Part shown: piece by piece, positions 1 through 64,000 of the stretch
Layout of the letters: each line of letters begins with the position of its first letter
Numbering within the stretch: the first letter of the stretch is position 1
DNA from: Aporrectodea caliginosa
Taxonomy: Eukaryota; Annelida; Clitellata; Crassiclitellata; Lumbricidae
Reading direction: 5' to 3'
Length of the DNA stretch: 64,000 nt
NCBI GenBank assembly: GCA_020284085.1
Contig: JACEVL010001004.1
Span: 1 to 64,000 of the forward strand
Made by a program: the position numbers and the translations under genes
The notes under the pieces: generated by a model
The model's database searches: none
What the model was told of the DNA's origin: nothing
Seen by the model: only the letters and a program-made list of their open reading frames with translations

Positions 1-1030
1 AGCACAAATGGTTCTCTTTAGGCCCTATTAAGGGCTTACACATACACAAACAAAAAGTATTTCATTGAAAGGGTCAAGTAGAGTATTTCTTGCACTGCAT
101 TTCTACAGTGTATTCGGCTTGACAATAATGTTTCTGTTGAAGGGTGAGCACTTAGACAGGTGTGATTGAAAAAGATGGATGATTGTGGTTTTTGTTAGCA
201 CAGAGGTTTGCCTTCAGGCCCTAAAGAGCGCTTTCACATACCTAGACCATAAGTATTTAACTGGTATGGTTCAGTAACAGCATTATTTGCAATGGATTTC
301 TACAGTGATTTTGCCTTGACAATAATGTTTGAGTTGAAGGGTGAGCACTTAGAGAAGAGTGGTTGAATAAGGTGTGTGATTGCGGTTTTGGTTAGCATAG
401 GTGTCTCTCTTCGGGCCCTAGAGAGCGCTTTCTTATACCTAAACTATAAGTATTTAAATGGAAGGGTTCAGTAACAGCATTATTTGCAATGGATTTCTAC
501 AGTGTATCTTGCCTTGACAATAATGTTTCTGTTGAAGGGTGAGCACTTAGACAGGTGTGATTGAATAAGATGGATGATTGTGGTTTTTGTTAGCACAGAG
601 GTTTGCCTTCAGGCCCCTAAAGAGCGCTTTCACATACCTAGACCATAAGTATTTAACTGGTATGGTTCAGTAACAGCCAAGGCCGTAGCCAGGATTTTGT
701 TTCGGGGGGTGTTTACTCGTTCTTGAACAAGCCGACAAAAATTAAGCAACCAAGTCAACCGTCTATAAGGGGTTTGGAGGAGCGCTGTGAGCTCTCAAAG
801 CACTGTAGAGCTGCATCATCTAAGTTCACATGAGTGCTCTTAGTTCTTACACCGTATTTTAGTAAATGCAATATTTATATTATACATTATTTAATTTCGG
901 GGGGTGTTTAAACACCCAAAACACCCCCCTGAATACGGCCTTGGCAACAGCATTATTTGCAATGGATTTCTACAGTGTATCTTGCCTTGAAAATAATGTT
1001 TCTGTTGAAGGGTGAGCACTTAGACAGGTG
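1..1030. repeat. ~197-bp tandem satellite, about five units
   Basis: The same block recurs at about 14, 209, 407 and 604, each copy holding an 'aggccct...gagcgctttc' stretch, then a run of 'ggatttctacagtg' and 'gtgagcacttaga'. Periods are about 195-198 bp. The array is interrupted at 676-945 by a MITE and ends near 1030. No coding frame is conserved across units. Confidence 0.85.
676..945. mobile_element. 270-bp MITE with 12-bp perfect TIRs
   Basis: The ends are perfect inverted repeats, GCCAAGGCCGTA at 676-687 and its complement at 934-945. The flanks AACA (672-675 and 946-949) look like a 4-bp TSD. Removing the element restores the satellite sequence 'cagtaacagcattattt' seen intact at about 270 and 470. 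It encodes nothing, so it is non-autonomous; the superfamily is not assignable from the ends alone. Confidence 0.85.
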
Positions 1031-1350
1031 ACAAAGGCATGCACAAGAATCACAGTAGCATTATGAGAGAGGGATCGTGAGACAACTCGGAGTTGACGGC
1101 GCTGGTGGTTTAGTACAATATTTTAAGCACAATATTTTAATCCATTTCTTTCTGTTTAAAAAAATAATTATAAGTACCCTATGCTAGTACATTAATTGGA
1201 CAATAATTATTGTGCGCTATTACTCTTTCATTTGGAATTCAGAAAGATAGAACGCATAAAATAACGCGAAATCGGTAGGATAGAGTCCACAAATAATATG
1301 GCACGGTAAGAAGATAGATTACCGATTTTCATTAAAGTTTCGAATTTTTA
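1031..1350. other. Unassigned AT-rich spacer
   Basis: Between the satellite and the minisatellite. I see no convincing exon, repeat or element boundary here. Confidence 0.5.
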
Positions 1351-1514
1351 GTGAACATTTTGTCGTGAACCTATTGTCGTCAACCTTTTGTCGTGAACCT
1401 TTTGTCGTCAACCTATTGTCGTCAACCTTTTGTCGTGAACCTATTGTCGTCAACCTTTTGTCGGTGAACCATTTGTCGGTTAACCATTTGCGGTGAACCA
1501 TTTGTCGTGATCCC
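1351..1514. repeat. ~16-17-bp minisatellite resembling a transposon TIR end
   Basis: Units alternate between 'gtcgtgaacctattg', 'gtcgtcaaccttttg' and 'gtcggtgaaccatttg'. Read on the minus strand from 1514 it begins GGGATCACGACAAATGG, the same style (GG followed by a short tandem ACGACAAA-like unit) as the TIRs of elements at 2573, 9133, 41010 and 42382. It may be one terminus of such an element; no partner end was found. Confidence 0.6.
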
Positions 1515-1690
1515 AGGCTAAATAATTGGAGACTTCAGTTGTATAATTGGACAAAATCGAAATAAAACACTGTAGGAAAAGATTCAGATATCTAACTGAT
1601 AATGGGCTTAGGAACTTCTGGACAGATCTGATGCGCTCAATAAACACATTTGCAAATGAAATCAACTTGACTTGTAACCCGATTGAAGTC

Positions 1691-1748
1691 ATGTCTCGTT
1701 CAAACGGAATCAGAATAATTGCATGGATTCTTATGGTGTTTACAAAAG
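1691..1748 (+). CDS. Receptor exon 1: start codon and signal peptide
   Basis: ATG at 1691 opens 19 codons ([19 protein letters not shown]) with a short basic N-terminus and a hydrophobic core, as in a signal peptide. It ends AAAG before a GTCAGT donor at 1749, leaving one base (phase 1), which fits the two leading bases of exon 2. The frame is also open upstream of the ATG; this Met was chosen because it begins the hydrophobic segment directly. Confidence 0.55.
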
Positions 1749-4700
1749 GTCAGTAATTTACTTAATTATTCGATAAAAGGGTGAAACTCTAGTTTACGTT
1801 GCTAAATTGTTTTACATTGTCAGTTTCAAGTGGAAGCTGGAATGATGAAAATAATTGTTTGTCCAAATGGAAGCTGGACTGGTGAAACTGATTCTTGCTT
1901 AGGTTAAACCGAATTTTACGTTGGGTTATCCCGTAGTAAAAGCATGCTTTCTTTTTGTTTATTGACTGCAAGAATTTATATAGCGCAGATTCAACGTAAC
2001 AATTCAGAGTCGGTAGGGTAGTTATCTATTGTGACGTGCGATTAAAAATTAATCGCGTCATAATAAAAATTTTAATCGTGCGATTAATTTCGATTAAATT
2101 TTTAATCATTATGCCCACCTGATAGTCAAGATTGTGATCCTCGAAATTTGTGATCTCTACGGACGGTTATTTCTATAAAATTGTTTCCTTTACAGAGTTA
2201 GAATACACCGTGCTTGTCTCTTGTGAATTATAGAGGTGGAAGGAGCGGTAAGCTCTCCGCCAACGAACACATTGGCAGAAGTAAATGGCAAGGCAATATA
2301 TTATTGCTCAGCTACCGGTACATCATTACCCTCATTAGCTTGGATTCTGACAAGAGACAGGATATCAAGTGTTGGTGAAATAAGAATCGCTACTGGCTGC
2401 ATCGTTAGCCCTGGCTTTCAAAATCACTACAGAACTGAACAGCCCGGTGGACCAACAACATTCAAATCTCATTGATTTCAATATAACAATGGAAGAAGCA
2501 GGAGTCTATCAGTGCACGGATACTGATGTACTTATATCGTGCCCTGCTTACTGTAATAGGTATGATTTTTAGGGTTCCACGACAACTCGTCGAACGACAT
2601 TTAGTCTACTACACTTCGTCTACAAACATTTCGTCGAACGACATTCCCAGCCAACACACCCTCACGGGAACCATACGGGACCCGTACGGGTGGTTATACG
2701 GGACCCGTACGGGATACCCGGCGGGATCCCGCCGGTTTTTGTCCGCGGTTTCCGTACGGGACCCATACGGGATAGCCCGCCGGGCATCCCGTACGGGTCC
2801 CGTATGGTTTTTGTTCGCGGTTTCCGTACGGGACCCATACGGGATAGCCCGCCGGGTATCCCAGTTCATTCCCAGATGACTTAAAAGTGATTCCAGTATG
2901 CAATTTACACTTCATTACACTTCAAATTACATTAAATATTGTAATTGAATTACAATTACTGGACTTAAAAAGTAATTCAATTACAATTACAGAAATTGTA
3001 ATTCAATTACATGTATTTCAATTACTGAACAAGTTACAACACTGATTGCTTTAGCTATATAGCACAGCTTACTGTGCTATATAGCTAAAGCAATCAGTGT
3101 TGTTCAGTAATTGAAATACATGTAACTGAATTACAATTTCTGTAATTGTAATTGAATTACTTTTTAAGTTCAGTAATTGTAATTCAATTACAATATTTAT
3201 GTAATTGAAGTGTAAATTACGATTTTAATTGAATAAACTGCTCTGCATCATGACTACATAATTGTCAACATTATTCTATCCTTACACCCCTCTTACCACC
3301 TTACAGCACACTTTGATAAACCCAAAGTGCAAGGGTTTACTAACAACAGTTACTATCAGACTATCCATGCACTCATTATTAGCTAGCCTACTGCGGCTGC
3401 CTACAGATAAGAACTTCCATCTTGAGCATCTCTTTAGCACTGCTGGACAAATTGACTCGCCCAGGCGCAATCAACTAACAGACTATCATTTTGAAACACT
3501 TATACTCTATGAATCAAATAAACTCTATTGTTAACTTGTTTTAATGGATCACAATTATAAGCCTTATTTCAGACACTTGATAAACTTACAAAACAATTGA
3601 AGGTAGATTATAATTTACAGGTCATTGGCCCACTGGATGTTTTAGTTTTAAAAATAGAGTAAATTAAAAATTATAGAAAAATTCTAAATCATTTGCAAAT
3701 TTTAAAGAAATAAATGAAAATTAATTGGTACTTGAATTACAATTAAAATATAATTGTAATTTAATTCCTACTCAATCAAGTAATTGTAATACAAATACAT
3801 TTACAAGCATGCAATTGCAATTATGATTGAATTACATGCAATGTAATTGATACAACACTGAAAACAATAATCAACAATAGCGTTAAATGACACATCAAAT
3901 TAATAAAGTAAAAATAATCAGTCTGCTCTGCAATATCATTAAATTTTTTGTCAACAATGTCATCAGCAGTATTGGTCAACTTCTGATCGGTGGTGATCGA
4001 CTCCGACTTGGTCTCTTTGAATTGTGCCGATTTCAACAGCCGGTGACCTCCAGTGCTACGATCCATAGCGTTACCAAACCACACAGCCAACTCGTACACA
4101 ACCAGTTTCTTCGTTCTGTCCTTCGTAGCAATATTTTGCCTTACAGCACCTGAATTTTCACACATGAAACATTTAGATTAAAAATAACAAGTTACAAAGA
4201 ACAATAATTTGACGTGCTCTGATTTGTATTGTAAAATGATATTATTCCAACAATTCTGTCTAATATTAAATGGCAATATTTACAGATACTGCCTGGATTG
4301 TCTAATTTACAATGTTCGAGTTTAGAAAAGTCAATACAATCTCGACTTTGTCTCAGCCTCAAAAATGCAATATGGTTTTAAAGGTTAAGCACTTGATAAA
4401 GCATGGTTGGCAGACTATTGATTTTTTTATTGAGACAAGCATAAATAGTCCCCATCGTTATTCACGAGTACTTGTATCTAAACAATTAAAACGAAGAAGC
4501 AAATCAAAGCAGTTCTATCTTAACAAGAGACATTGAAAAATCACCAGATGTTGTAATTTGACAAAAAAATTATAAACATGCTGGCCTTTAAGTTAAATGT
4601 CGACATTTGTTTATAAATATTTGCCATCAACACAAATAACTTATGTACACATCATCTAACTTTATGGACACAAATAAATAGAATTTAATACAACCTATAA

Positions 4701-7700
4701 ACAGGAAGATAAAAACTGCATACCCAGAAATTAAGAGTGAATCATACATGAGGCTTTAAAAACCATTTAAACAGTAAAATGACTCACCAATGCTTTTATC
4801 GTTGAAGTGTCAAGCACCTTGTCCTCCATGCTCATCAGATCATACCCAGTTTCGATGGGAAATTGCATGCCCTCAGGCAGCTCCGTTGCCACAAATCTGC
4901 TTGCAGCATTCAGTTGCCTCGAAATCGATTGCAGCAGAGATGAATGTAGTTTCTTGTTTGTTGCAGGTCCTCCAGACTGGCCAATAGCTTTATCAACAGT
5001 CTGCTATTAAGATCGCCACCTACAAAATCAAGTCTACACAGTAACCATCATACTTTATTTATGAACAATACGGTGACCAAACAAATCTTCAAAACACATT
5101 GTAATATGCATATTAAGCGGCACTGTGCTAGATCTAAGTAAGTAAGACCCACATGAGAAATCTCCAATAACAAATGAGTAAATTTTGTTGACAAGCAAAT
5201 CACCTCCGATTCACTTGTGACGTTGGTGATATACAAATTTCACAGTAACGTGCGTATTATAAGTAAGTAAGGGCAGTAAGTCATTAGTTGTAACACAAAA
5301 TTGTGTTGACACTTTTGATCACAATGCAACACCTTTGACATTCCTCAATGTTAGGACACTAAATTGATATTTATCATTTATGAATTAATAGGCTAATTCA
5401 CTGATTATTGGTACTATGTGTCAAAACACTTGACAGGCTCAAAGGATAAATATATTCAACAGCTTATTATCAATGCCAAACAGCAGTAACAACAATTTGA
5501 TAATTTACAGACACATTCACAATGATCACACAACTACTGAATCATTAAAAACTTATAGAAATTAATAATAATAATAATAATAATATCTTTTCTTTAATAA
5601 GCGCCTGACAAACGCACTGCGCTGTACATTTACATGTTATGCAATTTAAATCTTAACTACTAACAGAACAGACAGCCTGCAATACACGGCGCTAATAGCA
5701 GCCTACACAGAATATCCGCCCAACGCAACACAATTATTCTCTATAACAAATCAAATGTGTTGCCATTAATGATAGCTAGTTTTTAATAATCAATGTAATA
5801 GAACAAGAAATATATGTTGACTGATATCAAATAAAATTCGATGATACAAGGGAAATATTGATAATATCCCAATACCGCTGTAAAGATTACCTGTCAAAGA
5901 GCTGATAAGGATCAAATTGGTACCATTGCTGGATTCAATATTCAACACGTACCAGTTGTTTGAGTGACTAGCGTCTTTGAAGCGGCAGGAGGCATTGAAG
6001 ATTGTCGTGTCGCATCCTGGCAAACTTCACCAGACGGTGTTCCAAATTGCCTGGATGCCTGGATGACTGTCCGGACGACTCAGCAACTGGTGGAGCCTGC
6101 TGCACAGCGTTGGCTAATGTAACATAATAAAACAAAACTTACTTAATCATTACATCTGTCAAAGCCAACAGCAGTCGAGCCAAAAATTTACTTTTTACCA
6201 GTAAATAAATATTTTTACATACAACTGGCCAGAAATAGGCCTAATCTCGTCACCTGCAAATACAACAAAGCACACACAAAACTTAAATGATTGTAGTCAA
6301 TATACAAACCATAGTTCACCTTGCCAAATTATTTTAATGTCATCAATGCCGTACTTGACGTTGGTAAATAAGCAGCTTACCTATGTCCATGATAACTGTC
6401 ATCAATACAGCTTCGATTTAAGATTTAACAATTACGGAAATTATTATTTCCATCAATTCAGCATTTATTTAAGCAAAGAATTAGTGTCATCAATACAACT
6501 ACCATTTAGACAAACAATTATTTTCACCAATCCAGCTTTTATTTTAAATTGGCCATGTAAAATAATTTGGCAACGTAAACTACGGTTTAAACCAAGGCAA
6601 ATAAAGACAAATGATGCATGACAAATAAGGGGTTTAAAAAGAATTTGATAAGGACTGGCATGGTAGATGGCAAAAAGCATTCATTGTACACGGGGCTTAA
6701 GTTGTTAGGGCCGATATCATCAACAAACATAACAATTTCATATCAAGGGTCACCCTAAATACTGACTGAACCACAGCCAATGCCGGAACCAATCGGAAGC
6801 ACGTACATACGAGCGCCTCTGAGTAGGCTTCTTGAAGGGGCGCTATATAAATTCCTGAAATGAATGAATGTTACACGCTAACCCTAACCCTAACACATGC
6901 AGTCCATAACCTTAACTGTATCTCCGTGGCGACTATCGATATCCCGACCACAATTAGATACAACATTTATAAAATGTTGATATATATACAAATAAGTTCA
7001 TTAGTATGATAAATATAACGCAATCTTACTTTTCACACAAACAAATCGCGATCTCTGAAATACTTGTACATTCGAATTGGCGCACAAAATGGCGGTATGA
7101 ATAGGGCCTACGAATGCCGCTAGAAGGCTCCACTGATGCGGTGTGCCCCAGACGGTTCCCGTACGCAACCCGTTGACAAAAACCGTCAGAAAACCGTACC
7201 GGATAACCCGATCAACCCCGTACGGGTCCCGTGCGGTCGTGTTTGCTGGGTTTCGTCTACAAAGTTATTTGATATTGTCACTTTAAAATGGTAGCTGGAT
7301 TGATGAAAAAAACTGTTTCCCTAAATGGAAGTGAGATTGATGAAAACATTCCTGTGTTGAAATAGAAGCTGGGATTGATCGAAATAATTTTTACCGTAAA
7401 TAGAAGCTGGATACCAAGCTGGATGCATGGATGAAACTAAGTTTCCGTTCAATAGAAGCTGGATTGATGAAAATAATCTTTTCAGTAATTAGAAGCTGGA
7501 TTCCTGAGAATATAGCACGCACGTTTTAGCGAAACTATATGAGGGCGGCCTCTGTCGTGTATCCATAACGGCCTCTGCCGTTATGGATACAGAAACACTT
7601 GTAGACGAAATGTCGTTCGACGAAATGTCCGTAGACGAAGTGTCGTAGACGAAATGTCGTTCGACGAATAGTCGTGACACCGATTTTTAGTAGATCTACT

Positions 7701-10700
7701 ATGTTTGCAATGTAGCAAGATACAATAATATTATTGTCTCTTATTCGCCTATTTGTTTAACATTGCAACCAATAGAGTTTACTATAAGCGACTGGGAAAC
7801 AAATGCAGCTCCTCGTTAAAGCTTAAGAGCTCAGGAATTGGTGAGTAAATCTTCTGCTAGGTCTTTATTCGGTCCCTTTAATAATCATCTAGTTTAGGTA
7901 GGTAAATTACTTAAGCGAAGTTTAGGTTGCTAAATTGTCTTAATATCTGGAACACGTAGTTGGTCATTTGAAAAGGTAGTTAGATTGACCAAAATATTTG
8001 TTTTGCTTAAAGTTGGATTGATGCAAATATAGTTTGGTACATTAATTATAGGCCTACCATCTTTTCAATGCTATACTATACGTTGATAAAAAGGCAGTCT
8101 ACTAATGCCTATGATAACTGTCATCAATCCAGCTTTCATTTAGGTAAAAACAATTATTTTCATCAATAAAATATTTATTTAAGAAACGAATTCTTGGTAA
8201 TCTATCGTTTTAGCGGGTTTAATTATTGGTAAATATTTGGTATTTGTAGCATTATTATTTTCCATCAATCCAGCTTCTACCTTGGCGAGAATCCTTTTCA
8301 TCGATCCAGCTTCCATTAGGCGAAAATTCGTTTGATCAGTCCAGCTTCTATTTAAGCAGGAATTATTTTTCATCAATACAACTTCTATTTAATTAAAAAT
8401 TAGTTTCGTCAATCTGACTTCTATTTAGCGAGAATTCGTTTCGTCAATCCAACCTGTTTACGACCAACGCTGAAACCCATGCAATGGCGGATAATTAAAC
8501 CCCTTAATACCACCAATCCAGCTCCCATTTCAACAATTATTTTCATAAATCCGGCTTACATTTAGGTAAGCAATGAATTTTTCTCATCAATCCAACTTCA
8601 ATTTAAAATTGACAGCGCGCGAAACGTTTTCCCGAAATTAAGATAATTTAGAGACCTAAAGTAGGTTACGGGGTTGAAAGCATGGTCTTAATTTATCCAA
8701 TCTAAAGTAAGTAGACCTAAGTTAAGTAGGGCCTATATTCTTTATTTAAACTACGGTTTTTCCCTTTTAGCCTTCAACTGTTTAATTAATGTTTACTCTT
8801 TAGAGGAGTTGTTTGCTTCCAGATTTACTGTGCTTTGTTCCCGGTGAAAACAGCAACGCGTGAAACAAAGCCTCTTTAGCGGAAAGATGGTAGCCTATAT
8901 TGAAGCATCAATATAGGAACATTCTGGAAACGTATTTAGGCAAAAGGTTAGGCTAAGAGCAATTCCGTAATATTCTTAAAACTTTGTAAAAAAATTACCT
9001 TTGATGCGTTCATAATTGAACAAGCAAGTTGCGAAATCGTTAAGTTCATATTCATATAATGATATAAGAATAGCAGTAAGTAGTATTACAAGTGTGGAGG
9101 AAAGAGACAGCATAGGTCTAATACTTTCAAACGGTTCCGCGACAACTCGTCTACAGACTTTGTCTACGACACTAAGTCTTCGTCTATAGACATTCGCCTA
9201 CAAGCGTACGGTAACTGCATTCATTAGGGCTAATCAACAGAGGCCGTTTTTTATAGTTTCGCTAAGACGTGTAAAATATTATCAGGAATCCGGCTTCTAA
9301 TTACTGAACGATTATTTTCATCAATCCAACTTCTATTGAATGGAAACTTAGTTTCATCCATCAATCCAGCTTGGTATTTAGCTTCTATATACGGAAAAAA
9401 GTATTTTGATCAATCCAGCTTCTATTTCAACAAAGGAATGCGTTCATCAATCCCACTTCCGTTTAGGGAAACAGTTTGTTTCATCAATCCAGCTTCAATT
9501 TTAAAGTGACAATGTCAAATAACTTCTTAGACGAAATATCTGTCGGCGAAATGTCTGTAGACGAAGTGTCGTAGTCGAAAAGTCTGTTGTCGCGGAGCCT
9601 TAATTGCCTATTGTTATCATGCGGTGCAAAGAAATATTAAAGGTCTGTCGTCATTGTTTTAGAAAAGTCTCAACTACAACATACAACAAAACAGAAAATG
9701 TGGTAGAGGAAAACGAGAATGTCATCATCACATGTTCGTTAAACCATAACGGATCTGTGGCGCCGACTTCTACACTTCGACCGTACTTCTACTGGACGGA
9801 TTTTAGTGGACAAAATGTTTCCAGTTCCTACAATTCAACGACACAGAATTCGGCTGTTTCTCAGATAACAGTCACAGCTGGTCGAGAAAATACTGCATCA
9901 CATACAGTACATGTTTTGTCTATTTACAACTGACTCCATCGACCAATCCAGGTTACGCTAATAACACTCCTACCATCAACAAGAGTGTTAATTCTCTGAC
10001 TATTGAAGTTCTTTGTAAGTAACAAGGTTTGTATTATGTTAAATAATGTACCCGCTGTTTTAAGAAAAATTCCCGTTTAGGATCCTTTTCCTTTCATATT
10101 CTTTATGCTTATTTACTGTATTGTAATGACGCCCTCTCAACTTGTAAGCCAGTGCTGCTATGAATAATGAAAGACTCGTTAGGCCTAAAACTGCCACAGT
10201 TTATATACATGAGCATCTAGAAAGACCACCGATGGATTGATGGATGGATGGATGGATGGATGGATGGATGGATGGATGGATGGATGGATGGATGGATGGA
10301 TGGATGGATGGATGTATGGATGGATGGATGGATGGATGGATGACGTAATTATTCAAGAATATATAAAAAAAACTTTCAATATTATGTGTCCTTTGTGAAT
10401 GTTATAGAGTCCTGTATTTGTTGCAAACATCATTCAAATTATTTTGTTTCGTGTGTGCCGGTTTTTGCTGAAGCCTAAACGATTTGTCAACTCCGTAACG
10501 GTCAACTCCGTGACGCGCCCAAGTCACGCAGTTGACAGATTGTCACGGAATCCAAATATAACAAGTAGGCCTGAGGCTAAACTGATTAATGGTGGCCAAT
10601 GTGAAGTCAGTTTCTTGTCGTATAACTCTTGGGAGAATGCTCTACCAAAGTACAAGTAGTTTAATACGAAACAGAACCTTCATGGTATCATAAAATGAAA

Positions 10701-13700
10701 AACAAAATCTGATATTGACAGAAGTAAACAGGATTTACATAAATTATGTGAGACACATAATAAGATTCTAGATGTGATGCACACCAACATTACAACCTTC
10801 ATCATAACGAACTTATTTTAAATTGTCGCTTTAAAATGGAAGCTGGGTTCATTAAAATAATTTTTTGCCTAAATGGAAGTTGGATTGATTAAACTAATTT
10901 TGTGCTTAAATAAAAGCTGGATTGATGGAAATATTGTTTCCGTAAGTAGAAGCTGGATTGATGAAACTACGTTTTTGCTTCAATAGAAGCTGGATTGATG
11001 AAAATAAATGTTTCCGCAAAATAGGAGCTCGATTTATGAGAATAATCCTTTGCTTAGATGGAAGTTGGATTGATATTTTTTTAATTAAATGGAATTTGGA
11101 TTGATGAAAATAATGGAAGCTGGATTGGTGACAGTTGCCATGGACATTGATAAACTGCCTACTTACCAACGTCAATTGCAGCACTGAAGACATTGAAATA
11201 ATTTCTCAACGAAACTACGGGATTACCACGTTATGTTTCAAAGGATTTCACCAAAAATACATATTGTAGTAAGTTTAATCTTTTAATTGTTTATAATTGT
11301 TTTCCTGTAGATAACGTTTCTTCGCCAATCATAGCAAAGAGTTCTGATGTCGCGTGCGGAGCTATTGTCTTAACTTGTTATACTTTGGGCAATCCTCCTC
11401 CAAAGTACAACAGGTTTTCTTGGAACAAGGGCATCATCGATTTCATCAGTGAAGAACAGAATCTGATATTGGCAGAAGGAAATCAGAGTTACATATTATG
11501 TGAAGCATATAATACAATAAGAAATGTAATACACACCGCATCAACAAGCTACACCGTTTCAGAAAGAGTCTACGGTTCATCCTGTAGTAAGTTTAATCAA
11601 TATAAGGCTTGAATGACAGGCCTATTACGCAATGTCTGTGTCGTGTGAAGTTAATCATATCCTGCAATAAAACTGAAGTCGGTTTTAGATTTATTGCTTT
11701 CACGTGGAGTCAGCACTTGTCAATTTGAAAATGCTCTTTAGACAAAAATCAATTATGCAACTCTGTTTCAATATGAAATAGAATCTTGGTAATTTGAAAG
11801 ACAGGCATTCTTGACTCTGTCTGGTAGGTTAATAGCGAGGACTCTGATATTACAATATAATGCCATAGAAGACAAACAGTTTGCCTACAATATAAAACAT
11901 TGCTGAGACACAAATGCGGTTTCAAACTGCATTAACTTGTGTTATGTCATTATTTTGTATATATTACTGCACGGTTAAAGTATAAAGTAGCATCTATACT
12001 TCTTACAACCAAGATTTAATTTCTACAGAAGTTCAAAGAAAGTCCAATGCTTTTTTCTTGTAGGCCTACGTGTAGATCCTCAGGCATCTGTTGAATCGAC
12101 AGCACTTGTGACGATAGTGCTTGCAGTTGTTTTTGGCGGTTATGGATTATGTAACATAATCGCGACGATTGTGTTTCTCGCATATTACAACCGAAAGTCA
12201 AACTCAGTAAGAGACGACAACGATACGTACACATTCAAAAACAAAGAAAAAGTAAACGAAATGTTTCCATTGTTTCAACATATGTTGCCATGCATGAATG
12301 ATGCCAAAGGTAAATGAATCGAAGTAACTGCAAAAATATTTAAATAAAATTGAATAAATTTTATTTTATAAATAATAATATTTAAATGTTAAGCATAATT
12401 GGGAAACCGCTGTTGACAAAAAGCACTGTCTCAGGAATTTTTTTCGCTTGCACACGAGTTTTACGCATAATATATGCAATGAATGCCGCCTTTATTGTAC
12501 TATTGACTATTCACAAACAAGCAAACATGGCAGAAAGCCGAAGGTTTCGTTAGATTTTCAGAATCGCTTTATGTTACTCTCAATCACATGGGAAATGTGT
12601 CAAAGTATGATTGCATTTGCAGCAATTACAACCATAACACAAAATGAAGAAATTCACTCAATATTTAGTTTGGCCAAAAGCATGGGCACATATTACTAGC
12701 AATTACAATAGTTAAGTATGTATTGTTCTAGAATTATTATATTAAGTGGATAGTTTAACCAAGTGAAGAAGACAAGATTCCTATTCACTAATTGCATTGC
12801 AATTTCCGATCGTTACTTTAAGACGAAGTGTCTTAATTTATTAAAATCGTATTTGTTTGGTGAAATTTTATGAGAATAAATATTACGCCGTCACAATTTG
12901 AAAAATATTTCAGAAGACGCCGGATGCAAGTTTCTATGGCTTGTCCTCCTTATCCTTATATCAATTTTGATCGGCACAGTAGCTTTTCCGATAATAGTTT
13001 TATTGGTAAACAGTTGAAAGAAAAAGAAGGATTTAAAAGGTATGTTCATTGATTAATAATGTTTTTGCAAAATGTGTAAGTGAAATGTAACGGAAATCGG
13101 CCTTCGTCTCAGGTGCCGAATGTAGGCAGCGTGTCGCTCAGACGGGAGCATTAGTCCGGCTTCCGTCGTCTATCGAAGGTCTTAGAGGCCTGCCTGTCGA
13201 TCGTCCGTCTCTAACTCTGAGAGTCAACAGCAAAGATCATTTGATGACTATCTTTATTCACGAATCACACTCCCGGTCACCATCACAACAACCAACACAA
13301 CTGTGACTTCTTCTACCTCTGCTGTGACTACTCTTCTATCTACTGAACACTTAACTACACGGGTTTATACACTTGGGCTGGGCAGAGAGGCCAAGGCTAG
13401 AGACCAGTAGGCCATGGTAGCAGACCAAGGCTAGAGACCAGTAGGCGAGGGTAGGAGACCAAGGCTAGAGGAGAGAGCGCCGCCGGCGGGGGAGAAGAAG
13501 ACCAAGGCAGGAGGCCAAGCCCACGGCAGGCCAAGCCCACGGCAGAGACCAAGCTCAAAAGCGCCACAGAAACAAGAAGAGCTTTTAAAATCACGAACCT
13601 ACGAGTGTATGATCTACTCGTTCTGAGTTTTAAAATATAGCATACGTTCGAATTCCTTCATGTAGGCCTATATAAGAAGCACCACCATGGTAAGAGTCAA

Positions 13701-15819
13701 GTCAAGTCAAGTCAAGTATTTTTTTATTGCAACCAATTTTCAAACAAATACATATTAATGAGGAAAAGTATAAAGGTTACAAAGGGGAGGCCCAACAGGG
13801 ATAGAAATCCCGCTAGAAGGCAGTGTGATTTTCCTTACAGATTTTATTTTAGTTATAGTTATAGTTATAGTTAATGATTTTTTATTTTAGTTATAGTTAT
13901 AGTTATAGTTAGTATTATTTTTTAGTTATAGTTATAATTATAGTTAATGGATTTTTATTTTAGTTAATTTTAGTTACTACTTAGTTACAATAATTAAGTC
14001 TATAAGCAAAATTGTGCGTATTAATACGCTGTTTCACAATTTACTCAGAGCTATGAAAACCTTTGAAGCATGGGTACAGTCAGCTTCATGAATACACGAG
14101 TTTCCAAAGTAACTGACAAATTTCACAATAAAAATTTCGCATTTTTCGTTCTCATTTATGTCGAATCGTCCATATTGCACTTCCTATTTTTATTTTTGTA
14201 TTAACGAAAATAAAGATGAATTTTCGTTAGTGTTATTTTTTCGTTATAGTTATAGTTATAGTTAATGATATTTTTAGTTATAGTTATAGTTATCGTTAAC
14301 GAAGTCATTTTATTTTCGTTAACGAACATTTTCGTTATCGTTATCGTTAACGAAAATCACACTGCTAGAAGGGACACCCTAAGTACGAAAATTAACCAAT
14401 CAATCGAAAGATGGAAATGAAAAGACACAGAATGGAAAGTAAACAAACACGGTATAAGCAACATTAAGAAATAGTCCATAATCCTGAACTGACTAGGAGC
14501 ATTACATTGTCATTTGAAAAACTTAACTACAATCTTAACTACAGACTTAACTAAAGAACGCGGTAATGCACTCAGAGCGATCGATTCTATAGAGTTGGAG
14601 TGAGAGTCAGTGAAGTTTTTGACGAGTTCTAATTATCAAGGAGAAAAGTGCGATACCATTTTTTAAATACGTGGAGATTGCATGCATTACGAATTTCAGT
14701 AGGAATAGAGTTCCACACGGAAATGCCAAATGACTTGATGGTGAACCGACGAATGTTGGAGTGAATTCTTACAGAGCGATACGCCTTAGCGTTTCTTGTG
14801 AAATAATTGTGAATGTCAGAGCCAAATTGGAGGTAGTTGTTGAATACTTGAGGGAGTATAGGCCTTTTTTAGGCGATAAATAAATTCACCTATTTGAAGA
14901 CACCTAATCTGGTTAATGTTAAGAAGCCTATATTTATAGTAGTAAGGGCCAGTATATGATCTCCCCTACGAATGCCCGCGATAATACGTACTGCCCTTTT
15001 CTGAAGTACAACTAGCTTAGACAGCCTAGATTCATACGTTGATGCCCATGTCATGTTACAATAGGTTAAGTAAGGGTATACCAGGGAGTAGTATAAGTTG
15101 GGTCTTATAGACGTAGGCAATAGAAAGGCAGTACGAGCGAGTATACCGACATTCTTGGCAATTTTAGAAGAAATATAATTAATGTGCTGCTTCCAAGTGA
15201 GATGCTGATCTACTTCGATACCTAAAAACTTCGTGGATTCCACTTGGGTCAATTGAATATCACCAACAAGCAGACAAGGCTTTACTGTGGGGGGTGGTTT
15301 TCTGTGCGACTTAAACAAAATAAAATTGGTCTTGTCGAGGTTACGAGTGAGTCTGTTTGCACAGAACCATTGAGCAATATTAGATAATTCTTTGTTTAGG
15401 GTATTGAGGAGGACTTGCCAGGAACAATGGGAGAAAAAAACGTTTGTATCATCAGCAAAAAGAGTCGGCTGTTACATTTCTTAACTTGTAAATTCTTGGT
15501 TCACTCTTAGCTTTTGTCAAGCGAATATCTTATCTAAGAATTCTGAGCAACGGATTTTGCTAGAATGCACTGGAATTTTATAGTTTCGGAAACAAAACTA
15601 ATGTTATGTTTGATTTATTCAGGCACAAGAAGAAATTTCTCTGTCAGGCCAATTATACAAGCTGACGATATTGGAAATCTGGAAAGTGAAATTCCCACAG
15701 TAGTCGCTTATGAAGAACTGCATCCAACGGCCAACCGAGATCAGCCAGTTTATACGATTCTGACTTCCATTCGCAATGAGTATGAAACTGTGATCGGTCA
15801 AAGTGATACGAACAGTTAA
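1691..15819 (+). CDS. Candidate Ig-superfamily receptor gene, six exons, ITAM-like tail
   Basis: Exons 1691-1748, 2234-2559, 9663-10014, 11311-11586, 12064-12309 and 15623-15819 join through GT/AG sites in compatible phases (mostly phase 1, typical of Ig exons; the exon 2-3 junction is phase 2). The product would be a signal peptide, three Ig-like domains, one transmembrane helix and a ~100-residue cytoplasmic tail. The tail has VAYEEL, PVYTIL and NEYETV; the first two are spaced like an ITAM (YxxL-x10-YxxL) and the first also fits an ITIM. By analogy with animal immune receptors it would be a type I plasma-membrane receptor signalling through SH2 proteins; that role is inference. Exons 2 and 3 each need a frame change to read through the second cysteine, so the locus may be a pseudogene or the sequence may carry indel errors. 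Introns are filled with transposons. Confidence 0.65.
1749..2233 (+). repeat. Intron 1 holding a remnant of the CAATCCAGCTTC-core element family
   Basis: From about 1776 to 1990 the sequence matches one end of the family (a 'ctagtttacgttgctaaatt' terminus then 'ggaagctgga' units). It is truncated, and a 'gggttatcccgtag' terminus of the sister TIR type lies at about 1921. The rest of the intron is AT-rich with no recognised feature. Confidence 0.55.
2234..2559 (+). CDS. Receptor exon 2: first Ig-like domain, frame changed
   Basis: The acceptor is 'gaattatag' before 2234 and the donor GTATGA starts at 2560. The 5' part reads [20 protein letters not shown] then IYYC and ten residues on a Trp, a V/I-type Ig start. 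After about residue 50 the domain continues in another frame: [16 protein letters not shown], the classic 'D/E-AGxYxC' Ig end, reaching the donor in phase 2 and fitting exon 3. The switch lies between about 2370 and 2415. A transposon was inserted 13 bp past the donor. Either the exon is decayed or a base is wrong. Confidence 0.6.
2660..2865. repeat. CCCGTACGGG palindromic subterminal array
   Basis: Repeated ACGGGACCCGTACGGG and GATAGCCCGCCGGG motifs, with a ~100-bp unit (a 'ccgcggtttccgtacggg' stretch at about 2740 and 2815). It is strikingly GC-rich against AT-rich surroundings and belongs to the left end of the 2647-7252 element; a shorter mirror lies at 7150-7245. Confidence 0.8.
2902..3219. 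repeat. Long foldback (hairpin) with ~150-bp arms and 4-bp loop
   Basis: Arms at about 2902-3067 and 3072-3219 are near-perfect inverted repeats around a CTTA loop (3068-3071). The right arm contains the left terminus of the hAT element that starts at 3095 plus the 23 bp outside it, so the hairpin is an inverted duplication of a hAT end with its flank. Transcription would give a long double-stranded RNA. Confidence 0.85.
3095..3860 (+). mobile_element. hAT element, internally deleted, with transposase C-terminus
   Basis: The ends are CAGTGTTGT at 3095 and its complement ACAACACTG at 3860, with 8-bp flanks AAAGCAAT and AAAACAAT (7 of 8 match), as for hAT. Frame at about 3400-3534 reads [20 protein letters not shown] followed by [10 protein letters not shown], the conserved hAT C-terminal dimerisation block. 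Only this end of the transposase remains. AATTGTAATT-like repeats fill both subterminal regions. Confidence 0.75.
3824..4149 (-). CDS. Candidate exon of an unrecognised gene inside the 4.6-kb element
   Basis: Reading leftward from an 'aaattcag' acceptor, an open frame [20 protein letters not shown] continues through a Trp-containing segment to a charged, Thr/Asp-rich stretch, then a hydrophobic tail near the stop at about 3824. The spacing AVRxxxx...LAxxxxxxG recalls a DUF4806-like domain from memory only. It does not join in phase to the exon at 4788-5005, so the model is incomplete. Confidence 0.3.
4788..5005 (-). CDS. Candidate exon of an unrecognised gene inside the 4.6-kb element
   Basis: Open frame on the minus strand, from about 5005 to a good GTGAGT donor at 4787-4782. 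It reads [20 protein letters not shown] and later [20 protein letters not shown], ending TSTIKAL. The 'LPxxxxFPIETxxDLxxMEDK' stretch resembles the start of DUF4806-type domains (recollection, not a search). Upstream an alternative acceptor would put it in another frame. Confidence 0.35.
5953..6113 (-). CDS. Candidate Ser/Pro/Gln-rich exon inside the 4.6-kb element
   Basis: An acceptor 'gttacattag' precedes 6113 on the minus strand and a GTACGT donor follows at 5952. Frames within read Ser/Pro/Gln-rich sequence (e.g. [19 protein letters not shown]). It looks like a linker exon of the same gene as 4788-5005. No domain is recognised. Confidence 0.25.
6306..6593. mobile_element. Short core-family element, TIR close to type C
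   Basis: The left end AAACCATAGTTCACC then 'ttgccaaattat'; the right end is the complement of GGTTTAAACCGTAGTTTACG. The interior has three to four ATCAAT.CAGC units. About 288 bp, shorter than the usual ~500 bp. It lies within the 4.6-kb element. Confidence 0.6.
7700..9132. repeat. Degenerate core-family arrays in receptor intron 2
   Basis: From about 7900 to 8620 are fragments such as 'gtttaggttgctaaattgtc', 'ttcatcaatccagctttc' and 'atcgatccagcttccatt', in at least two overlapping, truncated copies. 8650-9120 shows nothing recognisable. Confidence 0.55.
9133..9599. mobile_element. Type-A core element, 467 bp
   Basis: It starts GGTTCCGCGACAACTCGTC and ends in the complement of GGCTCCGCGACAACAG, with 'tagacgaagtgtcg' tandem units forming the subterminal arms. 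Between them are six or so ~40-bp core units in the order seen at 42382-42851. No clear TSD is visible. It ends about 60 bp before receptor exon 3. Confidence 0.75.
9663..10014 (+). CDS. Receptor exon 3: second Ig-like domain, frame changed
   Basis: The acceptor 'cattgttttag' precedes 9663 and the donor GTAAGT follows 10014. The exon reads [20 protein letters not shown] then ITC, and later [14 protein letters not shown] (Cys and Trp of an Ig core). The second cysteine, [11 protein letters not shown], lies in another frame; a 2-base gain (a CA duplication) near 9898-9905 would explain the change. In the second frame the exon ends LTIEVL and joins exon 4 in phase 1. N-x-S/T sites are frequent. 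Confidence 0.6.
10231..10343. repeat. (TGGA)n microsatellite
   Basis: About 28 nearly perfect tetranucleotide units, with one TGTA interruption near 10314. It lies in intron 3 of the receptor candidate. Confidence 0.95.
10581..10800 (+). pseudogene. Decayed duplicate of the third Ig exon
   Basis: The DNA parallels exon 4 (11311-11586): 'aaaacaaaatctgatattgac' here against 'gaacagaatctgatattggc' there, then 'agaagtaaacaggatttacat' and 'aattatgtgagacacataa' against 'ttacatattatgtgaagca'. Stops and indels break the frame, and no intact splice sites remain. So this locus once had, or duplicated, an additional Ig exon. Confidence 0.7.
10811..11227. mobile_element. Core-family element, type C/D-like
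   Basis: Units of 'ggaagctggattgatgaaa' run from 10840 to 11130, followed by the conserved subterminal stretch 'cttaccaacgtcaa' and an 'actacgggattacc' terminus at 11227. The left end is degenerate. Confidence 0.6.
11311..11586 (+). CDS. Receptor exon 4: third Ig-like domain, intact
   Basis: This is one clean exon between 'ttttcctgtag' and GTAAGT, phase 1 at both ends. It reads [19 protein letters not shown] then TC, a Trp in FSW about 15 residues on, and [11 protein letters not shown], a complete C-W-C Ig core of about 92 residues. The membrane-proximal end is SERVYGSSC. This is the best-preserved domain of the gene. Confidence 0.75.
12064..12309 (+). CDS. Receptor exon 5: transmembrane helix and juxtamembrane tail
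   Basis: The acceptor is 'ttttttcttgtag' and the donor GTAAAT at 12310 leaves phase 1. After [10 protein letters not shown] comes a hydrophobic run from [13 protein letters not shown] to [11 protein letters not shown], then the basic stop-transfer NRKS and a cytoplasmic [13 protein letters not shown]. The acceptor AG is part of a TAGGCCTA octamer (12061-12068); a second in-frame acceptor ends at 12075. Confidence 0.7.
12870..13052 (+). other. Orphan open frame with a good splice donor, possible alternative exon
   Basis: A frame holding [20 protein letters not shown] lies between a weak 'aatatttcag' acceptor (before 12914) and a GTATGT donor near 13039. It has a YINF motif that could bind SH2 domains. 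Its phases do not fit exons 5 and 6, so I leave it outside the receptor model. Confidence 0.2.
13371..13560. repeat. GC-rich minisatellite (AGACCAAGGCTAG)
   Basis: Imperfect repeats of 'gaccaaggctagagaccag' and 'aggccaagcccacggcag', purine-biased on the + strand. There is no conserved frame. Confidence 0.7.
13695..15475 (-). mobile_element. 5'-truncated L2/CR1-like LINE in receptor intron 5
   Basis: On the minus strand, from about 15475: [14 protein letters not shown] (the FADD catalytic motif of reverse transcriptase), then [38 protein letters not shown] and [18 protein letters not shown], ending GVFK at 14890. This is the second half of the RT domain plus thumb. The 3' end is a short tandem tail, (CTTGA)n, at about 13695-13720. 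Most of the ORF is missing. A hAT MITE interrupts the 3' part. Confidence 0.85.
13821..14364. mobile_element. 544-bp hAT-type MITE nested in the LINE
   Basis: TIRs are CAGTGTGATTTTC (13821-13833) and its complement (14352-14364), with a perfect 8-bp TSD, CTAGAAGG (13813-13820 and 14365-14372). These are hAT hallmarks. The inside is dominated by (AGTTAT)n and (CGTTAT)n runs on both sides, so the single strand can fold. Confidence 0.9.
15623..15819 (+). CDS. Receptor exon 6: cytoplasmic tail with three tyrosine motifs
   Basis: The acceptor 'tttattcag' precedes 15623. The first codon is completed by exon 5 (K-G-T-R-R). The exon encodes 65 residues ending IGQSDTNS and a TAA at 15817-15819. VAYEEL fits the ITIM consensus; YEEL and YTIL are 10 residues apart (ITAM range 6-12); YETV follows YTIL after 6 residues. 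Phosphorylation by Src-family kinases is the known role of such motifs; here it is inferred. Confidence 0.7.
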
Positions 15820-15959
15820 ATATCTAAACACTTGCATAATGGTCACTTGAACTTTCATTAATCATTTGATATATTATACTACAATGCCCAAAAAGTTTTC
15901 AGAAATATTGCACACAAAAAGGAATTTTGTGTGCAAGGATTTTGGTATTTATGTATAAT

Positions 15960-16115
15960 ATTCATGTATGTAGGCCCTATGTATGTGTGTATGTGTGTAT
16001 GTATGTATGTATGTAAGTTTTACTTATATATGTAGCCTATGCGTGTATGTAGATATTATGTGTGTATGTATGTATGTAGGTATGTATGTATGTATGTTAT
16101 TTGCGTATGCATGCA
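15960..16115. repeat. (GTAT)n microsatellite
   Basis: Interrupted runs of 'gtatgtat' and 'gtgtatgt'. Nothing else is recognised from here to about 16980 apart from scattered TAGGCCTA-like octamers. Confidence 0.85.
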
Positions 16116-16980
16116 TGAATGTTCGATGGGACTGCCTTCCACATATAAATTCTCCGAAATTGAAAACGAATTTTTAATAATACAGTATATGGCTTACGTC
16201 TCGAGAGGAAAAGTTTGTGTAAGTGCTTAGAATATGATACAAGACTGCGCGCATATTGAATTACAGGCTGTGCTTATTCCTATATGTAGCCTATGCTAAA
16301 ATAACCAGGTACCTTGTCTAGAACTATCAAAAGATCCATTGTCAATGTTCAGACATCCAAGTCCACAATACAACAGTCTTGCGCATACAGACATACACAA
16401 ACGCAAGGACACACATTTGCGTACGGTACATCATTTTGACAGTGATGCTTATGACATTCTCGTACCAAGTTTACGCTCACCACAAAGTAGGCCTACATTC
16501 ACATAAACAAATGCACGCGTGTAGACTGCGTGCATTCATATATTACTTATAGATACGCATTTAGACGTTGTACAAGTAATATTTCTCAAGTAGAATTACA
16601 TGTGAAACCATTTCATAGCCTCTCAAAACTGTATAAAAGGCTCTGCCATGTTGGCATACAGGTCATCCACTCTCTCAAATGTATAAGACTTAGTCTATGC
16701 TTCAGTAAACGCGGAACAAAGAGACGTCCTGTTTTCGAAAGCTAGTTACGCTGGCATAAAGATCACCGACCATTGCATAGTTTATGCATTTGAGAAATGT
16801 ATCATGAATACACTATTATAGCTGAAACTCTTTTCTGCACAAATGCCAGAGGACAACTTAAAAAAGACTACAGGCTCCGCTATCACAACTTTCTTATTTT
16901 GATTATCAATTGCACATACTACAAGTGATGATATATTGGAATAAAATGGAAAAATAATTGTAATTGAAATTACAAACTTA
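16116..16980. other. Spacer without recognised features
   Basis: No exon with splice-site support, no element ends. Short open frames here are not conserved with anything else in the window. Confidence 0.5.
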
Positions 16981-17708
16981 ATTGGCGCCGGTGTCCAACG
17001 CAGGAAGCATCAACTGATGATGGCGTACCCGAAATGAATCCTCAAGGAGACCAGTCAGCTAAGACTGTTGAAAAATCATCTGAATTGTATTTTGTGAAAC
17101 ATGTCATGTTCACACTGTGACCATGCAGAGGACATACATTTGTAATCCATAGTGACACATCAAGTTCTGCATTAGAAATTACAAGATAGTCATGTCTGAC
17201 ATTATTTCGCGTAGGCCTATTATCCCCCAGCATTTATGAGGAGCTCAGGTCTCTGTATACAGTACACGCACATAGACAATAAATTATTGCAAACAAGCAA
17301 CATGGCATTATACGAGCCTATAAAATGGTTCAAGATACTATCAATGAATTAAGCCAAATGCATCGAACTTTTGATCTCATTTTGGAAGAGACTACACATT
17401 TTCAGAACTAATTACATGTTGCAGTGAACTAGATGAAAGAAATCTCGACATTGATGTTGAGACTGCTTTGAAGCAGAAAAGAATTAGATCAAAAAATTGT
17501 CATGAGAATCTGTTAAATAGCAGCAAATCGAAAGATAAATTTCCAGTAGACGTTCACAACATGCATAGGCTAATGGATCAAGTTATTAGTAATATTAGGT
17601 TTTGAAACGGAAATTCTCTGAGCACGGTAGTCTTTATGCTGATTTGTCTTGTTTAGATCCAAATAAATTTGCAGAAATTTCGATAAGAATTCCCAGTGAT
17701 AGACTACG

Positions 17709-19151
17709 CAGTGCCGGCGCTAGGGCCCCCGGTCCCCCGGGGGGGGCTACAGTTTGTTAGGGGCCTCCAAATTTAGCTGATCATTAAGCCTATTTGTGAG
17801 ATGGGGAGCCTTCAGTTTGTCAGGGCCTCCAAATGTAGCTGATCATTAAGCCTATTTGTGAGATGAGGGACCTTCAGTTTGTCAGGAGCCTCCAAATTTA
17901 GCTGATCATTAAGCCTATTTGTGAGATGGGGGCCTTCAGTTTGTCAGGGGCCTCCAAATTTAGCTGATCATTAAGCCTATTTGTGAGATGGGGGCCTTCA
18001 GTTTGTCAGGGGCCTCAAAATTTAGCTGATCATTAAGCCTATTTGTGAGATGGGGGACCTTCAGTTTTGTCAGGGGCCTCCAAATTTAGCTGATCATTAA
18101 GCCTATTTGTGAGATGGGGGTCCTTCAGTTTGTCAGAGGCCTCCAAATCTAGCTGATCATTAAGCCTATTTGTGACCGTTTGTTTCTGAAACCCAAGCAC
18201 CGGATTATAGGCCTATATCTAAGCAAAATAGACAATTGATACGCTGGAACGTGAACTAGAACTAGAAGCCAATGAAGACTTCCTACAGAGGTATCGTGAA
18301 CCTGGATTTGAACCTGCTATTACAAGTGCACAGGAAATTGCAGAAGAAATGGAGGTGAGCACCACTTTCCCTTAAATGATGAAATGAATAGACTTAGACT
18401 ACATCCGAGCAGCGATCTAAGGCAGATTTCTTCTACAAACTTCTGGATCAGACGCGGGTTTCAGTTCAGTCACGGTTCCAGCAGATCAAGGATTGGAACA
18501 GCATTTTTGGATTTCTGTGTCGTTATGACACACTCGTTAAAATACACGACACCAATCAACTGCAAAAACATTGTCTTTACCTTTTTGAGAAGATGGGAGA
18601 CATGGAAACAAATGAACTTCTAATGGAGATTTCACGTTTTGTTGCAGTCTTTCGTCGAGACAATCAGGCTGATTGTCTCAACAAAAGACTGCAACAAAAC
18701 AGCCAACAACAGCACGAGACTTTCTACAGTACATTTATGTGAATGAACTTCATGACTTTATCCCAATCTGTCAATTGCACTGAGGATTCTTCTGACCACC
18801 CCAGTAACAGTGGCCAGCGCTGAGAGCAGTTTCAGCACACTGAAGCTAATTAAAACAGTTAATCGTTCCACCATGCTCAGCAGCAGGTTATCATCCATGG
18901 CAATGATCTTAATTGAAAGTGAAACGGCCCGAAAGCTGAACTACGACAAGCTATTGGAACGATTTGCAGAAAAGAGGGCGAGACGAAAACAGTTTTCCTG
19001 CGACATGAGCTCCAGTGGGTGAAAGCGCTGGGTTTAAAGAGACAAAGACTGGACGTTCGATCAATCCCGTTTGCAGTGTATTTTTCGTACTTATTGGGAG
19101 GGGGCCTCAAGTAAGGCTTTGGGGGCCTCCAGTACCCTAGCGCCGGCACTG
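17709..19151 (+). mobile_element. 1.44-kb hAT element with transposase relic
   Basis: TIRs are CAGTGCCGGCGCTAGGG (17709) and its complement ending at 19151, flanked by AGACTACG (17701-17708 and 19152-19159), an 8-bp TSD. The transposase is broken; its C-terminal dimerisation domain survives at about 18790-19022 (TPVTVASAESSFSTLKLIKT, then RLSSMAMILIES and LLERFAEKRARR). A 62-bp minisatellite lies near the left end. Confidence 0.85.
17748..18175. repeat. 62-bp minisatellite, seven units, inside the hAT element
   Basis: Each unit runs from 'cagtttgtcaggggcctcc' through 'tagctgatcattaagcc' to 'tttgtgagatggggg'. Unit starts are at about 17750, 17813, 17875, 17937, 17999, 18061 and 18126. Units are over 90% alike, so the array is young. 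Confidence 0.9.
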
Positions 19152-19379
19152 AGACTACGGTAGGCCTACCTGAGTTGCCCAGAAGATTTGATGACAGTGT
19201 AACGAAAGAGCAGCTGCAAAAGGAATTAGGCTATTGGACTTTGGAAGAAAATGGGAAAGTTTTAAAACTGTTCTTTGGTAAAAAAAAGTACTATAATTTT
19301 CTAGTTGACACTGAAATAAGAGACATAGAAAGTGAAGCAGTGCCAATGGCAGAAAACAGCAACAGAAGTAGGGCCTAAT

Positions 19380-20437
19380 GCAAAGCTTGCAGAAAATCAT
19401 TGTCTGCTGTTACCACGTTGTGCAATTGTGAAGTTCTACTAATTCTATCACGATCATAAGTTTTTGAAATAAACCAAACTGTCACTACTTTAAATGCAGC
19501 AGTTAGTTCCAAACGTAGGTTAGTTACGAATTTACAAGACTAGTCAAAAATTAAAACGCATGTGCTTCAATTTTGTTAATCTTCTAATATTCATTTAACA
19601 ATATTTAGGCCTATGCCATTTGGCTCATTAACAACTAAAACGTCCTTCATTTATGTTAAATGTTACAAAAAGCCTTGGCGGGTGGTCACCATTCAGACTC
19701 CTTATCGGATTAATTTGATCCTGAAAGGTTTCGCGCCTTAAGCTTCGCTAATGAGGGCCGCCCAGGACCAAATTTCCAGGACCGGTTTTACAAGCCAATC
19801 CGAACCTGCGAAGTATAATACAGGATCCCTCAGGGACTTCAATATTATCTAATATCTATTGTAGAAAATAATGTGTGGAAAGGTCCTATTCATCTGTCTC
19901 CTGGCCGGCGAAAGTGCCCCACAAGGCCACAGCATTAAAACGTATCATCAGTGAGATACGTTGGCACAAAAAAGATGTTTCCCTTGGGTCTCCACTAGAG
20001 GTACATAGCTGTTGTCCAAGGTCCGAAAGGAAGGTCAATCATTCGTTGTTGATCGGATCCAGCTTTTCGAAAGCCAAAGGGACAAATATTATCATTATTA
20101 TTAATTATTTAAATTTTACCGGAGGTAGAAATAATCCCTCAGGAAAAGAAACTATTTTAGGAGTAAAACAACGTTCTGCGAGAAATCAGGCCTCGTCCCA
20201 GTTTATTATTTAACTCTGTTCTTCATGACACAGAAAAGCAAAGAAAAACCAGTTATAATATGTATTACAAAATTTCTGCGTTATGTCAACAGTCTTCCAA
20301 CGAAACATGTTCAGGGAAAAAAATTGAAACGTATCCAAGCTTCAGCAAATTTGCACTAATTCAATTAAACAGAACACATTTTCTTATAAGAATACTTTAG
20401 ACTGAAAATTACATTTAACAGTAACACAATCCAGGTG
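19380..20437. other. Spacer without recognised features, grading into ZNF-A 3' flank
   Basis: 19380-20215 shows no supported exon. From about 20220 the sequence parallels the 3' flank of ZNF-C ('ctttgctttatgtcaacagtcttc'-like stretches), so it belongs to the duplicated ZNF unit. Confidence 0.5.
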
Positions 20438-20525
20438 TTAATCTTCAAAACAATTCAGCAAAGTCACCGTGCAGTGGAGAATAACACGCCTGAACATGGG
20501 GTTTGAAAAATTTCTTTTCTATTTA
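20438..20525 (-). pseudogene. Relic of a ZNF C-terminal C2HC module downstream of ZNF-A
   Basis: The minus strand reads CYSPLHG and then a DFAE-like stretch before a TTA-complement stop at 20438, matching the module at the end of ZNF-A (21051-21180). The cysteine-rich part upstream is degenerate. A relic in the same relative place follows ZNF-C (37985) and its inverted copy (27954). Confidence 0.6.
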
Positions 20526-20584
20526 ACAAATGCAGAACAACAGAACTGGAAAGAATGCACAATGATTTAACGATTCATTGTACT

Positions 20585-20805
20585 CTTCTTCTTTGCTTCT
20601 CCTCCGTCAGGCCAAGGCCAACGATGAGTCCTCAACTTGTCGTCTCCAGAATTCTCTATCCTTGATTTGTTCCTTTGCTTCTGCAATGTTCATCTTCATT
20701 CTCTCCAGATCCTCTCGTATATTATCCATCCATGTCTTTTGTTGTCTTCCTCTACTCCTAGTTCCCTCCACATATCCGTGTAAAGCCATCGATGGTAATC
20801 TGTCT
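20585..20805 (-). mobile_element. 221-bp 5'-truncated LINE 3' end with 13-bp TSD
   Basis: Flanked by a perfect TSD, GATTCATTGTACT (20572-20584 and 20806-20818). The minus strand encodes GTRSRGRQQKTWMDNIREDL and then DREFWRRQV, the typical extreme C-terminus of non-LTR retrotransposon ORF2 proteins. It ends with a short (GAA)n-like tail at the left. This LINE is unlike the L2/CR1 copies elsewhere in the window. Confidence 0.85.
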
Positions 20806-21050
20806 GATTCATTGTACTACACAAACATAAAACCTGCAACATCCCCTTGCCTCTCTGTTATTTATGAATCGGGATAGCAAACAAACAAAAAACAGTTACA
20901 ACTGTGTTCAGAGGAAAAACGTAGAAAAATTGAAACTGTATCCAACAGAAAACAACTGTGCTATGCATTAAAAAGCAGAATACATTTTCTGATAAAAAAA
21001 ACTTAAACTAAGCATTACATTTAAAAGCATTACAATTCGGGTGTTAATCT

Positions 21051-23038
21051 TCAAAACAAGTCAGCAAAGTTTTCGTCCACTGGAGAATAACACACCTGGA
21101 AACAGTGCTTCAAAAATTCCTTTTCTACTTGAAACCTTTTGTTGCATATTAGACAACCAAATGGTTTCACAAGGAAAGGATCAGAACAAGCTACAGATGA
21201 TTTCTGAATTCCAAATACTTCCAGTTTTCCCTTTTCACTCTCATCAGTTTGCACAGCAATATTCAAATCTTCAGTCTGCTCAAACCTTTTATCACATAAC
21301 TTGACTTTGTATGATTTCTCTTCACGATGGGTTTTTGAATGTTCATGCAAGTGACTGTTCTCTGCAAATGGCTTGTGACATTCTTGATACTTGTATGGTT
21401 TCTCTCCAGTGTGTGTTCTCATATGAATATTCAAACTCCTCCTCTGTGCAAATGTTTCCTGACATAGGTCACACTTGTATGGTTTCTCTCCAGTATGCAT
21501 TCTAATATGGCGATTCAAGTCGCCATTACGTCCAAAAGATGTGTGACATAGGTGACATGTGTTTGGTTTCTCTCCAGTGTGGGTTCTCATATGGCATTTC
21601 AAATGATTACTGCGTGCAAAAGATTTATGACATAGGTGACATGTGTATGGTTTCTCTCCAGTGTGGGTTCTCATATGAATATTCAAACCATTCTTTTGTA
21701 TAAACGATTTCTGACATAGGTCACACCTGTATGGCTTCTCTCCAGTGTGTGATCTCCCATGAATTTTCAAACAATCCCTCCGTTTAAAAGTTTTCTGACA
21801 TAGGTGACATTTGTATGGTTTCTCTTCAGTGTGGTTACTCATATGGTGATTCAACTGAGTGCTACATGCGAAAGATTTGTGACACAAGTGACACATGTAT
21901 GGTTTCTCTCCCGAGTGGGTTCTCATATGGCAATTCAAATGCTCATTACGTGCAAAAGATTTGTGGCAAAGGTCACATTTGTATGGCTTCTCCCCAGTGT
22001 GGGTTCTCGCATGCTGATTCAACTGACTTTTACGTACAAAAGATTTGTGGCATATGTCACATTTGTATGGTTTATCTCCAATGTGGATTCTCACATGCTG
22101 ATTCAACTGACTTTTACGTACAAAAGATTTGTGGCATATGTCACATTTGTATGGCTTCTCCCCAGTGTGGGTTCTCATATGGACACTCAAATAACTATTT
22201 TCTGTAAAAGATTTGAGACATAGATGACACAAGTACGGTTTCTCTTTAGCATGGATCTTCATATGTGTTCTCAAACTACGAGTACAGGAATATGACTTTT
22301 TGCATATGTGACAGATGTATGGCCTCTCTCCAGTGTGGGTTTTTGTATGAACTTTCAATCTACTACCAGAGTAAAATGATTTGTGGCATAGTTCACATTT
22401 GAATGGTCTTTCTCCGCTATGCACCATTGAATGTTTACGCAGTTGACTCTTTAGTGCAAAAGCCTTGTGACATGATTCACACTGAAACGGTTTCTCTCCT
22501 GTGTGGGTTTTCATGTGGATTCTCATATAACTACTCAATGAAAATGATTTATTACACATTTGACACTTGTATCCTTTCTCACCAGTGTGAGTTTTCATAT
22601 GAGTATTCAAAGAACTGTTCTGTGAAAATGCACTGTTGCAGAATTCGCATTTATGAGGTCTTTCTCCGCTATGAACCACTGAATGCCTACACAGTTCACC
22701 CTTTGAAGCAAATGCCTTGCAGCATAATTCACACTTATATGGCTTCTCACCAGTGTGGGATTTCATGTGTCCCTTCAAATGATGACTGCGTCTATATGAC
22801 TTATGACATAATTTACACTTATATGGCTTCTCTCCAGTGTGGGTTCTCGAGTGGTTTTTTAAAACACTACCGGTTACAAATGACTTCTTACATCGTTGAC
22901 ATTTGTATGGTTTCTCTCCAGTGTGGGTTCTCATATGGACATTCAAATGACAAATAGTGGTAAATGATTTGTGGCATAGGTGACATTTGCAAGGTTTATC
23001 TTTTTGGGGATTTTAGAATTCTTGCCCTGGTCACCCAT
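21051..23038 (-). CDS. ZNF-A: 19-finger C2H2 protein with C-terminal C2HC module
   Basis: One exon encodes about 19 canonical fingers (C-x2-C-x12-H-x3-H) with TGEKPYK linkers, then a degenerate finger (first Cys replaced by Tyr), a finger relic ([15 protein letters not shown]) and the C2HC module (GCLICNKRFQVEKEF then HCFQVC), ending NFADLF. It is probably a nuclear DNA-binding protein. The paralogues start with conserved M-G-D-x-x-K-x-S-K; here that ATG (23038) is followed by a one-base deletion against ZNF-B near 23015, so it would stop after about 30 codons. The finger frame itself is open from about 23010, but its first ATG is inside finger 1. The N-terminus is therefore broken, spliced differently, or misread. 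Confidence 0.8.
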
Positions 23039-24000
23039 CATCACAAAAAGCGTGGACAAAATTCGGACTTATATAGTGTCTACTGTCTACCAAGTGTTTC
23101 TTATCGCTTTGACAGTGAAACGGCTGATTCGCGTAAGACGTTTGTGAAGCAAATTGCAATTTCAGTGGTTTCTCTCCAGTGTCTCTTTTTCTGTGGCACC
23201 TTTGTTCATGACTTCTTGTAAAGTTTATTACACAGAATTCATACATGCATTGTTTACCACCTGTGCTTATTCCATTGTTTTTCTTTTGTTTCTTTTTCAT
23301 TCCTCTGTGACTCCAAAGTGACACAAATCTTAGTTTTCATTTATGGCAAATGGGTTGGCTTTGTGTAAAACTACTTTGATGCCTTCAAAGTATGTTGTTG
23401 ATAATCCTATGTCGTTTATGGTTTTCAGTCGGGTGATGTCCTTTTCTGGCAACATCTGCTACACTGTTTGACTGAGTTTCTTACGCATTCACTGAGTTTT
23501 CTATGATTTCTTTTGTCAAACCATCAAATATCTATTTCTGCGAATGAAAATACAGTTGCTGTCAACAGAATATAAATGACATTTTACTAACAGCAAATTT
23601 CAATAATAAATCCTATAAATTAGGAAATCTAATTTTCTTGATCAGCCTAGATAGCGAAACCAGTTCCACATGGTCCACTGTATTCGTGCAAACTGTAAAT
23701 ATATTTGAGCCATGTGAAGATTTAAGATGACTGTTGATGTTGATAGACTGTAGAGCATAAAGCATTTTTAGAGTGATTCACTAATATTGTCAAATTAACA
23801 ACATCATTGTGCTCGATGGTTAAAGGCCAAATGACAGCCATTCTTCTCCATGACTTGTCTGCTGCTTGTGATAATTGATACTGTGAACCATTGCGTTCTT
23901 TCGCATTCTTTCAAACACTGGCTTGGAGTTTCTGGCCCTGCACTAAATTGGTGTACTACTTTTCTTATCTCTGCTTATTCATTGATGAAAATAAAAATTT

Positions 24001-24421
24001 GGTAATCCTGGCAACGGCGGTCCCAAATTATGAAATGAAAGAAGTCTACAAAGTTATTTGATATTGTCACTTTAAAATGGAAGCTGGATTGATGAAAAGA
24101 ACTGTTTCCATAAATGGAATCTGGATTGATGAGAAAAACTGTTTCCCTAAATGGAAGTGGGATTGATGAAAACATTCCTGTGTTGAAATAGAAGCTGGAT
24201 TGATCGAAATAATTTTCCCCGTGAATAGAAGCTGGATACCAAGCTGGTTGCATGGATGAAACTAAGTTTCCATTCAATAGAAGCTGGATGAAAATAATGT
24301 TTTCAGTAAGTAGAAGCTGGATTCCTGAGAATCTATAGCACGTCTTAGCGAAACTACAAGAAAGCGGCCTCTGTTGATTTCTTTCATTTCATAATTTGGG
24401 ACCGCCGTTGCCAGGATTACA
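24001..24421. mobile_element. Type-B core element, 421 bp
   Basis: TIRs of about 45 bp start GGTAATCCTGGCAACGGCGG at both ends (last base at the right changed). Flanks AAAAATTT and AATAATTT are an 8-bp TSD with one mismatch. Inside, the ~40-bp units and the 'aagaaagcggcctctgttgat' end are the same as in type-A elements, although the TIR is unrelated. Confidence 0.85.
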
Positions 24422-24684
24422 AATAATTTAGGTTAAACACAAGTTGGATTAATGAAAGGAATCTGGCTTAAATAGAAGCTGGATTAATTAAACTTATCAT
24501 AAATATCATTGAAATAATAAAATACGCTAAAATACACGTCTACCCCACTAACAATAAAAATAAACGTAAATGCACTTTAATCGATTTCACCAGTACAGGC
24601 ACACGGAACCAGAATTCGCAATTTACGCAAATATTTTAAAATTTTATAGGGATGAACACATATTAAATAAATAATAAACACATG

Positions 24685-25185
24685 GGTAAAGTCGTAGTTT
24701 ACTTTGCTAAATTATTTGATATTGTCACTTTAAAATGGAAGCTGGATCGATGAAAGAAATTGTTTCCCAAAATGGAAGTGGGATTGATGAAAACATTCCT
24801 GTGTTCAAAATTGAAGTGGGATTGATCGAAATAATTTCTACCGTAAATAGAAGCTGGATGGATGAAATTAAGTTTTCGATTCAATAGACGCTGGATTGAT
24901 GAAAATAATTGTTTCCGTAATTAGAAGCGGGATCCATGAGAATATATCTTTGCTTAAATAAAAGTTCCATTGATGAAACATATTTCTTTCGTCAAATAGA
25001 AGTTGGATTGATAAAAGTATTTTTTCCAATTAAATGGAAGTTGGATTGATGAAAATATTTATCGATGATATGGAAGCTGGATTGATGATAGTTAACATGC
25101 ACATAGGTAGACTGCTTACTTACCAACGTAAAGTACGGCATTGAAGACATTAGAATAATTTAGCAACGTAAACTACGACTTTACC
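24685..25185. mobile_element. Type-C core element, 501 bp
   Basis: The left end is GGTAAAGTCGTAGTTTACT and the right end its complement, with a perfect 8-bp TSD AACACATG (24677-24684 and 25186-25193). The core has about ten 'ggaagctggattgatgaaa' units and the 'cttaccaacgtaaag' subterminal stretch. The duplicated twin is at 32197-32698. Confidence 0.9.
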
Positions 25186-25544
25186 AACACATGAAAATTT
25201 TAAAGATAATATTAAAGCATACCAGCGTAGAAAGAGAATTAACAAAATCTAATAATTGGCCTTTGTCGATGTCGTGAAAATGGCTTTAACCAAAAACAAA
25301 ATGGTGGAATAATATGGAATTGCTTGATAAACGCTTCTGGCCTCTACCGATTAAAATGCATTATTTTCAGCAAGCGATCTTCAACTAACGATCTTAGAGT
25401 GTTACACTACGATAAAACGACACACGGTGCATCTGAATTAAATGTACACCTCAACTCCCTTGAGATGTGTAGCGCCATTAATCGATTGACCGTAAAGCTC
25501 CATTATTTTTAGCGTATTTATTTATTTTTGCATTAAAACATTTA

Positions 25545-25841
25545 GTGTATTTCGTTATTGGGCCTATGGAAAGTCAACTCCGTTTTTGCGACGGAAATTG
25601 TTTCTATGATTTTAATGCAAACTGTCATAAGTCCAACACACACTTTGAAATGATGCTACATTATTTTGTTCGTCAACCAAGCTTGAGGTTTGCGTTTCTC
25701 ATTTCCATAATCCCTCCAGCGAGTGCACAACTCCGCCGACAGCGTACGTTGGTGGTTACATTTAGACTATGTTTGTTGAAATCAGTGTTTAATTCAGGCA
25801 TTTCTGGAGGAATGTTCCAGCAAGATATAAACCTCCCATAG
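25545..25841 (+). other. Open frame shared by both duplication copies, uncertain
   Basis: A frame with SQLRFCDGNCFYDFNANC here is matched by SQLRFCVFNCFNDFNANC at 33090-33150. The two copies differ by frame-changing indels after about 40 residues, so coding is doubtful. Confidence 0.15.
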
Positions 25842-26132
25842 AAATAATTATAACAAAAAATAATAGTTTTGAGTTTTTGTTGACAGTATAAATTATTAGG
25901 CCTATATGAACTGTTATAATTATAATATATTATAACAGTATATCATATAGCAGTAATATAATGATAGGCCCTGTTATTGACTATTTTAATATAATATTAT
26001 GATACTATCATAATATTGTTGGGCACCTCCTTTATGTTCTTCTAGCACTACTTCAGGTGGTCCTAGTCCGTGCAGAGCAAGTAAAGGCAGTGCACAGCCC
26101 AATCGGCTGCAGAAACTAGGTAAGTACTATGA

Positions 26133-26636
26133 GTGAATCCTACCATTAAGGTTGCATCACTGGAAACTACGGTTGGTGCCCCCGAGACCACCCCCGAGAC
26201 ATTTTCTTCACCTTCACCCTTCAATTCTATCAGGGATGCGCCAGAGGGTAAAGTTGCTGAACTAAGAACTTCGGGCGGAAGTCAACCCGTTGTTCCAACG
26301 AATCAAGGTCCTTTTCATTCAAAAACTCGTCGTGAAGAAAAAGCATACAAAGTCAAATTATGTGAAAAAAGGTTTGAGCAGACTGAAGATTTGAATGTCT
26401 CTGTGAAAACTGTTGAGATTGAAACGGGAAGACTTGAAGTATTTGGAAGTCAGAAGTCATATGATTCTCATCATTTCCTTGTGAAACAATTTGGTTGTTT
26501 AATATGCAATGAAATGTTTGAAATAGAAGAGGAATTTCGGTTGCACTGTTTCCAGGCATGTTATTCTCCAGTGGATTCTCCAGTGGATGATGACTTTGCC
26601 AAACTGCTGAAATTTACCTGTAATTTTGCAGTTTAA
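26133..26636 (+). pseudogene. Inverted duplicate of a ZNF C-terminus fused to unrelated sequence
   Basis: From about 26310 the plus strand encodes the ZNF C-terminal region: [20 protein letters not shown], then the C2HC module [15 protein letters not shown] ... [11 protein letters not shown] with an SPVD duplication, DDDFAKLL and a frame-shifted end. The first ~58 codons (MNPTIKVASLETTVGAPETT...) are Pro/Thr-rich and have no match in the other ZNFs. The closest relative is the end of ZNF-C. It is the head of an inverted duplication continuing at 27602 after a piggyBac insertion. Confidence 0.75.
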
Positions 26637-27599
26637 CCCTAGGGCTACCAAGCTTTTTTTGTAACACGGACTACCAAGGGGGGTGGTTACCCCCCCCTGG
26701 ATTTCGTGTTTGGTTTTACATATCATAACTTGTAATATAGCAATGGATTCAGCATTCATTTCTGCACAGAATGGTATATTTAGTTGTACATTATGTGAAT
26801 GCACCTCGAAATTACATCACTTTTAACAACGGAACCCATTAATTAGCAATATTGTATATTATTGCGTACATTTTCTACTTTTTGGATAAACAAATATAAG
26901 ATTATGTGTGTTTTGAAACTAATCTATGTATAAAAGATACACAAAATCATCCCTACACATGTTTATATAGTATAAATGTACATCCATACATATATATCCA
27001 TACATATATATCGGTTTACGTTGTAATGCTGTATTCAGCCATTTTCACACAGATTACGCGTATTATTATTTATTTTGATCACTTCCGGTATTCAAAAGAC
27101 AAAGATGTAGGTATGCAAATGAAGCCCTACATTCCCTCTAAAGAATGGTATCTTTGTTTCTCTTCCAGGAAGACAAATGAATATGCTACAGACAAAAAAC
27201 TAAGGGGGGAGTCCTTCCATTCAGCCATTTTTCACGCATATTACGCGTATTATTATTTATTTTGAGCACTTCCGGTTGTCACAGGTCAACTCAGTGACCA
27301 TAGAAATGTAGCCCCACATTCCCTCTATAGAATGGTATAATTTGTGTCTCTTAATATTAAATGACGGATAAGATATAGTCGAAAATCTAGAGGGGGTGGT
27401 ATCCACCCCCCTCTGGTGCCTCGGGTATATTGGCTATAACTTTTGAACGGTGTGAGATATCATCTCACATTTTACCTCAAAACGTGTGTAAATGAACCCC
27501 CTACAGCTACCTAAAAGGTCAAATTTTTATTCCATACGGAAAAAGTTTGAAATGAAAAAAACCTAGGGGGTGGCAACCACCCCCTTGGTAGCCCGGGGG
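26637..27599. mobile_element. 963-bp non-autonomous piggyBac-like element
   Basis: It lies between TTAA sites (26633-26636 and 27600-27603). The left TIR begins CCCTAGGGCTACCAAG and the right, reversed, CCCCCGGGCTACCAAGG. TTAA targeting and CCC ends are piggyBac traits. The ZNF-C paralogue (about 38333) has the uninterrupted site with a single TTAA, proving the insertion. Internal 'tacgcgtattattatttatttt' stretches repeat next to 'cacttccgg'. No transposase is encoded. A second copy is at 60096-61012. Confidence 0.9.
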
Positions 27600-27601
27600 T
27601 T

Positions 27602-28580
27602 AAAATAATGTTTTCTAAGTAAGTGTATTCTGCCTAATGATGCATAGCAAAGTTTTATTCTGTTGGATGCATCTCAAATTTTCCACTTTTTTCTTGAACA
27701 TACATGCTTCTGTTATAACAAGTTGTTCTTTGCTTCCCTGGTGCATGAAAAACAGAGAGGCAAGGGTATGTGACAGGATTTTATGGTTGTGTAATATGCC
27801 ATGAAACGTTTATGCAACTAGCATTTTATTGTGCATGCTTTCCACTTTTGTTATTTCTGCATTGTTTTAAATCAAAAAGGAATTTTTGAGGCACCGTTTC
27901 CAGGCATGTTACTCTCCAGTGGATGATGACTTTGCTGAATTCTTTGAAGATTAACACTTGAGCTGTGTTACTTTTAAATTTAATATTCAGTTTACCATAT
28001 TTTTATAAGAAAATGTATTTTGTTTTCTGAGGCATAGCAAATTTGTTGGCTGTTCGATACATTTAAACTTTTCCAAGTTTTCCTAGAACATGCTTTGTTG
28101 GAAGACTGTTACCATAACGCAGAATGTAAAAAATAACTGGTTTTTCTTTAGTTTCCTGTGTCATTAAAAGCAGAGGGGCAAATTAACATTGAATGTCTTT
28201 ATCCTGCCATTTTATGTTAATAACCGCTATAAAAAATTCTCTGTAGTTACCTGTTGTGTTTATGTTACATGATCAATAAAATTTTGCTATTGTCATTATT
28301 TTTATAGTAATCCCTTAAATAACTATTAGAAATCCAGAAGTTTCTGTTGTGTTTTTCAGATGCAACCATTCTAATTCATACTTTGAGAGATGATAAGAAA
28401 ACTAATAGAGATTAACAGGACAATTTTCAAGTATTTTTTAATCAGACACCATATGTTACTTATTCTTATCTTTTTTAGTGTAGCCATGTGGTACTTGCAA
28501 TTGTACATTTATATAGCGCCACTTCAAGAGAGACTTTTAGAGGCACTACACACTAATAATAATATTTGTAGTCGACCAGG
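27602..28580. repeat. Inverted duplicate of ZNF-C 3' flank
   Basis: Base for base this is close to the reverse complement of 37360-38338, including an 'agcgccacttcaagagagac' stretch at about 28530. It carries a relic of the C2HC module at 27880-27954 ([18 protein letters not shown] then stop, plus strand), which the minus-strand copy has at 37985-38075. The two arms lie about 9 kb apart around ZNF-B. Confidence 0.9.
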
Positions 28581-28590
28581 GCCTCTACCA
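28520..28590. repeat. LINE 3'-end-like 'tatagcgcc' fragment
   Basis: The stretch 'tatatagcgccacttcaag' then 'gaggcactacacac' and an (AAT)n tail resembles L2-type 3' ends; similar words occur at 6800-6850, 36014-36050 and 62035. It is shared by the inverted duplicate. Confidence 0.45.
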
Positions 28591-28819
28591 AGCCCTTCCC
28601 TTGTGTCCCTCCTCCCTGTGATTTACAGTAATTTCCCACTTTTTTGGAGGGACTGAGCCGCAGTTAGGGGGGGGGGCTTAGCTATTCCCCCTGGCGCCGC
28701 CACTGAGTACTTAGCATTATTCTTTTTAGTTGATAGCTCTATAGACCAGCGGTTTTCAAATGGTGGTATGTGTACAACTAGTGGTCCGCCAGGTGTTGCT
28801 AAGTAGCACGTGCAAAAAT

Positions 28820-30529
28820 TCAAAATAATTTAAATTTTCTACTAGTTTTTTTTGAAAGCTTACTCAGGTCATTCTTCTCTGCAAATGCCTTCTCTCCAGT
28901 GTGGGTTCTCACATGGCGATTAAAATGATTTTTATTGGCAAAAGATTTGTGACATAGTTGACATTTGTATGGTTTCTCTCCAGTGTGTGATCTCTCATGA
29001 ATTTTCAAATAATTCTTTCGTGAAAATGTTTTCGGACATAGGTCACATTTGTATGGTTTCTCTTCAGTGTGGGTTGTCATATGTCGATTCAAATGACTAT
29101 TACGTGTAAAACATTTGTGGCATACGTGACATAAGTATGGTTTCTCTCCAGTATGGGTTCTCATGTGACAATTCAAATGACTACTACACGGAAACGATTT
29201 GTGACATAGGTGACATTTGTATGGTTTATCACCAGTGTGCGATCTCCGGTGAATTTTCAAATTATTATGTGTAAACGTTTTCTGGCATATGTCGCACTTG
29301 TATGGTTTCTCTCCAGTGTGGGATCTCATATGGACATTCAAATAACTACTGTTTGCAAAAGATTTGTGACATTGGTCGCAGTTGTATGGTTTCTCTCCAG
29401 TATGGGTTCTCATATGGACATTCAAATAACTATTTCGTGTAAAAGATTTTAGACATAGGTGACATATGTATGGTTTATCTCCAGCGTGGTTCCTCAAATG
29501 AATATTTAATTGGCCTTTATGTGGAAATGATTTCTGGCATAATTCACATTTGTATGGCTTATCTCCAGTGTGTGTTCTCATATGTCGAGTCAAATGACCA
29601 TTAGATGTAAAAGATTTGTGACATAGGTGACATATGTATGGTTTCTCCCCAGTGTGGGTCCTCAAATGTTTACTCAAGTCGCAAATATGGATATACGACT
29701 TTCTGCATAAGTCACATTTGTATTGTTTCTCTCCAGTGTGGGCCTTCAAATGTGCACGCAAGCTACTACTACCAGAGTATGATTTTTCACATATGTGACA
29801 TATGTACGGCCTCTCTCCAGAGTGGGTTCTCATATGAACTTTCAAACTACCACTTGAGTAAAATGATTTGTGGCATAGTTCACATCTGTATGGTCTTTCT
29901 CCACTATGGATACTAGAATGACTATGCAGTGTACTCTTTAGTGCAAAAGCCTTGTGACATGACTCACACTTAAACGGTTTCTCTGCTGTGTGGGTTTTCA
30001 TGTGGATTCTCAAAGAACTATTTGATGAAAACGATTTATTACACATTTGACACTTGTATCCTTTCTCTCCAGTGTGTGTTTTCACATGAGTATTCAAATC
30101 ATATTTCCGTGAAAATGCCTTGTTGCAGAATTCACATTTATGTGGTCTTTCTCCGCTATGAACCAATGAATGCTGACATAGTTTAGATTTTGAAACAAAT
30201 GGCTTGTGGCATAATTCACACTTATATGGCTTTTCTCCAGTGTGGGTTTTCATGTGTCCATTCAAATGATGACTGCGCCCATATGACTTATGACATAATT
30301 TACACTTATATGGCTTCTCTCCAGTGTGGATTCTCGAATGGTTTTTCAAAACACTACATGTTACAAATGATTTTTGACATAGTTGACATTTGTATGGTTT
30401 CTCTCCAGTGTGGGTTCTCATATGGACATTCAAGTGACTAATAGCAGTAAATGATTTGTGGCATAGGTGACATTTGCAAGGTTTATCTTTTTGGACGATT
30501 TTAGATTTCTTGCCCTGGTCACCCATCAT
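28820..30529 (-). CDS. ZNF-B: 19-finger C2H2 protein lacking the C-terminal module
   Basis: The start MMGDQGKKSK (ATG at 30529 or 30526) is in frame with 19 clean fingers from CHLCHKSFTAISHLNVH to [17 protein letters not shown]; one (CDICQKTFTHNNLKIH) is one residue short. The frame is also open upstream of the ATG for about 39 codons. After the last finger it reads AFAEKNDLSKLSKKTSRKF and stops at 28820: a deletion has removed the start of the next finger, and the degenerate fingers and C2HC module found in A, C, F and G are missing. It is probably a nuclear DNA-binding protein. Sequence just beyond the stop is transposon-derived. Confidence 0.85.
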   Translation of the reverse strand: MMGDQGKKSKIVQKDKPCKCHLCHKSFTAISHLNVHMRTHTGEKPYKCQLCQKSFVTCSVLKNHSRIHTGEKPYKCKLCHKSYGRSHHLNGHMKTHTGEKPYKCELCHKPFVSKSKLCQHSLVHSGERPHKCEFCNKAFSRKYDLNTHVKTHTGEKGYKCQMCNKSFSSNSSLRIHMKTHTAEKPFKCESCHKAFALKSTLHSHSSIHSGERPYRCELCHKSFYSSGSLKVHMRTHSGERPYICHICEKSYSGSSSLRAHLKAHTGEKQYKCDLCRKSYIHICDLSKHLRTHTGEKPYICHLCHKSFTSNGHLTRHMRTHTGDKPYKCELCQKSFPHKGQLNIHLRNHAGDKPYICHLCLKSFTRNSYLNVHMRTHTGEKPYNCDQCHKSFANSSYLNVHMRSHTGEKPYKCDICQKTFTHNNLKIHRRSHTGDKPYKCHLCHKSFPCSSHLNCHMRTHTGEKPYLCHVCHKCFTRNSHLNRHMTTHTEEKPYKCDLCPKTFSRKNYLKIHERSHTGEKPYKCQLCHKSFANKNHFNRHVRTHTGEKAFAEKNDLSKLSKKTSRKFKLF

Positions 30530-31513
30530 CACAAAAATCCTAGGGACAAAATTCGCACTTATATAGTGTCTACTGTCTACCGTGTGTTTCTTATCGCTTG
30601 GACAGTGAAACGAATGAATCGCATCTAGAAGACGTTTGTGAAGCAAATTGTAATTTCAGTGGTTTCTCTCCAGTGTCAGTTTTTCTGTGGCACCTTTGTT
30701 CATGACTTCTTGAAAAGTTTATTACACAGAATTAATACATGCATTGTTTACCACAGGTCTCTGCTTATTCCATTGTTTCTCTTTTCTTTCTTTTTCATTC
30801 CTCTGTTATTCCAAAGTGACACAAATCTTGGTTTTCATTTATGGCAAATGGGTTGGCTTTGCGTAAAATTACTTTGATGCCTTGAAAGTACGTTGTTGAT
30901 AATCCAATAGATTAGGCCTATGTCTTTTATGGTTTTCAGTCGGGTGATGTCCTTTTCTGGCAACATCTGCTGCACTGTTTGACTGAGTTTCTTACGCATT
31001 CGCTGAGTTTTCTATGATTTCTTTTGTCAAACCATCAAATATCTATTTCTGCAAATGAAAGTACAGTTGCTGTCAACAGAACATAAATTATATTTTACTA
31101 ACAGCAAATTTCAAATAATAAATCCTATAAATTAGGAAATCTAATTTTCTTGATCAGCCTAGATAGCGAAACCAGTTCCACATGGTCCACTGTATTCGTG
31201 CAAACTGTAAATATATTTGAGCCATGTGAAGATTTAAGATGACTGTTGATGTTGATAGACTGTAGAGCATAAAGCATTTTTAGAGTGATTCACTAATATT
31301 GTCAAATTAACAACATCATTGTGCTCGATGGTTAAAGGCCAAATGACAGCCATTCTTCTCCATGACTTGTCTGCTGCTTGTGATAATTGATACTGTGAAC
31401 CATTGCGTTCTTTCGCAATTCTTTCAAACACTGGCTTGGAGTTTCTGGCCCTGCACTAAATTGGTGTACTACTTTTCTTATCTCTGCTTATTCATTGATG
31501 AAAATAAAAATTT

Positions 31514-31933
31514 GGTAATCCTGGCAACGGCGGTCCCAAATTATGAAATGAAAGAAGTCTACAAAGTTATTTGATATTGTCACTTTAAAATGGAAGCTGG
31601 ATTGATGAAAAGAACTGTTTCCATAAATGGAATCTGGATTGATGAGAAAAACTGTTTCCCTAAATGGAAGTGGGATTGATGAAAACATTCCTGTGTTGAA
31701 ATAGAAGCTGGATTGATCGAAATAATTTTCCCGTAAATAGAAGCTGGATACCAAGCTGGTTGCATGGATGAAACTAAGTTTCCATTCAATAGAAGCTGGA
31801 TGAAAATAATGTTTTCAGTAAGTAGAAGCTGGATTCCTGAGAATCTATAGCACGTCTTAGCGAAACTACAAGAAAGCGGCCTCTGTTGATTTCTTTCATT
31901 TCATAATTTGGGACCGCCGTTGCCAGGATTACA
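31514..31933. mobile_element. Type-B core element, duplicated twin
   Basis: Same ends, TSD and core as 24001-24421 with only a few substitutions. It was present before the segmental duplication. Confidence 0.85.
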
Positions 31934-32196
31934 AATAATTTAGGTTAAACACAAGTTGGATTAATGAAAGGAATCTGGCTTAAATAGAAGCTGGATTAAT
32001 TAAACTTATCATAAATATCATTGAAATAATAAAATACGCTAAAATACACGTCTACCCCACTAACAATAAAAATAAACGTAAATGCACTTTAATCGATTTC
32101 ACCAGTACAGGCACACGGAACCAGAATTCGCAATTTACGCAAATATTTTAAAATTTTATAGGGATGAACACATATTAAATAAATAATAAACACATG

Positions 32197-32698
32197 GGTA
32201 AAGTCGTAGTTTACTTTGCTAAATTATTTGATATTGTCACTTTAAAATGGAAGCTGGATCGATGAAAGAAATTGTTTCCCAAAATGGAAGTGGGATTGAT
32301 GAAAACATTCCTGTGTTCAAAATTGAAGTGGGATTGATCGAAATAATTTCTACCGTAAATAGAAGCTGGATGGATGAAATTAAGTTTTCGATTCAATAGA
32401 CGCTGGATTGATGAAAATAATTGTTTCCGTAATTAGAAGCGGGATCCATGAGAATATATCTTTGCTTAAATAAAAGTTCCATTGATGAAACATATTTCTT
32501 TCGTCAAATAGAAGTTGGATTGATAAAAGTATTTTTTTCCAATTAAATGGAAGTTGGATTGATGAAAATATTTATCGATGATATGGAAGCTGGATTGATG
32601 ATAGTTAACATGCACATAGGTAGACTGCTTACTTACCAACGTAAAGTACGGCATTGAAGACATTAGAATAATTTAGCAACGTAAACTACGACTTTACC
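32197..32698. mobile_element. Type-C core element, duplicated twin
   Basis: Same as 24685-25185, with the TSD AACACATG at 32189-32196 and 32699-32706. One extra T in a T-run is the main difference. Confidence 0.9.
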
Positions 32699-33447
32699 AA
32701 CACATGAAAATTTTAAAGATAATATTAAAGCATACCAGCGTAGAAAGAGAATTAACAAAATCTAATAATTGGCCTTTGTCGATGTCGTGAAAATGGCTTT
32801 AACCAAAAACAAAATGGTGGAATAATATGGAATTGCTTGATAAACGCTTCTGGCCTCTACCGATTAAAATGCATTATTTTCAGCAAGCGATCTTCAACTA
32901 ACGATCTTAGAGTGTTACACTACGATAACACGACACACGGTGCATCTGAATTAAATGTACACCTCAACTCCCTTGAGATGTGTAGCGCCACTAATTGATT
33001 GGCGGTAAAACTCTATCATTTTTAGCGTATGTTATTCTATTTATTTATATTTGCATTAAAACATTTAGTGTATTTCATTATTAGGCCTATGGATAGTCAA
33101 CTTCGTTTTTGCGTATTTAATTGTTTCAATGATTTTAATGCAAACTGTCGTAAGTCCAACACATTCTTTGAAATGATTTATTCGTCAACCAATCTTGAAG
33201 TTTGCGTTTCTCATTTCCATAATCCCTCCAGCGAGTGCACAACTCCGCCGACAGTGTACGTTAACGCGTTGGAGGTGGTTACATTTAGAAAATGTTTGTT
33301 GAAATCAGTGTTTAATTCAGGCACCTGTGGAGGAATGTTCCCCATCAAGATGTAAACCTTCCATGATAGAAATATAGCAAAAAATAATAGTTTTGAGTTG
33401 TTGTTAACATTATAATATTATATGAACTGTTATAATATTATTATAAG

Positions 33448-33691
33448 TGGATGCATGGATGAATCTAAGCTCCCATTGCTGAATTGATGAAAATCATCTT
33501 TTCAGTAATTAAAGCTGGATTACTGAGAATATATAGGCTAGCACGTTTTAGCGAAACTATAAGAAAGCGGCCTCTGTTGATTAGCCGTAGGCCCTAATGG
33601 ATACAGATGGATAAGTCTTGTAGACGAAATGTCGGTAGACGAAGACTTAGTGTCGTAGACGAAAAGTCTGTAGACGAGTTGTCGCGGAACC
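33448..33691. mobile_element. Right part of a type-A core element
   Basis: Core units, then 'gaaagcggcctctgttgatt', then the 'tagacgaaatgtcgg' tandem arm ending in the complement of GGTTCCGCGACAACTCGTC at 33691. The left half is missing. Two TAGGCCTA-like insertions (33535-33539 and 33589-33595) are visible by comparison with 42470-42535. Confidence 0.7.
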
Positions 33692-34094
33692 GCGGTGTTG
33701 CGTAGGCCGACTTAGTAATACAGAGGCCTGCCGTTTAAATGCTCTACAGAATAGACACGGTAAGCACGAAACAGTCTGCCATCTAAATGTTACGCCAATG
33801 GTTTCATGAGGTTACTTGGCGAAACCAACAGAGCATGTATATTGACGTGCTTAGCAAAAAATTATTAATGTTTTAATTTAGCTATTCAGCTCGCGACATT
33901 TCGGGTACTTTTTGAAGTGATTTTGCGAACAAGCACTTCCGAAATCTGGCAACCCTGACATGTCAGAGACTCCATTTTGTTGAGGTTGAGAACAGAATCG
34001 GTCTCTCATTTAATTGCTTTGCCATTCGTGAGTTACCTGGACTTATTTCCAGTTAAGCATTTTTTTATAATTATTTATGTTTACCTTTAATACA

Positions 34095-34813
34095 GGTCTA
34101 GGACATTTCCAGCCGGACATTTCTCCCCAAAGTTGGATAAATGAAAAGAACTTTACTTTAATAGAAGTTGGATTGATGAAAAAGTCTTTTCCTTACATAG
34201 AAGCTGGATTGAAGAAACAAATTCTATGCTTAAATAGAAGTTGGATTGATGAAAGGTCTTTGCTTCGGTAAAGTCGTAGTTTACGTTGCTAAATTATTTG
34301 ATATTGTTACTTTAAAATGGAAGCTGGATTAATGAAAGAAATTGTTTCCCTAAATGGAAGTGGGATTGATTAAAACATTCCTGTGTTCAAAATTGAAGTT
34401 GGATTGATCGAAATAATTTTTACCGTAAATAGAAGCTGGATAGATGAAATTAAGTTTTCGATTCAATAGAAGCTGGATTGATGAAAATAATTGTTTCCGT
34501 AATTAGAAGCTGGATCCATGAGAATGTATCTTTGCCTAAATTAAAGTTCCATTGATGAAAGATATTTCTTTCATGAAATAGAAGTTGGATTGATAAAAGT
34601 AATTTTTTCAAATTAAATAGAAGTTGATTGATGAAAAATTTTTAATGAAATGGAAGGTGGATTGATGATAGTTAACATGCACACAGGTAGACTTCTTACT
34701 TACCAACGTCAAGTACGGCATTGGAAACATTAGAATAATTTAGCAACGTAAACTACGACTGTAATGTCCAGGGAGGGGAAAATGTCCGGGCTGGGGGAGA
34801 TGTCCGGATACCC
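34095..34813. mobile_element. Type-F core element with nested type-C element
   Basis: The left end is GGTCTAGGACATTTCCAGCC and the right, reversed, is GGGTATCCGGACATCTCCCC then CCCGGACATTTTCCCC. Interior units are again 'gaagttggattgatgaaa'. A type-C element starts inside at 34267 (GGTAAAGTCGTAGTTTACG) and runs to about 34760, where its last five bases are lost. Immediately right, 34819-34847 is the terminus of a type-A element. Confidence 0.7.
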
Positions 34814-35176
34814 CATAAAAGTCTGTAGACGAGTTGTCGCGGTACCGTTGAATGCTGCTGCCACCAAACCCAGGTGTAGATCCAATCCAGTCCATCCGAA
34901 GGATCAGTTCGCTGGGTTTTTAATCGTTTTTAATCTATTTTTTAAATACTGTTTAATGACACTGTGTCTTAACAAAGATGATTAGCTTCACCCACCTCCT
35001 TTCTCAAAGTTTGGGACTGACACTACCAGAGTACCAGGTATGGACAGTGGTTGTGTGTCGAAACTTTGATCTCTATATTCGAGTAGATAATACACGAATA
35101 GGCCTATAGAAAATTAATGTAAATAGAATTTTTTATTTTGTTGAAGGTCTGAATATGCGCGGAAGAATCGATTGCA

Positions 35177-35964
35177 ATGAAAAGCAACTTAAATGTGAAG
35201 TCTCTTACAAAGCATTTGCACAGATTTAGACTCCAAATTCACACACGAACTCACACTCAAGAGAAACTATACAAGTGCAAGTTTTGTCACAAAGGATTTG
35301 CACAGAAGAGATATTTGAATCGCCATGCAAGAACCCATTCTGGAGAAAAACCACATAAGTGCAATTTATGTCACAAGGCATTTACACAGAAAGTTTATCT
35401 TAAAATACATACAAGAATGCACACTGGAAAAAACATACATTTGCATTTTATATTTATGTTTACCTTTAATGTTTACCTGTGCCTGCATGTTCCTGTTTTA
35501 TGTGACAAAGCATTAGCATTTAGAAAGAGAGTTGCTCTTAACACATATACAAGAAATTATGTGATGTTCCAATTTCACAGAATGCAAGAACCAATGGTGC
35601 TGAAAGCAAATTCAGTGAAAATTTTGTGTTGACGAAGGCACCAAAATACCATTCAAGTACTTGCCACAAGAAATTCAGTACTGACTATGAGGACTGTGGT
35701 GATGTGAAAGTGAAACAGTTGTCAACTGCTTCAGAAACCATGCAACACCTCTCTAGGCAGAGAAAGAATCCCAGTGATGATGTTGGTCATTCGACAGTTA
35801 GACCATATGGATGTGGAATGTGTGATGGAATATTTGAAGTTGAAAAGGAATTCATGGAACATTGTTATCATCACAACTATGCTGCTCCAGAGAAAGATAC
35901 ATTTCTTGATATATTTGAAATTCAGCTGTGTAGTTACTTTCCAAGAACACAGAAAACAGAATAG
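35177..35964 (+). pseudogene. Broken plus-strand ZNF (E) with C2HC module
   Basis: Two good fingers remain ([21 protein letters not shown] region, [21 protein letters not shown] region). A finger before them ([12 protein letters not shown] at about 35190) is in another frame, and after them the frame collapses into finger relics ([15 protein letters not shown]). A stop at 35632 is followed, in another frame, by a linker and the C2HC module: RPYGCGMCDGIFEVEKEF then HCYHHNYA, where the last module Cys is replaced. At least two frame changes and a lost zinc ligand make it a pseudogene. Confidence 0.75.
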
Positions 35965-36009
35965 GCCTAGTTCATGAGTCTGTAATATTGTATTGTATTG
36001 TATTATTTT

Positions 36010-36135
36010 GAACACTTGTTATAGCGCCCCTTCCAGATTCCTATTCAGAGGCGCTCCCGACTACTGCGCGGACGCTGAATCGGAGTTTCACGCCGAAGCG
36101 CATGAGCAATTGCGAGTGAAGGACTTGCCCAGGGT
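36010..36135. repeat. LINE/SINE 3'-end-like fragment
   Basis: It begins 'acttgttatagcgccccttcc' and 'agaggcgctcccgactac', like the 'tatagcgcc' fragments elsewhere. It is GC-richer than its surroundings. Confidence 0.35.
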
Positions 36136-36219
36136 CCCTACGCGGATATGTTCCTGTTTGAACAGTTTTTGTATTATCAACATTTATTAGATGTTCAAAA
36201 ATATTTAAAACATATTTTG

Positions 36220-36490
36220 GGTATGTTTTCATCACTCATCCAACTTCTACTTCAACATATTTCCATCACTCATTCAACTTCTACTAAAAATAATCCAATC
36301 GCTCATCCAACTTCTAGTTTTACTGCAATAATTTGTCATCAAAGTCAATTTTTCATCGCTCATCCAGCTTCTATTTTTGCTATAAATATGCTCATCCAAC
36401 TAGTGCCTACTAATGTCACTGCAATGATTCAGCATTAATATAATGTTTTCATCGCTCATCCAACTTCTAGTTTTACTATAACATTAATTT
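36220..36490. repeat. Variant core array (ATCGCTCATCCAACTTCTA units)
   Basis: Six or seven units of about 37-40 bp, related to the ATCAATCCAGCTTC array but with 'gctcat' replacing 'atcaat'. No clear TIRs are seen around it. Confidence 0.65.
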
Positions 36491-36532
36491 TATGAACTAG
36501 TGTACAATAGGGATTTGGGTAAATGCCGGCGG

Positions 36533-36925
36533 GCATTTTCGCCGATCCAAGGTGAGTACAGCAAAAATTATCAGACTAATCAGAGTAATTTATCGTTTTT
36601 GCTGTCTAAATAATTTTATATTAATGGCATTTCAATATCAATGACCAGGATAACTGTCATTATTCCATCTTATACTTACGGAAAAAATAGTTTTCATCAA
36701 TCCCGCTTCTATTTAAGCAAGAATCATTTCTTTTTAAATCCATCTTCTACTTAAGCAAGAATTATTTTCATCAATCCAACTTCTACTGAGGCAAGAGTTA
36801 TTGTCATCAATCCAACTGCTATTTAAAATTATTCTACATAAAATAATTTAGAGCTCAATAACGATAAATTACCACGATTAGTTTTATAATTTTTGCTGTA
36901 CTCACCTTGGATCGGCGAAAATGCT
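36533..36925. mobile_element. Type-H core element with long TIRs
   Basis: Inverted repeats of about 70 bp: GCATTTTCGCCGATCCAAGG at 36533 and its complement ending at about 36925, both continuing 'tgagtacagcaaaaattat' and 'gtaatttatcgtt'. The interior has four or five ATCAATCCNNCTTCTA units, so it is yet another TIR on the same core. Confidence 0.75.
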
Positions 36926-36929
36926 GTCG

Positions 36930-37355
36930 GCGGTGGCACAATCGCTGCCGTTCCGTCATCTTCCCCGTTATCTCCAACCAGCGCCGGTATGGAGTTAAAG
37001 TTGGCCTCATCCGCGATCTGCGCTGGCAGACGCTCTAGGGCATCACTAACTTAAAATAACTCCTTGGACGTCGCCGCCTGTGATTCTGCTGTTGCTGCAG
37101 CAATTCATTTGAAAAGTTGATTCGCACCAAACAGCATATCGGCTTCTCATCTACGAACCGCTGCCTCAATCGGTCCAAGCGAGCTACAAGCTGATAACCA
37201 GCTATAGCTCAATTTCTTCACCATCAATATCAGCCACCATGAACAACTCTGTGAATTCCTTGAGGCCACGGTACTTACCAATAGCTGGCAATTTTCCTAT
37301 GCGATTGGGTTTTGGTGTCGTATCACATCGAGAAAGTACATCGGCTGAGCTACGG
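36930..37355 (-). other. Coding-like minus-strand stretch, unidentified
   Basis: The base composition is less AT-rich than its surroundings and one minus-strand frame reads PKPNRIGKLPAIGKYRGLKE then FTELFMVADIDGEE before a stop near 37210. It could be part of a retroelement gag or a host exon; I do not recognise it. Confidence 0.2.
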
Positions 37356-37359
37356 CACA

Positions 37360-38333
37360 ATACAAATATTATTATTAGTGTGTAGTGCCTCTAAAAGTCT
37401 CTCTTGAAGTGGCGCTATATAAATGTACAATTGCAAGTACCACATGGCTACACTAAAAAAGATAAGAATAAGTAACATATGGTGTCTGATTAAAAAATAC
37501 TTGAAAATTGTCCTGTTAATCTCTATTAGTTTTCTTATCATCTCTCAAAGTATGAATTAGAATGGTTGCATCTGAAAAACACAACATAAACTTCTGGATT
37601 TCTAATGGTTATTTACGGGATTAGACCTACTATAAAAATAATGAAAATAGCAAAAATTTTTTGATCATGTAACATAAACACAACAGGTAACTGCAGAGAA
37701 TTTTTTATAGCGGTTATTACCATAAAATGACAGGATAAAGACATTCAATGTTAATTTGCCCCTCTGTTTTTAATGACACAGGAAACTAAAGAAAAACCAG
37801 TTATATTTTTTACATTCTGCGTTATGCTAACAGTCTTCAAACAAAGCATGTTCAGGGAAAACTTGGAAAAGTTGAAATGTATCCAACAGGCAACAAATTT
37901 GCTATGCCTCACAAAACAAAATACATTTTCTTATAAAAATATGGTAAACTGAATATTAAATTTAAAAGTTACACAACTGAAGTGTTAATCTTCAAAGAAT
38001 TCAGCAAAGTCATCATCCACTGGAGAATAACATGCCTGGAAACGGTGCCACAAAAATTCCTTTTCAATTTAAAACAATGCAGAATAACAAAAGTGAAAAG
38101 AATGCACAATAAAATGCTATTTGCATAAACGTTTCACTGAATATTACACAACCATAAAATCCCGTGACATTCCTTTGCCTCTCTGTTTTTCATGCACCAG
38201 GGAAGCAAAGAACAACTTGTTATAAAAGAAGCATGTATGTTCAAGAAAAAAGTGGAAAAATTGAGATGCATCCAACAGAAGAAAGCTTTGCTATGCATCA
38301 TATTAAAGGCAGAATACACTTACTTAGAAAACA
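37360..38333. repeat. ZNF-C 3' flank, source arm of the inverted duplication
   Basis: Reverse complement of 27602-28580. It contains a minus-strand C2HC-module relic at 37985-38075 ending DFAEFFED and stop. Confidence 0.9.
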
Positions 38334-40279
38334 TTATTTTAAACTGCAAAATTGCAGGTGATAATCTTCCAGCAGTTTGGTAAAGTCATCATCCACTGGA
38401 GAATAACATGCCTGGAAACAGTGCATCCGAAATTCCTCTTCTATTTCAAACATTTCATTGCATATTACGCAGCCAAATGGTTTCACAAGGAAAGGATGAG
38501 AATCAACTACAGATGACTCCTGACTTCCAAATACTTCAAGTTTTCCCTTTTCACTCCCATCAGTTTGCACAGCGATATTCAGATCTTCGGTCTGTTCAAA
38601 CCTTTTTTCACATAATTTGACTGTGCATGATTTTTCTGCAATATTGGTTGTTAAATGTCTACGCAAGTGTCTCTTCTCTGCAAATGCCTTGTGACAGTTT
38701 TCACACTTGTATGGCTTCACTCCAGTGTGTGTTCTCATATGGCGATTCAAATGACTATTACGTGCAAAAGATCTTTGACACAGGCGACATGTGTATGGTT
38801 TCTCTCCAGTGTGGGTTCTCATATGGCAATTCAAGTCACTATTACGTGCAAAAGATTTGTGACATAGTTGACATTTGTATAGTTTATCTCCAGTGTGTGT
38901 TCTCATATGGCGATTCAAATGACTATTACGTGCAAAAGATTTGTGACATAGGTCACATATGTATGGTTTCTCTCGGACAGTGTGGGTTCTCATATGGCAA
39001 TTCAAATCACTATTATGGCCAAAAGATTTGTGACATATGTGACATATGTATGGTTTCTCTCCAGTGTGGACTCTCATATGGCGATTCAAATGACTATAAC
39101 ATGTAAAACATTTGTGACATAGGCGACATATGAATGGTTTCTCTCCTGTGTGTGTTTTCTCATGAATTTTCAAATAATCCTTCCATTTAAAAGTTTTCTG
39201 ACATAGGTGACATTTGTATGGTCTCTCTCCAGTGTGTGTTCTTATATGGCGATTCAATTGACTATTTTGTGCAAAAAATTTGTGACATAGGTGACATATG
39301 TATGGTTTTTCTCCAGTGTGTATTCTCATATGGCGAGTCAACTGACCACTAGATATAACAGATTTCTGACATAGGTTACATATGTATGGTTTCTCTCCAG
39401 TGTGGGTCTTCAAATGTTTACTCAAGTCGCAAATATAGATATACGATTTTCCACATAAGTCACATTTGTATTGCTTCTCTCCAGTGTGGGCCTTCAAATG
39501 TGCACTCAAGCTACTAATACCAGTGTATGATTTTTCACATATGTTACATATGTACGGCCTCTCTCTCCAGTGTGGGTTCTCCTGTGAACTTTCAAACTAC
39601 CACTTGAGTAAAATGATTTGTGGCATAGCTCACATCTGTATGGTCTTTCTCCACTATGAACCATTGAGTGTCTATGCAGTTGACACTTTAGTGCAAAAGC
39701 CTTGTGACAATATTCACACTTAAACGGGTTCTCTGCTGTGTGGATTTTCATGTGGCTTCTCAAAGAACTACTCAATGAAAATGATTTATTACACGTTTGA
39801 CACTTATATCCTTTCTCTCCAGTGTGTGTTTTCATATGAATATTCAAATAACTTTTCCGTGAAAATGCCTTGTTGCAGAATTCACATTTATGTATTCTTT
39901 CTATGCTATGAACCACTGAATGCTTACACAGATCACCTTTTGAAGCAAATGCCTTGTGGCATAATTCACACTTATATGGCTTCTCTCCAGTGTGGGTTTT
40001 CATGTGTCCATTCAAATGATCACTACGTCTATATGACTTGAGACATAGTTGACATTTGTACGGCTTCTCTCGATTGTGAGTTCTCGAGTGGTTTTTTAAA
40101 ACACCACTCGTTACAAATGACTTCTTACATAGTTGACATTTGTATGGTTTTTCTCCAGTGTGGCTTCTCATATGGACCTTCAAATGACTAATATAAGTAA
40201 ATGATTTGTGGCATATGTGACATTTGCATAGCTTACAATTAGTGTTGAGGGTTTTAGAATTCTTGCTCTTGTCACCCAT
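38334..40279 (-). pseudogene. ZNF-C: ~19-finger C2H2 gene with one frameshift and full C-terminal module
   Basis: It starts MGDKSKNSK at 40279. Eight fingers follow, then the frame is lost at 39559-39567, where the linker codons hold CTCTCTCT instead of the CTCTCT of ZNF-B (two extra bases). Past that point another frame continues with about ten fingers ([17 protein letters not shown] onward), one linker carrying an extra residue (TVREKPY), a last finger with His to Asn, then [15 protein letters not shown] and the C2HC module [15 protein letters not shown] ... HCFQAC and [14 protein letters not shown]. Apart from the 2-bp slippage it is intact, so the frameshift may be a sequencing error in a dinucleotide run. 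Confidence 0.8.
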
Positions 40280-40341
40280 CGTCACAAAAAATCCTTGGGG
40301 AAAAAATTCGAACTTATATGGTTTCCACCATGTTTGCCTTA

Positions 40342-40566
40342 TCACATGGACAGTCCAACAACTAATTCGTGTAATTTAAATTTTAGTGGTTTCTCTCCGG
40401 TGTGAGTCTTTCTGTAGCACTTAAGTTCATCACATCTTGTAACATTTATTACACAGAATTCGTACATGCAGCGTTCTTCACTTGTGTTCATTGTATTATT
40501 TCTCATTTCTCTTCTTTCTTTTCCATTCCTCTGTAATTCCCAAGTGACACAAATTCCGGTTTTCAT
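40342..40566 (-). pseudogene. Degenerate finger relic in ZNF-C 5' leader
   Basis: The minus strand reads RCMYEFCVINVTRCDELKC then [13 protein letters not shown]: an eroded C2H2 finger with an intact linker. The same relic occurs upstream of ZNF-A (about 23170-23270) and ZNF-B (about 30660-30770), so the ancestor had another finger 5' of the present start. Confidence 0.6.
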
Positions 40567-41009
40567 TTATGGCTGACTCATGCGTCAAACTAATCCGATG
40601 CCTATTAAATATGATCTTGAGCATACTACAGATTATGTCTTTCGTGGTTTTTCAGTTGGGTGATGTCTGTTTTCTAGCAAAACTTGCTGCACAATAATTG
40701 AATTATTAAATTATTTAACCGAATTTCTGAAGCATTTGCTGATTTTTCTTTCATTTCCGTCAATGAAAGTACAGTTGCTGCCAATAACATAAAAATGAAA
40801 TTTTACTAACAAATTTAAAACAATAAATCTTACAATTAAAGCAAAACTAATTCTCTTCACAGCTTAGGTAGCAAAACCAGTTCCATATGTTAGTGCAATA
40901 TTAGTGAAAAATGTAAATAAATCTAAACTATTCATGAAGATTCAAGATGATATTGTGGTTATGCTTGATAAGCAGCTGCGGATTTTGATCATGTTTATAG
41001 CATCTAGAC

Positions 41010-41792
41010 GGTGCGCCGACAAAACGGCGCAGGACAAAACGGCGCAGACATAATGGCGCAGACAAAACGGCACGGCAACAAAACGGGGCAGTACAAAACG
41101 GCGCAAAACTGTACTAAAGAACAATAGTTTATAGCAGTTTAATAGTAGAAGCAGCAAAAATATATAATAAAATATATATGTATGTACTAGAAATAACTGA
41201 ATAACTGAGAAACTTCATCAAGTCTTATAGTTCATAGGGTAAAGTCGTAGTTTACGTTGCTAAATTATTTGATATTGCCACTTTAACATGGAAGCTGGAT
41301 TGATGAAAAAAATTGTTTTTCTAAATGGAAGTGGGATTGATGAAAACATTCCTGTGATCAAAATTGAAGTTGTATTGATCGAAATAATTTTGTCCGTAAA
41401 TAGAAGCTGGATGGATGAAATTAATTTTTCGATTCAATAGAAGCTGGATTGATGAAAATAACTGTTTCCGTAATTAGAAGCTGGATTAATGAGAATATAT
41501 CTTTGCTTATATAAAAGTTCCATTGATGAAAAATATTTCCTTTGTCAAATAGAAGTTGGATTGATAAAAGTAATTTTTTCCAATTAAATGGAAGTTGGAT
41601 TGATGAAAATATTTATCAATGAAATGGAAGCTGGATTGATGATAATAAGCAAACAATCACTCTACGGTTATCATAATCTTTGTACTGCGCCGTATTGTCT
41701 GCGCCGTTTTGTCGGGGTACTTTGAATTCCGCCGTTCTGTCTGCGCCGTTTTGTCTTCGTCGTTTTGTCCTGCGCCATTTTGTTACGGCGCC
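41010..41792. mobile_element. Type-E core element, 783 bp, with tandem-repeat TIRs
   Basis: The left arm begins GGTGCGCCGACAAAACGGCG and is made of repeated 'acaaaacggcgcag'; the right arm is its complement. The 9-bp TSD CATCTAGAC (41001-41009 and 41793-41801) is perfect. The interior from 41238 is a type-C element that has lost its right end at about 41645, so the interior was probably acquired by insertion. Confidence 0.85.
41238..41645. mobile_element. Type-C core element without right TIR, inside type E
   Basis: It starts GGTAAAGTCGTAGTTTACG and carries nine or ten 'ggaagctggattgatgaa' units, stopping after 'gctggattgatgataat' without the 'cttaccaacgtcaag' end. Confidence 0.75.
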
Positions 41793-42010
41793 CATCTAGA
41801 CCTATTCAATTTTCAATTGATTCCATAGAAACATGAGTGCATGTTCTTTCCAACTAATATAATCAAATATACAACATCATGTGGTCTATAGATGGATAAA
41901 GGCAAAGTGAAAGCCGTTGTTTTCATATACTTGTCTGCTGCTATTGATACTGTGAACCAGTAAAACTGTAGTTACTTTGCTAAATTATTTGGTAAAAGTG
42001 CAGTTTAGCA

Positions 42011-43092
42011 TATGAAGCCTTCATCGGAAGAACCACTAAAGTCCATTTTTGACATTTTTGAGTTAACTGTGTCTAGATAGTGATACCTAATGTTATAGAG
42101 CATTTATTGTCCGGTGCGTTTTTTGGAAAACCCAAGTCAGTCCAGAGTTACAACAAAAAGAAAATATAGCGTTCTGGTAAAAACAACTAGAGTCCTAGGA
42201 CTTTAGTGTTTCTTCCATGAATCCTGAACTGCATAAACGCACCGCAGAAAATTTTTCCCTGAAAATTTAATACTATTTTCAGTTTAATAGTAGCAGCTAG
42301 TATGATTATTTTGTTACTGTTAAGCAACTTTGCAATTATCCAAAGAAAATTGTGGAATACTATCAATGCACGACGGAAATAGGTTCCGCGACAACTCGTC
42401 GAACGACATTTCGTATAACGACATTTCGCTTCCACGACAATTGCCTAACGACATTTCGCCTACTAGTATATCTGTATCCATTACGGCTAATCAACAGAGG
42501 CCGCTTTCTTATAGTTTTCGCTAAAACGTGCTATATATTCTCGGGAATCCAGCTTCTAATTACTGACAAGATTATTTTCATCAATCCAGCTTCTGTTGAA
42601 TGGAAACCTATTTTCATCCATGCATTTAGGTTGATTTCCAGCTTCTATTTACTGTAAAAATTATTTCGATCAATTCAGCTTCTATTTCAACACAGGAATG
42701 TTTTCATCGATCCCACTTCCGTTTAGGGAAACAGTTTTTTCATCAATCCAGCTTCCATTTTAAAGTGACAATATCAAATAACTTAGTAGACGAAATGTCG
42801 TTCGACGAAGTGTCGTAGAGGAAATGTCGTTCGACGAGTTGTCGTGACACCACGGAAATAAAGGAAATTGCCATACGTAGCAACATTTAAACCTTTATAA
42901 TGTGGCGCCACCTACCTGCTAAACTTAAATCTTTCAAACGATGTTATGGAGACATAACACATCCATAAGAATGTCAAATATCATTTAGATATTTTGATAA
43001 ATAAAATACTTGTAGACTTTCAAAGTTTGTTTTGTGAATATCTCAAAATCCTTAAAATGGACTTTAGTGGTTCTTCCAATGAAGGCTTCATA
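42011..43092. mobile_element. ~1.1-kb inverted-repeat element hosting a type-A element
   Basis: A 40-bp inverted repeat (TATGAAGCCTTCATCGGAAG at 42011 onward; complement at 43054-43092, two mismatches) frames non-coding DNA and the 470-bp element at 42382-42851. Outside it on the left is GGTAAAAGTGCAGTTTAGC, a further TIR-like start. Confidence 0.55.
42382..42851. mobile_element. Type-A core element, 470 bp, reference copy
   Basis: GGTTCCGCGACAACTCGTC at the left, complement of GGTGTCACGACAACTCGTC at the right; perfect 9-bp TSD ACGGAAATA (42373-42381 and 42852-42860). Subterminal arms are 'gaacgacatttcgt' repeats; the core has five ATCAATCCAGCTTC units. It is the cleanest copy for defining the family. 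Confidence 0.9.
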
Positions 43093-43129
43093 TTTCATTG
43101 ATAGTGGAGGTAGAATTGTAATTTAGTGT

Positions 43130-44300
43130 ATTTAAATATTTAAATCATTTTCATGATAACTGTAATGAATCACGCTTCTACTTAAGCAAGATTCTTTTCA
43201 ACAATCCCACTACTAGTATTTAACCTAAATTATTTTCATCAATTCCTATCCTGTTTAACAAGAATTCTTTTCGTAAATCCAACTTATATCCTACCAACGC
43301 TGAAACTCATGCAATGGCGAGTTATTTATGATGTTAAACTGCACGCTGTTTTCATCAATCGAGCTTCTATTTTAGCAAATAACTAGTTTGATGAATCCAA
43401 CATCCATTTCGGCAAACAAATATTTTTATCAATGCAGCTTCGTTTTACGCAGACACATCAGAAAAATTATAAAATACGCTAAAATACTTGGCCGGTATTC
43501 TTTCCGAATCTGGGGCGGCCATGTTGTTTATGCAGACCTGTCATATTGGTGACTGAGCCGATGGGATCCTTTACCACATCTTGTATTTTTTTATGTAAGT
43601 ATCATTTTCACAATCCAACTTCCATTTCAACGAAAAATTCTTTTCACCAATTCAACTTCCATAATTATGCAAAGAATTATTATAATCAATTCAACTTCCA
43701 GTTATTAATAGAATTATTTTCATCAATACAACTTCTATTTACACAAAGAAATATTTTTATCAAACCAACTTGCATTTAGGCAGCGAGATAAGAGAAATGT
43801 TAAAAGTGCATTTTAGCGTATTTAACTCATGATGTTTACAGCCGAGTATTTTAGCGTATTTTATTATTTCTCTTACGTGATCTCGCATAAATGGAAGCTG
43901 GATCGATATAAAATAATTGTTTGTCTAAATGGAAATTGGATTGATGAAACTAGTTATTTGCTAAAAGAGAAGCTGGACTGATGAAAAAATCGTGCAGTTT
44001 AGTGTCGCATATGAGTCGCTATTGCATGACGAGTCTGCGTTAATCGAATAAAAGTTGGATTGACGAAAAGAAGTCTTGCTAAATAGAAGTTGAATTGATG
44101 AAATAATTTTACTCTAAGTAGAAGTGGGATTGATGAAAAGAATATTGCTTCTATAGAAGATGGATTCATTACAGTTATCATGAAAATCATTGAAATAATT
44201 AAATACGCTAAAATATGTACAAGCCTACCTAGAGTCCTCCACTATCAATGAAATACGCTAAAATGCACTTTTACCAGAGAAATAATGAAAAATAGGCTAA
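43130..44300. repeat. Overlapping core arrays with 'aaatacgctaaaat' termini
   Basis: Two or three truncated elements in both orientations, separated by 'ttttagcgtattt' motifs (43470, 43800, 43855, 44205, 44265). The end at 44283 reads, reversed, GGTAAAAGTGCATTTTAGCG, which fits the GG-start rule. Boundaries are not resolved. Confidence 0.55.
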
Positions 44301-44370
44301 AATTCAGGATAGGTTTAATCTTGGTTTTCTGGGATTTGTGTTGACCCCGTTGTCTCACGGTCTTTCCTAA

Positions 44371-44895
44371 GGTTATCCCGTAGTTTAGGTTGCTAAATTA
44401 TTCTAATGTCTTCAATGCCGTACTTGACGTTGATAAGTAAGCACTCTACCTATGTCTATCATAACTATAATAAATCCCGCTTCCATTTCATCAAGATTTT
44501 TTTAATCAATCCAGCTTCCATTTAATGAAAACAATGACCCAACTTTTATTCAACCAGAAAAATATTTTTTATCAATGGAACGTTTATGTAAGCAAAGAAC
44601 TTTTCCCATGGGTCCAGCTTTGACTTACGGAAACAATTATTTTAATTATTCCAGCTTCTATTGTATCAAAAACTAAGTTTCATCAATCCAGCTTCTATTT
44701 ACGGTAAAAATTATTTCATCAACCCAACTTCTATTTCAATTTGACGATATAAAATAATTTAGCAACCTAAACAACCGGAATGAATTTGGCAGAACTGAGA
44801 GATGCGACGGCAGACAGAAGGAAATGGAGATGCTTGACAAGGACGGTCGCTAAAGTTCAAAGAACTGACAGCACAAGGTGACAAGGTGAAACTAC
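44371..44895. mobile_element. Type-D core element interrupted near its right end
   Basis: It starts GGTTATCCCGTAGTTTAGG at 44371. The right end 'agcaacctaaac' at 44772 resumes as 'actacggg' at about 44891 after a ~115-bp insertion. Confidence 0.65.
44773..44890 (+). mobile_element. Short LINE ORF2 C-terminal fragment
   Basis: Plus-strand frame MNLAELRDATADRRKWRCLT then VQRTDSTR and stop. 'A-x-DRxxWR' followed by a basic, 'DST' end is typical of the last residues of non-LTR retrotransposon proteins. It splits the type-D element. Confidence 0.5.
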
Positions 44896-44903
44896 GGGAA
44901 GTT

Positions 44904-45593
44904 GGTTATCCCATAGTTTAGGTTGGCAAATTTTTTATATCGTCAAATTCAAATGGAAGCTGGATTGATTAAAAAATTATCGATGGAAGCGGATTGATTA
45001 TTAGCTATGATAGACATAGGTAGAGTGCTTACTTACCTACGCCAAGTACGGCATTGAAGACATTAAGGTTATCCCCGTAGTTTAGGTTGGTAAATTATTT
45101 GAATGTCTTCAATGCCGTACTTCACGTTGGTAAGTAAGCAGTCTACCTATGTCCATTATAACTATCATCAATCCCGCTTCCATTTCATAGAGAAATTTTT
45201 GCATCAATCCAGCTTTCATTTGATGAAAATGACCCAACTTCTATTTAAGTCAAAAAATAATTTCCATCAATCGAACTTTCATTTAGGCAAAGAACTATTC
45301 TCATAGGTCCAGCTTCTACTTACGGAAACAATTATTTTCCTCATTCCAGCTTCTATTGCATCAAAAACATAGTTTCATCAATCCAGCTTCTATTTATGGT
45401 AAAATTTATTTCCACCAATTCAACTTATATTTAAATACATAAATGGTTTCATCAATCCCACTTTCATTTAGGGAAACCATTTTTTCATCAATCCGGCTTC
45501 CATTTTAATTTGACGATATAAAATAATTTACCAACCTAAACTACGGGTTTACCGACATTAGAATAATTTAGCAACCTAAACTATGGGATAACC
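44904..45593. mobile_element. Type-D core element hosting a second type-D element
   Basis: The left end is GGTTATCCCATAGTTTAGG at 44904, the right end its complement ending at 45593. The inner copy sits at 45067-45553. Outer element alone: about 203 bp, mostly core lost. Confidence 0.75.
45067..45553. mobile_element. Type-D core element, 487 bp, nested
   Basis: GGTTATCCCCGTAGTTTAGG to the complement of GGTAAACCCGTAGTTTAGG. TSD GACATTAA / GACATTAG (45059-45066 and 45554-45561). Removing it restores the family's own 'gaagacattagaataattt' stretch, confirming the insertion. Confidence 0.9.
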
Positions 45594-46117
45594 AACTTTC
45601 ACTACTATCTATAAGCATTGTGAAGCCACGCCCAAATACTACAGGAATCCGTACTTTATTACGCCCGCACAAAATCTTAACAAACATAAAATCAAACGCA
45701 TAGACTGCGAAAATGTTCGTAAAGATCATTAAGAATGCCGTTAGATTTTGTGAAATAGGCTACACACCCGAAAAACGAGAAAATAGCTCACCAAAAACCA
45801 AAATTACAAACTCTCGGATACTGTTCTTTTGTGAAAGTCGTCAAAATGGCGTTAACTAAAGACAATAATTATAAGTTGATGTTGGAAATTGTATTTTCTG
45901 CCATCTTGCGATTGAATATGCTTTGACCAAATAATTATTCACCATGAAAACGTTATTAGCGTTAACTTTGCACATGGACACAGCTATTTTAACTTGCAAC
46001 CGTTACCAATACGAGTCATACGACAACTGGCATAGTGTATAATTATGGTCCACAGTTATCGCTTTGAACAGCAGAGGCTAAACTATAAAAAGTCGCATTT
46101 AAGATTACCTGGAGAAA

Positions 46118-46330
46118 GAGATCCTGAGTGGCCGAGTGGGTTGGTGCCCGCTGGCCGCGCTGGCGCCCCGGGTTCGCTTCCCGGTCGGGTCGGTTTATCA
46201 GAGATTAATTTCTCGGATCTTTACTGCGGGTGGCTCGGTCGCAATATAAACGTGGAGTACGAGGTTGCTTTCTGCCTCCGACACTGATCATCTCCGATAT
46301 GAAAAAGTGTCGTTAAGCAGTAATACAACA
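46118..46330 (+). mobile_element. tRNA-headed SINE with 14-bp TSD
   Basis: A box-like GAGTGGCCGAGTGGG and B box-like GGGTTCGCTTCCCGG lie in the first 75 bp, as in a Ser/Leu-type tRNA; the loop and stems no longer pair as a functional tRNA. The flanks ATTACCTGGAGAAA (46104-46117 and 46331-46344) match perfectly. The body includes 'gtggctcggtcgcaatat'; the tail is 'gtaatacaaca'. Confidence 0.8.
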
Positions 46331-47299
46331 ATTACCTGGAGAAAATACTTCACCCCATTCAGCTGCAGGTATCTGACATAAAATTTACACTATGTTCAGT
46401 GTAGGCCTACAGTGGTAACTCTACTGCGTTCAACATAAAGTAACGCTTTGCTGAATGCTTTAGTTGGACAAAGTTACCAGTGACTAACCAGACATAATAA
46501 TATTATGCATAGCAGCTTCGTCTTAGGAAAACACATTATGATAACGCCAATACCAAGAATGGCCCAGGTATGACGTCAGTCACGTGACCATGCATCAAAG
46601 TAAGTAAGGAAACAATATGAAATCAAACAAAAATCATCTCCGAGCATATACATCAAACTTGCCAAAGCAAGTGGCATAGCTCCGTATCTGAAAACACTGC
46701 AGCAAAAATACTGACAGTGTGGTGAGAAGAATTAACCTCACCTGTCAAAGTCGATCTCATCACAATCAAAAAATCACGCACGACCAGGAGGCTTAATTGA
46801 ATGAATAATAATAGTCTGTTACAAGAGTGGGAATCCAAAACACCCTGAATTTCTGTCGGCGGGTTCTGATAGTGCGAATGCACAGGGTATCAGCTGTTTG
46901 ATAATGGAGGAAGCTCCGCTGAATGATATTATATTATTATTAAATGACTTAACTTTCATCAAGCGTTGAAGAAATCCCGAGAGTACGCTAGATCACGTTT
47001 CAGTATTGAATTAGTATTAGGCCTATATCTAAAATTAATCTATAGAGAGCACCAGTATATGTTTATGTCATCCAAATTCTATTGCCAATACTCTTATTTA
47101 AATCTGACGCCATTTTGAAGAACACGACAACTCGATTTCCGTTTGTATTGTTTTGATTTATTTTTGCTGTTTTTAGCATGACATGGCATATTGTATTAAC
47201 TTATTGCCTTCTTGTCTTCGTCGGAAGCTGAGAATATGAACAAAGAGCAATTTTAGATACCCTCCGCGTAGCATACATTTCATACTGCCCGACGCCCGT

Positions 47300-48922
47300 A
47301 AACTTCCTTTCAAACTACCGACCGGTCTCCAACCTGTCATTTATCTCTAAACTAACCGAACGCATAGTCCTGTATCGGATAAATGACTACCTGACTTCAA
47401 ACTCACTCCTTAACTCACACCAGTCTGGTTTTACCAAGCGGCACTCAACCGAAACCCTAATTCTCACTTCCCTGTAGGCCTACAATAAACTGTCTTGTTT
47501 CTGCCATATCAACAAGTCTCCTGTCTGTGCCTCCTTGATATTTCTGCAGCCTTTCGACACCATTGACCACAACATATTACTCCAAAGATGTCTACCTGGT
47601 TCGGTTTTACCGACACTGTTCTCCCCTGGATTCAGACCTATCTCTCTTCCCTTCCCTCTTTTTCTCCGTTAAAACACCAGAAAACTCATCGCAATCATGC
47701 CCTCTCACCTGTGGTGTTCCGCAAGGTTCTATCCTTTGACCCCTATTGTTCATCCTTTACACTTATTCCACTCAGCTAACTCGTCATAGCATCCTCGGTT
47801 GACCATCACCTATACGCTGACGACACGCAATTATTCATCTAATTCTCTCCAAGCAGCTTCTCTGACTCCATAGATCATCTTCTCCGTGTGGTAAAACAAA
47901 TCTCCTCCTGGATGACCTCTAACATGTTGTGCCTTAACCCCTCTAAAACTGAATTCGTTCTTATAGACCTCCGTGAGCAACTCAAGAAAATCCCAGATCC
48001 CTCTATTTCCCTCAACCTTGACTCTGTATCCACTCACACATTCATTGCAAATTCTCCTGTCCGCAACCTAGGTGTGACTTTTGACCAGAATCTTAGCTTT
48101 TCCGATCACATTACCCATCTTTCCAGCGCTCTTCCTTCATGCACATCCGTGACCTTCGTAGAATCCGCCCTATACTCGACTTCAAAACCGCTTCTACAAT
48201 CGCCACATCAATATAGTTCACGCCAAATTAGATTACTGCAATGCTGTCTTCCTCAACATAGATACCGCTGAAATAAACCGCCTCCAGGCTATTCAGAATG
48301 CTCTCGCCCGTGCTGTCACCAAAACCCCCAAACACCACCACATCACCCCTGTCCTGAAATCACTCCAATGGCTCAAAATTCCTGAACAAATAGAATATAA
48401 AGTCCTATCCCTCACCTACAACACACTTCAAACCTCCCAGGAGTCCCAGCCCTCGTATCTCCGTCAGCTGTTGACGGTCCAACCCCTTCGTTCAACCCGT
48501 TCATCTTCCACCCTCACAATGCTCCGCCCTTCCGTCACCTCATCGCTTAAATTTCCAATCGCTTCATAGCCATAGCTGTACCGCCTCTTTGGAACAAACT
48601 TCCACCTGTGCTACGACAAATATCCGATCCATCCACGAACTCACCAAAACCTCACCTCTTGCTATATCTCCACAGGTCTTCCATTCAAAACTGAAAACAC
48701 TGCTTTTCACAAATCCTATCCCGATTCCTTCTCCTCCCTCACCTACCTCGCCATTTTCAACTCTAAACATCATCCACCTTAGCCGTCTGACTGTCTGCCT
48801 CCCTGGATTTTGACCCTCTGCCTATCGATTCTGTTCTGATTAAGCGCCTGTGAATAAGCTGGTTCCCGCGACTTCTCTTTTGTGGGCGCTCTAGAAATAT
48901 CGAGTTTACGATTACGATTACG
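47300..48922 (+). mobile_element. 1.6-kb L2-like LINE, 5'-truncated, degraded
   Basis: It opens inside the RT domain: NFLSNYRPVSNLSFISKLTE, later GFTKRHSTETLILTSL, FDTIDHNILLQ and ADDTQLFI, then MTSNMLCLNPSKTEFVLI, and in other frames ITPVLKSLQWLKIPEQIEYK and QVFHSKLKTLLF near the end. Frameshifts are many. The 3' end is (ATTACG)n at 48905-48922. It landed in a type-G MITE, whose halves flank it (47263-47299 and 48923-48952). Confidence 0.9.
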
Positions 48923-49082
48923 AACTCACGCACCCCGATAATAAATGTTCGCCACTTTTTAAACTTTCGTAAACGACAGTGTAACTATAAATGAGATACA
49001 AATTGATTGTTAGTTATCAATCAAGCAAATTAGGCATATTTTGATAATCTATCGATTCTGCGTTCTAAATTATTCGCCATTG

Positions 49083-49794
49083 GGTTATCCCGTAGTTTAG
49101 GTTGATAAATTATTTGAATATCTTCAATACCGAACTTCATGTTGGTAAGCAAGCAATCTACCTATGTCCATGATAACCATCGTCAGTCCCGCTTCCATTT
49201 CATGGAGAATTTTTTTAACCAATCCAGCTTCCATTTCATGAAAAATATTAGCCAACTTCTATTTAACAAAAAAAATATTTTTCATCAATGGAACTTTTAT
49301 TTAAGCAATGAACTATTCTCATTGGTCCAGGTTCTACTTACGGAAACAATTATTTTCATCATTCCAGCTTCTATTGCATCAAAAACTTAGTTTCATCAAT
49401 CCAGCTTCTATTTACGGTAAAAATTATATCCATCAATCCAACTTCTATTTAAAGATACAAATGGTTTCATCAGTCCCACTTCCAGTTAGGGAAACAATTT
49501 TTTTTCCTCAATCCAGCTTCCATTTCAATTTGACGATATAAAATAATTGGCAAGCATTTAGTATCGGGGTGCGTGTATTTTCTCCCGTCATTTTAGGCGT
49601 CGTGAGAGTCTGTTAGGGTAAGGTTACGCGTCGTGAGGGTCGGTTAGGGTCAGGGTTAGGGTTAGTGTCGTCTTTAAAAAACATCGTACCTTCCGCGCAG
49701 CATGCCAAAAGATGCTGTCTGACTCCCGTAAACTTACGCACCCCGATACTAAATGCTTGCCAAATAATTTACCAACCTAAACTACGGGTTTACC
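49083..49794. mobile_element. Type-D core element with nested 213-bp MITE
   Basis: GGTTATCCCGTAGTTTAGG at 49083 to the complement of GGTAAACCCGTAGTTTAGG at 49794. The core has the usual order of nine units. Interrupted at 49549-49761. Confidence 0.85.
49549..49761. mobile_element. Type-G 213-bp MITE with telomere-like interior
   Basis: Perfect 26-bp TIRs beginning GGCAAGCATTTAGTATCGGG; perfect 8-bp TSD AAATAATT (49541-49548 and 49762-49769). The interior contains GGGTTAGGGTTAG-type stretches and no core array. Confidence 0.95.
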
Positions 49795-49869
49795 CGCCAT
49801 TGTATGGATTATAGCGTTTGTCGAGTACAAGTCGAATGACTCGGATTGACGAACCCCGATACCATATGG

Positions 49870-50700
49870 ATGCCAAGAATTCTTGCTGAATAGAAGTGCG
49901 ATTGATTAAATATAATTGTTGCTTAAATAGCAGCTGGATTGATGACACGAATTCTTGCCTAAATAGAAGCTGGATTGATGAAAAGGATTCTTGCCAAAGT
50001 AGAAATTGGATTGATGAAAAATAATAATGTTACAATGGGCGAATAATTGAGAACGCTAAAATTATGGGTTAGGCCTACCCAAATTTTAATTGGTCCTTTA
50101 GACAGATAGAATTATAAGAAACTTGAATTACTGAAATGTATTCAAGTGTACTCAACTGTTTGGTTTTCCGCAGAATTAGACTGGCTATTTGCAGATTAAT
50201 TAAAAGAAAATCTGCGGAAATAGTTAAAGAATGAAGCTTACTTCATATTACTGCTGCAATTCATAATTTTTCAATGAGTTTTGTGAGATACCTAAAATGT
50301 GTGGTAATCTATCGTTTCAGGGTCCTTATTATTTATGCATTATAACGTTTGTGCAAGATTCTTTTTGTTTAGGCATGCTATAAATGACAATTTAATAATA
50401 ATAATGGAGTAAACCAGGGTTTTAGCGTCGGAAATTATGTTAGGTGTAATAGAAGTTGGTCAATGTAAACAATTGTTGCTAAAATAGAAGTTGGATTGAT
50501 GAAAATAATCCTTGCTTAAATGGAAGTTAGAATGACATTTTTTATTGTGTTAATAGAAGTTGGATTGATAAAACAATTGTATTGTCTACCTAGAAGCTGG
50601 ATTGATTAAAAAAGTGTAAGCAGCTCGACGGTGGAAAAATGCATAGTGTAAGTAGAAGTTGGACTGATGCTCAAGCTGTACAATAGGCGACAAATTGGAG
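49870..50700. repeat. Core-unit fragments and AT-rich spacer
   Basis: Units of 'gaagttggattgatgaaa' at 49885-50020 and 50445-50670 without intact TIRs; 50040-50440 shows nothing recognisable. Confidence 0.55.
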
Positions 50701-51334
50701 ATGCTGAAGCGATAGATTACAAAATGTGTTTTATTATGTGTATACATACATACATCGATACATATATACACGTATACATACATAAGACACTTAGATACAT
50801 ACATACTTGTCTGTAATAAAGACTTTCTACCTAGATTATTTTTGGGAATATTCAAAAGGATAAGGTCATTGCCCAGCTTGTGTTTTTAGAAATTAAACAT
50901 AAGCAATAAAGCACAGGCTTTTTCAATGCTGAGGAACAGAATATGGACAGTTCTCAAATTTATTTGATTCTGCAGTAACAAATTCCGGACAATATTAGAC
51001 GTGTACAAACTTGATGCTTTCTTTTGCAGAAATAGTACCTGATGTATGAATCAGTTTAATGTATCATATGCAGACTTTGAAGATCACATTGAAAGGAAAT
51101 TCATTCAATCTGCGCAGGAAGCATTGCTTGACAATGAACGTAAAGCATAATCCCAAAAGCTTTTACATTACAGAGGATGAGGAAATGTTTTGAACTTTTT
51201 AAGTAAATGTGATATAGAATACTTCACTTAGAATTCAGATGAACACAAGCCCCAACACTTGTGCACTATCACATTTAAGATTTGTGTCATAGCAAGTCTT
51301 TGGATTTATTCACCACAAAGTCAACCTGGCTAAA

Positions 51335-52294
51335 ATGAATGAAGAGCCAAGTTTATGTCAGTCTGAACTAAAAGAGGAATACAATAGAGACAAGACAAGA
51401 GTCCATGCGACAATAAAGACAGATGAAAGACCATTCAAATGCGAATTCTGTGGGAAAACGTTTACAAAGAGTTATAGCCTAAAATGCCACACACGAATCC
51501 ACACTGGAGAAAAACCACACAAATGCAAGATATGTGACGGAACATTTAGAAATTCTTCTGATCTACATAAGCATGCACGAAAGCATACAGGAGAAAAGCC
51601 GTACGAATGCAAAAATTGCGGGAAAACATTTACACGGTCTGGAACCTTAAATGAACACATGATGACTCATACTGGGCAAAAACGACACAAGTGCAAGTTA
51701 TGTGACAGAAGTTTTCCACATATTCGTTCATTGAAAGAACATGTTAAAAATCACAGTGGAGAGAAACCGTACAAATGTGAGCTATGTGGGAAAATGTTTG
51801 CCAAGAGAAATCAATTAAACTCTCATGCGAGAACCCACATTGGAGATAAACCATTCAAGTGTCAGATATGCAACAAATCGTTTCCATGGAGTAACCAACT
51901 GAAAGTCCACGAGAGAAAGCACTCGGGAGAGAAACCCTATAGGCCTACATGCGAATTATGCTACAAGGCTTTTGCAAACAAGAGCAGCTTAATTAGGCAT
52001 TCAAGGACACATTCAGGAGAAAAGCCACACAGAATAGATTTTTGCAACAAAGTATTTGGAAGGTCTGATAATCTCTTAAGTCATGCAAGAATCCAGGCAA
52101 GAGAAAAGCAAGGTCTGCATATACTGGGAAATGAAAGGTCATCTTTTGTTCATGTTGAACCTTACCAAGCGAAACCATACGGATGTGGGATTTGTGATGA
52201 AGTGTTTCAAATTGAAAAGGAGTTTATGGTGCACTGCTACTGTCTTTGTTATTGTCCTGTGGAACCAGACTTTGTACTGCTGTTTGAAGATTAG
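51335..52294 (+). CDS. ZNF-F: intact 7-finger C2H2 protein with C-terminal C2HC module
   Basis: The single open exon of 319 codons starts ATG (MNEEPSLCQSELKEEYN, an acidic leader) and has seven canonical fingers from CEFCGKTFTKSYSLKCH to CELCYKAFANKSSLIRH, an eighth that lost its Cys pair (RIDFCNKVFGRSDNLLSH), then a linker and the module KPYGCGICDEVFQIEKEF ... HCYCLCYCPVEPDF and LLFED. The linker before finger 7 reads KPYRPTC instead of KPYTC because of a 6-bp AGGCCT insertion (51941-51946). Probably a nuclear DNA-binding protein. This is the only complete, unbroken ZNF here with start, fingers and module. AATAAA at 52651 may be its poly(A) signal. Confidence 0.9.
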   Translation: MNEEPSLCQSELKEEYNRDKTRVHATIKTDERPFKCEFCGKTFTKSYSLKCHTRIHTGEKPHKCKICDGTFRNSSDLHKHARKHTGEKPYECKNCGKTFTRSGTLNEHMMTHTGQKRHKCKLCDRSFPHIRSLKEHVKNHSGEKPYKCELCGKMFAKRNQLNSHARTHIGDKPFKCQICNKSFPWSNQLKVHERKHSGEKPYRPTCELCYKAFANKSSLIRHSRTHSGEKPHRIDFCNKVFGRSDNLLSHARIQAREKQGLHILGNERSSFVHVEPYQAKPYGCGICDEVFQIEKEFMVHCYCLCYCPVEPDFVLLFED

Positions 52295-52650
52295 TAGACG
52301 AATTACACTAATAATAATAAGAAATTTTTTAATTTTGTTTGTAAAATAGAACGGACATTTATACGTTTTTAGACTGTGAATTAGAGTTTCTTCAAATTAT
52401 GAACACAAAATACAAAGTAAATGAAAAGCATTAAATGATGAACTGCAGTTCAGTTGCAAACTGTTAGACATTCTCTGAAGAATTGTTGTCATTGATTAAT
52501 GTATACAGCTGATGATTGGAAATTACTTGTGGGGCTTATATTGAACCCACCTTGTGATAATTATAATTATGCAAGAGTGTAGTTGTATATCTTAGATTGT
52601 TGTGGATATCTAGATGTGTTCATAATGGACATCTTTGACTTTCTTTCTTT

Positions 52651-52656
52651 AATAAA
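52651..52656 (+). terminator. Possible poly(A) signal of ZNF-F
   Basis: AATAAA about 357 bp past the stop codon, in a T-rich then A-rich context. Not experimentally supported. Confidence 0.35.
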
Positions 52657-52889
52657 ACTGCCACTGAACAAAATAATAAAAACAGATGTTGCTCTTGAAA
52701 ACAGTTCAATTATTTAAAAAGTTGTCCAGTGAGGCAAGCTCTCCATGTGATGAACAAATGCAGCAAGAACTACGAAATAAATCTGAATTCGAATCACAAA
52801 CTATTGTAGAAAAACAATTCGTTATAATGTTTTCGACAATCTAGCAGACTACAATTTCTAAATACCATTATGAAGCAAGTGCAGTCAGT

Positions 52890-53365
52890 TGCTGATCTTG
52901 AAACATTCCAGCAAAGTCATCATCCACTAAAGAACAACACACATAGAAACAGTGATCCATGAACTCCATTTCAATTTCAAACAATTCATCAGAAATTCCA
53001 CATCCATGTGGTTTCACTAGGAAAGGCAGAATATCAGCAACAGATGATCTCTTATTTCCAATAACTTCCGGATATTGCTTTGTTTCTCTTCTGTAGGTTC
53101 TAGTGTGATTAATGTGATGATCAGCCTTATCAAATGCTTTCTTGCATTGATGGTTTTCTCATCATGGATATTTGTATGCACTTGCAGGTAGTCCTTTATT
53201 GCAAAAGCCTTCTTGCATAATTCAGACTTGTGTGGTTTCTGTATTTGTGTTGCTCCAGTGTTGGTTCTCATATGGCTATTAAAACTTTGAGACTGTTCAA
53301 ATGCTTTGTGACAATATTGGAATTCATATGGCTTTTCTTCTGTATGTATTCGCTTATGTCCTGTA
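52890..53365 (-). pseudogene. ZNF pseudogene (I), relative of ZNF-G
   Basis: The minus strand carries an eroded finger (SELCKKAFAIKDYLQVH), then in another frame a linker with NKRSSVADILPFLVKPHGCG and the module with Cys to Ser (GCGISDELFEIEMEF, HCFYVCC), DDDFAGMFQDQ. ZNF-G ends NKRLSVVDIPPFLVKPLGCG and EVFQDQ, so the two share a recent ancestor. Upstream fingers are lost; further relics reach 53350. Confidence 0.75.
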
Positions 53366-53619
53366 GACTATTTTGAGATGGATATCCTGGAATAGCTGAC
53401 TTTTGATAAATCGGACTACTGGTATATTGTAATTGGAGATTAATATAGCTATTTAAGTTTGATTACCTGATTTTGGAGATATATAATATATTACATATTT
53501 TCCAAAATTATGAAATCTAACCAAAATAAACACACCTACATTCAGACATTGCTTTGTGCGTACAGTATTCCAATGGAAACAAATTAAGATCATATAAAAT
53601 TAACAGGATAACACCAAAC

Positions 53620-53745
53620 ACATGATAACTGTCATCAATTATTTTCATCAAGCTTCCACTTATGGAAACATTTATTTCCATCAATCCAGCTTCCATTTTA
53701 GAGTGGCAACATAATATAATTTGGCAAAGTAAACTACGGTTTAAC
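53620..53745. repeat. Truncated core-family element
   Basis: 'ttatttccatcaatccagc' units end with 'tttggcaaagtaaactacgg', a type-C-like terminus at about 53743. The left part is lost. Confidence 0.5.
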
Positions 53746-54237
53746 TCGTCTCTGGTGTCGACATTCATGTGAACTTCAATAGAACTGTTCAATATAAATG
53801 TCTCATTGCATAAGAATTTTTTACATGATTTACAATTATGTTACGTTGTGTTATAAAAAGTACAATTTTATTATAGTAAGCACTAAAAGTAAACATAATC
53901 AAAATGCCAGGATTCAAGAAGACAAAGTTAAACTCAAGTTGAACAATACTTTCCATAAAGGATATTTCTATTTGATTGACTTTCTTCCTTTAATAAATCT
54001 GTCACTCAGCAAAACAATCAAAAACATTTACTGTACAACAAGTTCAATAAGTGTAACAGTTTTCTAGTGAAGCACTCTACAAGCAATGATAAATGTAGCA
54101 AAAACTATTAAATAAATCTAAACTGGAAACACTTAAATATCTGATTATAAATTATCAGCTGTAGTGTTTTCAACAATCTAGTATACTATGATTCAAAAAG
54201 TTAACAATGGGTTTGATTATCAAATGGATAAATTCAG

Positions 54238-57093
54238 TTACTGATCTTGAAATACTTCAGTAAAGTCAGCAGCCACTGGAGAAAAACACACATGGAAACA
54301 GTGATCCATAAAATCCCTTTCAGTTCCAAACATTTCATCACAAAATCCACATCCAAGTGGTTTGACTAGGAAAGGCGGAATATCAACAACAGATAGTCTC
54401 TTATTTCCAATAACTTTCAGATTTTGGTTTTCTCGTCCATGGGTTCTAATGTATCGCTTTTTTCTTTCGTGGACTTTTGATTTATGTAGGTAACGCTTCA
54501 CTGCAAATGCCTTGTTGCATAATTCAGACTCCTGTGTTTTATCTCCAGTGTGAGTTCTCAAGTGGTTAAAAAAACCTTGGGACCGTCTAAATGCTCTGTA
54601 AGAAGATTGGTATTCATATGACTTTTCTCTTTTATGCAATAGTTTATGTTTCCTCATAAGGTTATCAGTACGAAATGCTCTGTGACAGAACTCACATTTG
54701 TGTGCCTTTTCTGTAGAGCAGGCTTTCATGTTGGATTTCAGTTCATCATTTCCTGTGAATGCATTTGTAAATAGTTCACAGTTGTATGGTTTATCTCCAG
54801 AGTGGGTTCTTTTGTGTTGGTCTAGTTTACCTATGCTTATAAATCCTTTCAAGCATAGTTCACACTTGTATGGTTTATCTCCAGTGTGGATTCTTGTGTG
54901 CTGTTTCAGTTCGTCATTTCTTGCAAATGCTTTGGCACATAGTTCACACTTGTATGGTTTTTCTCCAGTGTGGACTCTTGTGTGTTGGTCTAGTTTGCAT
55001 TGTCTTCTAAATGCTTTCGAACATAGTTCGCAGTTGTATGGTTTTTCTTCAGTCTCGGTTCGTTTGTGAAGTTCTAGTTCATAATTTCTTGTAAATGCCT
55101 TTGCACATAGTTCACACTTGCATGGCATATATTCAATGTGGGTTCGTGTGTGAAGTTCTAGTTCGTCATTTCTTGTAAATGATTCCGCACATAGTTCACG
55201 CTTGAATGGTTTATCTCCAGAGTGGGTTCTTGTGTGCTTTTTTAGTTCATCATTTCTTGTAAATGTTTTCACACATAGTTCACACTTGAATGGTTTATCG
55301 CCAGTGTGGATTCTTGTGTGTTGGTTTAGTTTGCCTTTGCTTATAAATGCTTTCGAGCATAGTTCACACTTGTATGGTTTATCTCCGGTGTGGATTCTTG
55401 TGTGCTGTTTTAGTTCGTCATTTCTTGTAAATGCTTTGGCACATAGTTCACACTTGTATGGTTTTTCTCCAGTGTGGATTCTTGTGTGTTGGTCTAGTTT
55501 GCATTTTCTTTTAAATGCTTTTGAACATAGTTCACACTTAAATGGTTTATCTTCAGTCCTGCTTCTTGTGTGCAGTTCTAGTTCATCATTTATTGTGAAT
55601 GCTTTTGCACATAGTTCACATTTGAATGGTTTATCTCCAGCATGGGTTCCTGTGTGAAGTTCTAGTTCATCATTTCTTGTAAATACTTTCACACATAGTT
55701 CACACTTGTGTGGTTTATCTTCAGCGTGGGTTCTTGTGTGCTGTTTTAGTTCATCATTTCTTGTATATGTTCTCACACATAGTTCACACTTGAATGGTTT
55801 ATCGCCAGTGTGGGTTCTTGTGTGTTGGTCTAGTTTGCCTTTGCTTATAAATGCTTTTGAGCATAGTTCACACTTGTATGGTTTATCTCCGGTGTGGATT
55901 CTTGTGTGCTGTTTTAGTTCGTCATTTCTTGTAAATGCTTTTACACATAGTTCACACTTGAATGGTTTATCGCCAGTGTGGGTTCTTGTGTGTTGTTCTA
56001 GCTTTCCTTTTCTTGCAAATGCTTTCGAGCATAGTTCACACTTGTAGGGTTTTTCTCCATTGTGGATTCTTGTGTGAAGTTCTAGTTCATCATTTTTTTT
56101 AAATGTCTTTGCACATAGTTCACACTTGAATGGTTTATCTCCAGCGTGGGTTCTGATGTGAAGTTTTAGCTTACCATTTCTTGAAAATGCTTTCGCACAT
56201 AATTCACATTTGTATGGTTTTTCTCCAGTGTGTGTTCTTATGTGGTGTTCCAGACTGCCTTTGCTTAGAAATGCTTTCAAGCACAGTTCACAGTTGTATG
56301 GTTTATCTCCAGTGTGTGTTCTTCTGTGTTCTTGTAGTTTGCCTTTGGTTATAAATGCTTTCGAGCATATTTCACACTTGTATGGTTTTTCTCCAGTGTG
56401 GGTGCTCATATGAACATTCATACTACTCCACCATCTAAATGATTTGTCACATATGGGACATATGAATGTTCTCTCTTCTGTGTGGGTTCTTGCATGGGCA
56501 TTCAGTCGAACAAAGGATGAAAATGATTTGTCACATACGGGACATTTGTTTGGTTTTTCTGCACTATGGTATTCTGAATCTCTACACAGATCTCTCTTCC
56601 ATGCATATGTCTCGTCAGACAAATCAAACTTATATGTTTTCTCTCTACTGTGGCTTTTCATATGGTCAATGAAAGAACTATATGATGGAAAAGACTTGGT
56701 ACACAGTTGACACTTGTAAGGTTTCTCGTCAGTGTGTGTTATCATATGAACATTCAAATAACTCTTCAATCTAAATGACTTGAAACATGAGTGACATTTG
56801 TATGGTTTCTCTCCTGTGTGAATTCTAATATGATCCTTTAGATAATCAGCTCTTGTGAAAGCCTTTCCACAGAACTCACACTGGTATAGTTCTTCTGAGT
56901 GACATTTGTATGGTGTTCCTCCTGTGTGGATTCTAATATGGCGTTTTAGATCACGTGCTTCTGCGAAAGCCTTTCCACAGAACTCACACTGGTATAGTTT
57001 TTCTATTTTGTTTGTTGTTACATTCTCCTGTTTAGCTCCTGTGATGTATGTCTTCATCAGCCCTGACTCAAGCAAATCTCTATATTCACTCAT
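54238..57093 (-). CDS. ZNF-G: 951-residue C2H2 protein with homogenised finger array
   Basis: ATG at 57093 (MSEYRDLLESGLMKTY). About 24 intact and six eroded fingers, then the C2HC module (PLGCGFCDEMFGTERDF, HCFHVC, SPVAADFTEVFQDQ) and stop at 54238. The middle alternates two finger types: one with helix TRNDELKQH (contacts R, D, E, Q at -1, 2, 3, 6) and one with ISKGKLDQH (S, G, K, Q), repeated with few changes, so the array grew by two-finger (~168-bp) duplications. Eroded fingers have lost Cys (RELCAES) or His (HTRSR, HKRTE). Near the start a 36-residue, non-28 repeat (YQCEFCGKAF twice) marks an irregular duplication. It is likely nuclear and DNA-binding; the long frame argues for selection. 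Confidence 0.9.
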   Translation of the reverse strand: MSEYRDLLESGLMKTYITGAKQENVTTNKIEKLYQCEFCGKAFAEARDLKRHIRIHTGGTPYKCHSEELYQCEFCGKAFTRADYLKDHIRIHTGEKPYKCHSCFKSFRLKSYLNVHMITHTDEKPYKCQLCTKSFPSYSSFIDHMKSHSREKTYKFDLSDETYAWKRDLCRDSEYHSAEKPNKCPVCDKSFSSFVRLNAHARTHTEERTFICPICDKSFRWWSSMNVHMSTHTGEKPYKCEICSKAFITKGKLQEHRRTHTGDKPYNCELCLKAFLSKGSLEHHIRTHTGEKPYKCELCAKAFSRNGKLKLHIRTHAGDKPFKCELCAKTFKKNDELELHTRIHNGEKPYKCELCSKAFARKGKLEQHTRTHTGDKPFKCELCVKAFTRNDELKQHTRIHTGDKPYKCELCSKAFISKGKLDQHTRTHTGDKPFKCELCVRTYTRNDELKQHTRTHAEDKPHKCELCVKVFTRNDELELHTGTHAGDKPFKCELCAKAFTINDELELHTRSRTEDKPFKCELCSKAFKRKCKLDQHTRIHTGEKPYKCELCAKAFTRNDELKQHTRIHTGDKPYKCELCSKAFISKGKLNQHTRIHTGDKPFKCELCVKTFTRNDELKKHTRTHSGDKPFKRELCAESFTRNDELELHTRTHIEYMPCKCELCAKAFTRNYELELHKRTETEEKPYNCELCSKAFRRQCKLDQHTRVHTGEKPYKCELCAKAFARNDELKQHTRIHTGDKPYKCELCLKGFISIGKLDQHKRTHSGDKPYNCELFTNAFTGNDELKSNMKACSTEKAHKCEFCHRAFRTDNLMRKHKLLHKREKSYEYQSSYRAFRRSQGFFNHLRTHTGDKTQESELCNKAFAVKRYLHKSKVHERKKRYIRTHGRENQNLKVIGNKRLSVVDIPPFLVKPLGCGFCDEMFGTERDFMDHCFHVCFSPVAADFTEVFQDQ

Positions 57094-58320
57094 CGTGCAG
57101 CTTGACTTTGCTTTCAAATATTTAGATGCTTTTAATTTACATTACGTAACATCCTACTTTGTTTAAATTCTTCTAGTATTAAGTAAGTATTTTATTAGTC
57201 TTTAATTTTAAGTTCCTTCCATATGCTTAGAACTGTATCTTACGTAGACTTTGTATATTGGCATTGTCCGTTATCTGGCAACATCAGAGTTCTGCACAAT
57301 TTCACTGAGTTTCCATTGCACCGATTATTTCCATCTTGAAAAGTCGCACAAATCCTTGATGAGATAAAGTCATCATGAACATAAAGTTTCATTTTCTGCA
57401 AGTGCAGCTGCTGTCAAAATAGAATAGCAGTGAATGAAATTGAGCACTTTAACATTAAACTGAACTAAACCAATTCTCAATATTTAATTTATCTAGACAG
57501 AAATGCCAGCTCTGTAAAGATCAGTCAATGAGTACAAAATGGAAATTAATTTCCGCAATTTTTTGTTATAAATTACATTTTGAGCATACATGATAGCTAA
57601 TGCGGGTTTGCTATTTTTATGACATCTACATCCATATATACCTTAAATGAAATTATGTAGTACATTTGGTCGAAACATCAAAGTTTACACAAAGTATCAA
57701 ATTAAGTGACAGCAAATCTGTCTAAACCTCCAAATTTGTAACTTTATTCTTCTAGAAACATTCACTCACTCAATGATGAGATAATGTTATCATCATTGTC
57801 ATCATAAACATCGTGTTTCTTTTTGTACAAGACAAACTGCAGATACTGAACAATCATAGAGAAAAGGGTAAAAGTAAAAAAACAATTCTTGCTAAATAGA
57901 AGTCGAATTGATGAAAATGACTTTTGCCTAAATAGAAATTGGATTGATGAACAGAAACTTGCTTAAATGGAAGCTGGATTCATCAAAAATTATTCGGTAA
58001 AGTCATAGTTTACGTTGCTAAATTATTTGATATTGTCACTTTAAAATGGAAGCTGTATTGATGAAAGAAATTGTGTGCCTGAATGGAAGTGAGATTGCTG
58101 AAAACATTCCTGTGTTAAAAATTAAAGTTGGATTGGTCTAAATAATTTTTCCCGTAAATAGAAGCTGGATGGATGAAACTACGTTTTCGATTAAATAGAA
58201 CCTGGATTGATGAAAATAATTGTTTCCATAATAATAGAAGCTGGATCCATGAGAATATATCTTTGCCTATATAAAAGTTCCATTGATGGAAAATATTTCT
58301 TTTGTGAAATAGAAGTTGGA

Positions 58321-58813
58321 GGTTATTTCGTAGTTTAGGTTGGTAAATTATTTGAATGTCTTCAATGCCGTCCGTGGCGTTTTTAAGTAAGAACTCTAAC
58401 CTATGTCCATGATAACTATCATCTATCCCGCTTCCATTTCACTGAGAATTTTTTCCATCAATCCAGCTTCCATTTCATGATTAAAATTACCCAAATTCTA
58501 TTTAACCCAAAAAATATTTTTCATCGATGGAACTTATATTTAAGCTAAGCACTATTCTTATGGGTCCAAATTCTACTTACGGAAACAATAATTTTCACCA
58601 ATCCAGCTTCTATTGCGTGAAAAACTTAGTTTCATCAATCCAGATTTTATTTACGGCAAAAATTATTTCGATCAATCCAACTTTTATTTAAAGACATAAA
58701 TGGTTTCATCAATTCAACTTCCATTTAGGGAAATAAGTTCTTTAATCTAGATCCAGCTTCCATTTTAATTTGATGATATAAAATAATCTAGCAACCTAAA
58801 CTACGGGTTTACC
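58321..58813. mobile_element. Type-D core element, 493 bp, nested
   Basis: GGTTATTTCGTAGTTTAGG to the complement of GGTAAACCCGTAGTTTAGG. No convincing TSD, and about 25 bp of the host seems to be missing at the right. Confidence 0.75.
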
Positions 58814-58823
58814 AAATGGAACT

Positions 58824-59332
58824 GGTAAAGTCGTAGTTTACGTTGCTAAATTATTCTAATGTCTTCAATGCCGTACATGACGTTGGTAAGTAAGAAGTCT
58901 ACCTATATGCATGTTAACTATCATCAATCCACCTTCCATTTCATTGAGAAATTTTTTCATCAATCCAACTTCTATTTAATTTGGAAAAATTACTTTTATC
59001 AATCCAACTTCTATTTCATGAAAGAAATATTTGTTGTCAATGGAACTTTTATTTAAGCAAAGATATAATTTTATTCTCATGGATCCAGCTTCTAATTACG
59101 GAAACAATTATTTTCATCAATCCAGTTTCTATTGAATCGAAAACTAAATTTCATCCATCCAGCTTCTATATACGGAAAAAAATTATTTCGATCGATCTGA
59201 CTTCAATTTTTAACACAGGAACGTTTTCATCAATCCCACTTCCAATTAGGGAAACAATTTCTTTCATCAATCCAGCTTCCATTTTACAGTGACAACATCA
59301 AATAATTTAGCAAAGTAAACTACGACTTTACC
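58824..59332. mobile_element. Type-C core element, 509 bp, nested
   Basis: GGTAAAGTCGTAGTTTACG to its complement, perfect 8-bp TSD ATGGAACT (58816-58823 and 59333-59340). Nine core units in the standard order, plus the 'ttggtaagtaagaagtc' subterminal piece. Confidence 0.95.
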
Positions 59333-59489
59333 ATGGAACTTAGATTGATGAAAAAATTTCTTGATGAAATGGAAGGTGGATTGATGATAGTAAACATGCA
59401 CATTGGTAGACTGCTTACTTACCAACGTCAAGTATGGCATTGAAGACATTAGAATAATTTAGCAACGTAAACTACGACTTTACCTAATT

Positions 59490-60091
59490 CTTAATTAAAT
59501 AGAAGTCCAGCTTAAATAGAAGATGGATTGACGAAAAGGATTCTTGCCAAAAGTAGAACTTCGATTGATGACACATAATAATGCTACAAACAGTACAATG
59601 GGCGAAATTGATAATTACGACGCTAAGCTACACGCTAGCCGTATACAGCCCTCAAAAAACGTAAGTGCTGTCAGATTACTAAATTTTTGAAAGAGGATTA
59701 TAACTCACGAAATCCAGCAGAATATTAAAGACTAGTTACGATCATTTCTTTTTTTGTGTGCATCAAAATGGCGCCGCATAGAATCTCTATTCAAAACTAG
59801 AAGTTGCAATGTTGACGCTTCTCTCCTCTAGCGATCAAATTCGACATTTACAGCAAAGTAACAGCGCTAGTTGAAAGTTAACTGCATGTCCGTCACACAA
59901 TTCTGTGGTGTAAAGAGAGATGGCGTGCACACTCAATTTTCTCTAATAATTATTATTATGTGATTAGTAATAGTTCGCAAGATTGGTATGGCGTCGTAAT
60001 TTGCGCAACATAAGTTAGACCATGATGAAATTTAATATTTGTATAAGTTTCTAACACATAAGCATTAACTCTGCCACTGCACGTCCGTCCC
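59490..60091. other. Core-unit scraps and spacer
   Basis: Units at 59500-59580, then 59640-60090 without recognised features apart from 'ttctctaataattattattatg'-type low-complexity sequence. Confidence 0.5.
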
Positions 60092-60095
60092 TTAA

Positions 60096-61012
60096 CCCTC
60101 GAGCTACCAAGGGGGGGGTGGTTGCCACCCACCCCTCCTACATTTCTATGGTCACTGAGTTGACCTGAGACAACCGGAAGTGCTCAAAATAAATTAAAAT
60201 GTATGAAAATAGGTTACACTTTCACACATTTTTCATGTTTTTTCGATTATAACGTAGGCCTATTCATAATTTATTTTTGAAGAGAAATAAATTATGCTGT
60301 TGCATAGAGGACACGTAGTGCTATTTTTTCATACTGATTAATTTGTTTTTTGTTGACCGGAAGTGTTCAAAATAAATAATAATACGCGTAATATGCGTGA
60401 AAAATGGCTGAATGGAAGCACTCTCCCCTTAGTTTTTTGGCTGCAGCGTATTCGTTTGTCTTCCTGGAAGAGAAACAAAGATACCATTCTTTAGAGGGAA
60501 TGTAGGGGCTTCATTTGCGTACCTACATCTTTGTCTTTTGAATACCGGAAGTGATCAAAATAAATAATAATACGCGTAATCTGTGTGAAAATGGCTGAAT
60601 ACGGCATTACAACGTAAACCGATATATATGTATGGATATTATATATGTATGGATGTACATAATATTATATACTATATAAACATGTGTAGGGATGATTGTG
60701 TGTAGCCTATCTTTTATACATAGATCAGTTTCAAAACACACATAATCTTAAATTTGTTTATCCAAAAAGTAAAAATGTACGCAATAATATAAAATATCAC
60801 TAATTAATGGGTTCCATTGTTAAAAGTGATGTAATTTCGAGGTGCATTCACATAATGTACAACTAAATATACCATTCTGTGCAGAAATGAATGCTGAATC
60901 CATTGCTATATTACAAGTTATGATATGTGAAACCAAAAACGAAATCCAGGGGGGTGGTAACCACCCCCTCCTTGGTAGTCCGTGTTGCAAAAAAAGCTTG
61001 GTAGCCCTAGGG
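60096..61012. mobile_element. 917-bp non-autonomous piggyBac-like element, second copy
   Basis: TTAA at 60092-60095 and 61013-61016; ends CCCTCGAGCTACCAAGG and complement of CCCTAGGGCTACCAAGC. It matches 26637-27599 in the opposite orientation, including the repeated 'cacttccggt' blocks. No transposase. Confidence 0.9.
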
Positions 61013-61139
61013 TTAATGCCAGTCAGAAGCATGGATGAAGTAGGAGGGCGACGCAAATGATATGCATTATCACACAGTGTCGTTAACTGCTACCAATACT
61101 CAAGGCCGTAAATCTGTTTCGACAGGTGGGGAAAGAAAC

Positions 61140-61275
61140 TGCCCTTTAAAAAATATGTATATTCCGTCAATCCAGCAAAGAATTATGTAGGCCCTATACA
61201 TGTAGATTCATCAACCCAAATTGCAGTCAGGCCAAAAATGATTTTCATCAATCCAGGTTCCATTCTAAACCACTC
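61140..61275. repeat. Core-unit fragments
   Basis: 'gtcaatccagcaaagaatt' and 'ttcatcaatccaggttcc' remnants without TIRs. Confidence 0.4.
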
Positions 61276-61639
61276 TCAATTTATTCCCAGATCTTTATTA
61301 GAAATATTTACTAGTTTATTCTAAGACTTTCTAATTAACTTTAATCATCCGTTATCATTCATGTAAGCATTTCTACGTTTTTGTCATATTGTTTTTCTCA
61401 ATTAACGAATATGTAGGCCTATATTATGGTCTCTATTTCGCTGAAGTTCACACGCTCTTGGTCAACGGGAACTGTAGGCCTACTGCGACTCGCTCTGCTT
61501 CCCTACATTCAAAGGTACGACCACGAACCATGGAATGTCTGTCAATGTATTCCTAACTTAAACAAAAAAGTTAACTACCTGTGGAGATCAATAAGTTGTC
61601 AATTTCTTCAAGGTGACTTCGTAGTGAAGCGTTGTCCTT

Positions 61640-62085
61640 TTTATCCGTGACTCCATTCACTGGCTTCCTTTCCGCCAGCGTATCCAATTCAAGGTTTGCT
61701 CCCGCGTGAGAAACTGTATTGTTGGCTCTGCTCCTCACTATCCTAGGGCATAAAAATTATTGTAACCCAGTACCTTCTCTGCCCAGTCGTTCCTCCATTC
61801 GATCCTCGGCCCGTGGTCTTGGTTGCCCCGACGATGCGTAGCCTACTTCTACGACCCAGTCTAGGAGTTTCGCTATTGTTGGTCTCACTAGCTGGAACTG
61901 GTTGGTGGTTACCTCCGTCCCTCAGGGCCGACCTCATTTCTATTTCCATTGACCAATTCCGCAAGCCTCTGAAAACCTCTATCTCACCAGTGAATACACT
62001 GGCCCGGGTCGGGAGTGCCTCTGATTTCGAGTGACGCTATATAAATATTCGATTACAATTACCATTACAATTACAATAAAGTTCA
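61640..62085 (+). mobile_element. L2-like LINE 3' end
   Basis: Frames read HWLPFRQRIQFKVCSRV (the 'LHWLPVxxRIxFK' motif past the RT) and LPPSLRADLISISIDQFRKP then LKTSI, both typical of L2/CR1 C-termini. The 3' tail is 'attcgattacaattacc' plus (ATTACA)n at 62058-62080. Frameshifted and 5'-truncated. Confidence 0.8.
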
Positions 62086-62589
62086 ACGACTCAAATGCTT
62101 TTGTCATGTGAAATCGGTATCTTATTACCTAAGAATCGCAGTAACGGAGGACAATTTTAATTTATTCGGTAGATGTCAGAAGCATAAGAGCAATCCAATT
62201 TCTACTTAACGAAGTTTTGTTTTAATGGATCCCATTTTGATTAACTAAACAACGCAATAATTATTTCTTCTTAACTATCGGTTTCATAATTTTACGAGTC
62301 TCGGTGAGTAATCCATCTGCATTTCATTTATTGACAGACAGTTTATAAATTATTTTCTGTGATTATATATTTTTTTATTAATTAAGGTATATTTTACTAA
62401 TCGCATGGCACTAAAATGCATATTAATCTACCACGAGAAGCCATGTGGGTTATGACGTCTTAGCGACTTTAGTTTCTTAGTCTCGGTATGCGATGGCGGG
62501 TGTCCTGTCTTCTCTCTCGCCGTCTAATATGCGGTCAGTGTATTCATTTGAGCTGAGTTGGCTAGGGTTGATAGTCCGAAGATCAGATA

Positions 62590-62807
62590 ATCTTAGATCA
62601 ATCCAGCTTCTTCTTCAACACAGGAATGTTTTCATCAATCCCACTTCCATTTAGGGAAACAATTTTTTCATCAATCCAGCTTCCATTTTACAGTGACAAC
62701 ATCAAATAATTTAGCAACGTAAACTACGACTTTACCATAACTTTGTATACGAAATTTCTGTAGACGATGTGTCGTAGACGAAAAGTCTAGATGAATTGTC
62801 GTGACAC
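62590..62807. mobile_element. Right ends of a type-C element nested in a type-A element
   Basis: Core units, then the type-C terminus (complement of GGTAAAGTCGTAGTTTACG, ending 62738), then at once 'aactttgtatacgaaattt' and the type-A tandem arm ending in the complement of GGTGTCACGAC at 62807. Left parts are missing. Confidence 0.65.
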
Positions 62808-63181
62808 CTCTCAAATGTCGTCGCATGTATATGCAGAGATACCGAGTTTAGAAGTTTCTACATTATGTTCTACAGTAGCCTGTTGATGTTACGGCCGTCG
62901 TCGCTGTTATAGGACCTCCGGATGCATTGTGTTCAGCAGTTATCTTTCAAATAATTCTTCAACGTTGGTAAGAAATGCGTTTGGAGCTAACTCGGTGCTG
63001 CAGAAACCTCCATCTGCATGCGTGATTTGTTATAGTCACTCCTAGTTTAACCACCGAGAAATACCACTGTAATAGGGGAAAGGCTTTATCTATTAGATGT
63101 ACACTCTGTGGGAATTCTAAGTGAAATTTGGGACTACTTCTACCGTAGTTAGAATTATTTTTCTGTATTGTAGATTTGAAG

Positions 63182-64000
63182 ATGGATGCAAGAAGCCACA
63201 CAAAAGAAGAACAACAGACGAGTAAATACTGTGACAAAACATCTTTACAAGATGCACTTATCAAAATCCACAAAAGAACCAAAACTTGGGAAAAACAATT
63301 TGAGTGTGAAATATGTAATAAAGCATTTTCCCGAAAGGAACGCCTGCAATGGCACAAAAGAACCCACACTGGAGAAAAACCATACATATGTGAATTTTGT
63401 GGAAAAGAATTTCCATGGAATCGGACCCTCAAACGCCATGAAAGAATTCATGGTGAAAAGCCATACAAGTGCAGTGTATGTCACAAAACATATATACAAA
63501 AGGTCAATCTCGATGATCATACAAAAACACACACTGGAGAAAAACCATATACGTGCACCTTATGTCATAAATCATTTGCAAGAAGAGGGAATCTGACAGC
63601 CCATATAAAGACCCATTCTGGGGAAAGACAATTCAAGTGTAATTTTTGCAACAAAGCATTTAAAGAAAAGTCTACTCTGAAAATTCATACAAGAACACAC
63701 ACTGGAGAAAAACCGTTCAGTTGCCAGTTTTGCAACAAATTCTTTAGACAACGTGGTGGTCTTGTTACACATACAAGAACCCATACTGGAGAAAAACCGT
63801 TTAAGTGCAGTTTTTGTCATAAAGCATTTGTAGATACTGGCGATCTGAAGAAGCACATGAGAGTCCACACTGGGGAAAAACCGTTCAAGTGCAATTTATG
63901 CCACAAAGCATTTCAACAAAGTGGCCATCTCAAATCGCACATGATATCCCACACCAAGGAAAGAATATACAAGTGCAATTTATGTGATAAAACATATGCA
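63182..64000 (+). CDS. ZNF-H: N-terminal part of a C2H2 protein, cut by the window edge
   Basis: A 3' splice site ('tttttctgtattgtag') precedes ATTTGAAG and ATG at 63182. The frame stays open for 273 codons to the last base. It starts MDARSHTKEEQQTSKYCDKT, a degenerate finger (YCDKTSLQDALIKIH), then eight intact fingers from CEICNKAFSRKERLQWH to [17 protein letters not shown] and the start of another. One linker is shortened (HGEKPYK). Whether it carries the C2HC module cannot be seen. Probably nuclear and DNA-binding. Confidence 0.9.
   Translation, partial: MDARSHTKEEQQTSKYCDKTSLQDALIKIHKRTKTWEKQFECEICNKAFSRKERLQWHKRTHTGEKPYICEFCGKEFPWNRTLKRHERIHGEKPYKCSVCHKTYIQKVNLDDHTKTHTGEKPYTCTLCHKSFARRGNLTAHIKTHSGERQFKCNFCNKAFKEKSTLKIHTRTHTGEKPFSCQFCNKFFRQRGGLVTHTRTHTGEKPFKCSFCHKAFVDTGDLKKHMRVHTGEKPFKCNLCHKAFQQSGHLKSHMISHTKERIYKCNLCDKTYA

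Follow-up and report, generated by a model that had tools for sequence, protein, structure and literature searches.

The window analyzed here, the whole stretch of DNA under study, comprises positions 1 to 64,000 of contig JACEVL010001004.1 in the Aporrectodea caliginosa assembly GCA_020284085.1. Paralogous blocks, zinc-finger coding sequence, a LINE fragment, a dispersed repeat, and microsatellites lie within it, and the octamer TAGGCCTA is scattered through it in 23 copies where 0.40 or 0.38 are expected based on first- or second-order Markov models (table 1). The first-pass annotation had noted this scatter and proposed exact 6-bp insertions at TA sites; its coordinates were all correct and such insertions do exist, but 5- and 7-bp forms occur as well. 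The forms inserted at TA are GGC or GCC (5 bp), GGCC (6 bp), and GGCCC or GGGCC (7 bp), with GGCC as the commonest single filling between two TAs.

Table 1. Insertions at TA, candidate insertions, and related words in the window.
Feature	Position	Comparison or basis
TAGGCCTA, 6-bp insertion	25897..25904	Bare TA in 84% block near 33414; separate AT difference nearby
TAGGCCTA, 6-bp insertion	30913..30920	Exact 6 bp against 40390 block (70%)
TAGGCCTA, older than duplication	33082..33089	Paralogous 25319 block has TGGGCCTA, one substitution
TAGGCCTA in zinc-finger linker, in frame, KPYRPTC	51940..51947	6-bp gap against other window fingers
TAGGCCTA, 6-bp insertion in dispersed repeat	60255..60262	Bare TA in L160 and L161 (95% identical)
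TAGCCTA, 5-bp insertion, same dispersed repeat as 60255	60703..60709	Bare TA in 5/5 aligned copies
TAGGCCCTA, 7-bp insertion	33588..33596	Bare TA in 42382 block and L137; two other blocks differ otherwise
TAGGCTA, 5-bp insertion	33534..33540	5 bp missing in 3/5 aligned blocks (42382, 24245, 31757)
TAGACCTA, 6-bp insertion	37622..37629	6-bp gap in 95% paralogue
TAGGCCTA	6236..6243	Exact word; no aligned copy
TAGGCCTA	8049..8056	Exact word; no aligned copy
TAGGCCTA	10180..10187	Exact word; no aligned copy
TAGGCCTA	12061..12068	Exact word; no aligned copy
TAGGCCTA	13663..13670	Exact word; no aligned copy
TAGGCCTA	16488..16495	Exact word; no aligned copy
TAGGCCTA	17212..17219	Exact word; no aligned copy
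TAGGCCTA	18208..18215	Exact word; no aligned copy
TAGGCCTA	19161..19168	Exact word; no aligned copy
TAGGCCTA	19606..19613	Exact word; no aligned copy
TAGGCCTA	35099..35106	Exact word; no aligned copy
TAGGCCTA	35962..35969	Exact word; no aligned copy
TAGGCCTA	46402..46409	Exact word; no aligned copy
TAGGCCTA	47018..47025	Exact word; no aligned copy
TAGGCCTA in LINE fragment	47475..47482	TAG of the octamer is a stop in one frame
TAGGCCTA	50070..50077	Exact word; no aligned copy
TAGGCCTA	61414..61421	Exact word; no aligned copy
TAGGCCTA	61475..61482	Exact word; no aligned copy
TAGGCCCTA	19..27	Word count; 197-474 paralogue has CAGGCCCTA, no empty site
TAGGCCCTA in microsatellite	15971..15979	Adjacent repeat copy has TAGATATTA, equal length
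TAGGCCCTA	61188..61196	Word count
TAGGGCCTA	7102..7110	Word count
TAGGGCCTA	8727..8735	Word count
TAGGGCCTA	19369..19377	Word count
TAGCCTA in TATG microsatellite, weak candidate 5-bp insertion	16033..16039	76% microsatellite match near 50806
TAGGCTA, candidate	5389..5395	Word count
TAGGCTA, candidate	8949..8955	Word count
TAGGCTA, candidate	17566..17572	Word count
TAGGCTA, candidate	19227..19233	Word count
TAGGCTA, candidate, more like substitution	44293..44299	TACGTTA in short 43-bp match
TAGGCTA, candidate	45756..45762	Word count
TAGCCTA, candidate	3384..3390	Word count
TAGCCTA, candidate	8891..8897	Word count
TAGCCTA, candidate	16287..16293	Word count
TAGCCTA in zinc-finger exon	51475..51481	Word without gap in 7/10 aligned fingers
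TAGCCTA, candidate	61839..61845	Word count

Filled and Empty Sites

Among the sequences compared, an aligned copy was found for 5 of the 23 octamers (25897, 30913, 33082, 51940, and 60255). The exact 6-bp difference proposed for 25897 is clean; the one proposed for 30913 holds against the 40390 block, but the closer 23169 block (92%) lacks 13 bp, which makes this a mixed site. The octamer at 51940 does add 6 bp relative to other zinc fingers, as had been claimed, but these fingers are ~65–70% identical and the placement of the gap varies. Overall, the suggested alignment of octamers to paralogous empty sites yielded several bare-TA copies, but the octamer at 33082 is common to the paralogue. 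The close variants that had been pointed out at 33588 (7 bp) and 33534 (5 bp) were confirmed against aligned blocks, two of which at 33534 (24245 and 31757) are near-identical to each other while the remaining two of the five differ otherwise. Three further sites, 60255 (6 bp), 60703 (5 bp), and 37622 (6 bp), are also clean. The flanks of the 60703 site have 2,278 matches, and the 100 matches listed consist of 97 with TA, two with CA, one with TGTA, and none that is filled; since 97 of these 100 carry the bare TA, the state in the window is most simply derived.

The TAGACCTA at 37622 is probably a decayed TAGGCCTA, and some sites with this word (16 seen, 6.4 expected) look decayed. The TAGGGCTA at 9225 is the product of a substitution, which counts against insertion there, and the TAGCCTA at 51475 probably represents ordinary codons. 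At 16033, 5 bp are missing in the match near 50806 and none in another match. TAGGCTA is present seven times in the window (about 2 expected) and TAGCCTA also seven times (2.2–2.5 expected); some of the heptamers are due to chance.

In the filled/empty comparisons TA lies on both sides of the insertion, and the duplication that sets filled apart from empty sites extends no further than TA; the exceptions to a bare-TA empty state are 30913 against one block and a site in another sequence (L136:503) that is aligned with TG. Among paralogue indels that were not selected for these words, 22 out of 39 with a length of 5–7 bp are of the TA...TA type, compared with 5 out of 49 in the comparison class of 3–4 or 8–12 bp. 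Eleven of the 22 are exact members of the series and two more are one change off.

Genome-Wide Counts, Flanking Bases, and Recent Activity

Words were counted in the whole 1.098-Gb assembly, with a Markov-2 expectation and the reversed word as a control. The assembly contains 292,633 copies of TAGGCCTA (9,390 expected, control 7,583), and these counts, together with the filled/empty pairs, support the earlier idea of a tiny insertion process at TA with a TA duplication around GGCC. TAGGCTA and TAGCCTA together occur 336,624 times (85,258 expected), and TAGGGCCTA and TAGGCCCTA together 49,566 times (3,412 expected). The excess over chance for the 5-, 6-, and 7-bp series together is ~581,000 genome-wide, approximately one putative scar per 1.9 kb, and is divided into about 251,000 : 283,000 : 46,000 for overlaps of 3 : 2 : 1 bases in the mechanism proposed below. 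TAGGGCCCTA is barely or not enriched (529 seen; 310 expected, 1.7×; reversed control 1,150, 0.46×), TAGGGCTA and TAGCCCTA together reach 21,946 copies (15,492 expected, 1.4×; 2.0× the reversed control), and the zero-overlap word TAGGCGCCTA reaches 732 (306 expected). TAGCTA, counted in 306 kb only, occurs 52 times (55 expected).

The preference at the −1 base is alike in the classes with 4, 3, and 5 nt between the TAs, with G favored and C avoided (p = 2.5e-13, 6.5e-8, and 2e-4, respectively, for pooled half-sites), and a target preference was detected at −1/+1 only. An inverted duplicate (L130/L131) differs by 33 substitutions in 2,929 aligned bases (about 1.1% divergence), and 4 out of 17 indels within its blocks belong to the TA series. 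Four series sites are dimorphic between the two copies and six are common to both (four octamers and two heptamers); a fifth dimorphic site lies in an 87% block. The insertion activity is recent because 4 out of 10 sites differ between copies that have diverged by only ~1.1%.

Probable Excision Footprints and Rival Explanations

The insertions are exact and lie at TA, their three lengths have a common flank preference, the words are limited to certain registers, and the activity is recent; the bases between the TAs form a fixed short set that two element ends can account for. The best reading of the octamers and of the related 5- and 7-bp forms, with a probability of roughly 0.6, is that they are excision footprints of a TA-inserting transposon of the Tc1/mariner type with the ends TA-GGC...GCC-TA. 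Such an element would insert at TA, with GTAC-like sites favored, and duplicate the TA. At exit its transposase would cut three bases inside each end, leaving both flanks with the 3-nt 3' overhang GGC, and end joining would align the overhangs with each other in any of three registers: an overlap of three bases (one G:G mismatch) would give TA-GGC-TA or TA-GCC-TA, an overlap of two bases (perfect GC:GC) TA-GGCC-TA, and an overlap of one base (C:C mismatch) TA-GGCCC-TA or TA-GGGCC-TA. Alternatively, the sticky end left by the cut may be 4 nt long (GGCC) and lose or gain one base. The exact filled/empty TA pairs at 25897, 33534, 33588, 60255, 60703, and 37622 argue for excision, whereas ~581,000 scars call for very many excisions, and the small excesses of TAGGGCTA and TAGCCCTA and of TAGGGCCCTA, for which decay by point mutation may or may not be the source, are unpredicted by the registers. 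Of the footprint and the micro-element that the first-pass annotation had offered, the footprint is favored: the joint pattern of the forms speaks for joined GGC overhangs, presumably of 3 nt, cut by a transposase and derived from a GGC-ended parent, over a self-contained micro-element.

Neither an element with TA-GGC...GCC-TA inverted repeats nor a GGC-ended MITE was found in a sample of 306 kb (0.03% of the genome). No GGC ends were found in the three Tc1/mariner families examined, which have the apparent starts CAGT, CGAGGG, and GGGTGT. Tc1/mariner transposases with open frames, not linked to GGC ends, are present in the genome; in a PF13358 search 150 out of 2,223 first-look candidates were scored, and the best 12 have open frames of 355 aa.

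A sample of 306 kb that holds no parent, and a target preference confined to −1/+1, would also suit a micro-insertion without a large element, in which a nuclease or transposase cuts at TA, a fixed GGC-type end is received, and 3–5 bases are the inserted unit. This is doubtful since the set of words corresponds to a pair of GGC ends joined in fixed registers, so that a defined end is needed on both sides, and we know of no enzyme that adds such a defined GGC end at TA. Untemplated G tailing, in which a staggered TA cut is filled in and a terminal-transferase-like activity adds 1–3 G to each 3' end, would yield TAGnCmTA, n and m varying independently. The enriched words fit TAGnCmTA, TAGGGCTA and TAGCCCTA are in excess (1.4× and 2.0×), and the N-additions of V(D)J recombination are rich in G, but independence predicts ~2,190 copies of TAGGGCCCTA where 529 are seen, by which tailing is strongly disfavored, as well as ~35,970 copies of TAGGGCTA and TAGCCCTA against 21,946 observed and 70.6 copies of TAGCTA in the 306-kb sample against 52 observed (P = 0.012), and the explanation is highly improbable. 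A massive excision of GGC-ended elements, possibly programmed in the soma or in early development, would account for the lack of parents in the sequence surveyed and would make the scar the chief visible sign of TA excision across the genome and a leading source of short indels in this species, but it is improbable. Programmed DNA elimination in the strict sense, where germline-limited GGC-ended elements are cut from every somatic nucleus and the assembly displays somatic scars, fits abundant scars with a parent unseen in 306 kb, and the TA flanks resemble those of ciliate internal eliminated sequences; it is quite improbable, however, as the comparison is within one assembly and somatic excision is not indicated by any result, and to our knowledge precise elimination on such a scale has no precedent in animals.

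The very high density of one palindromic octamer would also suit a HIP1-like iterated palindrome, selected or linked to an enzyme, that is multiplied by substitution and kept in place by selection. This deserves next to no weight: the copies originate by exact 5–7 bp insertion, which contradicts an origin by substitution, paralogues differ in the copies they carry, and the 5- and 7-bp forms are non-palindromic. An artefact of assembly or sequencing, in the form of adapter or base-caller errors that add a few bases at TA, would produce a short and uniform word, but is scarcely credible given the six sites common to L130 and L131, the octamer at 33082 that is shared with one substitution, the decayed look of some sites (TAGACCTA, 16 against 6.4), and the flank base preference.

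Known Systems and Meaning

The ends of PIF/Harbinger elements (Tourist, mPing) often start with GGCC. A 467-bp element in L131 starts with GGGGCC, a likeness to such ends, and fits a TTA duplication. PIF/Harbinger elements differ from the series by a 3-bp duplication and by generally precise, footprint-free excision (PMC4561436, excerpt); the scar here keeps TA only, and the 3-bp TWA duplication of a PIF/Harbinger footprint was not found in the filled/empty comparisons. Stowaway MITEs and plant mariner elements are similar in that the TSD and short end sequence are left after excision, but the MITEs are very numerous (PMC4561436, excerpt) whereas no GGC-ended MITE was found in 306 kb here. The series resembles the footprints of Tc1/mariner elements (Sleeping Beauty, Mos1), with a TA target, a TA duplication, a few end-derived bases between two TAs, and 3-nt 3' overhangs rejoined by end joining (PMC7827188, excerpt), the overhang being presumed here. 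The nick made by SB and mariner lies three nucleotides within the element and gives each flank a 3-nt 3' overhang, with which the SB footprint is identical (PMC7827188, excerpt); published Tc1/mariner footprints are 2–4 bp long and those of ZB 0–3 (PMC7913693, excerpt). The series differs by its three registers, with the two-base overlap (four bases between the TAs) as the commonest, by ~581,000 copies above chance in one genome, and by a GGC-ended parent that was not found in 306 kb. HIP1 of cyanobacteria likewise is one palindromic octamer at high density, and HIP sequences are linked to DNA methyltransferases (PMC4390886, excerpt), whereas the series here consists of 5–7 bp insertions and lies in a 1.1-Gb genome that has zinc-finger arrays. 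No published description of the TA insertion series was found among the matches listed by word searches across open-access papers in PMC.

Together with its register variants, one short word amounts to about 581,000 insertions above chance and to 4 out of 17 indels in copies that have diverged by ~1.1%, and the 6-bp form keeps the reading frame and can add residues, for example in a zinc-finger linker. If the insertions are excision scars, the genome would be a natural archive of how transposons left and how overhangs are rejoined, in which the ratio of 3-, 2-, and 1-base overlaps is directly readable, and the sites would provide ready-made polymorphic markers and a clock of transposon activity.

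Genomic abundance of the octamer and its length variants

The octamer TAGGCCTA, a word that may also be common in marine animals, is present in the window in 23 copies against 0.40 or 0.38 expected under Markov models, and the first-pass annotation had placed its octamers correctly. It ranks second by observed/expected ratio among window 8-mers with at least eight copies; the other top 8-mers, words overlapping the octamer aside, resemble by eye parts of the zinc-finger exons and of the 37-bp arrays. The assembly containing the window (1,097,852,775 bases in 4,544 contigs) was counted for GGCC and related words between two TAs. The summed genome excess of the three classes of the series, GGC/GCC (5 bp with one TA), GGCC (6 bp) and GGGCC/GGCCC (7 bp), is about 581,000, or one per 1.9 kb, and the original observation is both real and understated.

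Genome counts of words between two TAs, with second-order Markov expectations derived from 17 blind-chosen regions
Word	Count	Markov	Reversed-word control
GGCC (TAGGCCTA)	292,633	9,390	7,583
GGC	168,115	42,629	41,883
GCC	168,509	42,629	41,414
GGGCC (TAGGCCCTA/TAGGGCCTA class)	24,739	1,706	1,462
GGCCC (same class)	24,827	1,706	1,354
GGGC	11,119	7,746	5,462
GCCC	10,827	7,746	5,622
GGGCCC	529	310	1,150
GGCGCC	732	306	180

In the 17 blind-chosen regions, where 10,000 of 170,000 bases are N, the octamer occurs 29 times in 160 kb, with 1.4 copies expected. Further analysis used a 306-kb sample which is not random, as it contains the window, loci L121-L123 and L128-L131 picked at or near matches, and the adjoining L149-L152. 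After the series, the next best word in this sample with three to five bases between TAs and no further TA inside is CATG (31 against 7.8), with a z of 8.3 compared with 13.6, 57.6, and 23.1 for the series. With its TAs this word is TACATGTA; it occurs at four times expectation, has a flank preference unlike that of the series and was also seen as a dimorphic 6-bp insertion (L131:6422); it was treated as separate and partly microsatellite, and is perhaps a second footprint class.

The three length classes represent one process with a common G-rich and C-poor base adjoining the TA. Read outward on both sides, the 89 GGCC sites have 70 G (33.0 expected) and 12 C (31.3 expected) at this position; the 85 GGC/GCC sites have 59 G (31.5 expected) and 15 C (29.9 expected), and the 23 sites of the 5-nt class have 20 G (8.5 expected) and 5 C (8.1 expected). 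The test pools half-sites, so that p values are indicative only. Positions -2 to -6 displayed no significant preference in the sample. The flanks of the 23 window octamers are unrelated by eye, and a larger repeat carrying the octamer was rejected as the flanks have no significant common sequence beyond the -1 base. Base composition was ruled out by the observed and expected counts, telomere-repeat junctions (TTAGG/CCTAA) by flanks that do not fit, and a MITE with TAGGCCTA at both ends by the lack of any common inner sequence seen.

Viral contigs were covered by one scan without any find and by a second with at least 120 stretches, of which the eight viewed closely were phage genes or short arrays; locus L067 contains close TAGGCCTA pairs similar to those of the viral contig L089.

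Features of the window and of compared loci
Location	Strand	Feature
Window 21054-22946	-	C2H2 zinc-finger gene
Window 26133-26636		C2H2 zinc-finger gene
Window 38334-39509	-	C2H2 zinc-finger gene
Window 51335-52294		C2H2 zinc-finger gene
Window 54238-57117	-	C2H2 zinc-finger gene
Window 24733-25088		Tandem array, 37-bp unit near AAATAGAAGCTGGATTGATGAAAATAATT (one of many, both orientations)
Window 32245-32601		Same 37-bp unit
Window 41283-41648		Same 37-bp unit
Window 17741-18175		62-bp tandem array containing TAAGCCTA
Window 60150-61017		Dispersed element, TTAA-type flanks, ends like CCCTCGGGCTACCAAG
Window 26637-27599		Same dispersed element
L130:2810-4713		Same dispersed element
L144:6924-7886		Same dispersed element
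L131:5708-6176		467-bp element, ends GGGGCCGTCCATAAAGTACGTCAC, absent from L130
L148:1847-1930		Short internal GGGTTA array (vertebrate-type telomere unit)
L089:4561-4793		Seven TAGGCCTA in 233 bases, some as near-palindromic pairs
C2:40001-50000 and C2:155001-165000 (assembly G000)		Inverted near-identical blocks on one contig, about 1.1% substitution divergence

The C2H2 genes share by eye a C-terminal domain (GC.IC.E.F..E.EF..HC); a search with one copy of this domain returned six candidates, none at E <= 0.001, and a zinc-finger search yielded general matches only.

Insertion at TA and its recency

Sites were aligned to other copies in the window, to other loci, and to copies of one dispersed repeat. 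The first-pass annotation proposed that each octamer is an exact 6-bp insertion at TA: a bare TA is indeed opposite the octamers at 25897 and 60255, but 5-bp and 7-bp forms occur too. Bare TAs are likewise opposite TAGGCTA at 33534 (three of five aligned blocks) and TAGGCCCTA at 33588 (two copies, with two further copies differing otherwise). The insertion proposed at 30913 has a bare TA in one block, but a closer paralogue lacks 13 bp, and the one proposed in a zinc-finger linker rests on fingers about 65-70% alike; the octamer in the LINE is a candidate. Also against insertion, the octamer at 33082 is present in its paralogue as well, TAGGGCTA at 9225 arose by substitution, and the counterpart of the series site L136:503 has TG instead of TA. 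Overall, an aligned copy was found for 5 of the 23 window octamers, leaving 18 without one among the sequences compared.

The direction of change was assessed for TAGCCTA at 60703, which lies in a repeat. All five aligned repeat copies carry a bare TA, and the 40 scored of 6,077 candidates include, besides the window, 39 more near-full copies (93-95% identity). The two flanks of the site, spaced 0-20 bases apart, are found at 2,278 genome places (1,107 + 1,171), and among 100 listed matches 97 have TA, two CA, one TGTA, and none is filled. Since aligned copies and listed matches are unfilled, this TAGCCTA is most simply read from the alignments as a derived insertion. The TTAA-flanked dispersed element, flanks of one internal site of which match the 2,278 places, is labelled piggyBac-like here from its TTAA.

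Indels were also compared without selection for the series. Alignments of the sampled loci contained 114 distinct gaps of 3-12 bp, reduced to 88 once gaps of identical local sequence had been pooled and tandem-duplication types set aside. The TA...TA type accounts for 0/11 indels of 3 bp, 2/20 of 4 bp, 6/14 of 5 bp, 13/20 of 6 bp, 3/5 of 7 bp, 1/5 of 8 bp, 0/3 of 9 bp, 2/4 of 10 bp, 0/5 of 11 bp, and 0/1 of 12 bp, a set that is not independent of the single-site cases because window sites and L130/L131 belong to it. The 22 TA-type indels between 5 and 7 bp long divide into 11 that match a word of the G/C series exactly, two that differ from one by a single change (TAGACCTA and TACGCCTA), and nine others, TACAGTA and TACATGTA among them.

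Recent insertion is seen between the inverted duplicates L130 and L131 on contig C2. Across 2,929 aligned bases their four best blocks show 33 substitutions; the series accounts for 4 of 17 indels (two TAGGCCTA, two TAGGCTA/TAGCCTA); besides these four dimorphic sites, six (four TAGGCCTA, two TAGGCTA) are common to both copies, and L131:8789 is a further dimorphic site in a block of 87% identity. The inverted blocks could reflect either a duplication or a folded haplotype, and four 10-kb stretches (L149-L152) aligned for their extension gave no alignment past the filter. The 467-bp element in L131 is consistent with a TTA duplication, provided that a TA-AGCT-TA insertion preceded it. Single-substitution neighbours of the octamer in the 306 kb (85 against 70.9 expected, with 89 distinct exact copies) suggest a rough figure of 2% change per site since insertion; the window count of one neighbour, TAAGCCTA, is inflated because the 62-bp array contains it.

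A proposed overhang register and alternative mechanisms

The series may be explained by overhang register, a model framed when the sample had been counted but the variant words had not yet been counted genome-wide. Each flank would keep a 3-nt 3' overhang GGC, so that on the top strand the left flank contributes GGC and the right flank GCC. A three-base overlap would yield GGC or GCC through repair of one mismatch, a two-base overlap GGCC without mismatch, a one-base overlap GGCCC or GGGCC through repair of one mismatch, and zero overlap GGCGCC. The model names the enriched words and omits GGGCCC, GC, and GGGC. TAGCTA occurs about as often as chance predicts (52 copies, 55.1 expected, in the sample), and GGCGCC, absent from the sample, has a small excess in the genome, at 2.4 times Markov and 4.1 times the reversed control. 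Against the model, GGGC and GCCC together are at 1.4 times Markov and 2.0 times the reversed control, and GGGCCC is at 1.7 times Markov, yet 0.46 of its reversed control; these excesses may come partly from decay of abundant forms. A 4-nt sticky end GGCC with an occasional base lost or gained is a close alternative. A model in which G is added freely at either side overpredicts the variants, with about 2,190 GGGCCC predicted and 529 counted, 35,970 GGGC plus GCCC predicted and 21,946 counted, and 70.6 GC predicted and 52 counted in the 306 kb.

Relation to Tc1/mariner transposons

Passages of PMC7827188 describe Sleeping Beauty and mariner transposases as cutting 3 nt inside the element, leaving 3-nt 3' overhangs on the flanks that form the Sleeping Beauty footprint. 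Passages of PMC4561436 report a duplicated TA plus end bases after mariner/Stowaway excision and mostly no footprint for PIF/Harbinger elements, and a passage of PMC7913693 gives footprints of 2-4 bp for Tc1/mariner and 0-3 for ZB. Because TA duplication with element-end bases or 3-nt overhangs is known there, the insertions look like Tc1/mariner footprints, and the family identity would rest on the parent element.

Tc1/mariner transposases are abundant in the genome (PF13358; 150 of 2,223 candidates scored). Three families were compared by aligning two copies of each; their apparent first bases are CAGT (for the left end alone, taken from the alignment edge), CGAGGG, and GGGTGT (both with inverted repeats seen), and in none are they GGC. 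A Tc1-like family at L153 and L154 (contigs C23 and C200) has 12 equal-scoring transposase copies with open frames of 355 aa, and is very young, since a pair of copies has 99.7% identity across 2,476 bases. A total of 225 TA-flanked inverted pairs, most in window repeat arrays, were assessed by eye; the element-like ones begin GGGTGG, GGGGTG, CACTGTG, and CAGTAC, and no convincing GGC-ended inverted-repeat element was found in the 306 kb, a result compatible with several thousand such copies genome-wide. A 20-mer that starts with GGC is found in both L128 and L129; its flanks are partly similar, so it may be the inner part of a longer repeat.

With a probability of roughly 0.6, the insertions are excision scars of a TA-inserting transposon with GGC ends, the parent being postulated from the scars, and their scale and missing parent would set them apart from footprints already known.
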